Part shown: positions 1 through 64,000 of the stretch, piece by piece
Numbering within the stretch: the stretch's first letter is position 1
How the letters are laid out: the number at the start of each line of letters is the position of its first letter
Source of the DNA: Calliopsis andreniformis
Lineage: Eukaryota > Arthropoda > Insecta > Hymenoptera > Andrenidae
Length of the DNA stretch: 64,000 nt
Direction: 5' to 3'
NCBI RefSeq assembly: GCF_051401765.1
Contig: NW_027480450.1
Location: 1,488,001-1,552,000, forward strand
Notes under the pieces: generated by a model
The model's input: the letters and a program-made list of their open reading frames with translations, nothing else
The model's database searches: none
Told to the model about the DNA's origin: nothing
Translations under genes and position numbers: made by a program

Positions 1-118
1 CAATCTTCAATCCTCAATCCTCAGTCCTCAATCCTCAATTCTGAATCCTCAGTACTCAACCTTGAACCCTCAACCCTCAGTCCTCAATACTCAACCATCA
101 ATCCTCAATTCTCAATAC

Positions 119-194
119 TCAATGGAATATCCAGAATTCTCAGGATTCAATACTCAAACCTCAATCCTCAACTATCAGCCCTCATCCTCCATCC
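119..194 (+). repeat. Class a island (representative), AATATCC-TGAATTC-NCAGGAT type
   Basis: This is a recurrent degenerate stretch that keeps the 7-bp register: a word like TCAATGG or TCAATAG, then AATATCC, then AGAATTC or TGAATTC, then TCAGGAT or GCAGGAT, then ordinary words. It is followed by a TCAGCCC word and a 6-base TCATCC word, where the phase slips by one. The core holds an EcoRI site (GAATTC) and, in the TGAATTC-TCAGGAT version, short inverted arms TCCTGA and TCAGGA around ATTC. I located more than 40 copies. Examples, given by the base before AATAT, are 125, 1509, 4445, 6911, 9597, 11221, 12385, 13069, 14215, 15669, 15975, 18022, 19852, 21236, 24478, 29584, 30632, 32092, 33650, 34755, 38152, 41856, 43848, 46356, 48395, 50336, 50600, 51534, 53581, 54544, 57080, 62716 and 62980. 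Function is unknown. Confidence 0.85.
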
Positions 195-452
195 TCAATC
201 CTCAATCCTCAATCCTCAATCTTCAATCCTCAATTCTCAATCCTCAGTCATGAATACTCAATCTTCAATACTCATTCCTCAATCCTCTATACTCAATCCT
301 CAATCCTCAGTCCTCAATCCTCAATACTCAGCCGTCAATCCTCAATTCCCAATCCTCAATCCTCAATCCTCAACACTCAGCCGTCAATCCTCAATCCCCA
401 ATCCTCAATCCTCAATCCTCAATCCTCAATCCTCAATCCTCAATCCTCAGTC

Positions 453-592
453 ATGAATACTCAATCTTCAATACTCAATCCTCAATCCTCTATCCTCAAT
501 CCTCAGTCCTCAATACTCAATCGTCAATCCTCAATCCCCAATCCTCAATCTTCAATCTTCAATACTCAATCCTCAATCCTCAATCCTCAGTC
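453..592 (+). repeat. 140-bp sub-unit starting at TCATGA word (representative)
   Basis: A 20-word (140-bp) sub-unit starts at the word pair TCAGTCA-TGAATAC and runs to the next such pair. In A1 the ATG of TCATGA lies at 250, 453, 593, 831, 971, 1118 and 1258, giving spacings of 203, 140, 238, 140, 147 and 140, all multiples of 7. The same ladder recurs in H0, P1, P2, X1-X3, H1 and H2. It is an intermediate level between the 7-mer and the kilobase blocks. The ATG is not evidence of a gene start, because no ribosome-binding or coding signature accompanies it. Confidence 0.8.
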
Positions 593-3500
593 ATGAATAG
601 TCAATCTTCAATACTCAATCCTCAATCCTCTATCCTCAATCCTCAATCCCCAATCCTCAATCGTCAATCCTAAATCCCCAATCCTCAATCTTCAATCCTC
701 AATCCTCAATCCTCAATCCTCCATCCTCAATCTTCAATCCTCAGTCCTCAATACTCAATCGTCAATCCTCAATCCCCAATCCTCAATCTTCAATCTTCAA
801 TACTCAATCCTCAATCCTCAATCCTCAGTCATGAATACTCAATCTTCAATACTCAATCCTCAATCCTCTATCCTCAATCCTCAGTCCTCAATACTCAATC
901 GTCAATCCTCAATCCCCAATCCTCAATCTTTAATCTTCAATACTCAATCCTCAATCCTCAATCCTCAGTCATGAATAGTCAATCTTCAATACTCAATCCT
1001 CAATCCTCAATCCTCAACCATCATTCTTCAATCGTCAATACCCAATCCTCAATCTTCAATCCTCAATCCGCAATCCTAAATTCTCAATCCTCAATCCTCA
1101 ATCCTCAATCCTCAGTCATGAATACTCAATCTTCAATACTCAATCCTCAATCCTCTATCCTCAATCCTCAGTCCTCAATACTCAATCGTCAATCCTCAAT
1201 CCCCAATCCTCAACCTTCATTCTTCAATACCCAATCCTCAATCCTCAATCCTCAGTCATGAATAGTCAATCTTCAATACTCAATCCTCAATCCTCTATCC
1301 TCAATCCTCAATCCCCAATCCTCAATCGTCAATCCTAAATCCCCAATCCTCAATCCTCAATCCTCAATCGTCAATCGTCAGTCCTCAATCCTCAATCCTC
1401 AATCCTCGTTCTTCAAACCTCAATTCTCAACCCTCAGTCCTCATCCTCAATTCTCAATTCTCAATCTTCAATACTCAATCCTCAACCCTCAATACTCAAT
1501 ACACAATAGAATATCCTGAATTCGCAGGATTCAATACTCAAACATCAATCCTCATCCCTCAGCCCTCATCCTCCATCCTCGATCCTCAATCCTCAATCCT
1601 CAATCTTCAATCCCCAATACTCGATCTTCAACCTTCAATCCTGTATACTCAATCTTCAACACTCAATCCCCAATACTCAATCTTCAATCCTCAATGCTCA
1701 ATCCAAAATCCCCTATCCTCAGTCCTCAATCCTCAATCCTGAATCCTCAAACCTCGATCCTCAACCGTCAGTCCTCGTCCTCAACCCTAAAACCTCAATA
1801 CTCAATCATCTATACTCAATCTTCAACCCTCAATCCTCAATCCTCAATGCTCAATCCTCAATCCTCAATATTCAACACACAACCCTCAACCATCAATCCT
1901 CAATACTCAACCATCAATCCTCAATTCTCGATACTCAATAGAACATCCTGAAATCTCATGGTTCAATACTCAATCCACAATATACAATAATCAAACCTCA
2001 ATCCTCAAGCATAAATTCTCAACACTCAATCCTCAACACTCAGTCCTCTCTCTTGAATCCTCCATCCTCAATCCTCAATCCTCAACCGTCAATCCTCAAT
2101 CCTCAATCCTCAACCCTCAATCCTCAGTCCTCAAACCTCAATCCTCAACCCTCAATCCTCAGTCCTCAAACCTCAATCCCGTATCCTCAACACTGAATCC
2201 TCAATCTTCAGACCTCAGTCCTCAAAAATCAATTGTCAATCCTCAATCCTGAATAGAATATCCTCAATTCACAGTTTTCAATAATCAATCCCCATACTTC
2301 AATCTTCAAAACTCAATCCACAAACATCAATTCTCATCACTCAACCATCAACACTCAGTCCCCAATCCTCAATCTTCAATCCTCAATCTTCAATCCTCAA
2401 TATTCAATCCTAAATCCTCAATCCTCTATTCTCAATCCTCAATCCTCAATCCTCAATCTTCAATCCTCAGTCCCCAATCCTTAATCTTCAATCCTCAATC
2501 CTCAATCCTCAATCGTCAATCCTCAATCCTCAGTCCTCAATCCTCAATCCTCAATTCCCAATCCTCAACCCTCAATCCTCAGACCTCAAACATCAATACT
2601 CAACCCTCAGTCCTCGTCCTCAATCCACAACACTCAATACTCAATCCTCAATCTTCAATCATCAATATTCAATATTCAATCCCCAATCCTCAATCCTCAG
2701 TCCTCAATCCTCAGTCCTCAAACCTCAATCCTGAATCTTCAATCCTCAATACTCAATCCTCAATCCTCAATCCTCAATCCTCAATCTTCAATCCTCAGTC
2801 CCCAATCCTTAATCTTCAATCCTCAATCCTCAATCCTCAATCGTCAATCCTCAATCCTCAGTCCTCAATCCTCAATCCTCAACCCTCAATACTCAATCCT
2901 CGATCATCAATCCTCAATCTTCAATACTCAATCCTCAATCCTCAATCCTCAATCCTCAATCCTCAGTCCTCAATCCTCAATCGTCAATCCTCAATCCCCA
3001 ATCCTCAATCTTCAATCCTCAATGCTCAATCCTCAATCCTCAATCCTCAACCTTCAATCCTCAATACTCAATCTTCAATCCTCAGTCCTCAATCCTCAAT
3101 CCTCAATTCTCAATCCTCAACCCTCAATCCTCAGACCTCAAACATCAATACTAAACCCTCAGTCCTCGTCCTCAACCCACAACCCTCAATACTCAATCCT
3201 CAACCTTCAATCATCAATATTCAATATTCAATCCTCAATCCTCAATCCTCAGTCCTCAATCCTCAGTCCTCAAACCTCAATCCTGAATCCTCAAACCTGA
3301 ATCCTCAATCTTCAGCCCCCAGTCCTCAACAATCAGTTGTCAACCCTCAATCCTCAATAGAATAACCTCAATTCACAGCTTTCAATACTCAATACTCTAT
3401 CTGCAACCTTCAGATCTCTATCCACAAACATCCATTCTCGTCACTCAACCCTCAACACTCAGTCCCCAATCCTCAATCTTCAATCCTCGATCCTCAATCC

Positions 3501-5061
3501 TCAATCCTCAACCGTCAATCTTGAATCCTGAATATTGAATCTTCAATCCACAATCCTCAATCCCCAATCCTCAGCCCTCATCCTTCAATCCTCAATACCC
3601 AATCCTCAATCTTCAATCCTCAATCCTCAATCCTCAATCCTCAATCCTCAATCTTCAATCCTCAATACTCAATCTTCAATCCTCAGTCCTCAGTCCCCAA
3701 ACCTCAACTCTGAATCCTCAATCCTGAATCCTCAATCTTCAGCCCTGAGTCCTCAACGATTAGTTGTCAATCCTCAATCCTCAATAGAACATCCTCAATT
3801 CACAGTTTTCAATAATGAATACTCAATCTGCAATCTTCAATCCTGAATACTCAATCTTCAATCCTCAATCCTCAGCCCTCAAACCTCAGTTCTGGATCCT
3901 CAATACTGAATCCTCAACCTTCAGCGCTCAGTCCTCAACAATCAGTTGTCAATCCTCAATCCTCAATAGAATATCCTCTATTCACAGTTTTCAATACTCA
4001 ATACTCAATCTGCAATCTTCAAATCTCTATCCACAAACATCAATTCTCATCACTCAACCCTCAACACTCAGTCCTCAATGTTCAATCCTCAATCCTAAAT
4101 TCTCAATCTTCAATTCTCAATACTGTATCTTCAATCCTCAATCCTCAATCCTCAATCCTCAATCCTCAGTCCCCAATCCTCAGTCCTCAATCCTCAATCC
4201 TCAATCCTCAATCCTCAATCCTCAATCCTCAATCCTCAGTCATCAATCCTCAATCTTCAATCCTCAATCCCCAGTCCTCAATCTGCAATCCTCAATGCTC
4301 AATCCTCAATCCTCAAGCCTCAGTCCTCAATCCTCAAACATCAATCCTCAAACCTCAATTCTGAATCCTCAATACTCAATCTTCAACCCTCAATCCTCAG
4401 TCCTCAATACTCAACCATCAATACTCAATTCTCAATACTCAATAGAATATCCTGAATTCGCAGGATTCAATACTCAACCCTCAATCCTCAACCCTCAGCC
4501 CTCATCCTCCATCCTCGATCCTCAGCCCTCATCCTCAATCCTCAATACTCAATCGTCAATCCTCAACCTTCAATCCTCAATACTCAATCTTCAATTCTCA
4601 ATCCTCAGTCCTCAATTCTCAATCCTCAATCCTCAATGCTCAATCCTCAACCGTCAGTCTTCAATCCTCAATACTCAATCTTCAATCCTCAATCCTCAAT
4701 CCTCAATCCTCAATCCTCATTCCTCAATCCTCAATACCCAATCCTCAGTCTTCAACCCATAATCCTCAATCCTCAATTCTCAATTCTCAATCCTCAGTCC
4801 TCAGTCCTCAAACCTCAATCCTCAAACCTCAGCCATCATCCTCAATCCCCAATCCTCAATCCTCAATCCTCAACCCTTAATCCTCAATCCTCAGTATTCA
4901 ACACACAACCCTCAACCATCAATCCTCAATACTCAACCATCAATCCTCAATTCTCAATACTCAATAGAATATCCTGAATTCTCATGGCTCTGAACTCAAT
5001 CCACAATATCCAATAATCAAATCTCAATCCTCAAAGACCAATTCTCAACACTCAATCCTCA

Positions 5062-6767
5062 GTCATGGATACTCAATCTTCAATACTCATTCCTCAATCC
5101 TCAATACTCAATCCTCAATCCTCAGTCCTCAATCCTCAATACTCAGCCGTCAATCCTCAATCCCCAATCCTCAATCCTCAATCCTCAATCCTCAATCCTC
5201 AATCCTCAATCCTCAGTCATGAATACTCAATCTTCAATACTCAATCCTCAATCCTCTATCCTCAATCCTCAGTCCTCAATACTCAATCGTCAATCCTCAA
5301 TCCCCAATCCTCAATCTTCAATCTTCAATACTCAATCCTCAATCCTCAATCCTCAGTCATGAATAGTCAATCTTCAATACTCAATCCTCAATCCTCTATC
5401 CTCAATCCTCAATCCCCAATCCTCAATCGTCAATCCTAAATCCCCAATCCTCAATCTTCAATCCTCAATCCTCAATCCTCAATCCTCCATCCTCAATCTT
5501 CATTCCTCAGTCCTCAATACTCAATCGTCAATCCTCAATCCCCAATCCTCAACCTTCAATCTTCAATACTCAATCCTCAATCCTCAATCCTCAGTCATGA
5601 ATACTCAATCTTCAATACTCAATCCTCAATCCTCTATCCTCAATCCTCAGTCCTCAATACTCAATCGTCAATCCTCAATCCGCAATCCTCAATCTTCAAT
5701 CTTCAATACTCAATCCTCAATCCTCAATCCTCAGTCATGAATACACAATCTTCAATACTCAATCCTCAATCCTCTATCCTCAATCCTCAATCCCCAATCC
5801 TCAATCGTCAATCCTCAATCCCCAATCCTCAATCTTCAATCCTCAATCCTCAATTCTCAATCCTCCATCCGCAATCTTCAATCCTCAATACTCAATCTTC
5901 ACTGCTCAATTCTCAATCCTCAATCCTTAATCCCCAATCCTCAATCCTCAATCCTCAATCCTCAATCATCAATCCTCAACACTCAATCTTCAATCCTCAG
6001 TCCTCAATTCTCAATTCTCAATTCTCAATTCTCAATCCTCAATCCTCAATCCTCAAGCGTCAATCTTCAATCCTGAATATTCAATCCTCAATCCTCAATC
6101 CTCAATCCTCAATCCTCAACCCTCATTCTTCAATCCTCAATACCCAATCCTCAATCTTCAATCCTCAATCCTCAATCCTCAATTCTCAATCCTCAATCCT
6201 CAGTCCTCAGTCCTCAATCCTCAGTCCCCAACCGTCAGCCCTCATCCTCAATCCTCAAACGTCAATCCTCAATCCTCAATCTTCAATCCTCAATACTCAA
6301 CCTTCAATCCTCAAACCTCAGTCCTCAAACCCCAATTCTGAATCCTCAATCCTGAATCCTCAATCTTCAGCCCTCAGTCCTCAACAATCAGATGTCAATC
6401 CTCAATCCTCAATAGAATATCCTCAATTCACAGTTTTCAATACTCAATACTCCATCTGCAATCTTCAAATCTCTATCCACAAACATCAATCCTCTTCACT
6501 CAACCCTCAACACTGAGTCCTCAATGTTCAATCCTCAATCCTCAATTCTCAATCTTCTATCCTCAATACTGAATCTTCAATCCTCAATCCTCAATCCTCA
6601 ATCCTCAATCCTCAATCTCCAATCCTCAGTCCCCAATCCTTAATCTTCAATCCTGAATCCTCAATCCTCAATCCTCAATCCTCAATCCTCAGTCCTCAGT
6701 CCCCAAACCTCAATCCTCAACCCTCAGACCTCATCCTCAATCCTCAATCCTCAATCCTCAATCCTCA
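5062..6767 (+). repeat. Higher-order block G1
   Basis: The block begins at a GTCATGGATAC word that recurs 1,971 bp later (ATG at 5,065 and 7,036), so the sequence up to about 7,660 is a direct repeat. It is collinear with 40,021-42,360 in X2: the offset is 34,959 at 5,065 and 5,737, then 34,945 at 6,908. The 14-bp step is two extra TTCTCAA words near 6,010-6,040. It also matches 32,490-34,150 in X1. It carries a class c island at 6,415. There is no gene. Confidence 0.8.
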
Positions 6768-9700
6768 ATCTTCAGTCCTCAATACTCAATCTTCAATCCT
6801 CAATCCTCAGTCCTCAATCCTCAATTCTGAATCCTCAGTACTCAACCTTCAACCCTCAACCCTCAGTCCTCAATACTCAACCATCAATCCTCAATTCTCA
6901 ATACTCAATGGAATATCCAGAATTCTCAGGATTCAATACTCAAACCTCAATCCTCAACTATCAGCCCTCATCCTCCATCCTCAATCCTCAATCCTCAATC
7001 CTCAATCTTCAATCCTCAATACTCAATCCTCAGTCATGGATACTCAATCTTCAATACTCATTCCTCAATCCTCAATACTCAATCCTCAATCCTCAGTCCT
7101 CAATCCTCAATACTCAGCCGTCAATCCTCAATCCCCAATCCTCAATCCTCAATCCTCAATCCTCAATCCTCAATCCTCAATCCTCAGTCATGAATACTCA
7201 ATCTTCAATACTCAATCCTCAATCCTCTATCCTCAATCCTCAGTCCTCAATACTCAATCGTCAATCCTCAATCCCCAATCCTCAATCTTCAATCTTCAAT
7301 ACTCAATCCTCAATCCTCAATCCTCAGTCATGAATAGTCAATCTTCAATACTCAATCCTCAATCCTCTATCCTCAATCCTCAATCCCCAATCCTCAATCG
7401 TCAATCCTAAATCCCCAATCCTCAATCTTCAATCCTCAATCCTCAATCCTCAATCCTCCATCCTCAATCTTCATTCCTCAGTCCTCAATACTCAATCGTC
7501 AATCCTCAATCCCCAATCCTCAATCTTCAATCTTCAATACTCAATCCTCAATCCTCAATCCTCAGTCATGAATACTCAATCTTCAATACTCAATCCTCAA
7601 TCCTCTATCCTCAATCCTCAGTCCTCAATACTCAATCGTCAATCCTCAATCCCCAATCCTCAATTTTCAATCTTCAATACTCAATCCTCAATCCTCAATC
7701 CTCAGTCATGAATAGTCAACCTTCAATACTCAATCCTCAATCCTCAATCCTCAACCATCATTCTTCAATCGTCAATACCCAATCCTCAATCTTCAATTCT
7801 CAATCCGCAATCCTAAATTCTCAATCCTCAATCCTCAATCCTCAATACTCAATCCTCAATCCTCAATCCTCAGTCATGAATACTCAATCTTCAATACTCA
7901 ATCCTCAATCCTCTATCCTCAATCCTCAGTCCTCAATACTCAATCGTCAATCCTCAATCCCCAATCCTCAATCTTCAATCTTCAATACTCAATCCTCAAT
8001 CCTCAATCCTCAGTCATGAATACTCAATCTTCAATACTCAATCCTCAATCCTCTATCCTCAATCCTCAGTCCTCAATACTCAATCGTCAATCCTCAATCC
8101 CCAATCCTCAATTTTCAATCTTCAATACTCAATCCTCAATCCTCAATCCTCAGTCATGAATAGTCAATCTTCAATACTCAATCCTCAATCCTCAATCCTC
8201 AACCATCATTCTTCAATCGTCAATACCCAATCCTCAATCTTCAATTCTCAATCCGCAATCCTAAATTCTCAATCCTCAATCCTCAATCCTCAATCCTCAA
8301 TCCTCAATCCTCAATCCTCAGTCATGAATACTCAATCTTCAATACTCAATCCTCAATCCTCTATCCTCAATCCTCAGTCCTCAATACTCAATCGTCAATC
8401 CTCAATCCCCAATCCTCAACCTTCATTCTTCAATACCCAATCCTCAATCCTCAATCCTCAGTCATGAATAGTCAATCTTCAATACTCAATATCTCAATCC
8501 TCTATCCTCAATCCTCAATCTTCAATCCTCAATCCTCAATCCTCAATCCTCCATCCTCAATCTTCAATCCTCAGTCCTCAATACTCAATCGTCAATCCTC
8601 AATCCCCAATCCTCAATCTTCAATCTTCAATACTCAATCCTCAATCCTCAATCCTCAGTCATGAATACTCAATCTTCAATACTCAATCCTCAATCCTGTA
8701 TCCTCAATCCTCAGTCCTCAATACTCAATCGTCAATACTCAATCCCCAATCCTCAATTTTCAATCTTCAATACTCAATCCTCAATCCTCAATCCTCAGTC
8801 ATGAATAGTCAATCTTCAATACTCAATCCTCAATCCTCAATCCTCAACCATCATTCTTCAATCGTCAATACCCAATCCTCAATCTTCAATCCTCAATCCG
8901 CAATCCTAAATTCTCAATCCTCAATCCTCAATCCTCAATCCTCAATCCTCAATCCTCAATCCTCAATCCTCAATCCTCAGTCATGAATACTCAATCTTCA
9001 ATACTCAATCGTCAATCCTCTATCCTCAATCCTCAGTCCTCAATACTCAATCGTCAATCCTCAATCCCCAATCCTCAACCTTCATTCTTCAATACCCAAT
9101 CCTCAATCCTCAATCCTCAGTCATTAATAGTCAATCTTCAATACTCAATCCTCAATCCTCTATCCTCAATCCTCAATCCCCAATCCTCAATCGTCAATCC
9201 TAAATCCCCAATCCTCAATCCTCAATCCTCAATCCTTAATCCCCAATCCTCAATCCTCAATCTTCAATCCTCAATACTCAATCTTCAATCCTCAGTCCTC
9301 AATCCTCAGTCATCATTTCTCAACCCTCAACCGTCAATCCTCAGATCTCAAACATCAATACTCAACCCTCAGTCCTCGTCCTCAATCCACAACCCTCAAT
9401 ACTCAATCCTCAATCTTCAATCATCAATATTCAATATTCAACCCTCAATCCTCAATCCTCGTTCCTCAAACCTCAATCCTCAACCCTCAGTCCTCATCCC
9501 CAATTCTCAATTCTCAATCCTCATTAGTCAATCCTCAATCCTCAATTCTCAGTCCTTAATACTCAACCATCAATACTGAATTCTCAATACACAATAGAAT
9601 ATCCTGAATGCGCAGGATTCAATACTCAAACCTCACTCCTATACCCTCAGCCCTCATCCTCCATCCTCGATCCTCAGCCCTCGTCCTCAATCCTCAATAA

Positions 9701-10423
9701 TCAATCCTCAACCCTCAATCCTCAATCCTCAATCATCAATCCTCAATCTTCAATACTCAATCCTCAATCCTCAATCCTCAATCCTCAGTCCTCAATCCTC
9801 AATCGTCAATCCTCAATCCCCAATCCTCAATCTTCAATCCTCAATCCTCAATCCTCAATCCTCAATCCTCAACCTTCAATCCTCAATACTCAATCATCAC
9901 TCCTCAATTCCCAATCCTCAATCCTTAATCCCCAATCCTCAATCCTCAATCTTCAATCCTCAATACTCAATCTTCAATCCTCAGTCCTCAATCCTCAATC
10001 CTCAATTCTCAACCCTCAACCCTCAATCCTCAGACCTCAAACATCAATACTCAACCCTCAGTCCTCGTCCTCAATCCACAACCCTCAATACTCAATCCTC
10101 AATGTTCAATCATCAATATTCAATATTCAATCCTCAATCCTCAATCCTCAGCCCTCAATCCTCAGTCCTCAAACCTCAATCCTGAATCCTCAAACCTGAA
10201 TCCTCAATCGTCAGCCCCCAGTCCTCAACAATCAGTTGTCAATCCTCAATCCTCAATAGAATATCCTCAATTCACAGTTTTCAATACTCAATACTCTATC
10301 TGCAACCTTCAAATCTCTACCCACAAACATCAATTCTCGTCACTCAACACTCAACACTCAGTCCCCAATCCTCAATCTTCAATCCTCGATCCTCAGTCCT
10401 CAATCCTCAATCGTCAATCTTCA
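6768..10423 (+). repeat. Higher-order block H0 (expanded copy of H)
   Basis: H0 is collinear with H1 (51,391-54,400). The offset is 44,623 at 6,768 and 6,911 and 43,984 at 9,597-10,416. H0 is therefore about 640 bp longer, mainly because it holds more 140/168-bp sub-units between 7,190 and 9,123. Relative to H0, H1 lacks one exact 140-bp sub-unit after 8,983 and a 21-bp, three-word stretch around 9,378. Class a islands are at 6,911 and 9,597 and a class c island is at 10,259. The segment from about 10,150 to 10,460 also matches 17,650-17,960 at the end of P1. It is non-coding throughout. Confidence 0.8.
7190..9262 (+). repeat. Tandem ladder of 140/168/238-bp TCATGA sub-units
   Basis: The ATG of successive TCATGA words lies at 7190, 7330, 7568, 7708, 7876, 8016, 8156, 8324, 8464, 8661, 8801 and 8983, and at 9123 as a mutated ATT. 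Spacings are 140, 238, 140, 168, 140, 140, 168, 140, 197, 140, 182 and 140. All are multiples of 7 except 197, where one extra base near 8,490 makes an 8-base word. The run 168+140+140 gives a 448-bp second-order period (7,708 to 8,156). This is the densest sub-unit ladder in the window. Confidence 0.85.
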
Positions 10424-12330
10424 ATGCTGAATATTCAATCTTCAATCCTCAATCCTCAATCCTCACTCCTCAACCCTCATTCTTCAATCGTCAATACCCA
10501 ATCCTCAATCTTCAATCCTCAATCCGCAATCCTAAATTCTCAATCCTCAATCCTCAGTCCTCAGTCCTCAATCCTCAGTCCTCAACCCTCAGCCCTCATC
10601 CTCAACCCTCAATCCTCAATCCTCAATCCTCAATCTTCAATGCTCAATACTCAACCTTCAATCCTCAATCCTCAGTCCTCAACCCTCAATCCTCAATCCT
10701 CAGTCGTCAGTCTCCAAGCCTCAATCCTCAACCCTCAGACCTCATCCTCAATCCTCAATCCTCAATCCTCAATCCTCAATCTTCAATCCTCAATACTCAA
10801 TCTTCAATCCTCAATCCTTAGTCCACAATCCTCAATTCTGAATCCTCAATACTCAATCTTCAATCATCAACACTCAATCCTCAATCCTCAATCCTCAATC
10901 CTCAGACCTCAAACATCAATACTCAACCCTCAGTCCTCGTCCTTAATCCAAAACCCTCAATACTCAATACTCAATCTTCAATCATCAATATTCAATATTC
11001 AATCCTCAATCCTCAATCCTCAGTCCTCAATCCTCAATCTTCAATCCTCAATGCTCAATCTTCAATCCTCAGTCCTCAATTCTCAATCATCAACCCTCAA
11101 TCATCAGACCTCAAACATCAATACTCAACCCTCAGTCCTCGTCCTCAATCCACAACCCTCAATCCTCAATCCTTAATACTCAATACTCAACCATCAATCC
11201 TCAGTTCTCAATACTCAATGGAATATCCTGAATTCTCAGGGTTCGATAATCAAACCTCAATCCTCAACCATCAGCCCTCATTCTCAATCCTCAATCCTCA
11301 ATCCTCAATCCTCAATATTCAATCCTCAATACTCAATCTTCAATCCACAATACTCAATCCTCAATCCTCAGTCCTCAATCCTCAGTCATCAATCCTCAAT
11401 CTTCAATACTCAATCGTCAATCGTCAGTCCTCAATCCTCAATCCTCAATCCTCGTTCCTCAAACCTCAATCCTCAACCCTCAGTCCTCATCCTCAATTCT
11501 CAATTCTCAATCTTCAATACTCAACCCTCAATTGTCAATTCTCTGTCCTCAATACTCAACCATCAATACTGAATTCTCAATACACAATAGAATATCCTGA
11601 ATTCGCAGGATTCAATACTCAAACCTCGATCCTAAACCCTCAGCCCTCATCCTCCATCCTCGATCCTCAGCCCTCACCCTCAATCCTCAATAATCAATCC
11701 TCAATACTCAATCCTCAATCGTCAATCTTCAATCCTGCATATTTAATCCTCAATACTCAATCCTCAATCCTCAATCCTCAACCCTCATTCTTCAATCCTC
11801 AATACGCAATCCTCAATCTTCAATCCCCAATCCTCAATCCTCAATCCTCAATCCTCAATCCTCAGTCCTCAGTCCCCAAACCTCAATCCTCAACCCTCCG
11901 ACCTCATCCTCAATCCTCAATCCTCAATCCTCAATCCTCAATCCTCAATACTGAATCTTCAATCCTCAATCCTCAATCCTCAATCCTCAATCCTCAATCC
12001 TCAATCTTCAATCCTCAATACTCAACCTTCAATCCTCAATCCTCAGTCCTCAAACGTCAATTCTGAATCCTCAATCCTGAATCCTCAATCTTCAGCCCTC
12101 AGTCCTCAACAATCAGTTGTCAATCCTCAATCCTCAATAGAATATCCTCAATTCACAGTTTTCAATACTCAATACTCCATCTGCAATCTTCAAATCTCTA
12201 TCCACAAACATCAATTCTCTTCACTCAACCCTCAACACTGAGTCCTCAATGTTCAACCCTCATTCCTCAATTCTCAATCTTCAATCCTCAATACTGAATC
12301 TTCAATCCTCAATCCTCAATCCTCAATCCT
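10424..12330 (+). repeat. Mosaic heptamer segment between H0 and P1
   Basis: The segment is heptamer array throughout, but I could not align it end to end with any single other block. It holds class a islands at 11,221 (with a variant GGGTTCGATAA follow-on related to the island at 50,336) and 11,590, and a class c island at 12,140. Short runs match P, E and X type sequence. It looks like a patchwork of pieces found elsewhere. No gene or foreign insertion is visible. Confidence 0.7.
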
Positions 12331-14460
12331 CAATTCTCAATCCTCAATACTCAACCATCAATACTGAATTCTCAATACACAATAGAATATCCTGAATTCG
12401 CAGGATTCAATACTCAAACCTCAATCCTAAACCCTCAGCCCTCATCCTCCATCCTCGATCCTGAGCCCTCATCCTCAATCCTCAAACGTCAATCCTCAAT
12501 CCTCAATCTTCAATCCTCAATACTCAACCTTCAATCCTCAATCCTCAGTCCTCAAACCTCAATTCTGAATCCTCAATCCTGAATCCTCAACCTTCAGCCC
12601 TCAGTCCTCAACAATCAGTTGTCAATCCTCAATCCTCAATAGAATATCCTCAATTCACAGTTTTCAATACTCAATACTCCATCTGCAATCTTCAAATCTC
12701 TATCCACAAACATCAATTCTCTTCACTCAACCCTCAACACTGAGTCCTCAAAGTTCAATCCTCAATCCTCAATTCTCAATCTTCAATCCTCAATACTGAA
12801 TCTTCAATCCTCAATCCTCAATCCTCAATCCTCAATCCTCAATCCTCAATCTTCAATCCTCAGTCCCCAATCCTTAATCTTCAATCCTGAATCCTCAATC
12901 CTCAATCCTCAATCCTCAATCCTCAATCTTCAATCCTCAATACTCAATCTTCAATCCTCAATCCTCAGTCCTCAATCCTCAATTCTGAATCCTCAATAAT
13001 CAATCTTCAACCCTCAACCCTCAGTCCTCAATACTCAACCATCAATCCTCAATTCTCAATACTCAATAGAATATCCAGAATTCTCAGGATTCAATACTCA
13101 AACCTCAATCCTCAACCATCAGCCCTCATCCTCCATCCTCAATCCTCAATCCTCAATCCTCAATCTTCAATCCTCAATACTCAATCCTCAGTCATGAATA
13201 CTCAATCTTCAATACTCATTCCTCAATCCTCTATACTCAATCCTCAATCCTCAGTCCTCAATCCTCAATACTCAGCCGTCAATCCTCAATCCCCAATCCT
13301 CAATTCTCAATCTTCAATCCTCAGTCATGGATACTCAATCTTCAATACTCAATCCTCAATCCTCTATCCTCAATCCTCAGTCCTCAATACTCAATCGTCA
13401 ATCCTCAATCCGCAATCCTCAATCTTCAATCTTCAATACTCAATCCTCAATCCTCAATCCTCAGTCATGAATACACAATCTTCAATACTCAATCCTCAAT
13501 CCTCTATCCTGAATCCTCAATCCCCAATCCTCAATCGTCAATCCTCAATCCCCAATCCTCAATCTTCAATCCTCGATCCTCAATTCTCAATCCTCCATCC
13601 GCAATCTTCAATCCTCAATACTCAATCTTCACTGCTCAATTCTCAATCCTCAATCCTTAATCCCCAATCCTCAATCCTCAATCCTCAATCTTCAATCCTC
13701 AACACTCAATCTTCAATCCTCAGTCCTCAATTCTCAATCCTCAATCCTCAATCCTCAATCGTCAATCTTCAATCCTGAATATTCAATCCTCAATCCTCAA
13801 TCCTCAATCCTCAATCCTCAACCCTCATTCTTTAATCCTCAATACCCAATCCTCAATCTTCAATCCTCAATCCTCAATCCTCAATCCTCAATTCTCAATC
13901 CTCAATCCTCAGTCCTCAGTCCTCAATCCTCAGTCCCCAACCGTCAGCCCTCATCCTCAATCCTCAAACGTCAATCCTCAATCCTCAATCTTCAATCCTC
14001 AATACGCAACCTTCAATCCTCAAACCTCAGTCCTCAAACCCCAATTCTGAATCCTCAATCCTCAATCCTCAATCTTCAATCCTCAATACTCAATCTTCAA
14101 TCCTCAATCCTCAGTCCTCAATCCTCAATTCTGAATCCTCAGTACTCAACCTTGAACCCTCAACCCTCAGTCCTCAATACTCAACCATCAATCCTCAATT
14201 CTCAATACTCAATGGAATATCCAGAATTCTCAGGATTCAATACTCAAACCTCAATCCTCAACTATCAGCCCTCATCCTCCATCCTCAATCCTCAATCCTC
14301 AATCCTCAATCTTCAATCCTCAATTCTCAATCCTCAGTCATGAATACTCAATCTTCAATACTCATTCCTCAATCCTCTATACTGAATCCTCAATCCTCAG
14401 TCCTCAATCCTCAATACTCAGCCGTCAATCCTCAATTCCCAATCCTCAATCCTCAATCCT

Positions 14461-14600
14461 CAATACTCAGCCGTCAATCCTCAATCCCCAATCCTCAATC
14501 CTGAATCCTCAATCCTCAATCCTCAATCCTCAATACTCAGCCGTCAATCCTCAATCCCCAATCCTCAATCCTCAATCCTCAATCCTCAATCCTCAATCCT
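14461..14600 (+). repeat. 70-bp tandem duplication (10 words) private to P1
   Basis: The string around CAATACTCAGCCGTC occurs twice here, at about 14,461 and 14,531, 70 bp apart. The corresponding places in A1 (about 371) and P2 (about 20,098) have it once. The duplication is exactly ten 7-bp words, so register is preserved. One copy has gained a TGAATCC word. It is a recent local event, since it splits otherwise near-identical blocks. Confidence 0.85.
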
Positions 14601-15668
14601 CAATCCTCAGTCATGAATACTCAATCTTCAATACTCAATCCTCAATCCTCTATCCTCAATCCTCAGTCCTCAATACTCAATCGTCAATCCTCAATCCCCA
14701 ATCCTCAATCTTCAATCTTCAATACTCAATCCTCAATCCTCAATCCTCAGTCATGAATAGTCAATCTTCAATACTCAATCCTCAATCCTCTATCCTCAAT
14801 CCTCAATCCCCAATCCTCAATCGTCAATCCTAAATCCCCAATCCTCAATCTTCAATCCTCAATCCTCAATCCTCAATCCTCCATCCTCAATCTTCAATCC
14901 TCAGTCCTCAATACTCAATCGTCAATCCTCAATCCCCAATCCTCAATCTTCAATCTTCAATACTCAATCCTCAATCCTCAATCCTCAGTCATGAATACTC
15001 AATCTTCAATACTCAATCCTCAATCCTCTATCCTCAATCCTCAGTCCTCAATACTCAATCGTCAATCCTCAATCCCCAATCCTCAATCTTTAATCTTCAA
15101 TACTCAATCCTCAATCCTCAATCCTCAGTCATGAATAGTCAATCTTCAATACTCAATCCTCAATCCTCAATCCTCAACCATCATTCTTCAATCGTCAATA
15201 CCCAATCCTCAATCTTCAATCCTCAATCCGCAATCCTAAATTCTCAATCCTCAATCCTCAATCCTCAATCCTCAGTCATGAATACTCAATCTTCAATACT
15301 CAATCCTCAATCCTCTAACCTCAATCCTCAGTCCTCAATACTCAATCGTCAATCCTCAATCCCCAATCCTCAACCTTCATTCTTCAATACCCAATCCTCA
15401 ATCCTCAATCCTCAGTCATGAATAGTCAATCTTCAATACTCAATCCTCAATCCTCTATCCTCAATCCTCAATCCCCAATCCTCAATCGTCAATCCTAAAT
15501 CCCCAATCCTCAATCCTCAATCCTCAATCGTCAATCGTCAGTCCTCAATCCTCAATCCTCAATCCTCGTTCTTCAAACCTCAATTCTCAACCCTCAGTCC
15601 TCATCCTCAATTCTCAATTCTCAATCTTCAATACTCAATCCTCAACCCTCAATACTCAATACACAATA

Positions 15669-15974
15669 GAATATCCTGAATTCGCAGGATTCAATACTCA
15701 AACCTCAATCCTCAACCCTCAGTCCTCATCCTCCATCCTCGATCCTCAGCCCTCATCCTCAATCCTCAACACACAATCCTCAATCCTCAATCTTCAATCC
15801 TCAATCATCAATCATCAATCCTCAATCTTCAATGCTCAATCCTCAATCGTCAATCGTCAATCCTCAATCCTCAATCCTCAATCATCAATCCTCAATCTTC
15901 AATACTCAATCCTCAATCCTCAATTCTCAACCCTCAATACTCAACCATGAATGCTCAATTCTCAATACTCAATT
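15669..15974 (+). repeat. 306-bp segment between two class a islands, absent from A1
   Basis: Two class a islands start at 15,669 and 15,975, 306 bp apart, and again at 21,236 and 21,542 in P2. In A1 there is one island, at 1,509. Its left flank (ACACAATAGA) matches the first island and its right flank (AAACATCAATCCTC) matches the second. A1 therefore looks like a recombinant between the two islands that lost 306 bp. The length is not a multiple of 7 because 6-base words lie in the interval. The reverse event, a duplication in P, is possible but fits the hybrid flanks less simply. Confidence 0.8.
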
Positions 15975-17967
15975 GAATATCGTGAATTCGCAGGATTCAA
16001 TACTCAAACATCAATCCTCATCCCTCAGCCCTCATCCTCCATCCTCGATCCTCAATCCTCAATCCTCAATCTTCAATCCCCAATACTCGATCTTCAACCT
16101 TCAATCCTGTATACTCAATCTTCAACACTCAATCCCCAATACTCAATCTTCAATCCTCAATGCTCAATCCAAAATCCCCTATCCTCAGTCCTCAATCCTC
16201 AATCCTGAATCCTCAAACCTCGATCCTCAACCGTCAGTCCTCGTCCTCAACCCTAAAACCTCAATACTCAATCATCTATACTCAATCTTCAACCCTCAAT
16301 CCTCAATCCTCAATGCTCAATCCTCAATCCTCAATATTCAACACACAACCCTCAACCATCAATCCTCAATACTCAACCATCAATCCTCAATTCTCGATAC
16401 TCAATAGAACATCCTGAAATCTCATGGTTCAATACTCAATCCACAATATACAATAATCAAACCTCAATCCTCAAGCATAAATTCTCAACACTCAATCCTC
16501 AACACTCAGTCCTCTCTCTTGAATCCTCCATCCTCAATCCTCAATCCTCAACCGTCAATCCTCAATCCTCAATCCTCAATCCCGTATCCTCAACACTGAA
16601 TCCTCAATCTTCAGACCTCAGTCCTCAAAAATCAATTGTCAATCCTCAATCCTGAATAGAATATCCTCAATTCACAGTTTTCAATAATCAATCCCCATAC
16701 TTCAATCTTCAAAACTCAATCCACAAACATCAATTCTCATCACTCAACCATCAACACTCAGTCCCCAATCCTCAATCTTCAATCCTCAATCTTCAATCCT
16801 CAATATTCAATCCTAAATCCTCAATCCTCTATTCTCAATCCTCAATCCTCAATCCTCAATCTTCAATCCTCAGTCCCCAATCCTTAATCTTCAGTCCTCA
16901 ATCCTCAATCCTCAATCGTCAATCCTCAATCCTCAGTCCTCAATCCTCAATCCTCAATTCCCAATCCTCAACCCTCAATCCTCAGACCTCAAACATCAAT
17001 ACTCAACCCTCAGTCCTCGTCCTCAATCCACAACACTCAATACTCAATCCTCAATCTTCAATCATCAATATTCAATATTCAATCCCCAATCCTCAATCCT
17101 CAGTCCTCAATCCTCAGTCCTCAAACCTCAATCCTGAATCTTCAATCCTCAATACTCAATCCTCAATCCTCAATCCTCAATCCTCAATCTTCAATCCTCA
17201 GTCCCCAATCCTTAATCTTCAATCCTCAATCCTCAATCCTCAATCGTCAATCCTCAATCCTCAGTCCTCAATCCTCAATCCTCAAACCTCAATACTCAAT
17301 CCTCGATCATCAATCCTCAATCTTCAATACTCAATCCTCAATCCTCAATCCTCAATCCTCAATCCTCAGTCCTCAATCCTCAATCGTCAATCCTCAATCC
17401 CCAATCCTCAATCTTCAATCCTCAATGCTCAATCCTCAATCCTCAATCCTCAACCTTCAATCCTCAATACTCAATCTTCAATCCTCAGTCCTCAATCCTC
17501 AATCCTCAATTCTCAATCCTCAACCCTCAATCCTCAGACCTCAAACATCAATACTAAACCCTCAGTCCTCGTCCTCAACCCACAACCCTCAATACTCAAT
17601 CCTCAACCTTCAATCATCAATATTCAATATTCAATCCTCAATCCTCAATCCTCAGCCCTCAATCCTCAGTCCTCAAACCTCAATCCTGAATCCTCAAACC
17701 TGAATCCTCAATCGTCAGCCCCCAGTCCTCAACAATCAGTTGTCAATCCTCAATCCTCAGTAGAATATCCTCAATTCACAGTTTTCAATACTCAATACTC
17801 TATCTGCAACCTTCAAATCTCTACCCACAAACATCAATTCTCGTCACTCAACACTCAACACTCAGTCCCCAATCCTCAATCTTCAATCCTCGATCCTCAG
17901 TCCTCAATCCTCAATCGTCAATCTTCAATGCTGAATATTCAATCTTCAATCCTCAATCCTCAATCCT

Positions 17968-20900
17968 CAATTCTCAATCCTCAATACTCAACCATCAATA
18001 CTGAATTCTCAATACACAATAGAATATCCTGAATTCGCAGGATTCAATACTCAAACCTCAATCCTAAACCCTCAGCCCTCATCCTCCATCCTCGATCCTG
18101 AGCCCTCATCCTCAATCCTCAAACGTCAATCCTCAATCCTCAATCTTCAATCCTCAATACTCAACCTTCAATCCTCAATCCTCAGTCCTCAAACCTCAAT
18201 TCTGAATCCTCAATCCTGAATCCTCAACCTTCAGCCCTCAGTCCTCAACAATCAGTTGTCAATCCTCAATCCTCAATAGAATATCCTCAATTCACAGTTT
18301 TCAATACTCAATACTCCATCTGCAATCTTCAAATCTCTATCCACAAACATCAATTCTCTTCACTCAACCCTCAACACTGAGTCCTCAAAGTTCAATCCTC
18401 AATCCTCAATTCTCAATCTTCAATCCTCAATACTGAATCTTCAATCCTCAATCCTCAATCCTCAATCCTCAATCCTCAATCCTCAATCTTCAATCCTCAG
18501 TCCCCAATCCTTAATCTTCAATCCTGAATCCTCAATCCTCAATCCTCAATCCTCAATCCTCAATCTTCAATCCTCAATACTCAATCTTCAATCCTCAATC
18601 CTCAGTCCTCAATCCTCAATTCTGAATCCTCAATAATCAATCTTCAACCCTCAACCCTCAGTCCTCAATACTCAACCATCAATCCTCAATTCTCAATACT
18701 CAATAGAATATCCAGAATTCTCAGGATTCAATACTCAAACCTCAATCCTCAACCATCAGCCCTCATCCTCCATCCTCAATCCTCAATCCTCAATCCTCAA
18801 TCTTCAATCCTCAATACTCAATCCTCAGTCATGAATACTCAATCTTCAATACTCATTCCTCAATCCTCTATACTCAATCCTCAATCCTCAGTCCTCAATC
18901 CTCAATACTCAGCCGTCAATCCTCAATCCCCAATCCTCAATCCTCAATCTTCAATCCTCAGTCATGGATACTCAATCTTCAATACTCAATCCTCAATCCT
19001 CTATCCTCAATCCTCAGTCCTCAATACTCAATCGTCAATCCTCAATCCGCAATCCTCAATCTTCAATCTTCAATACTCAATCCTCAATCCTCAATCCTCA
19101 GTCATGAATACACAATCTTCAATACTCAATCCTCAATCCTCTATCCTGAATCCTCAATCCCCAATCCTCAATCGTCAATCCTCAATCCCCAATCCTCAAT
19201 CTTCAATCCTCGATCCTCAATTCTCAATCCTCCATCCGCAATCTTCAATCCTCAATACTCAATCTTCACTGCTCAATTCTCAATCCTCAATCCTTAATCC
19301 CCAATCCTCAATCCTCAATCCTCAATCTTCAATCCTCAACACTCAATCTTCAATCCTCAGTCCTCAATTCTCAATCCTCAATCCTCAATCCTCAATCGTC
19401 AATCTTCAATCCTGAATATTCAATCCTCAATCCTCAATCCTCAATCCTCAATCCTCAACCCTCATTCTTTAATCCTCAATACCCAATCCTCAATCTTCAA
19501 TCCTCAATCCTCAATCCTCAATCCTCAATTCTCAATCCTCAATCCTCAGTCCTCAGTCCTCAAACCTCAGTCCCCAACCGTCAGCCCTCATCCTCAATCC
19601 TCAAACGTCAATCCTCAATCCTCAATCTTCAATCCTCAATACGCAACCTTCAATCCTCAAACCTCAGTCCTCAAACCCCAATTCTGAATCCTCAATCCTC
19701 AATCCTCAATCTTCAATCCTCAATACTCAATCTTCAATCCTCAATCCTCAGTCCTCAATCCTCAATTCTGAATCCTCAGTACTCAACCTTGAACCCTCAA
19801 CCCTCAGTCCTCAATACTCAACCATCAATCCTCAATTCTCAATACTCAATGGAATATCCAGAATTCTCAGGATTCAATACTCAAACCTCAATCCTCAACT
19901 ATCAGCCCTCATCCTCCATCCTCAATCCTCAATCCTCAATCCTCAATCTTCAATCCTCAATTCTCAATCCTCAGTCATGAATACTCAATCTTCAATACTC
20001 ATTCCTCAATCCTCTATACTCAATCCTCAATCCTCAGTCCTCAATCCTCAATACTCAGCCGTCAATCCTCAATTCCCAATCCTCAATCCTCAATCCTCAA
20101 TACTCAGCCGTCAATCCTCAATCCCCAATCCTCAATCCTCAATCCTCAATCCTCAATCCTCAATCCTCAATCCTCAGTCATGAATACTCAATCTTCAATA
20201 CTCAATCCTCAATCCTCTATCCTCAATCCTCAGTCCTCAATACTCAATCGTCAATCCTCAATCCCCAATCCTCAATCTTCAATCTTCAATACTCAATCCT
20301 CAATCCTCAATCCTCAGTCATGAATAGTCAATCTTCAATACTCAATCCTCAATCCTCTATCCTCAATCCTCAATCCCCAATCCTCAATCGTCAATCCTAA
20401 ATCCCCAATCCTCAATCTTCAATCCTCAATCCTCAATCCTCAATCCTCCATCCTCAATCTTCAATCCTCAGTCCTCAATACTCAATCGTCAATCCTCAAT
20501 CCCCAATCCTCAATCTTCAATCTTCAATACTCAATCCTCAATCCTCAATCCTCAGTCATGAATACTCAATCTTCAATACTCAATCCTCAATCCTCTATCC
20601 TCAGTCCTCAGTCCTCAATACTCAATCGTCAATCCTCAATCCCCAATCCTCAATCTTTAATCTTCAATACTCAATCCTCAATCCTCAATCCTCAGTCATG
20701 AATAGTCAATCTTCAATACTCAATCCTCAATCCTCAATCCTCAACCATCATTCTTCAATCGTCAATACCCAATCCTCAATCTTCAATCCTCAATCCGCAA
20801 TCCTAAATTCTCAATCCTCAATCCTCAATCCTCAATCCTCAGTCATGAATACTCAATCTTCAATACTCAATCCTCAATCCTCTATCCTCAATCCTCAGTC

Positions 20901-23597
20901 CTCAATACTCAATCGTCAATCCTCAATCCCCAATCCTCAACCTTCATTCTTCAATACCCAATCCTCAATCCTCAATCCTCAGTCATGAATAGTCAATCTT
21001 CAATACTCAATCCTCAATCCTCTATCCTCAATCCTCAATCCCCAATCCTCAATCGTCAATCCTAAATCCCCAATCCTCAATCCTCAATCCTCAATCGTCA
21101 ATCGTCAGTCCTCAATCCTCAATCCTCAATCCTCGTTCTTCAAACCTCAATTCTCAACCCTCAGTCCTCATCCTCAATTCTCAATTCTCAATCTTCAATA
21201 CTCAATCCTCAACCCTCAATACTCAATACACAATAGAATATCCTGAATTCGCAGGATTCAATACTCAAACCTCAATCCTCAACCCTCAGTCCTCATCCTC
21301 CATCCTCGATCCTCAGCCCTCATCCTCAATCCTCAACACACAATCGTCAATCCTCAATCTTCAATCCTCAATCATCAATCATCAATCCTCAATCTTCAAT
21401 GCTCAATCCTCAATCGTCAATCGTCAATCCTCAATCCTCAATCCTCAATCATCAATCCTCAATCTTCAATACTCAATCCTCAATCCTCAATTCTCAACCC
21501 TCAATACTCAACCATGAATGCTCAATTCTCAATACTCAATTGAATATCCTGAATTCGCAGGATTCAATACTCAAACATCAATCCTCATCCCTCAGCCCTC
21601 ATCCTCCATCCTCGATCCTCAATCCTCAATCCTCAATCTTCAATCCCCAATACTCGATCTTCAACCTTCAATCCTGTATACTCAATCTTCAACACTCAAT
21701 CCCCAATACTCAATCTTCAATCCTCAATGCTCAATCCAAAATCCCCTATCCTCAGTCCTCAACCCTCAATCCTGAATCCTCAATCCTCGATCCTCAACCG
21801 TCAGTCCTCGTCCTCAACCCTAAAACCTCAATACTCAATCATCTATAATCAATCTTCAACCCTCAATCCTCAATCCTCAATGCTCAATCCTCAATCCTCA
21901 ATATTCAACACACAACCCTCAACCATCAATCCTCAATACTCAACCATCAATCCTCAATTCTCGATACTCAATAGAACATCCTGAAATCTCATGGTTCAAT
22001 ACTCAATCCACAATATACAATAATCAAACCTCAATCCTCAAGCATAAATTCTCAACACTCAATCCTCAACACTCAGTCCTCTCTCTTGAATCCTCCATCC
22101 TCAATCCTCAATCCTCAACCGTCAATCCTCAATCCTCAATCCTCAACCCTCAATCCTCAGTCCTCAAACCTCAATCCTCAACCCTCAATCCTCAGTCCTC
22201 AAACCTCAATCCCGTATCCTCAACACTGAATCCTCAATCTTCAGACCTCAGTCCTCAAAAATCAATTGTCAATCCTCAATCCTGAATAGAATATCCTCAA
22301 TTCACAGTTTTCAATAATCAATCCCCATACTTCAATCTTCAAAACTCAATCCACAAACATCAATTCTCATCACTCAACCATCAACACTCAGTCCCCAATC
22401 CTCAATCTTCAATCCTCAATCTTCAATCCTCAATATTCAATCCTAAATCCTCAATCCTCTATTCTCAATCCTCAATCCTCAATCCTCAATCTTCAATCCT
22501 CAGTCCCCAATCCTTAATCTTCAATCCTCAATCCTCAATCCTCAATCGTCAATCCTCAATCCTCAGTCCTCAATCCTCAATCCTCAATTCCCAATCCTCA
22601 ACCCTCAATCCTCAGACCTCAAACATCAATACTCAACCCTCAGTCCTCGTCCTCAATCCACAACACTCAATACTCAATCCTCAATCTTCAATCATCAATA
22701 TTCAATATTCAATCCCCAATCCTCAATCCTCAGTCCTCAATCCTCAGTCCTCAAACCTCAATCCTGAATCTTCAATCCTCAATACTCAATCCTCAATCCT
22801 CAATCCTCAATCCTCAATCTTCAATCCTCAGTCCCCAATCCTTAATCTTCAATCCTCAATCCTCAATCCTCAATCGTCAATCCTCAATCCTCAGTCCTCA
22901 ATCCTCAATCCTCAAACCTCAATACTCAATCCTCGATCATCAATCCTCAATCTTCAATACTCAATCCTCAATCCTCAATCCTCAATCCTCAATCCTCAGT
23001 CCTCAATCCTCAATCGTCAATCCTCAATCCCCAATCCTCAATCTTCAATCCTCAATGCTCAATCCTCAATCCTCAATCCTCAACCTTCAATCCTCAATAC
23101 TCAATCTTCAATCCTCAGTCCTCAATCCTCAATCCTCAATTCTCAATCCTCAACCCTCAATCCTCAGACCTCAAACATCAATACTAAACCCTCAGTCCTC
23201 GTCCTCAACCCACAACCCTCAATACTCAATCCTCAACCTTCAATCATCAATATTCAATATTCAATCCTCAATCCTCAATCCTCAGTCCTCAATCCACAGT
23301 CCTCAAACCTCAATCCTGAATCCTCAAACCTGAATCCTCAATCTTCAGCCCCCAGTCCTCAACAATCAGTTGTCAACCCTCAATCCTCAATAGAATAACC
23401 TCAATTCACAGCTTTCAATACTCAATACTCTATCTGCAACCTTCAGATCTCTATCCACAAACATCCATTCTCGTCACTCAACCCTCAACACTCAGTCCCC
23501 AATCCTCAATCTTCAATCCTCGATCCTCAATCCTCAATCCTCAACCGTCAATCTTGAATCCTGAATATTGAATCTTCAATCCACAATCCTCAATCCC
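17968..23597 (+). repeat. Higher-order block P2, second of the tandem pair
   Basis: P2 is the direct repeat of P1 immediately downstream in the same orientation. It lacks the 70-bp duplication and keeps the 63 bp missing from P1 (about 22,142-22,204). It is collinear with A1 apart from the 306-bp difference. Class a islands are at 18,022, 18,706, 19,852, 21,236 and 21,542; a class b island is at 21,974; class c islands are at 18,279, 22,288 and 23,393. No coding region is supported. Confidence 0.87.
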
Positions 23598-25094
23598 CAA
23601 TCCTCAGCCCTCATCCTTCAATCCTCAATACCCAATCCTCAATCTTCAATCCTCAATCCTCAATCCTCAATCCTCAATCCTCAATCTTCAATCCTCAATA
23701 CTCAATCTTCAATCCTCAGTCCTCAGTCCCCAAACCTCAACTCTGAATCCTCAATCCTGAATCCTCAATCTTCAGCCCTGAGTCCTCAACGATTAGTTGT
23801 CAATCCTCAATCCTCAATAGAACATCCTCAATTCACAGTTTTCAATAATGAATACTCAATCTGCAATCTTCAATCCTGAATACTCAATCTTCAATCCTCA
23901 ATCCTCAGCCCTCAAACCTCAGTTCTGGATCCTCAATACTGAATCCTCAACCTTCAGCGCTCAGTCCTCAACAATCAGTTGTCAATCCTCAATCCTCAAT
24001 AGAATATCCTCTATTCACAGTTTTCAATACTCAATACTCAATCTGCAATCTTCAAATCTCTATCCACAAACATCAATTCTCATCACTCAACCCTCAACAC
24101 TCAGTCCTCAATGTTCAATCCTCAATCCTAAATTCTCAATCTTCAATTCTCAATACTGTATCTTCAATCCTCAATCCTCAATCCTCAATCCTCAATCCTC
24201 AGTCCCCAATCCTCAGTCCTCAATCCTCAATCCTCAATCCTCAATCCTCAATCCTCAATCCTCAATCGTCAGTCATCAATCCTCAATCTTCAATCCTCAA
24301 TCCCCAGTCCTCAATCTGCAATCCTCAATGCTCAATCCTCAATCCTCAAGCCTCAGTCCTCAATCCTCAAACATCAATCCTCAAACCTCAATTCTGAATC
24401 CTCAATACTCAATCTTCAACCCTCAATCCTCAGTCCTCAATACTCAACCATCAATACTCAATTCTCAATACTCAATAGAATATCCTGAATTCGCAGGATT
24501 CAATACTCAACCCTCAATCCTCAACCCTCAGCCCTCATCCTCCATCCTCGATCCTCAGCCCTCATCCTCAATCCTCAATACTCAATCGTCAATCCTCAAC
24601 CTTCAATCCTCAATACTCAATCTTCAATTCTCAATCCTCAGTCCTCAATTCTCAATCCTCAATCCTCAATGCTCAATCCTCAACCGTCAGTCTTCAATCC
24701 TCAATACTCAATCTTCAATCCTCAATCCTCAATCCTCAATCCTCAATCCTCATTCCTCAATCCTCAATACCCAATCCTCAGTCTTCAACCCACAATCCTC
24801 AATCCTCAATTCTCAATTCTCAATCCTCAGTCCTCAGTCCTCAAACCTCAATCCTCAAACCTCAGCCATCATCCTCAATCCCCAATCCTCAATCCTCAAT
24901 CCTCAACCCTTAATCCTCAATCCTCAGTATTCAACACACAACCCTCAACCATCAATCCTCAATACTCAACCATCAATCCTCAATTCTCAATACTCAATAG
25001 AATATCCTAAATTCTCATGGCTCTGAACTCAATCCACAATATCCAATAATCAAATCTCAATCCTCAAAGACCAATTCTCAACACTCAATCCTCA
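23598..25094 (+). repeat. P2 extension shared with A1 (3,565-5,061)
   Basis: The constant offset of 20,033 to A1 continues past the end of the P period through landmarks 23,848 (A1 3,815), 24,478 (4,445), 24,669 (4,636) and 25,000 (4,967). It stops at about 25,094, where A1 switches to G-type words and this copy runs on into Z1. Class c islands lie at 23,820 and 24,002, a class a island at 24,478 and a class b island at 25,000. I saw only scattered substitutions between the copies. Confidence 0.83.
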
Positions 25095-26606
25095 ACACTC
25101 AGCCCTCTCTCTTCAATCCTCCATCCTCAACCCTCAATCCTCAAGCGTCAATCCTCAATCCTCAATCCTCAACCCTCAATCCTCAGTCCTCAAACCTCAA
25201 TCCCGAATCCTCAATCCTGAATCCTCAATCTTCAGACCTCTGTCCTCAAAAATCAATTGTCAATCCTCAATTCTCAACAGAATATCCTAAATTCACAGTT
25301 TTCAATACTCAGTCCCCATTCTTCAATCTTCAAATCTCAATCCACAAACATCAATTCTCATCACTCAATACTCCACACTCAGTCCTCAACCTTCAATCCT
25401 CAATCCTCAATCCTCAGTCTTCAATACTCAATACTCAATCTTCAATCCTCGACCCTCAATTCTCAATCCTCAATACTCAATCCTCAATCGTCAATCCTCA
25501 ATCCCCAATCCTCAATCTTCATTTCTCAATCCTCAGGCTTCAATCCTCAATACTCAATCTTCAATCCGCAATCCTCAATCCTCAACCCTCAATCCTCATT
25601 CTTCAATACTCAATACCAAATCCTCAAACTTCAATCCTCAATCCTCAATCCTCAAACCTCAGACCTCATCCTCAATCCTCAATCCTCAATCCTCAGTCCA
25701 CAATTGTCAATCCCCAATACTCAATCTTCAATCCTCAATCCTCAGTCCTCAAACCTCAATTCTGAATCCTCAATACTCAATCTTCAACCCTCAATCCTCA
25801 GTCCTCAGTCCTCAAACCTCAATCCTCAAACCTCAGCCCTCAAACCTCAATCCTCAAACCTCAGCCCTCATCCTCAATCCTCAATCCTCAATCCTCAATC
25901 TTCAATCCTCAATACTCAATCTTCAATCCTCAGTCCTCAGTCCCCAAACCTCAACTCTGAACCCTCAATCCTGAATCCTCAATCTTCAGCCCTCGGTCCT
26001 CAACAATCAGTCTTCAATACTCAATCCTCAATAGAATATCCTCAATTCAGAGTATTCAATACTCAATACTCAATCTGCAATCTTCAAACCTCCATCCACA
26101 AACATCAATTCTCATCACTCGACCCTCAACACTCAGTCCTCAATGTTCAATCCTCAATCCGAAATTCTCAATCTTCAATTCTCAATACTGCATCTTCAAT
26201 CCTCAATCCTCAATCCTCAGCCCTCATTCTCAATCCTCAATCCTCAATCCTCAACGCTCAATATTCAATCCTCAATACTCAATCTTCAATCCTCAATCCT
26301 CAATCCTCAATCCTCAATCCTTAATCCTCAGTCATCAACCTGCAATCCTCAATGCTCAATCCTCAATCCTCAAGCCTCAGACCTCAATCCTCAATCCTCA
26401 ATCCTCAAACCTCAATACTCAACCGTCAGTCCTCGTCCTCAATCCTCAACCCTCAATACTCAATCCTCAATTTTTCAATCATCAATACTCAGTCTTCAAT
26501 CCTCAATCCTCAATCCTCAATCCTCAATCCTCAATATTCAACACACAACCCTCAACCATCAATCCTCAATACTCAATCATCAATCCTCAATTCTCAATAC
26601 TCAATA
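25000..26606 (+). repeat. Higher-order block Z1 (1.6-kb triplet)
   Basis: Z1 is counted from its class b island at 25,000 to the next at 26,607, a period of 1,607 bp. A class c island with a CAACAGAATATCC start lies at 25,280 and another class c island at 26,034. The final part (about 26,220 onward, continuing into Z2 to about 26,870) is collinear with 29,640-30,290 in X1 at a constant offset of 3,417, so Z and X share a component. It is non-coding array. Confidence 0.82.
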
Positions 26607-28180
26607 GAATATCCTGAATTCCCTTGGCTCTGTACTCAATCCGCAATATCCAATAATCAAGTCTCAATCCTCAAAGACCAATTCTCAACACTCAATCCTC
26701 AACATTCAGCGCTCTCTCTTCAATCCTCCATCCTCAACCCTCAATCCTCAAGAGTCAATCATCAATCCTCAGTCCTCAACCCTCAATCCTCAGTCCTCAA
26801 ACCTCAATCCCGAATCCTCAATCCTGAATCCTCAATCTTCAGACCTCAGTCCTCAAAAATCAATTGTCAATCCTCAATTCTCAACAGAATATCCTAAATT
26901 CACAGTTTTCAATACTCAGTCCCCATTCTTCAATCTTCAAATCTCAATCCACAAACATCAATTCTCATCACTCAATACTCTACACTCAGTCCTCAACCTT
27001 CAATCCTCAATCCTCAATCCTCAGTCTTCAATACTCAATACTCAATCTTCAATCCTCGACCCTCAATTCTCAATCCTCAATACTCAATCCACAATCGTCA
27101 ATCCTCAATCCCCAATCCTCAATCTTCATTTCTCAATCCTCAGGCTTCAATCCTCAATACTCAATCTTCAATCCTCAATCCTCAATCCACAACCCCCAAT
27201 CCTCATTCTTCAATACTCAATACCAAATCCTCAATCTTCAATCCTCAATCCTCAATCCTCAAACCTCAGACCTCATCCTCAATCCTCAATCCTCAATCCT
27301 CAGTCCACAATTGTCAATCCCCAATACTCAATCTTCAATCCTCAATCCTCAGTCCTCAAACCTCAATTCTGAATCCTCAATACTCAATCTTCAACTCTCA
27401 ATCCTCAGTCCTCAGTCCTCAAACCTCAATCCTCAAACCCCAGCCCTCAAACCTCAATCCTCAAACCTCAGCCCTCATCCTCAATCCTCAATCCTCAATT
27501 CTCAATCTTCAATCCTCAATACTCAATCTTCAATCCTCAGTCCTCAGTCCCCAAACCTCAACTCTGAACCCTCAATCCTGAATCCTCAATCTTCAGCCCT
27601 CAGTCCTCAACAGTCAGTTGTCAATCCTCAATCCTCAATAGAATATCCTCAATTCACAGTTTTCAATACCCAATACTCGATCTGCAACCTTCAAATCTCT
27701 ATCCACAAACATCAATTCTCATCACTCAACCCTCAACACTCAGTCCTCAATGTTCAATCCTCAATCCTAAATTCTCAATCTTCAATTCTCAATACTGTAT
27801 CTTCAATCCTCAATCCTCAATCCTCAATCCTCAATCCTCAGTCCCCAATCCTCGGTCCTCAATCCTCAATCCTCAATCCTCAAACCTCAATCCTCAACCG
27901 TCAGTCCTCCTCCTCAATCCTCAACCCTCAATACTCAATCCTCAATTTTTCAATCATCAATACTCAATCTTCAAGCCCCAATCCTCAATCCTCAATCCTC
28001 AATCCTCAACCCTCAATACTCAATCATCAATTTTTCGATCATCAATGCTCAATCTTCAATCCCCAATCCTCAATCCTCAATCCTCAATCCTCAATCCTCA
28101 ATCCTTAATATTCAACACACAAACATCATACATCAATCCTCAATACTCAACCATCAATCCTCAATTCTCAATACTCAATA
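26607..28180 (+). repeat. Higher-order block Z2
   Basis: The period to Z3 is 1,574 bp, measured at the class b islands (26,607 and 28,181) and at the class c islands (26,887 and 28,461; 27,641 and 29,215). The right third differs from Z1: it contains two AATTTTTCAA words (near 27,943 and 28,028), each an 8-base word that shifts the phase by one. No gene is visible. Confidence 0.82.
27635..27753 (+). repeat. Class c island (representative), TCAATTC-ACAGTTT type
   Basis: Seventeen consecutive degenerate words in perfect 7-bp register start with TCAATAG, AATATCC and TCAATTC, then ACAGTTT. They go on through distinctive words such as GCAACCT, TCTATCC, ACAAACA, TCATCAC and TCAATGT. The first three words match class a and class b islands, so all three probably descend from one ancestral variant block. 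Other copies start near 2,255, 3,360, 3,969, 6,415, 10,259, 12,140, 12,642, 17,763, 18,279, 22,288, 24,002, 26,034, 29,215, 30,888, 31,071 and 33,153, among others. Function is unknown. Confidence 0.83.
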
Positions 28181-29390
28181 GAATATCCTGAATTCCCATG
28201 GCTCTGAACTCAATCCACAATATCCAATAATCAAATCTCAATCCTCAAAGACCAATTCTCAACACTCAATCCTCAACACTCAGCCCTCTCTCTTCAATCC
28301 TCCATCCTCAACCCTCAATCCTCAAGCGTCAATCCTCAATCCTCAATCCTCAACCCTCAATCCTCAGTCCTCAAACCTCAATCCCGAATCCTCAATCCTG
28401 AATCCTCAATCTTCAGACCTCAGTCCTCAAAAATCAATTGTCAATCCTCAATTCTCAACAGAATATCCTAAATTCACAGTTTTCAATACTCAGTCCCCAT
28501 TCTTCAATCTTCAAATCTCAATCCACAAACATCAATTCTCATCACTCAATACTCTACACTCAGTCCTCAACCTTCAATCCTCAATCCTCAATCCTCAGTC
28601 TTCAATACTCAATACTCAATCTTCAATCCTCGACCCTCAATTCTCAATCCTCAATACTCAATCCACAATCGTCAATCCTCAATCCCCAATCCTCAATCTT
28701 CATTTCTCAATCCTCAGGCTTCAATCCTCAATACTCAATCTTCAATCCTCAATCCTCAATCCACAACCCTCAATCCTCATTCTTCAATACTCAATACCAA
28801 ATCCTCAATCTTCAATCCTCAATCCTCAATCCTCAAACCTCAGACCTCATCCTCAATCCTCAATCCTCAATCCTCAGTCCACAATTGTCAATCCCCAATA
28901 CTCAATCTTCAATCCTCAATCCTCAGTCCTCAAACCTCAATTCTGAATCCTCAATACTCAATCTTCAACCCTCAATCCTCAGTCCTCAGTCCTCAAACCT
29001 CAATCCTCAAACCCCAGCCCTCAAACCTCAATCCTCAAACCTCAGCCCTCATCCTCAATCCTCAATCCTCAATCCTCAATCTTCAATCCTCAATACTCAA
29101 TCTTCAATCCTCAGTCCTCAGTCCCCAAACCTCAACTCTGAACCCTCAATCCTGAATCCTCAATCTTCAGCCCTCAGTCCTCAACAGTCAGTTGTCAATC
29201 CTCAATCCTCAATAGAAAATCCTCAATTCACAGTTTTCAATACCCAATACTCGATCTGCAACCTTCAAATCTCTATCCACAAACATCAATTCTCATCACT
29301 CAACCCTCAACACTCAGTCCTCAATGTTCAATCCTCAATCCTCAATTCTCAATCTTCAATTCTCAATACTGTATCTCAATCCTCGATTCT
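28181..29390 (+). repeat. Higher-order block Z3 (truncated)
   Basis: Z3 follows Z2 word for word until about 29,375, then stops inside the segment after TCAATAC-TGTATC. That last word has lost one T relative to Z2. The sequence then passes through TCAATCC-TCGATTC into X1. The join is one of the few block junctions that is off register by one base. It contains class c islands at 28,461 and 29,215; the latter has GAAAATCC instead of GAATATCC. Confidence 0.8.
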
Positions 29391-30017
29391 CAATCCTCAA
29401 TACTCAATCCTCAATCCTCAATCTTCAATCCTCAATACTCAATCTTCAATCCTCTACCTCAATCCTCAATCCTCAATCCTCAATCCTAAATCATCAAACC
29501 TCAATCTTCAATACTCAATCCTCAATCCTCAATCCTCAATCCTCAATACTCAACCATCAATACTCAATTCTCAATACTCAATAGAATATCCTGAATTCTC
29601 AGGATTCAATACTCAAACCTCAACCCTCAACCCTCAGCCCTCATTCTCAATCCTCAATCCTCAATCCTCAACGCTCAATATTCAATCCTCAATACTCAAT
29701 CTTCAATCCTCAGTCCTCAATCCTCAATCCTCAATCCTGAATCCTCAGTCATCAACCTGCAATCCTCAATGCTCAATCCTCAATCCTCAAGCCTCAGACC
29801 TCAATCCTCAATCCTCAATCCTCAAACCTCAATACTCAACCGTCAGTCCTCGTCCTCAATCCTCAACCCTCAATACTCAATCCTCAATTTTTCAATCATC
29901 AATACTCAGTCTTCAATCCTCAATCCTCAATCCTCAATCCTCAATCCTCAATATTCAACACACAACCCTCAACCATCAATCCTCAATACTCAATCATCTA
30001 TCCTCAATTCTCAATAC

Positions 30018-30136
30018 TCAATAGAATATCCTGAATTCCCTTGGCTCTGTACTCAATCCGCAATATCCAATAATCAAGTCTCAATCCTCAAAGACCAATT
30101 CTCAACACTCAATCCTCAACACTCAGCGCTCTCTCT
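30018..30136 (+). repeat. Class b island (representative), CCTTGGC-TCTGTAC type
   Basis: Seventeen words in exact 7-bp register start with TCAATAG, AATATCC and TGAATTC, then CCTTGGC and TCTGTAC. They continue through GCAATAT, CCAATAA, TCAAGTC, TCAAAGA, CCAATTC, TCAGCGC and TCTCTCT. This is among the least heptamer-like sequence in the window, yet the spacing is untouched. Copies start (last base of TCAATAG) at 4,967, 25,000, 26,607, 28,181, 30,024, 36,093 and 44,288. A more diverged sister with GAACATCC and CATGGTT lies at 1,941, 16,407, 21,974 and 58,105. Confidence 0.85.
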
Positions 30137-31271
30137 TCAATCCTCCATCCTCAACCCTCAATCCTCAAGAGTCAGTCATCAATCCTCAGTCCTCAACCCT
30201 CAATCCTCAGTCCTCAAACCTCAATCCCGAATCCTCAATCCTGAATCCTCAATCTTCTGACCTCAGGCCTCAACAATCAATTGTCAATCCTCAATCCTCA
30301 ACAGAATATCCTAAATTCACAGTTTTCAATACTCAGTCCCCATTCATCCATCTTCAAATCTCAATCCACAAACATCAATTCTCATCACACAACACTCTAC
30401 ACTCAGTCCTCAATCTTCAATACTCAATCCTCAATCCTCAACCCTCAGACCTCATCCTCAATCCTCAATCCTCAATCCTCAGTCCTCAATCTTCAATCCC
30501 CAATACTCAATCTTCAATCCTCAATCATCGGTCCTCAAACCTCAACTCTGAATCCTCAATACTCAATCTGCAACCCTCAATCCTCAGTCCTCTATACTCA
30601 ACCATCAATCCTCAATTCTCAATACCCAATAGAATATCCTGAATTCGCAGGATTCAATACTCAAACCTCAATCCTCAACCCTCAGCCATCATCCTCCATT
30701 CTCGAACCTCAGCCCTCATCCTCAATCCTCAATACTCAATCCTCAATCGTCAATCTTCAATCCTCAATACTCAATCTTCAACTCTCAATCCTCAGTCCTC
30801 AAACCTCAATCCTGAATCCTCGATACTGAATCCTCAATCTTCAGCCCTCAGTCCTCAACAATCAGTTGTCAATCCGCAATCCTCAATAGAATATCCTCAA
30901 TTCACAGTTTTCAGTAATCAATGCTCAATCTGCAATCTTCAATCCTCATTACTCAATCGTCAATCCTCCTTCCTCAGCCCTCAAACCTCAATTCTGAATC
31001 CTCAATACTGAATCCTCAACCTTCAGCGCTCAGTCTTCATCAATCAGTTGTCAATCCTCAATCCTCAATAGAATATCCTCTATTCACAGTTTTCAATACT
31101 CAATAATCAATCTACAATCTTCAAAACTCTATCCACAAACATCAATTCTCATCACTCAACACTCAACACTCAGACCTCAATGTTCAATCCTCAATCCTAA
31201 ATCCTCAATCTTCAATTCTCAATACTGTATCTTCAATCCTCAATCCTCAATCCTCAATCCTCAATCCTCAA

Positions 31272-31471
31272 TCCTCAATACTCAATTCTCAATCCTCAAT
31301 ACTCAATCCTCAATCTTGAATCCTCAATAATCAATCTCCAATACTAGATCCTAAATCCTCAAACCTCAATCCACAACCCTCAATCTTCAATCCTCAATAC
31401 TCAATTCTCAATCCTCAATACTCAATCCTCAATCTTGAATCCTCAATAATCAATCTCCAATACTAGATCCT
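31272..31471 (+). repeat. 119-bp direct repeat with ACTAGATCC word
   Basis: A string ending in CCAATACTAGATCC occurs twice, 119 bp apart (TACTAGATCC at 31,342 and 31,461); 119 is 17 words. The same pair with the same spacing is in X2 (37,411 and 37,530) and X3 (45,607 and 45,726), so the duplication predates the X copies. A related single string with CAATAAAAAATC and CCTAGATC occurs in D1 (about 47,225-47,255) and D2 (about 59,650-59,680). CTAG is otherwise almost absent from the window. Confidence 0.85.
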
Positions 31472-34400
31472 CAATCCCCAATCCTCTATCCTTAATGCTC
31501 AATCTTCAATCCTCAATCCCCAGTCCTCAACCTGCAATCCTCAATGCTCAATCCTCAATCCTCAAGCCTCAGTCCTCAATCCTCAATCCTCAATCCTCAA
31601 CCCTCAATACTCAACCGTCAGTCCTCGTCCTCAATCCTCAACCCTCAATACTCAATCCTCAATTTTTCAACCATCAATACTCAGTTTTCAATCCTCAATC
31701 CTCAATCCTCAATCCTCAATCCTCAATCCTCAATCGTCAATCCTCAATCCCCAACTCTCAATCTTCATTTCTCAATCCTCTGTCTTCAATCCTCAATACT
31801 CAATCTTCAATCCTCAATCCTCAATCCTCAACCCTCAATCCTCATTCTTCAATCCTCAATATCCAGTCCTCAATCTTCAATCCTCAATCCTCAATCCTCA
31901 ACTCTCAGACCTCATCCTCAATACTCAATCCTCAATCCATAGTCCTCAATCTTCAATCCTCAACAGTCAATCTTCAATCCTCAATCCTCAGTCCTCAAAC
32001 GTCAATTCTGAATCCTCAATACTCAATCTTCAACCCTCAATCCTCAGTCCTCAATACTCAACCATCAATCCTCAATTCTCAATACTCAATAGAATATCCA
32101 GAATTCTCAGGATTCAATACTCAAACCTCAATCCTCAACCATCAGCCCTCATCCTCCATCCTCAATCCTCAATCCTCAATCCTCAATCTTCAATCCTCAA
32201 TACTCAAACCTCAGTCATGAATACTCAATCTTCAATACTCATTCCTCAATCCTCTATACTCAATCCTCAATCCTCAGTCCTCAATCCTCAATACTCAGCC
32301 GTCAATCCTCAATCCCCAATCCTCAATCCTCAATCCTCAATCCTCAGTCATGAATACTCAATCTTCAATACTCAATCCTCAATCCTCTATCCTCAATCCT
32401 CAGTCCTCAATACTCAATCGTCAATCCTCAATCCGCAATCCTCAATCTTCAATCTTCAATACTCAATCCTCAATCCTCAATCCTCAGTCATGAATACACA
32501 ATCTTCAATACTCAATCCTCAATCCTCTATCCTCAATCCTCAATCCCCAATCCTCAATCGTCAATCCTCAATCCCCAATCCTCAATCTTCAATCCTCAAT
32601 CCTCAATTCTCAATCCTCCATCCGCAATCTTCAATCCTCAATACTCAATCTTCACTGCTCAATTCTCAATCCTCAATCCTTAATCCCCAATCCTCAATCC
32701 TCAATCCTCAATCCTCAATCATCAATCCTCAACACTCAATCTTCAATCCTCAGTCCTCAATTCTCAATTCTCAATCCTCAATCCTCAATCCTCAAGCGTC
32801 AATCTTCAATCCTGAATATTCAATCCTCAATCCTCAATCCTCAATCCTCAATCCTCAACCCTCATTCTTCAATCCTCAATACCCAATCCTCAATCTTCAA
32901 TCCTCAATCCTCAATCCTCAATTCTCAATCCTCAATCCTCAGTCCTCAGTCCTCAATCCTCAGTCCCCAACCGTCAGCCCTCATCCTCAATCCTCAAACG
33001 TCAATCCTCAATCCTCAATCTTCAATCCTCAATACTCAACCTTCAATCCTCAAACCTCAGTCCTCAAACCCCAATTCTGAATCCTCAATCCTGAATCCTC
33101 AATCTTCAGCCCTCAGTCCTCAACAATCAGATGTCAATCCTCAATCCTCAATAGAATATCCTCAATTCACAGTTTTCAATACTCAATACTCCATCTGCAA
33201 TCTTCAAATCTCTATCCACAAACATCAATCCTCTTCACTCAACCCTCAACACTGAGTCCTCAATGTTCAATCCTCAATCCTCAATTCTCAATCTTCTATC
33301 CTCAATACTGAATCTTCAATCCTCAATCCTCAATCCTCAATCCTCAATCCTCAATCTCCAATCCTCAGTCCCCAATCCTTAATCTTCAATCCTGAATCCT
33401 CAATCCTCAATCCTCAATCCTCAATCCTCAGTCCTCAGTCCCCAAACCTCAATCCTCAGCCCTCAGACCTCATCCTCAATCCTCAATCCTCAATCCTCAA
33501 TCCTCAATCTTCAGTCCTCAATACTCAATCTTCAATCCTCAATCCTCAGTCCTCAATCCTCAATTCTGAATCCTCAGTACTCAACCTTCAACCCTCAACC
33601 CTCAGTCCTCAATACTCAACCATCAATCCTCAATTCTCAATACTCAATGGAATATCCAGAATTCTCAGGATTCAATACTCAAACCTCAATCCTCAACTAT
33701 CAGCCCTCATCCTCCATCCTCAATCCTCAATCCTCAATCCTCAATCTTCAATCCTCAATACTCAATCCTCAGTCATGGATACTCAATCTTCAATACTCAT
33801 TCCTCAATCCTCAATACTCAATCCTCAATCCTCAGTCCTCAATCCTCAATACTCAGCCGTCAATCCTCAATCCCCAATCCTCAATCCTCAATCCTCAATC
33901 CTCAATCCTCAATCCTCAATCCTCAGTCATGAATACTCAATCTTCAATACTCAATCCTCAATCCTCTATCCTCAATCCTCAGTCCTCAATACTCAATCGT
34001 CAATCCTCAATCCCCAATCCTCAATCTTCAATCTTCAATACTCAATCCTCAATCCTCAATCCTCAGTCATGAATAGTCAATCTTCAATACTCAATCCTCA
34101 ATCCTCTATCCTCAATCCTCAATCCCCAATCCTCAATCGTCAATCCTAAATCCCCAATCCTCAATCTTCAATCCTCAATCCTCAATCCTCAATCCTCCAT
34201 CCTCAATCCTCAATCCTCAATCCTCAATCTTCAATCCTCAACACTCAATCTTCAATCCTCAGTCCTCAATTCTCAATCCTCAATCCTCAATCCTCAATCG
34301 TCAATCTTCAATCCTGAATATTCAATCCTCAATCCTCAATCCTCAATCCTCAATCCTCAACCCTCATTCTTTAATCCTCAATACCCAATCCTCAATCTTC

Positions 34401-37400
34401 AATCCTCAATCCTCAATCCTCAATCCTCAATTCTCAATCCTCAATCCTCAGTCCTCAGTCCTCAATCCTCAGTCCCCAACCGTCAGCCCTCATCCTCAAT
34501 CCTCAAACGCACAATCCTCAATCCTCAATCTTCAATCCTCAATACGCAACCTTCAATCCTCAAACCTCAGTCCTCAAACCCCAATTCTGAATCCTCAATC
34601 CTCAATCCTCAATCTTCAATCCTCAATACTCAATCTTCAATCCTCAATCCTCAGTCCTCAATCCTCAATTCTGAATCCTCAGTACTCAACCTTGAACCCT
34701 CAACCCTCAGTCCTCAATACTCAACCATCAATCCTCAATTCTCAATACTCAATGGAATATCCAGAATTCTCAGGATTCAATACTCAAACCTCAATCCTCA
34801 ACTATCAGCCCTCATCCTCCATCCTCAATCCTCAATCCTCAATCCTCAATCTTCAATCCTCAATTCTCAATCCTCAGTCATGAATACTCAATCTTCAATA
34901 CTCATTCCTCAATCCTCTATACTCAATCCTCAATCCTCAGTCCTCAATCCTCAATACTCAGCCGTCAATCCTCAATTCCCAATCCTCAATCCTCAATCCT
35001 CAATACTCAGCCGTCAATCCTCAATCCCCAATCCTCAATCCTCAATCCTCAATCCTCAATCCTCAATCCTCAATCCTCAGTCATGAATACTCAATCTTCA
35101 ATACTCAATCCTCAATCCTCTATCCTCAATCCTCAGTCCTCAATACTCAATCGTCAATCCTCAATCCCCAATCCTCAATCTTCAATCCTCAATACTCAAT
35201 CCTCAATCCTCAATCCTCAGTCATGAATAGTCAATCTTCAATACTCAATCCTCAATCCTCTATCCTCAATCCTCAATCCCCAATCCTCAATCGTCAATCC
35301 TAAATCCCCAATCCTCAATCTTCAATCCTCAATCCTCAATCCTCAATCCTCCATCCTCAATCTTCAATCCTCAGTCCTCAATACTCAATCGTCAATCCTC
35401 AATCCCCAATCCTCAATCTTCAATCTTCAATACTCAATCCTCAATCCTCAATCCTCAATCCTCAATACTCAATCCTCAATCCTCAATCTTCAATCCTCAA
35501 TACTCAATCTTCAATCCTCTACCTCAATCCTCAATCCTCAATCCTCAATCCTAAATCATCAATCCTCAATCTTCAATACTCAATCCTCAATCCTCAATCC
35601 TCAATCCTCAATACTCAACCATCAATACTCAATTCTCAATACTCAATAGAATATCCTGAATTCTCAGGATTCAATACTCAAACCTCAACCCTCAACCCTC
35701 AGCCCTCATTCTCAATCCTCAATCCTCAATCCTCAACGCTCAATATTCAATCCTCAATACTCAATCTTCAATCCTCAGTCCGTCCTCAATCCTCAATCCT
35801 CAATCCTGAATCCTCAGTCATCAACCTGCAATCCTCAATGCTCAATCCTCAATCCTCAAGCCTCAGACCTCAATCCTCAATCCTCAATCCTCAAACCTCA
35901 ATACTCAACCGTCAGTCCTCGTCCTCAATCCTCAACCCTCAATACTCAATCCTCAATTTTTCAATCATCAATACTCAGTCTTCAATCCTCAATCCTCAAT
36001 CCTCAATCCTCAATCCTCAATATTCAACACACAACCCTCAACCATCAATCCTCAATACTCAATCATCTATCCTCAATTCTCAATACTCAATAGAATATCC
36101 TGAATTCCCTTGGCTCTGTACTCAATCCGCAATATCCAATAATCAAGTCTCAATCCTCAAAGACCAATTCTCAACACTCAATCCTCAACACTCAGCGCTC
36201 TCTCTTCAATCCTCCATCCTCAACCCTCAATCCTCAAGAGTCAGTCATCAATCCTCAGTCCTCAACCCTCAATCCTCAGTCCTCAAACCTCAATCCCGAA
36301 TCCTCAATCCTGAATCCTCAATCTTCTGACCTCAGGCCTCAACAATCAATTGTCAATCCTCAATCCTCAACAGAATATCCTAAATTCACAGTTTTCAATA
36401 CTCAGTCCCCATTCATCCATCTTCAAATCTCAATCCACAAACATCAATTCTCATCACACAACACTCTACACTCAGTCCTCAATCTTCAATACTCAATCCT
36501 CAATCCTCAACCCTCAGACCTCATCCTCAATCCTCAATCCTCAATCCTCAGTCCTCAATCTTCAATCCCCAATACTCAATCTTCAATCCTCAATCATCGG
36601 TCCTCAAACCTCAACTCTGAATCCTCAATACTCAATCTGCAACCCTCAATCCTCAGTCCTCTATACTCAACCATCAATCCTCAATTCTCAATACCCAATA
36701 GAATATCCTGAATTCGCAGGATTCAATACTCAAACCTCAATCCTCAACCCTCAGCCATCATCCTCCATTCTCGAACCTCAGCCCTCATCCTCAATCCTCA
36801 ATACTCAATCCTCAATCGTCAATCTTCAATCCTCAATACTCAATCTTCAACTCTCAATCCTCAGTCCTCAAACCTCAATCCTGAATCCTCGATACTGAAT
36901 CCTCAATCTTCAGCCCTCAGTCCTCAACAATCAGTTGTCAATCCGCAATCCTCAATAGAATATCCTCAATTCACAGTTTTCAGTAATCAATGCTCAATCT
37001 GCAATCTTCAATCCTCATTACTCAATCGTCAATCCTCCTTCCTCAGCCCTCAAACCTCAATTCTGAATCCTCAATACTGAATCCTCAACCTTCAGCGCTC
37101 AGTCTTCATCAATCAGTTGTCAATCCTCAATCCTCAATAGAATATCCTCTATTCACAGTTTTCAATACTCAATAATCAATCTACAATCTTCAAAACTCTA
37201 TCCACAAACATCAATTCTCATCACTCAACACTCAACACTCAGACCTCAATGTTCAATCCTCAATCCTAAATCCTCAATCTTCAATTCTCAATACTGTATC
37301 TTCAATCCTCAATCCTCAATCCTCAATCCTCAATCCTCAATCCTCAATACTCAATTCTCAATCCTCAATACTCAATCCTCAATCTTGAATCCTCAATAAT

Positions 37401-37540
37401 CAATCTCCAATACTAGATCCTAAATCCTCAAACCTCAATCCACAACCCTCAATCTTCAATCCTCAATACTCAATTCTCAATCCTCAATACTCAATCCTCA
37501 ATCTTGAATCCTCAATAATCAATCTCCAATACTAGATCCT

Positions 37541-39140
37541 CATCCCAATCCTCTATCCTTAATGCTCAATCTTCAATCCTCAATCCCCAGTCCTCAACCT
37601 GCAATCCTCATGCTCATCCTCAATCCTCAAGCCTCTGTCCTCAATCCTCAATCCTCAATCCTCAACCCTCAATACTCAACCGTCAGTCCTCGTCCTCAAT
37701 CCTCAACCTCAATACTCAATCCTCAATTTTTCAACCATCAATACTCAGTTTTCAATCCTCAATCCTCAATCCTCAATCCTCAATCCTCAATCCTCAATCG
37801 TCAATCCTCAATCCCCAACTCTCAATCTTCATTTCTCAATCCTCTGTCTTCAATCCTCAATACTCAATCTTCAATCCTCAATCCTTATCCTCAACCCTCA
37901 ATCCTCATTCTTCAATCCTCAATATCCAGTCCTCAATCTTCAATCCTCAATCCTCAATCCTCAACTCTCAGACCTCATCCTCAATACTCAATCCTCAATC
38001 CATAGTCCTCAATCTTCAATCCTCAACAGTCAATCTTCAATCCTCAATCCTCAGTCTCAAACGTCATTCTGAATCCTCAATACTCAATCTTCAACCCTCA
38101 ATCCTCAGTCCTCATACTCAACCATCAATCCTCAATTCTCAATACTCAATAGAATATCCAGAATTCTCAGGATTCAATACTCAAACCTCAATCCTCAACC
38201 ATCAGCCCTCATCCTCCATCCTCAATCCTCAATCCTCAATCCTCATCTTCAATCCTCAATACTCAAACCTCAGTCATGAATACTCAATCTTCAATACTCA
38301 TTCCTCAATCCTCTATACTCAATCCTCAATCCTCAGTCCTCAATCCTCAATACTCAGCCGTCAATCCTCAATCCCCAATCCTCAATCCTCAATCTTCAAT
38401 CCTCAGTCATGAATACTCAATCTTCAATACTCAATCCTCAATCCTCTATCCTCATCCTCAGTCCTCAATACTCAATCGTCAATCCTCAATCCGCAATCCT
38501 CAATCTTCAATCTTCAATACTCAATCCTCAATCCTCAATCCTCAGTCATGAATACACAATCTTCAATACTCATTCCTCAATCCTCTATACTCAATCCTCA
38601 ATCCTCAGTCCTCAATCCTCAATACTCAGCCGTCAATCCTCAATCCCAATCCTCAATCCTCAACGCTCAATATTCAATCCTCAATACTCAATCTTCAATC
38701 CTCAATCCTCAATCCTCAATCCTCATTCCTTAATCCTCAGTCATCAACCTGCAATCCTCAATGCTCAATCCTCAATCCTCAAGCCTCAGACCTCAATCCC
38801 CAATCCTCAATCGTCAATCCTCAATCCCAATCCTCAATCTTCAATCCTCAATCCTCAATTCTCATCCTCCATCCGCAATCTTCACTCCTCAATACTCAAT
38901 CTTCACTGCTCAATTCTCAATCCTCAATCCTTAATCCCCAATCTCAATCCTCAATCCTCAATCCTCAATCAACAATCCTCAACACTCAATCTTCAATCCT
39001 CAGTCCTCAATTCTCAATTCTCAATCCTCAATCCTCAATCCTCAAGCGGTCAATCTTCAATCCTGAATATTCAATCCTCAATCCTCAATCCTCAATCCTC
39101 AATCCTCAACCTCATTCTTCAATCCTCATACCCAATCCTC
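37541..39140 (+). other. Patch dense in 1-bp deletions, probable consensus-error region
   Basis: Compared with X1 the offset falls from 6,069 to 6,059 between 37,541 and 38,276. I can place ten single-base losses: two near 37,552, then near 37,612, 37,617, 37,709 and 37,884, two near 38,056-38,066, and near 38,114 and 38,244. Most fall in AA or CC pairs. Further ones follow near 38,453, 38,646, 38,826, 38,865, 38,943, 39,110 and 39,128, plus an inserted G near 39,049. X1 and X3 show no net indel over the matching stretch. The clustering suggests an unpolished long-read patch; true decay is the alternative. Confidence 0.75.
38560..38800 (+). repeat. Mosaic insertion of about 200 bp in X2
   Basis: After GTCATGAATACAC, X1 (32,490) goes straight to a G-type segment. 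X2 instead runs through an A/P-type string (CATTCCTC to CAGCCGTC). It then passes to a Z/X-type string with AACGCTCAATATTC and CATCAACCTGCAATCC, like 26,255-26,390. It returns to G-type words near 38,796. This accounts for the offset rise from 6,059 to 6,249. The insert lies inside the error-rich patch, so an assembly chimera is as likely as gene conversion. Confidence 0.7.
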
Positions 39141-39898
39141 AATCTTCAATCCTCAATCCTCAATCCTCAATTCTCAATCCTCAATCCTCAGTCCTCAGTC
39201 CTCAATCCTCAGTCCCCAACCGTCAGCCCTCATCCTCAATCCTCAAACGTCAATCCTCAATCCTCCATCTTCAATCCTCAATACTCAACCTTCAATCCTC
39301 AAACCTCAGTCCTCAAACCCCAATTCTGAATCCTCAATCCTGAATCCTCAATCTTCAGCCCTCAGTCCTCAACAATCAGATGTCAATCCTCAATCCTCAA
39401 TAGAATATCCTCAATTCACAGTTTTCAATACTCAATACTCCATCTGCAATCTTCAAATCTCTATCCACAAACATCAATCCTCTTCACTCAACCCTCAACA
39501 CTGAGTCCTCAATGTTCAATCCTCAATCCTCAATTCTCAATCTTCTATCCTCAATACTGAATCTTCAATCCTCAATCCTCAATCCTCAATCCTCAATCCT
39601 CAATCTCCAATCCTCAGTCCCCAATCCTTAATCTTCAATCCTGAATCCTCAATCCTCAATCCTCAATCCTCAGTCCTCAGTCCTCAGTCCCCAAACCTCA
39701 ATCCTCAACCCTCAGACCTCATCCTCAATCCTCAATCCTCAATCCTCAATCCTCAATCTTCAATCCTCAATACTCAATCTTCAATCCTCAATCCTCAGTC
39801 CTCAATCCTCAATTCTGAATCCTCAGTACTCAACCTTCAACCCTCAACCCTCAGTCCTCAATACTCAACCATCAATCCTCAATTCTCAATACTCAATG

Positions 39899-42360
39899 GA
39901 ATATCCAGAATTCCCAGGATTCAATACTCAAACCTCAATCCTCAACTATCAGCCCTCACCCTCCATCCTCAATCCTCAATCCTCAATCCTCAATCTTCAA
40001 TCTTCAATACTCAATCCTCAGTCATGGATACTCAATCTTCAATACTCATTCCTCAATCCTCAATACTCAATCCTCAATCCTCAGTCCTCAATCCTCAATA
40101 CTCAGCCGTCAATCCTCAATCCCCAATCCTCAATCCCCAATCCTCAATCCTCAATCCTCAATCCTCAATCCTCAGTCATGAATACTCAATCTTCAATACT
40201 CAATCCTCAATCCTCTATCCTCAATCCTCAGTCCTCAATACTCAATCGTCAATCCTCAATCCCCAATCCTCAATCTTCAATCTTCAATACTCAATCCTCA
40301 ATCCTCAATCCTCAGTCATGAATAGTCAATCTTCAATACTCAATCCTCAATCCTCTATCCTCAATCCTCAATCCCCAATCCTCAATCGTCAATCCTAAAT
40401 CCCCAATCCTCAATCTTCAATCCTCAATCCTCAATCCTCAATCCTCCATCCTCAATCTTCATTCCTCAGTCCTCAATACTCAATCGTCAATCCTCAATCC
40501 CCAATCCTCAATCTTCAATCTTCAATACTCAATCCTCAATCCTCAATCCTCAGTCATGAATACTCAATCTTCAATACTCAATCCTCAATCCTCTATCCTC
40601 AATCCTCAGTCCTCAATACTCAATCGTCAATCCTCAATCCGCAATCCTCAATCTTCAATCTTCAATACTCAATCCTCAATCCTCAATCCTCAGTCATGAA
40701 TACACAATCTTCAATACTCAATCCTCAATCCTCTATCCTCAATCCTCAATCCCCAATCCTCAATCGTCAATCCTCAATCCCCAATCCTCAATCTTCAATC
40801 CTCAATCCTCAATTCTCAATCCTCCATCCGCAATCTTCAATCCTCAATACTCAATCTTCACTGCTCAATTCTCAATCCTCAATCCTTAATCCCCAATCCT
40901 CAATCCTCAATCCTCAATCCTCAATCATCAATCCTCAACACTCAATCTTCAATCCTCAGTCCTCAATTCTCAATTCTCAATCCTCAATCCTCAATCCTCA
41001 AGCGTCAATCTTCAATCCTGAATATTCAATCCTCAATCCTCAATCCTCAATCCTCAATCCTCAACCCTCATTCTTCAATCCTCAATACCCAATCCTCAAT
41101 CTTCAATCCTCAATCCTCAATCCTCAATTCTCAATCCTCAATCCTCAGTCCTCAGTCCTCAATCCTCAGTCCCCAACCGTCAGCCCTCATCCTCAATCCT
41201 CAAACGTCAATCCTCAATCCTCAATCTTCAATCCTCAATACTCAACCTTCAATCCTCAAACCTCAGTCCTCAAACCCCAATTCTGAATCCTCAATCCTGA
41301 ATCCTCAATCTTCAGCCCTCAGTCCTCAACAATCAGATGTCAATCCTCAATCCTCAATAGAATATCCTCAATTCACAGTTTTCAATACTCAATACTCCAT
41401 CTGCAATCTTCAAATCTCTATCCACAAACATCAATCCTCTTCACTCAACCCTCAACACTGAGTCCTCAATGTTCAATCCTCAATCCTCAATTCTCAATCT
41501 TCTATCCTCAATACTGAATCTTCAATCCTCAATCCTCAATCCTCAATCCTCAATCCTCAATCTCCAATCCTCAGTCCCCAATCCTTAATCTTCAATCCTG
41601 AATCCTCAATCCTCAATCCTCAATCCTCAATCCTCAGTCCTCAGTCCCCAAACCTCAATCCTCAGCCCTCAGACCTCATCCTCAATCCTCAATCCTCAAT
41701 CCTCAATCCTCAATCTTCAGTCCTCAATACTCAATCTTCAATCCTCAATCCTCAGTCCTCAATCCTCAATTCTGAATCCTCAGTACTCAACCTTCAACCC
41801 TCAACCCTCAGTCCTCAATACTCAACCATCAATCCTCAATTCTCAATACTCAATGGAATATCCAGAATTCTCAGGATTCAATACTCAAACCTCAATCCTC
41901 AACTATCAGCCCTCATCCTCCATCCTCAATCCTCAATCCTCAATCCTCAATCTTCAATCCTCAATACTCAATCCTCAGTCATGGATACTCAATCTTCAAT
42001 ACTCATTCCTCAATCCTCAATACTCAATCCTCAATCCTCAGTCCTCAATCCTCAATACTCAGCCGTCAATCCTCAATCCCCAATCCTCAATCCTCAATCC
42101 TCAATCCTCAATCCTCAATCCTCAATCCTCAGTCATGAATACTCAATCTTCAATACTCAATCCTCAATCCTCTATCCTCAATCCTCAGTCCTCAATACTC
42201 AATCGTCAATCCTCAATCCCCAATCCTCAATCTTCAATCTTCAATACTCAATCCTCAATCCTCAATCCTCAGTCATGAATAGTCAATCTTCAATACTCAA
42301 TCCTCAATCCTCTATCCTCAATCCTCAATCCCCAATCCTCAATCGTCAATCCTAAATCCC
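39899..42360 (+). repeat. G unit tandem pair, 1,957-bp period
   Basis: Landmarks 39,896 and 41,853 (class a islands) and 40,024 and 41,981 (GTCATGGATAC words) are each 1,957 bp apart. The equivalent pair in G1/H0 is 1,971 bp apart, 14 bp (two words) longer. X1 has only one such landmark (33,650 and 33,775). The unit has thus been duplicated in X2 or lost in X1. Both copies are array only, with a class c island in the first. Confidence 0.82.
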
Positions 42361-43654
42361 CAATCCTCAATCTTCAATCCTCAATCCTCAATCCTCAATC
42401 CTCCATCCTCAATCCTCAATCCTCAATCCTCAATCTTCAATCCTCAACACTCAATCTTCAATCCTCAGTCCTCAATTCTCAATCCTCAATCCTCAATCCT
42501 CAATCGTCAATCTTCAATCCTGAATATTCAATCCTCAATCCTCAATCCTCAATCCTCAATCCTCAACCCTCATTCTTTAATCCTCAATACCCAATCCTCA
42601 ATCTTCAATCCTCAATCCTCAATCCTCAATCCTCAATTCTCAATCCTCAATCCTCAGTCCTCAGTCCTCAATCCTCAGTCCCCAACCGTCAGCCCTCATC
42701 CTCAATCCTCAAACGCACAATCCTCAATCCTCAATCTTCAATCCTCAATACGCAACCTTCAATCCTCAAACCTCAGTCCTCAAACCCCAATTCTGAATCC
42801 TCAATCCTCAATCCTCAATCTTCAATCCTCAATACTCAATCTTCAATCCTCAATCCTCAGTCCTCAATCCTCAATTCTGAATCCTCAGTACTCAACCTTG
42901 AACCCTCAACCCTCAGTCCTCAATACTCAACCATCAATCCTCAATTCTCAATACTCAATGGAATATCCAGAATTCTCAGGATTCAATACTCAAACCTCAA
43001 TCCTCAACTATCAGCCCTCATCCTCCATCCTCAATCCTCAATCCTCAATCCTCAATCTTCAATCCTCAATTCTCAATCCTCAGTCATGAATACTCAATCT
43101 TCAATACTCATTCCTCAATCCTCTATACTCAATCCTCAATCCTCAGTCCTCAATCCTCAATACTCAGCCGTCAATCCTCAATTCCCAATCCTCAATCCTC
43201 AATCCTCAATACTCAGCCGTCAATCCTCAATCCCCAATCCTCAATCCTCAATCCTCAATCCTCAATCCTCAATCCTCAATCCTCAGTCATGAATACTCAA
43301 TCTTCAATACTCAATCCTCAATCCTCTATCCTCAATCCTCAGTCCTCAATACTCAATCGTCAATCCTCAATCCCCAATCCTCAATCTTCAATCCTCAATA
43401 CTCAATCCTCAATCCTCAATCCTCAGTCATGAATAGTCAATCTTCAATACTCAATCCTCAATCCTCTATCCTCAATCCTCAATCCCCAATCCTCAATCGT
43501 CAATCCTAAATCCCCAATCCTCAATCTTCAATCCTCAATCCTCAATCCTCAATCCTCCATCCTCAATCTTCAATCCTCAGTCCTCAATACTCAATCGTCA
43601 ATCCTCAATCCCCAATCCTCAATCTTCAATCTTCAATACTCAATCCTCAATCCT

Positions 43655-46600
43655 CAATCCTCAATACTCAATCCTCAATCCTCAATCTTCAATCCTCAAT
43701 ACTCAATCTTCAATCCTCTACCTCAATCCTCAATCCTCAATCCTCAATCCTAAATCATCAATCCTCAATCTTCAATACTCAATCCTCAATCCTCAATCCT
43801 CAATCCTCAATACTCAACCATCAATACTCAATTCTCAATACTCAATAGAATATCCTGAATTCTCAGGATTCAATACTCAAACCTCAACCCTCAACCCTCA
43901 GCCCTCATTCTCAATCCTCAATCCTCAATCCTCAACGCTCAATATTCAATCCTCAATACTCAATCTTCAATCCTCAGTCCTCAATCCTCAATCCTCAATC
44001 CTGAATCCTCAGTCATCAACCTGCAATCCTCAATGCTCAATCCTCAATCCTCAAGCCTCAGACCTCAATCCTCAATCCTCAATCCTCAAACCTCAATACT
44101 CAACCGTCAGTCCTCGTCCTCAATCCTCAACCCTCAATACTCAATCCTCAATTTTTCAATCATCAATACTCAGTCTTCAATCCTCAATCCTCAATCCTCA
44201 ATCCTCAATCCTCAATATTCAACACACAACCCTCAACCATCAATCCTCAATACTCAATCATCTATCCTCAATTCTCAATACTCAATAGAATATCCTGAAT
44301 TCCCTTGGCTCTGTACTCAATCCGCAATATCCAATAATCAAGTCTCAATCCTCAAAGACCAATTCTCAATACTCAATCCTCAACACTCAGCGCTCTCTCT
44401 TCAATCCACCATCCTCAACCCTCAATCCTCAAGAGTCAGTCATCAATCCTCAGTCCTCAACCCTCAATCCTCAGTCCTCAAACCTCAATCCCGAATCCTC
44501 AATCCTGAATCCTCAATCTTCTGACCTCAGGCCTCAACAATCAATTGTCAATCCTCAATCCTCAACAGAATATCCTAAATTCACAGTTTTCAATACTCAG
44601 TCCCCATTCATCCATCTTCAAATCTCAATCCACAAACATCAATTCTCATCACACAACACTCTACACTCAGTCCTCAATCTTCAATACTCAATCCTCAATC
44701 CTCAACCCTCAGACCTCATCCTCAATCCTCAATCCTCAATCCTCAGTCCTCAATCTTCAATCCCCAATACTCAATCTTCAATCCTCAATCATCGGTCCTC
44801 AAACCTCAACTCTGAATCCTCAATACTCAATCTGCAACCCTCAATCCTCAGTCCTCTATACTCAACCATCAATCCTCAATTCTCAATACCCAATAGAATA
44901 TCCTGAATTCGCAGGATTCAATACTCAAACCTCAATCCTCAACCCTCAGCCATCATCCTCCATTCTCGAACCTCAGCCCTCATCCTCAATCCTCAATACT
45001 CAATCCTCAATCGTCAATCTTCAATCCTCAATACTCAATCTTCAACTCTCAATCCTCAGTCCTCAAACCTCAATCCTGAATCCTCGATACTGAATCCTCA
45101 ATCTTCAGCCCTCAGTCCTCAACAATCAGTTGTCAATCCGCAATCCTCAATAGAATATCCTCAATTCACAGTTTTCAGTAATCAATGCTCAATCTGCAAT
45201 CTTCAATCCTCATTACTCAATCGTCAATCCTCCTTCCTCAGCCCTCAAACCTCAATTCTGAATCCTCAATACTGAATCCTCAACCTTCAGCGCTCAGTCT
45301 TCATCAATCAGTTGTCAATCCTCAATCCTCAATAGAATATCCTCTATTCACAGTTTTCAATACTCAATAATCAATCTACAATCTTCAAAACTCTATCCAC
45401 AAACATCAATTCTCATCACTCAACACTCAACACTCAGACCTCAATGTTCAATCCTCAATCCTAAATCCTCAATCTTCAATTCTCAATACTGTATCTTCAA
45501 TCCTCAATCCTCAATCCTCAATCCTCAATCCTCAATCCTCAATACTCAATTCTCAATCCTCAATACTCAATCCTCAATCTTGAATCCTCAATAATCAATC
45601 TCCAATACTAGATCCTAAATCCTCAAACCTCAATCCACAACCCTCAATCTTCAATCCTCAATACTCAATTCTCAATCCTCAATACTCAATCCTCAATCTT
45701 GAATCCTCAATAATCAATCTCCAATACTAGATCCTCAATCCCCAATCCTCTATCCTTAATGCTCAATCTTCAATCCTCAATCCCCAGTCCTCAACCTGCA
45801 ATCCTCAATGCTCAATCCTCAATCCTCAAGCCTCAGTCCTCAATCCTCAATCCTCAATCCTCAACCCTCAATACTCAACCGTCAGTCCTCGTCCTCAATC
45901 CTCAACCCTCAATACTCAATCCTCAATTTTTCAACCATCAATACTCAGTTTTCAATCCTCAATCCTCAATCCTCAATCCTCAATCCTCAATCCTCAATCG
46001 TCAATCCTCAATCCCCAACTCTCAATCTTCATTTCTCAATCCTCTGTCTTCAATCCTCAATACTCAATCTTCAATCCTCAATCCTCAATCCTCAACCCTC
46101 AATCCTCATTCTTCAATCCTCAATATCCAGTCCTCAATCTTCAATCCTCAATCCTCAATCCTCAACTCTCAGACCTCATCCTCAATACTCAATCCTCAAT
46201 CCATAGTCCTCAATCTTCAATCCTCAACAGTCAATCTTCAATCCTCAATCCTCAGTCCTCAAACGTCAATTCTGAATCCTCAATACTCAATCTTCAACCC
46301 TCAATCCTCAGTCCTCAATACTCAACCATCAATCCTCAATTCTCAATACTCAATAGAATATCCAGAATTCTCAGGATTCAATACTCAAACCTCAATCCTC
46401 AACCATCAGCCCTCATCCTCCATCCTCAATCCTCAATCCTCAATCCTCAATCTTCAATCCTCAATACTCAAACCTCAGTCATGAATACTCAATCTTCAAT
46501 ACTCATTCCTCAATCCTCTATACTCAATCCTCAATCCTCAGTCCTCAATCCTCAATACTCAGCCGTCAATCCTCAATCCCCAATCCTCAATCCTCAATCT

Positions 46601-46810
46601 TCAATCCTCAGTCATGAATACTCAATCTTCAATACTCAATCCTCAATCCTCTATCCTCAATCCTCAGTCCTCAATACTCAATCGTCAATCCTCAATCCGC
46701 AATCCTCAATCTTCAATCTTCAATACTCAATCCTCAATCCTCAATCCTCAGTCATGAATACACAATCTTCAATACTCAATCCTCAATCCTCTATCCTCAA
46801 TCCTCAATCC
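43655..46810 (+). repeat. Higher-order block X3 (truncated)
   Basis: X3 matches X1 at a constant offset of 14,264 at every landmark I checked (29,584, 29,769, 30,024, 30,281, 30,632, 31,495, 32,092 and 32,217), with no net indel over about 3.15 kb. I noticed only a few substitutions, for example near 44,370 and 44,408. It ends at 46,810, where X1 continues with CCCCAATCC and X3 switches to TAAGTCATTAATCC of D1. Confidence 0.87.
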
Positions 46811-47757
46811 TAAGTCATTAATCCACAATCTTCAATACTCAATCCTCAATCCTCAATCCTCAGTGCTCAATCCTCAATACTCAACCATCAACCCTCAATT
46901 CTCAATACTCAATAGAAGATCCTGAATTCTCAGGATTCAAATCTCAATCCTCAATCCTCAACCCTCAGCCCTCATTCTCAATCCTCAATCCGCAATCCTC
47001 AATCCTCAATATTCAATCCTCAATACTAAATCTTCAATCCACAATCCTCAATCCTCAATCCTCAATCCTCTGTCATCAATCCTCAATCCTCAATACTCAA
47101 TCGTCAATCCTCAGTCCTCAATACACAATCCTCAATCCTCGTTCCTCAAACTTCAATCCTCAAACCTCAGTCCTCATCCTCAATTCTCAATTCTCAATCC
47201 TCAATCCTCAATCCTCAATCTTGAATCCTCAATAAAAAATCTCCAATCCTAGATCATCAATCCCCAATACTCAATCCTTAATCCTCAATCTTCAATCCTC
47301 AATTCCCAGTCCTCAATTTTCAATCCTCAATGCTCAATCCTCAATCCTCAAGCCTCAGTCCTCAATCCTCATTCCTCAATCCTCAAACGTCAATCTTCAA
47401 ACCTGAATACTCAATCTTCAATCCTCAATCCTCAATCCTCAATCCTCAATAGAATATCCCCAATTCACAGTTTTCAATACTCAATACTCAATCTGCAATC
47501 TTCAAATCTCCATCCACAAACATCAATTCTCATCACTCAACCCTCAACACTCAGTCCTCAATGTTCAATCCTCAATTCTCAATTCTCAATCTTCAATCAT
47601 CAATACTGAATCTTCAATCCTCAATCCTCAATCCTCAATCCTCAATCCTCTACCCTCAATCCTCAATCCACAATCATCAATCCTCAATCTTCAATACTCA
47701 ATCCTCAATCCTCAATCCTCAATCCTCAATCCTCAGTCCTCAATCCTCAATCGTCAA
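46811..47757 (+). repeat. Higher-order block D1
   Basis: D1 is collinear with 59,238-60,198 (D2) at offset 12,427, with D2 14 bp longer near 60,075. It begins at a TAAGTCATTAATCC string. It contains a variant class a island (GAAGATCC, at 46,915), a CAATAAAAAATC string near 47,228 and a class c island near 47,448. D1 and D2 diverge near 47,757, after TCAATCG. The start of a third copy (from 47,011) recurs at 63,834. Confidence 0.84.
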
Positions 47758-48470
47758 TTCTCAATCCTCAATCCTCAGCCCTAAGTCCTCAATCCTCAGA
47801 CCTCAACCCTCAGCCCTCATCCTCAATCCTCAATACTCAATCCTCAATACTCAATCTTCAAACCTCTATCCACAAACATCAATTCTCATCACTCAACCCT
47901 CAACACTCAGTCCTCAATGTTCAATCCTCAATCCTCAATTCTCAATCTTCAATCCTCAATACTGAATCTTCAATCCTCAATCCTCAATCCTCAATCCTCA
48001 ATCCTCAATCCTCAATCCTCAATCCTCAATCCTCAATCTTCAACCCTCAGTCCCCAATCCTTAATCTTCAATCCTCAATCCGCAATCCTCAATCGTCAAT
48101 CCTCAGTCATCAATCCTCAATCTTCAATACTCAATCGTCAATCGTCAGTCCTCAATCCTCAATCCTCAATCCTCAATCATCAATCCTCAGTCATCAATCC
48201 TCAATCTTCAATACTCAATCGTCAATCGTCAGTCCTCAATCCTCAATCCTCAATCCTCGTTCCTCAAACCTCAATCCTCAACCCTCAGTCCTCATACTCA
48301 ATTCTCAATTCTCAAACTTCAATACTCAATCCTCAATCCTCAATTCCCAATCCTCAATACTCAAGCATCAATACTCAATTCTCAATACACAATAGAATAT
48401 CATGAATTCGCAGGATTCAATACTCAAACCTCAATCCTAAACCCACAGCCCTCATCCTCCATCCTCGATC
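47758..48470 (+). repeat. Mosaic segment between D1 and E1, with an 84-bp duplication
   Basis: The first 330 bp match 49,675-49,990 inside E1 (CTAAGTCCTC at 47,781 and 49,701, offset 1,920). Next, a string starting CAGTCATCAATCC occurs at 48,104 and 48,188, 84 bp (12 words) apart. A class a island is at 48,395. Everything is heptamer array and nothing gene-like is present. Confidence 0.75.
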
Positions 48471-51367
48471 CTCAGCCCTCATCCTCAATCCTCAATACAC
48501 AATCCTCAACCCTCAATCTTCAATCCTCAACACTCAATATTCAATCCTCAATCCTCGGTCCTCAAACCTCAATTCTGTATCCTCAACACTGAATTCTCAA
48601 TCTTCAGCCCTCAGGCCTCAACAATCAGTTGTCAATCCTCAATCCTCAATAGAATATCCCCAATTCACAGCTTTCAATACTCAATACTCAATCTGCAATC
48701 TTCAAATCTCTATCCACAAACATCAATCCTCATCACTCATCCCTCAACACTCAGTCCTCAATGTTCAATCCTCAATTCTCAATTCTCAATCTTCAAACCT
48801 CAATACTGAATCATCAATCCTCAATCCTCAATCCTCAATCCTCAATCCTCAGCCCTCAATCCTCAATCATCAATCATCAATCCTCAATCTTCAATACTCA
48901 ATCCTCAATCCTCAATCCTCAATCCTCAGTCCTCAATACTCAATCGTCAATCCTCAATCCCCAATACTCAATCTTCAATCCTCAATCCTCAATCCTCAAT
49001 CCTCAATCCACAATCTTCAATCCTCAATACTCAATCTTCACTCGTCAATTCCCAATCCTCAATCCTTAATCCCCAATCCTCAATCCTCAATCTTCGACCC
49101 TCAATACTCAATCTTCAATCCTCAGTCCTCAATCCTCAATCCTCAATTCTTAATCCTCAACCCTCAATCCTCAGACCTCAAACATCAATACTCAACCCTC
49201 AGTCCTCGTCCTCAATCCACAACCCTCAATACTCAATCCTCAATCTTCAATCATCAATATTCAATATTCAATCCTCAATCCTCAATCCTCAGTCCTCAAT
49301 CCCCAGTCTTCAAACCTCAATCCTGAATCCTCAAACCTGAATCCTCAATCTTCAGCCCCCAGTCCTAAACAATCAGTTGTCAATACTCAATCCTCAATAG
49401 AATAACCTCAATTCACAGTTTTCAATACTCAATACTCTATCTGCAATCTACAAATCTCTATGCACAAACATCAATTCTCGTCACGCAACCCTCAACACTC
49501 AGTCCCCAATCCTCAATCTTCAATCCTCGATCCTCAATCCTCAATCCACAATCGTCAACCTTCAATCCTGAATATTCAATCTTCAATCCACAATCCTCAA
49601 TCCTCAATCCTCATCCCTCATCCTTCAATCCTCAATACCCAATCCTCAATCTTCAATCCTCAATCCCCAATCGTCAATTCTCAATCCTCAATCCTCAGCC
49701 CTAAGTCCTCAATCCTCAGTCCTCAGCCCTCAGCCCTCATCCTCAATCCTCAATACTCAATCCTCAATACGCAATCTTCAAATCTCTATCCACAAACATC
49801 AATTCTCATCACTCAACCCTCAACACTCAGTCCTCAATGTTCAATCCTCAATCCTCAATTCTCAATCTTGCATCCTCAATACTGAATCTTCAATCCTCAA
49901 TCCTCAATCCTCAATCCTCAATCCTCAATCCTCAATCTTCAATCCTCAGTCCCCAATCCTTAATCTTCAATCCTCAATCCGCAATCCTCAATCGTTAATC
50001 CTCAATCCTCAGCCCTCAGTTCCCAAACCTCAATCCTCAACCCTCAGACCTCATCCTCAATCCTCAATCCTCAATCCTCAATCCTCAATCCTCAATCTTC
50101 AACACTCAATACTCAATCTTTAACCCTCAATCCTCAGTCCTCAATCCTCAATTCTGAATCCTCAATACTCAATCTTCAACACTTAATCCTCAGTCCTCAA
50201 TACTCGAATATCAATCCTCAATTCTCAATACTCAATCCTAAATCAACAATCCTCAATCTTCAATACTCAATCCTCAATCCTCAATCCTCAATACTCAATA
50301 CTCAACCATCAATCCTCAGTTCTCAATACTCAATGGAATATCCTGAATTCTCAGGATTCGATACTCAAACCTCAATCCTCAACCCTCAGCCCTCATTCTC
50401 AATCCTCAATCCTCAATCCTCAGTCATCAATCCTCAATCTTCAATACTCAATCGTCAAACGTCAGTCCTCAATCCTCAATCCTCAATCCTCAATCCTCGT
50501 TCCTCAAACCTCAATCCTCAACCCTCAGTCCTCATCCTCAATTCCCAATTCTCAATCTTCAATACTCAATCCTCAACCCTCAATTTTCAATACACAATAG
50601 AATATCCTGAATTCGCAGGATTCAATACTCAAACCTCAATCCTCAACCCTCAGCCCTCATCCTCCATCCTCGATCCTCAGCCCTCATCCTCAATCCTCAA
50701 TACACAATCCTCAATCCTCAATCTTCAATCCTCAATCATCAATCATCAATCCTCAATCTTCAATACTCAATCCTCAATCCTCAATCGTCAATCCTCAATC
50801 CTCAATCCTCAATCCTCAATCATCAATCCTCAATCTTCAATAATCAGTTCTCAATCCTCAATCCTCAATCCTCAATACTCAACCATCAATCCTCAATTCT
50901 TCAATACTCAATAGAATATCCTGAATCCTCAAGATTCGATACTCAAACCTCAAACCTCAACCCTCAGCCCTCATTCTCAATCCTCAATCCTCAATCCTCA
51001 ATCGTCAATATTCAATCCTCAATACTCAATCTTCAATCCTCAATACTCAATACTCAATCCTCAATCCTCAATCCTCAATCCTCAGTCATCAATCCTCAAT
51101 CTTCAATACTCAATCGTCAATCGTCAGTCCTCAATCCTCAATCCTCAATCCTCGTTCCTCAAACCTCAATCCTCAACCCTCAGGCCTCATCCTCAATTCT
51201 CAATTCTCAATCTTCAATACTCAATCCTCAATCCTCAATCCTCAATTCCCAATCCTCAATACTCAACCATCAATACTCAATTCTCAATACACAACAGAAT
51301 ATCCTGAATTCGCAGGATTCAATACTCAAACCTCAATCCTAAACCCTCAGCCCTCATCCTCCATCCT
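48471..51367 (+). repeat. Higher-order block E1
   Basis: E1 is collinear with E2 (60,858-63,747). The offset is 12,387 in the left part (48,494 and 48,761) and 12,380 in the right part (50,333, 50,600 and 51,297), a difference of one word. Class a islands are at 50,336, 50,600, 50,914 (diverged, CTCAAGATTCG) and 51,297. It ends in TCATCC-TCCATCC; E1 then enters H1 while E2 goes on toward D3. No coding signal is present. Confidence 0.85.
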
Positions 51368-51390
51368 CAATCCTCAATCCTCAATCCTCA

Positions 51391-54300
51391 ATCTTCAATC
51401 CTCAATACTCAATCTTCAATCCTCAATCCTCAGTCCTCAATCCTCAATTCTGAATCCTCAGTACTCAACCTTCAACCCTCAACCCTCAGTCCTCAATACT
51501 CAACCATCAATCCTCAATTCTCAATACTCAATGGAATATCCAGAATTCTCAGGATTCAATACTCAAACCTCAATCCTCAACTATCAGCCCTCATCCTCCA
51601 TCCTCAATCCTCAATCCTCAATCCTCAATCTTCAATCCTCAATACTCAATCCTCAGTCATGGATACTCAATCTTCAATACTCATTCCTCAATCCTCTATA
51701 CTCAATCCTCAATCCTCAGTCCTCAATCCTCAATACTCAGCCGTCAATCCTCAATCCCCAATCCTCAATCCTCAATCCTCAATCCTCAATCCTCAATCCT
51801 CAATCCTCAATCCTCAGTCATGAATACTCAATCTTCAATACTCGATCCTCAATCCTCTATCCTCAATCCTCAGTCCTCAATACTCAATCGTCAATCCTCA
51901 ATCCCCAATCCTCAATCTTCAATCTTCAATACTCAGTCCTCAATCCTCAATCCTCAGTCATGAATAGTCAATCTTCAATACTCAATCCTCAATCCTCTAT
52001 CCTCAATCCTCAATCCCCAATCCTCAATCGTCAATCCTAAATCCCCAATCCTCAATCTTCAATCCTCAATCCTCAATCCTCAATCCTCCATCCTCAATCT
52101 TCATTCCTCAGTCCTCAATACTCAATCGTCAATCCTCAATCCCCAATCCTCAATCTTCAATCTTCAATACACAATCCTCAATCCTCAATCCTCAGTCATG
52201 AATACTCAATCTTCAATACTCAATCCTCAATCCTCTATCCTCAATCCTCAGTCCTCAATACTCAATCGTCAATCCTCAATCCCCAATCCTCAAGTTTCAA
52301 TCTTCAATACTCAACCTCAATCCTCAATCCTCAGTCATGAATAGTCAATCTTCAATACTCAATCCTCAATCCTCAATCCTCAACCATCATTCTTCAATCG
52401 TCAATACCCAATCCTCAATCTTCAATTCTCAATCCGCAATCCTAAATTCTCAATCCTCAATCCTCAATCCTCAATCCTCAATCCTCAATCCTCAATCCTC
52501 AGTCATGAATACTCAATCTTCAATACTCAATCCTCAATCCTCTATCCTCAATCCTCAGTCCTCAATACTCAATCGTCAATCCTCAATCCCCAATCCTCAA
52601 CCTTCATTCTTCAATACCCAATCCTCAATCCTCAATCCTCAGTCATGAATAGTCAATCTTCAATACTCAATCCTCAATCCTCTATCCTCAATCCTCAATC
52701 TTCAATCCTCAATCCTCAATCCTCAATCCTCCATCCTAAATCTTCAATCCTCAGTCCTCAATACTCAATCGTCAATCCTCAATCCTCAATCCTCAATCCT
52801 CAATCCTCAATCCTCAGTCATGAATACTCAATCTTCAATACTCAATCCTCAATCCTCTATCCTCAATCCTCAGTCCTCAATACTCAATCGTCAATCCTCA
52901 ATCCCCAATCCTCAACCTTCATTCTTCAATACCCAATCCTCAATCCTCAATCCTCAGTCATGAATAGTCAATCTTCAATACTCAATCCTCAATCCTCAAT
53001 CCTCAACCATCATTCTTCAATCGTCAATACCCAATCCTCAATCTTCAATCCTCAATCCGCAATCCTAAATTCTCAATCCTCAATCCTCAATCCTCAATCC
53101 TCAATCCTCAATCCTCAATCCTCAGTCATGAATACTCAATCTTCAATACTCAATCCTCAATCCTCTATCCTCAATCCTCAATCCCCAATCCTCAATCGTC
53201 AATCCTAAATCCCCGATCCTCAATCCTCAATCCTCAATGCTTAATCCCCAATCCTCAATCCTCAATCTTCAATCCTCAATACTCAATCTTCAATCCTCAG
53301 TCCTCAATCCTCAGTCCTCATTTCTCAACCCTCAACCGTCAATCCTCAGACCTCAAACATCAATACTCAACCCTCAGTCCTCGTCCTCAATCCTCAATCT
53401 TCAATCATCAATATTCAATATTCAACCCTCAATCCTCAATCCTCGTTCCTCAAACCTCAATCCTCAACCCTCAGTCCTCATCCCCAATTCTCAATTGTCA
53501 ATCCTCATTACTTAATCCTCAATCCTCAATTCTCAGTCCTTAATACTCAACCATCAATACTGAATTCTCAATACACAATAGAATATCCATAATTCGCAGG
53601 ATTCAATACTCAAACCTCACTCCTATACCCTCAGCCCTCATCCTCCATCCTCGATCCTCAGCCCTCGTCCTCAATCCTCAATAATCAATCCTCAACCCTC
53701 AATCCTCAATCCTCAATCATCAATCCTCAATCTTCAATACTCAATCCTCAATCCTCAATCCTCAATCCTCAGTCCTCAATCCTCAATCGTCAATCCTCAA
53801 TCCCCAATCCTCAATCTTCAATCCTCAATCCTCAATCCTCAATCCTCAATCCTCAACCTTCAATCCTCAATACTCAATCATCACTCCTCAATTCCCAATC
53901 CTCAATCCTTAATCCCCAATCCTCAATCCTCAATCTTCAATCCTCAATACTCAATCTTCAATCCTCAGTCCTCAATCCTCAATCCTCATTTCTCAACCCT
54001 CAACCCTCAATCCTCAGACCTCAAACATCAATACTCAACCCTCAGTCCTCGTCCTCAATCCACAACCCTCAATACTCAATCCTCAATGTTCAATCATCAA
54101 TATTCAATATTCAATCCTCAATCCTCAATCCTCAGTCCTCAATCCTCAGTCCTCAAACCTCAATCCTGAATCCTCAAACCTGAGTCCTCAATCGTCAGCC
54201 CCCAGTCCTCAACAATCAGTTGTCAATCCTCAATCCTCAATAGAATATCCTCAATTCACAGTTTTCAATACTCAATACCCTATCTGCAACCTTCAAATCT

Positions 54301-54400
54301 CTACCCACAAACATCAATTCTCGTCACTCAACACTCAACACTCAGTCCCCAATCCTCAATCTTCAATCCTCGATCCTCAGTCCTCAATCCTCAATCGTCA
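51391..54400 (+). repeat. Higher-order block H1, 3,010-bp period
   Basis: The string at 51,391 recurs at 54,401, 3,010 bp later. Landmarks 51,534 and 54,544 share that spacing, and 52,337 and 55,348 are 3,011 apart because H1 lost one T near 52,315. The second half (53,239-54,400) matches 9,234-10,416 in H0. Class a islands are at 51,534 and 53,581, the latter with TCCATAATTCG, which destroys the EcoRI core. It is non-coding. Confidence 0.85.
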
Positions 54401-56086
54401 ATCTTCAATCCTCAATACTCAATCTTCAATCCTCAATCCTCAGTCCTCAATCCTCAATTCTGAATCCTCAGTACTCAACCTTCAACCCTCAACCCTCAGT
54501 CCTCAATACTCAACCATCAATCCTCAATTCTCAATACTCAATGGAATATCCAGAACTCTCAAGATTCAATACTCAAACCTCAATCCTCAACTATCAGCCC
54601 TCATCCTCCATCCTCAATCCTCAATCCTCAATCCTCAATCTTCAATCCTCAATACTCAATCCTCAGTCATGGATACTCAATCTTCAATACTCATTCCTCA
54701 ATCCTCTATACTCAATCCTCAATCCTCAGTCCTCAATCCTCAATACTCAGCCGTCAATCCTCAATCCCCAATCCTCAATCCTCAATCGTCAATCCTCAAT
54801 CCTCAATCCTCAATCCTCAATCCTCAGTCATGAATACTCAATCTTCAATACTCGATCCTCAATCCTCTTTCCTCAATCCTCAGTCCTCAATACTCAATCG
54901 TCAATCCTCAATCCCCAATCCTCAATCTTCAATCTTCAATACTCAATCCTCAATCCTCAATCCTCAGTCATGAATAGTCAATCTTCAATACTCAATCCTC
55001 AATCCTCTATCCTCAATCCTCAATCCCCAATCCTCAATCGTCAATCCTAAATCCCCAATCCTCAATCTTCAATCCTCAATCCTCAATCCTCAATCCTCCA
55101 TCCTCAATCTTCATTCCTCAGTCCTCAATACTCAATCGTCAATCCTCAATCCCCAATCCTCAATCTTCAATCTTCAATACTCAATCCTCAATCCTCAATC
55201 CTCAGTCATGAATACTCAATCTTCAATACTCAATCCTCAATCCTCTATCCTCAATCCTCAGTCCTCAATACTCAATCGTCAATCCTCAATCCCCAATCCT
55301 CAAGTTTCAATCTTCAATACTCAATCCTCAATCCTCAATCCTCAGTCATGAATAGTCAATCTTCAATACTCAATCCTCAATCCTCAATCCTCAACCATCA
55401 TTCTTCAATCGTCAATACCCAATCCTCAATCTTCAATTCTCAATCCGCAATCCTAAATTCTCAATCCTCAATCCTCAATCCTCAATCCTCAATCCTCAAT
55501 CCTCAATCCTCAGTCATGAATACTCAATCTTCAATACTCAATCCTCAATCCTCTATCCTCAATCCTCAGTCCTCAATACTCAATCGTCAATCCTCAATCC
55601 CCAATCCTCAACCTTCATTCTTCAATACCCAATCCTCAATCCTCAATCCTCAGTCATGAATAGTCAATCTTCAATACTCAATCCTCAATCCTCTATCCTC
55701 AATCCTCAATCTTCAATCCTCAATCCTCAATCCTCAATCCTCCATCCTCAATCTTCAATCCTCAGTCCTCAATACTCAATCGTCAATCCTCAATCCCCAA
55801 TCCTCAATCTTCAATCTTCAATACTCAATCCTCAATCCTCAATCCTCAGTCATGAATACTCAATCTTCAATACTCAATCCTCAATCCTGTATCCTCAATC
55901 CTCAGTCCTCAATACTCAATCGTCAATCCTCAATCCCCAATCCTCAATTTTCAATCTTCAATACTCAATCCTCAATCCTCAATCCTCAGTCATGAATAGT
56001 CAATCTTCAATACTCAATCCTCAATCCTCAATCCTCAACCATCATTCTTCAATCGTCAATACCCAATCCTCAATCTTCAATCCTCA
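54401..56086 (+). repeat. Higher-order block H2 (truncated)
   Basis: H2 follows H1 until about 56,086. There a TCAATGC word leads into A-type sequence matching 3,022 onward (offset 53,065). It holds a class a island at 54,544 with a GAACTCTCAAG core instead of GAATTCTCAGG. It has TCATGA sub-units like those in H0 and H1. Confidence 0.82.
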
Positions 56087-59000
56087 ATGCTCAATCCTCA
56101 ATCCTCAATCCTCAACCTTCAATCCTCAATACTCAATCTTCAATCCTCAGTCCTCAATCCTCAATCCTCAATTCTCAATCCTCAACCCTCAATCCTCAGA
56201 CCTCAAACATCAATACTAAACCCTCAGTCCTCGTCCTCAACCCACAACCTTCAATACTCAATCCTCAACCTTCAATCATCAATATTCAATATTCAATCCT
56301 CAATCCTCAATCCTCAGTCCTCAATCCTCAGTCCTGAAACCTCAATCCTGAATCCTCAAACCTGAATCCTCAATCTTCAGCCCCCGTCCTCAACAATCAG
56401 TTGTCAACCCTCAATCCTCAATAGAATAACCTCAATTCACAGCTTTCAATACTCAATACTCTATCTGCAACCTTCAGATCTCTATCCACAAACATCCATT
56501 CTCGTCACTCAACCCTCAACACTCAGTCCCCAATCCTCAATCTTCAATCCTCGATCCTCAATCCTCAATCCTCAACCGTCAATCTTCAATCCTGGATATT
56601 GAATCTTCAATCCACAATCCTCAATCCCCAATCCTCAGCCCTCATCCTTCAATCCTCAATACCCAATCCTCAATCTTCAATCCTCAATCCTCAATCCTCA
56701 ATCCTCAATTCTCAATCCTCAATCCTCAGCCCTCAGTCCTCAATCCTCAGTCCTCAACCCTCAGCCCTCATTCTCAATCCTCAATCCTCAATCCTCAATC
56801 GTCAATATTCAATCCTCAATACTCAATCTTCAATCCTCAATACTCAATCCTCAATCCTCAATCCTCAATCCTCAGTCATCAATCGTCAATCTTCAATACT
56901 CAATCGTCAATCGTCAGTCCTCAATCCTCATTCCTCAATCCTCGTTCCTCAAACCTCAATCCTCAACCCTCAGTCCTCATCCTCAATTCTCAATTCTCAA
57001 TCTTCAATACTCACTCCTCAATCCTCAATTCCCAATCCTCAATACTCAACCATCAATACTCAATTCTCAATACACAATAGAATATCCTGAATTCGCAGGA
57101 TTCAATACTCAAACCTCAATCCTAAACCCTCAGCCCTCATCCTCCATCCTCGATCCTCAGCCCTCATCCTCAATCCTCAATACTCAATCCTCAATTCTCA
57201 ATCTTCAATCCTCAACACTCAATATTCAATCCTCAATCCTCGGTCCTCAAACCTCAATTCTGTATCCTCAACACTGAATTCTCAATCTTCAGCCCTCAGT
57301 CCTCAACAATCAGTTGTCAATCCTCAATTCTCAATAGAATATCCCCAATTCACAGTTTTCAATACTCAATACTCAATCTGCAATCTTCAAATCTCTATCC
57401 ACAAACATCAATTCTCATCGCTCATCCCTCAACACTCAGTCCCCAATGTTCAATACTCAATTCTCAATTCTCAATCTTCAAACCTCAATACTGAATCTTC
57501 AATCCTCAATCCTCAATCCTCAATCCTCAATCCTCAATCCTCAACCCTCAATCGTCAACCCTCATCTTTCAATCCTCAATACCCAATCCTCAATCTTCAA
57601 TCCTCAATCCTCAATCCTCAATTCCCAATCCTCAATACTCAACCATGAATCCTCAATTCTCAATACTCAATTGAATATCCTGAATTCACAGGATTCAATA
57701 CCCAAACATCAATCCTCATCCCTCAGCCCTCATTCTCCATCCTCTATCCTCAATCCTCAATCCTCAATCTTCAATCCCCAATACTCGATCTTCAACCTTC
57801 AATCCTGTATACTCAATCTTCAACCCTCAATCCCCAATACTCAATCTTCAATCCTCAATGCTCAATCCAAAATCACCAATCCTCAGTCCTCAATCCTCAA
57901 TCCTGAATCCTCAAACCTCGATCATCAATCGTCAGTCCTCGTCCTCAACCCTCAACCCTCAATACTCAATCATCAATACTCAATCTTCAACCCTCAATCC
58001 TCAATCCTCAATGCTCAATCCTCAATCCTCAATATTCAGCACACAACCCTCAACCATCAATCCTCAATACTCAACCATCAATCCTAAATTCTCAATACTC
58101 AATAGAACATCCTGAAATCTCATGGTTCAATACTCAATCCACAATATACAATAATCAAACCTCAATCCTCAAGCATAAATTCTCAACACTCAATCCTCAA
58201 CACTCAGTCCTCTCTCTTAAATCCTCCATCCTCAATCCTCAATCCTCAACCGTCAATCCTCAATCCTCAATCCTCAACCCTCAATCCTCAGTCCTCAAAC
58301 CTCAATGCTCAACCCTCAATCCTCAGTCCTCAAACCTCTATCCCGTATCCTCAACACTGAATCCCCAATCTTCAGACCTTAGTCCTCAAAAATCAATTGT
58401 CAATCCTCAATCCTGAATAGAATATCCTCAATTCACAGTTTTCAATACTCAATCCCCATCCTTCAATCTTCAAAACTCAATCCACAAACATCAATTCTCA
58501 TCACTCAACCCACAACACTCAGTCCCCAATCCTCAATCTACATTCCTCAATCTTCAATCCTCAATATTCATTCCTAAATCCTCAATCCTCTATTCTCAAT
58601 CCTCAATCCTCAATCCTCAATCTTCAAACCTCAGTCCCCAATCCTTAATCTTCAATCCTCAATCCTCAATCCTCAATCGTCAATCCTCAATCCTCAGTCC
58701 TCAATCCTCAATCCTCAATTCTCAACCCTCAACCCTCAATCCTCAGACCTCAAACATCAATACTCAACCCTCAGTCCTCGTCCTCAATCCACAACACTCA
58801 ATACTCAATCCTCAATCTTCAATCATCAATATTCAATATTCAATCCCCAATCCTCAATCCTCAGTCCTCAATCCTCAGTCTTCAAACCTCAATGCTGAAT
58901 CCTCAATCCTGAATCCTCAACCTTCTGCCCTCATTCCTCAACAATCAGTTGTCAATCCTCAATCCTGAATAGAATATCCTCAATTCACAGCTTTCAATAC

Positions 59001-59237
59001 TCAATACTCAATCTGTAATCTTCAAAACTCTATCCACAAGCATCAATTCTCATCACTCAACCCTCAACACTCAGTCCCCAATCCTCAATCTTCAATCCTC
59101 AATCCTCAATCCACAATCCTCTACACACAGCCCTCATCCTCAATCCTCAATCCTCAATCCTCAATCCTCAATCATCAATCCTCAATACTCAATCTTCAAT
59201 CCTCATTCCTCAATCCTCAATCCTCAATCCTCAATCC
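56087..59237 (+). repeat. Mosaic of A-, E- and P-type pieces
   Basis: About 56,087-56,690 matches A1 3,022-3,630 (56,599 to 3,535, offset 53,064). About 57,050-57,500 resembles the left part of E1 and E2, with a class a island at 57,080. About 57,640-58,900 matches the second part of P1 and P2 (57,858 to 16,160 and 21,727), with a class a island at 57,673 and the GAACATCC class b sister at 58,105. It is the most diverged P-type copy. The last 250 bp lead into D2. No gene is visible. Confidence 0.75.
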
Positions 59238-60198
59238 TAAGTCATTAATCCACAATCTTCAATACTCAATCCTCAATCCTCAATCCTCAGTGCTCAATCC
59301 TCAATACTCAACCATCAACCCTCAATTCTCAATACTCAATAGAAGATCCTGAATTCTCAGGATTCAAATCTCAATCCTCAATCCTCAACCCTCAGCCCTC
59401 ATTCTCAATCCTCAATCCGCAATACTCAATCCTCAATATTCAATCCTCAATACTAAATCTTCAATCCACAATCCTCAATCCTCAATCCTCAATCCTCTGT
59501 CATCAATCCTCAATCCTCAATACTCAATCGTCAATCCTCAGTCCTCAATACACAATCCTCAATCCTCGTTCCTCAAACTTCAATCCTCAACCCTCAGTCC
59601 TCATCCTCAATTCTCAATTCTCAATCCTCAATCCTCAATCCTCAATCTTGAATCCTCAATAAAAAATCTCCAATCCTAGATCATCAATCCCCAATACTCA
59701 ATCCTTAATCCTCAATCTTCAATCCTCAATTCCCAGTCCTCAATTTTCAATCCTCAATGCTCAATCCTCAATCCTCAAGCCTCAGTCCTCAATCCTCATT
59801 CCTCAATCCTCAAACGTCAATCTTCAAACCTGAATACTCAATCTTCAATCCTCAATCCTCAATCCTCAATCCTCAATAGAATATCCCCAATTCACAGTTT
59901 TCAATACTCAATACTCAATCTGCAATCTTCAAATCTCCATCCACAAGCATCAATTCTCATCACTCAACCCTCAACACTCAGTCCTCAATGTTCAATCCTC
60001 AATTCTCAATTCTCAATCTTCAATCATCAATACTGAATCTTCAATCCTCAATCCTCAATCCTCAATCCTCAATCCTCAATCCTCTACCCTCAATCCTCAA
60101 TCCACAATCATCAATCCTCAATCTTCAATACTCAATCCTCAATCCTCAATCCTCAATCCTCAATCCTCAATCCTCAGTCCTCAATCCTCAATCGTCAA
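59238..60198 (+). repeat. Higher-order block D2
   Basis: D2 is the second copy of D1 at offset 12,427, with the same order of variant words: TAAGTCATTAATCC, GAAGATCC island at 59,342, CAATAAAAAATC near 59,655 and a class c island near 59,878. Two extra consensus words are present near 60,075. After 60,198 the words differ from D1. Confidence 0.84.
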
Positions 60199-60857
60199 TC
60201 CTCAATCCCCAATCCTCAATCTTCAATCCTCAATGCTCAATCCTCAATCCTCAATCCTCAACCTTCAATCCTCAATACTCAATCTTCACTCCTCAATTCC
60301 CAATCCTCAATCCTTAATCCCCAATCCTCAGTCCTCAATCTTCAATCCTCAATACTCAATCTTCAATCCTCAGTCCTCAATCCTCAATCCTCAATTCTCA
60401 ATCCTCAACCTACAATCCTCAGACCTCAAACATCAATACTCAACCCCCAGTCCTCGTCCTCAACCCACAGCCCTCAATACTCAATCCTCAATCTTCAACC
60501 ATCAATATTCAATATTCAATCCTCAATCCTCAAACCTCAGTCCTCAATCCTCAGTCCTCAAACCTCAATCCTGAATCTTCAATCCTCAATCCTCAATCCT
60601 CAATCCTCAATCCTCAATCCTCAATCTTCAATCCTCAGTCCCCAATCCTTAATCTTCAATCCTCAATCCTCAATCCTCAATCGTCAATCCTCAATCCTCA
60701 ATCTTCAATCCTCAATGCTCAATCCTCAATCCACAATCCTCAATCCTCAATCCTCAACCCTCATTCTTCAATCCTCAATACCCAATCCTCAATCTTCAAT
60801 CCTCAATCCCCAATCGTCAATTCTCAATCCTCAATCCTCAGCCCTAAGTCCTCAATC
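60199..60857 (+). repeat. Mosaic segment between D2 and E2
   Basis: The segment is heptamer array with a TCAATGC word at about 60,233, like the A-type string at 3,022. A CAACCTACAATCC variant and a CTAAGTCC string near 60,844 match 47,781 and 49,701. The pieces are short and I could not assign one source block. There is no gene. Confidence 0.7.
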
Positions 60858-63747
60858 CTCAGCCCTCATCCTCAATCCTCAATACACAATCCTCAATCCT
60901 CAATCTTCAATCCTCAACACTCAATATTCAATCCTCAATCCTCGGTCCTCAAACCTCAATTCTGTATCCTCAACACTGAATTCTCAATCTTCAGCCCTCA
61001 GGCCTCAACAATCAGTTGTCAATCCTCAATCCTCAATAGAATATCCCCAATTCACAGCTTTCAATACTCAATACTCAATCTGCAATCTTCAAATCTCTAT
61101 CCACAAACATCAATCCTCATCACTCATCCCTCAACACTCAGTCCTCAATGTTCAATCCTCAATTCTCAATTCTCAATCTTCAAACCTCAATACTGAATCT
61201 TCAATCCTCAATCCTCAATCCTCAATCCTCAATCCTCAACCCCCAATCCTCAATCATCAATCATCAATCCTCAATCTTCAATACTCAATCCTCAATCCTC
61301 AATCCTCAATCCTCAGTCCTCAATACTCAATCGTCAATCCTCAATCCCCAATACTCAATCTTCAATCCTCAATCCTCAATCCTCAATCCTCAATCCACAA
61401 TCTTCAATCCTCAATACTCAATCTTCACTCGTCAATTCCCAATCCTCAATCCTTAATCCCCAATCCTCAATCCTCAATCTTCGACCCTCAATACTCAATC
61501 TTCAATCCTCAGTCCTCAATCCTCAATCCTCAATTCTTAATCCTCAACCCTCAATCCTCAGACCTCAAACATCAATACTCAACCCACAGTCCTCGTCCTC
61601 AAACCACAACCCTCAATACTCAATCCTCAATCTTCAATCATCAATATTCAATATTCAATCCTCAATCCTCAATCCTCAGTCCTCAATCCCCAGTCTTCAA
61701 ACCTCAATCCTGAATCCTCAAACCTGAATCCTCAATCTTCAGCCCCCAGTCCTAAACAATCAGTTGTCAATACTCAATCCTCAATAGAATAACCTCAATT
61801 CACAGTTTTCAATACTCAATACTCTATCTGCAATCTACAAATCTCTATGCACAAACATCAATTCTCGTCACGCAACCCTCAACACTGAGTCCCCAATCCT
61901 CAATCTTCAATCCTCGATCCTCAATCCTCAATCCACAATCGTCAACCTTCAATCCTGAATATTCAATCTTCAATCCACAATCCTCAATCCTCAATCCTCA
62001 TCCCTCATCCTTCAATCCTCAATACCCAATCCTCAATCTTAAATCCTCAATCCCCAATCGTCAATTCTCAATCCTCAATCCTCAGCCCTAAGTCCTCAAT
62101 CCTCAGTCCTCAGCCCTCAGCCCTCATCCTCAATCCTCAATACTCAATCCTCAATACGCAATCTTCAAATCTCTATCCACAAACATCAATTCTCATCACT
62201 CAACCCTCAACACTCAGTCCTCAATGTTCAATCCTCAATCCTCAATTCTCAATCTTGCATCCTCAATACTGAATCTTCAATCCTCAATCCTCAATCCTCA
62301 ATCCTCAATCCTCAATCCTCAATCTTCAATCCTCAGTCCCCAATCCTTAATCTTCAATCCTCAATCCGCAATCCTCAATCGTTAATCCTCAATCCTCAGC
62401 CCTCAGTTCCCAAACCTCAATTCTCAACCCTCAGACCTCATCCTCAATCCTCAATCCTCAATCCTCAATCCTCAATCTTCGACACTCAATACTCAATCTT
62501 CAACCCTCAATCCTCAGTCCTCAATCCTCAATTCTGAATCCTCAATACTCAATCTTCAACACTCAATCCTCAGTCCTCAATACTCGAAAATCAATCCTCA
62601 ATTCTCAATACTCAATCCTAAATCAACAATCCTCAATCTTCAATACTCAATCCTCAATCCTCAATCCTCAATACTCAATACTCAACCATCAATCCTCAGT
62701 TCTCAATACCCAATGGAATATCCTGAATTCTCAGGATTCGATACTCAAACCTCAATCCTCAACCCTCAGCCCTCATTCTCAATCCTCAATCCTCAATCCT
62801 CAGTCATCAATCCTCAATCTTCAATACTCAATCGTCAAACGTCAGTCCTCAATCCTCAATCCTCAATCCTCAATCCTCGTTCCTCAAACCTCAATCCTCA
62901 ACCCTCAGTCCTCATCCTCAATTCCCAATTCTCAATCTTCAATACTCAATCCTCAACCCTCAATTTTCAATACACAATAGAATATCCTGAATTCGCAGGA
63001 TTCAATACTCAAACCTCAATCCTCAACCCTCAGCCCTCATCCTCCATCCTCGATCCTCAGCCCTCATCCTCAATCCTCAATACACAATCCTCAATCCTCA
63101 ATCTTCAATCCTCAGTCATCAATCATCAATCCTCAATCTTCAATACTCAATCCTCAATCCTCAATCGTCAATCCTCAATCCTCAATCCTCAATCCTCAAT
63201 CATCAATCCTCAATCTTCAATAATCAGTTCTCAATCCTCAATCCTCAATCCTCAATACTCAACCATCAATCCTCAATTCTTCAATACTCAATAGAATATC
63301 CTGAATCCTCAAGATTCGATACTCAAACCTCAAACCTCAACCCTCAGCCCTCATTCTCAATCCTCAATCCTCAATCCTCAATCGTCAATATTCAATCCTC
63401 AATACTCAATCTTCAATCCTCAATACTCAATACTCAATCCTCAATCCTCAATCCTCAATCCTCAGTCATCAATCCTCAATCTTCAATACTCAATCGTCAA
63501 TCGTCAGTCCTCAATCCTCAATCCTCAATCCTCGTTCCTCAAACCTCAATCCTCAACCCTCAGGCCTCATCCTCAATTCTCAATTCTCAATTCTCAATCT
63601 TCAATACTCAATCCTCAATCCTCAATTCCCAATCCTCAATACTCAACCATCAATACTCAATTCTCAATACACAACAGAATATCCTGAATTCGCAGGATTC
63701 AATACTCAAACCTCAATCCTAAACCCTCTGCCCTCATCCTCCATCCT
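60858..63747 (+). repeat. Higher-order block E2
   Basis: E2 is the second copy of E1 in the same orientation. Islands at 62,716, 62,980, 63,294 and 63,677 correspond to 50,336, 50,600, 50,914 and 51,297. Near 63,575 it has one extra TTCTCAA word that E1 lacks, balanced by one word fewer shortly after. It leaves the common sequence at about 63,747. Confidence 0.85.
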
Positions 63748-63825
63748 CGATCCTCAGCCCTCATCCTCAATCCTCAATACTCAATCCTCAATCCTCAGTC
63801 TTCAATCCTCAACACTCAATATTCA

Positions 63826-64000
63826 ATCCTCAATATTCAATCCTCAATACTAAATCTTCAATCCACAATCCTCAATCCTCAATCCTCAATCCTCTGTCAT
63901 CAATCCTCAATCCTCAATACTCAATCGTCAATCCTCAGTCCTCAATACACAATCCTCAATCCTCGTTCCTCAAACTTCAATCCTCAACCCTCAGTCCTCA
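63826..64000 (+). repeat. Start of a third D copy (D3), cut by the window edge
   Basis: From the CAATATTCAATCC string at about 63,831 the words follow D1 from 47,011 (ATTCAATCCTC at 63,834, offset 16,823) and D2 from 59,438, up to the last base. The first 200 bp of the D block are missing, so E2 joins D inside the block. The array continues beyond the window. Confidence 0.8.

What the first reader, a model, noticed from the sequence alone, without database searches (positions are those of the whole stretch)
1..64000. A gene-free 7-bp satellite of at least 64 kb with four nested repeat levels
The sequence shows a 7-bp word level, a 140-bp sub-unit level, recurrent islands and kilobase blocks (1.6, 1.96, 3.0, 5.6, 6-8 and 12.4 kb). 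Short-unit satellites are usually simple; multi-level higher-order structure on a 7-bp base is uncommon. If the host is a bacterium, an array of this size would be exceptional compared with known STRR heptamers. Host and function are unknown.
Basis: partly seen in the sequence, partly recalled or inferred. Interest (0 to 1): 0.8.

Follow-up and report, generated by a model that had tools for sequence, protein, structure and literature searches.

The report
Giant seven-letter satellite in a bee
The window is a small slice of a multi-megabase array of a degenerate seven-base DNA repeat that appears to fill about a third of the 1-billion-base genome assembly of an unnamed bee; repeats of this kind are known, but this one is unusually large and unusually well assembled.

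Summary
All 64 kb are a degenerate (TCAATCC)n satellite: 85.8% identity to consensus, no Rfam hit, no Pfam hit in the 3 of 35 ORFs tested. The 140-bp level is local, and the blocks form no regular higher-order repeat.

The host is not a bacterium: the window lies in a 1.019-Gb, 489-contig genome whose COX1 copies group with Andrena bees. On contig C41 the satellite, on one strand, was found at every position sampled from base 1 to 5.06 Mb. Two estimates give about 335-370 Mb, a third of the assembly.

Best explanation: structural heterochromatin of elongated chromosome arms, grown by recombination joined in heptamer register. It resembles Drosophila virilis 7-bp satellites in scale and human HSat2,3 in architecture: a new variant of a known kind. 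Most novel lead: some arrays abut a near-identical island flanked by inverted mitochondrial DNA, possibly a centromere landmark.

The parts
1..64000 (+). Degenerate (TCAATCC)n satellite; a piece of an array found at every position sampled from C41:1 to C41:5,060,070, all on the + strand
   Evidence: (1-20000 only)
1509..1532 (+). Example of the 24-bp island, dyad-like form GAATATCCTGAATTCGCAGGATTC (103 islands in the window at 6 or fewer mismatches)
25279..25303 (+). Example of a second island form (AGAATATCCTAAATTCACAGTTTTC), which lacks the dyad
201..1200 (+). Local stretch with a 140-bp sub-unit (lag-140 identity of 0.85 or more in 500-bp windows starting 201-701)
1428..5148 (+). Block duplicated at 21461-25181 (lag 20033, 98.6%)
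32211..35612 (+). Block duplicated at 40417-43818 (lag 8206, 98.5%)
29346..32651 (+). Block duplicated at 43610-46915 (lag 14264, 98.4%)
12209..14674 (+). Block duplicated at 17846-20311 (lag 5637, 97.9%)
48429..50179 (+). Block duplicated at 60816-62566 (lag 12387, 96.9%)
24867..26234 (+). Block duplicated at 26474-27841 (lag 1607, 95.9%)

Best explanation
The window is part of a major, probably heterochromatic, satellite of a bee genome. A 7-bp repeat (TCAATCC) has been expanded to about 335-370 Mb, a third of the assembly, in arrays that reach megabases, lie mostly outside the twelve first, chromosome-scale scaffolds, and keep one strand orientation over at least 5 Mb on C41. Shown: the degenerate heptamer, the recurring 24-bp island, nested block duplications of 1-20 kb, indels almost always of one base, and duplication edges that avoid the islands and show little excess of phase changes. 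Inferred: growth by homologous recombination (unequal exchange, gene conversion or template switching) that pairs heptamer with heptamer, so joins stay in register; rounds of block amplification then write longer units over a decaying 7-bp base. Its most likely role is passive structural heterochromatin building the long arms of pseudo-acrocentric chromosomes, with no sequence-specific product.
For: Host: own genome and size; the COX1 of C89 is 83-86% identical to its nine best hits, Andrena and allied clusters, and sits in a starred 11-row clade (98/95) with 9 Andrena-group rows, in a tree of 37 of the 120 listed proteins plus two own copies. Native to the bee: on C7 the heptamer runs straight into non-heptamer DNA (L160); C10 has heptamer at its first base and a TTAGGTCTGGG telomere at its last; COX1 copies lie on contigs that also carry heptamer, such as C111, C153, C178 and C203. 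Extent on C41: 20 of 20 10-kb blocks; 18 of 20 500-bp samples, the other 2 another satellite at the right end; heptamer still at 5.06 Mb. Amount: random samples gave heptamer in 2/20, 0/12 and 18/28 in strata of 238.5, 246.5 and 531 Mb, 365 Mb (265-460); 10,122,693 exact TCAATCCTCAATCC 14-mers (control 2) over their edge-corrected density in sampled heptamer DNA give 334 Mb (267-447) or 369 Mb (278-546). Mechanism: 827 of 832 phase changes in 264 kb are single-base; 35 of 302 block breakpoints lie within 15 bp of a phase change (11.6%, chance 8.9%), 33 of the 35 single-base; 1.0% lie within 25 bp of an island against 8.2% in shifted controls. Arms: telomere at one end of 9 of 10 large scaffolds; the other end of those nine is one further satellite in 6, heptamer in C10, another short repeat in C6 and unassigned in C7 (by eye).
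Against: No chromatin, cytology, read-depth or Hi-C data were available, so 'heterochromatin' and 'arm' are inferred. Amounts rest on 60 random 150-bp samples; contigs 431-489 (about 4 Mb) were not sampled, and positions on contigs of unknown length were drawn only up to a lower bound. Using the density of C41 itself the 14-mer count would give 524 Mb, so arrays differ. Similarity does not fall smoothly with distance: copies of 1500-2300 are 92-99% alike within about 60 kb, 88% at 75-120 kb, 95% at 140-180 kb, 92-98% at about 0.75 Mb, and 83-86% at the left end of C41, no better than on other contigs (84-92%), so simple local exchange is not the whole story. Islands differ less between block copies than the rest (ratio 0.58, 0.45-0.74), which leaves room for constraint on them. 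Edges were found on ungapped diagonals and each junction is counted in both copies.
Confidence: 0.8

Rival explanations
1. Assembly inflation: the satellite is real, but its megabase length, the nested blocks or the genome share are partly artefacts of assembling and scaffolding repeats.
For: C41 is exactly 5,386,000 bp and starts inside the repeat, as if cut at a bin edge by a scaffolder (inference). Another bee assembly, Xylocopa violacea, is 1.02 Gb against a predicted 672 Mb (passages of PMC11589580).
Against: Most block copies differ by 1-7%, which reads can separate; heptamer was found on 38 contigs by samples or pattern hits. The two size estimates agree, but both come from the same assembly and cannot exclude inflation.
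Confidence: 0.12
2. The heptamer array is the centromere core, binding the centromeric histone, and was expanded by centromere drive.
For: Very abundant, with megabase arrays of one polarity and near-identical copies; some islands have a weak dyad (-3.7 kcal/mol, z -1.6).
Against: Far more DNA than a centromere needs; C1-C5, C9 and C12 end in a different satellite (7 of 10 scaffolds sampled; by eye) and only C10 ends in the heptamer; no 14-mer hit is listed for C1-C3 or C6 in a list of the first 100 places that appears to run in contig order and reaches C7; another island class lacks the dyad.
Confidence: 0.07
3. It is largely carried by supernumerary or nearly gene-free chromosomes (B-like).
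For: Scaffold C11 (20.6 Mb) was satellite at 11 of 11 positions sampled between 0.05 and 19 Mb (seven of them by eye).
Against: C10 joins heptamer (to 4.3 Mb) to non-satellite sequence at 5 and 13.4 Mb and a telomere; at 20.248 Mb C11 itself carries non-satellite DNA.
Confidence: 0.06
4. The open forward frames encode a heptad-repeat protein.
For: Forward ORFs of up to 528 aa.
Against: All forward frames of the perfect repeat lack a stop; no Pfam match in 3 of 3 ORFs tested; single-base indels shift the frame freely.
Confidence: 0.01

Closest known systems
Drosophila virilis 7-bp simple satellites (40% of the genome; passages of PMC10783647)
   Same: Same unit length, insect host, similar genome share, arrays of several megabases.
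   Different: Different sequence; the virilis satellites are largely excluded from assemblies (same passages) and highly uniform (recalled), whereas this one is about 14% off consensus, carries islands and nested kilobase blocks, and is assembled.
Human satellites 2 and 3 (HSat2,3; passages of PMC4022460)
   Same: Diverged arrangement of a very short unit, kilobase higher-order units (1.77 kb, 3.6 kb), multi-megabase arrays, subfamilies.
   Different: 5-bp CATTC base, about 1.5% of the human genome; here 7 bp and about a third of the assembly; block lags in the window are irregular.
Satellite-rich genome of the carpenter bee Xylocopa violacea (passages and outline with abstract of PMC11589580)
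   Same: 1.02-Gb bee assembly, mostly repeats, inferred pseudo-acrocentric chromosomes with long heterochromatic arms.
   Different: There the main units are 109- and 217-mers and the assembly has 1300 scaffolds; here the heptamer and a ~166-bp satellite dominate and there are 489 contigs.
Bacterial short tandemly repeated heptamers (STRR; name recalled)
   Different: Tracts are tens of bases, median 58 and maximum 366 bp in the 80 loci returned; no relation by descent is implied.

Membership tests
Satellite DNA (tandem, non-coding, megabase arrays) | Long head-to-tail arrays of one unit | tested here: met
   264 kb of C41 decode as heptamer at 83.9-87.1% identity per piece; the worst 60-bp windows are 38-40% mismatched and the eight printed are islands; every position sampled from 1 bp to 5.06 Mb
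Satellite DNA (tandem, non-coding, megabase arrays) | Heterochromatic location | not testable with these tools
   Only indirect: 18 of 28 random samples on C25 and later contigs against 2 of 20 on C1-C12, both on C11
Drosophila virilis-type 7-bp simple satellite | 7-bp unit making up tens of per cent of the genome | tested here: met
   About 335-370 Mb of 1,019 Mb by two methods on the same assembly
Drosophila virilis-type 7-bp simple satellite | Sequence kinship with the virilis heptamers (AAACTAC and variants, recalled) | tested here: not met
   Consensus CAATCCT is no rotation or complement of AAACTAC; seen by eye
HSat2,3-like architecture | Diverged very short base unit overlaid by kilobase higher-order units | tested here: met
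   14.2% off consensus; block lags 1.6-20 kb covering 91.9%; maximum 84.4% in one simulated array
Regular higher-order repeat (alpha-satellite style) | One multi-unit block repeated head to tail at a constant period | tested here: not met
   Many different lags, none dominant in the window; lag 140 is local
Telomeric repeat | Terminal arrays, G-rich strand running to the chromosome end | tested here: not met
   Telomere is TTAGGTCTGGG at one end of 9 of 10 scaffolds sampled; heptamer at the C10 left end has the G-rich strand running inwards
Bacterial STRR heptamer | Bacterial host, short tract | tested here: not met
   1.019-Gb genome with bee COX1 copies; array of about 5 Mb

The most novel reading that the evidence does not exclude
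The arrays may be anchored by a conserved, polarised junction module that is the centromere or an arm-building landmark. On 8 contigs two outward-facing mitochondrial COX1 copies lie 38-74 kb apart (96 of 308 candidates scored). I sampled 7 of the 8; in the 5 that border the heptamer the order is always CATAGC satellite (+), non-satellite island, heptamer (+). Two 90-bp probes from the island hit 17 satellite-type contigs in union at 98-100%, and on 11 of them lie 7,735-7,748 bp apart. That is a near-identical non-satellite island on many contigs, flanked by satellites as in Drosophila centromere islands, but edged by inverted mitochondrial DNA. Against it: one probe also hits C1, C5, C7 and C12 at 98-99%, so part of the island is a dispersed element; recent duplication or assembly duplication would look the same; one island per arm was not tested.
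Probability: 0.15. Interest if true: 0.85.

Novelty: new variant of a known kind. Interest (0 to 1): 0.52.

Why it matters
Genomes dominated by short-unit satellites are known, but such arrays are usually too uniform to assemble. Here divergence lets megabases be read at base level, so how a 7-bp word grows into kilobase blocks (register of joins, placement of edges, similarity against distance) can be measured directly. It would also be a very large satellite expansion for a bee and bears on how pseudo-acrocentric bee chromosomes acquire long heterochromatic arms. The conserved mitochondrial-DNA-flanked junction island makes a testable candidate for a bee centromere or arm anchor.

Tried and rejected
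Islands as breakage hotspots: rejected; block edges are depleted near islands (1.0% against 8.2% within 25 bp). Islands as conserved hairpins: weak; fold z-scores are -1.6 for one form and -0.7 for another, and a common second class lacks the dyad. Coding heptad protein: rejected. Telomere-derived repeat: rejected (TTAGGx5 has no match genome-wide). Xylocopa violacea as the host: not supported, since that assembly has 1300 scaffolds and a 109-mer and COX1 falls with Andrena. Size from perfect six-unit runs (800-980 Mb) and from exact islands (46-49 Mb) disagreed, because run homogeneity and island density vary between arrays; both were dropped. Literature checks for this satellite: 'satellite DNA' + Hymenoptera + heptamer returned 2 papers (listing seen; by title and abstract not about it); a satellite-and-bee search returned 59, of which 15 were listed, none by title on this satellite; Andrenidae + 'satellite DNA' returned none. 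One heptamer-shuffle null (maximum 0.47) is uninformative, because the window's phase changes break the cut into sevens.
Full report
Where the window lies. It is C41:1488001-1552000 of a genome of 1,019,246,659 bases in 489 contigs. A search for COX1 found 96 scored mitochondrial-type copies of 308 candidates. Two of them, translated in the invertebrate code, have long COX1 frames with ND2-like frames beside them, and one a COX2-like frame (ND2 and COX2 named by eye). The C89 copy is 83-86% identical to its nine best protein hits, Andrena and allied bee clusters; in a tree of 39 rows (37 of the 120 listed proteins and two own copies) the two own rows join 9 Andrena-group rows in a starred clade (98/95). 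Nine of 10 large scaffolds sampled end in TTAGGTCTGGG, a motif reported from many aculeates (passages of PMC10632776).

The array. In the window 85.8% of bases match the heptamer, with 184 phase changes. The same holds for 200 kb more of C41 (20 of 20 blocks of 10 kb; per-piece identity 83.9-87.1%). In these 264 kb no stretch lacks the heptamer; the worst 60-bp windows are 38-40% mismatched and the eight printed are islands, so no transposon insertion was seen. Of 20 further 500-bp samples across C41, 18 (1 bp to 5.0 Mb) are heptamer on the + strand and 2 (5.25 Mb and the right end) are a different satellite; the change lies between 5.06 and 5.12 Mb.

Nested levels. Islands: 103 in the window and 372 in the other 200 kb at 6 or fewer mismatches, against 0-2 in each of 20 shuffles of the window; mismatch counts in the window are bimodal. 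The exact 29-base island pattern occurs 16,228 times genome-wide, reversed control 0. Blocks: 178 segments at 95% or more over 500 bp cover 91.9% of the window; the longest are 3.7, 3.4 and 3.3 kb at lags 20033, 8206 and 14264. One simulated array with the same position-wise substitution rates but independent units reached at most 84.4%. The 140-bp unit shows in at least 60 of 636 windows. Beyond the window, copies of 1-1000 recur at up to 100% both nearby and about 0.7 Mb away, and at 80-88% on C47, C82 and C194. Copies of 1500-2300 are 92-99% alike within about 60 kb, 88% at 75-120 kb, 95% at 140-180 kb, 92-98% at about 0.75 Mb and 83-86% at the left end of C41; other contigs give 84-92%. 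Only the 40 best candidates are scored per search. Similarity is thus patchy, not a smooth decay.

Amount. Contig lengths seen, interpolated, sum to 1,016 Mb. Of 60 random 150-bp samples, heptamer was found in 2 of 20 (C1-C12, both on C11), 0 of 12 (C13-C24) and 18 of 28 (C25-C430; contigs 431-489, about 4 Mb, were not sampled, and positions on contigs of unknown length were drawn up to a lower bound), giving 365 Mb (265-460). A fixed-position set gave 1 of 12, 0 of 9 and 14 of 19. The 14-mer TCAATCCTCAATCC occurs 10,122,693 times (reversed control 2); each start uses at least 7 new bases, so 71 Mb is a floor; with its edge-corrected density in the 20 random and 15 fixed heptamer samples the estimate is 334 Mb (267-447) and 369 Mb (278-546). 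C41's own density would give 524 Mb. About a third of the assembly is the fair statement. A second satellite of about 166 bp takes about 255 Mb by the same random samples; one 24-mer of it occurs 242,802 times.

How it grows. Of 832 phase changes in 264 kb, 827 are single-base. Block edges show little excess of phase changes (35 of 302 within 15 bp, 11.6% against 8.9%; some excess is expected because ungapped blocks end at indels), and are rare near islands (1.0% against 8.2% within 25 bp). Random end joining would change phase at most joins. I infer recombination that pairs heptamers in register within plain repeat, copying islands whole. Islands differ less between copies than the rest (1.86% against 3.19%; ratio 0.58, 0.45-0.74); this may be constraint, low mutability or slippage noise in the heptamers, and I do not claim function.

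Arms and polarity. Nine of 10 large scaffolds sampled have a telomere at one end. The other end is one further satellite in C1, C2, C4, C5, C9 and C12, another short repeat in C6, heptamer in C10, and unassigned in C7; C3 has that further satellite at one end and no telomere (kinship by eye). C10 is heptamer from its first base, on the - strand at all its listed places up to 3.27 Mb (capped lists), on the + strand at 3.7 and 4.3 Mb, with non-satellite sequence at 5 Mb. This fits the pseudo-acrocentric model described for Xylocopa (passages of PMC11589580).

The junction module. Outward-facing COX1 pairs 38-74 kb apart occur on C11, C24, C86, C111, C119, C153, C154 and C227. I sampled seven of these (not C154). 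Between the pairs the DNA is not heptamer or the ~166-bp satellite in 7 of 7. C86, C111, C119, C153 and C227 have heptamer on one side and CATAGC satellite (by eye) on the other, with one polarity in 5 of 5 (chance 1 in 16). C24 has the ~166-bp satellite in place of heptamer; on C11 only the CATAGC side was sampled close by, the ~166-bp satellite lying at 19 Mb. Two island probes hit 13 and 15 contigs of this class at 98-100% (17 in union) and are 7,735-7,748 bp apart on the 11 that carry both; one probe also hits C1, C5, C7 and C12 at 98-99%. By eye some island samples look like retroelement gag and integrase. Drosophila centromeres are retroelement islands flanked by satellites (abstract of PMC6516634); whether this is one is untested.

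Verdict.

Noticed in passing
G000 contigs C276, C304, C364, C374, C381: A COX1 fragment (profile 158-433) recurs about every 11.6 kb, mostly with identical scores: a tandem array that includes mitochondrial DNA.
   Followed up: partly
G000 C11, C24, C86, C111, C119, C153, C154, C227: Outward-facing mitochondrial COX1 pairs 38-74 kb apart around a non-satellite island, with heptamer or the ~166-bp satellite on one side and CATAGC satellite on the other in the contigs sampled on both sides.
   Followed up: partly
L069-L077, L079 and others; G000 C13-C24: A second dominant satellite of about 166 bp, about 255 Mb by random samples.
   Followed up: partly
L081, L092, L153; L130, L132, L155; L111, L156: Further degenerate short-unit satellites in the same genome: CATAGC-based, CTGACACTGCTC-like and ATAATC-like, the last two by eye.
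   Followed up: partly
L055, L056, L135, L148; G000 C41 from between 5.06 and 5.12 Mb: A satellite with a unit of about 44-46 bp (CACGAACGGGGACTTAGAATTTTTTCGCTCGGGCTCCGGAGCGA) follows the heptamer on C41.
   Followed up: no
L177-L196: Telomere motif TTAGGTCTGGG at one end of 9 of 10 scaffolds sampled; TTAGG x5 has no match in the genome.
   Followed up: yes
G000 C11: A 20.6-Mb scaffold that was satellite at 11 of 11 sampled positions between 0.05 and 19 Mb.
   Followed up: partly
   Followed up: partly
L159, L160; G000 C7:1871400-1872940: A small heptamer cluster on C7 grades into a CAAGCCTCAA variant on one side and abuts non-heptamer DNA on the other.
   Followed up: no
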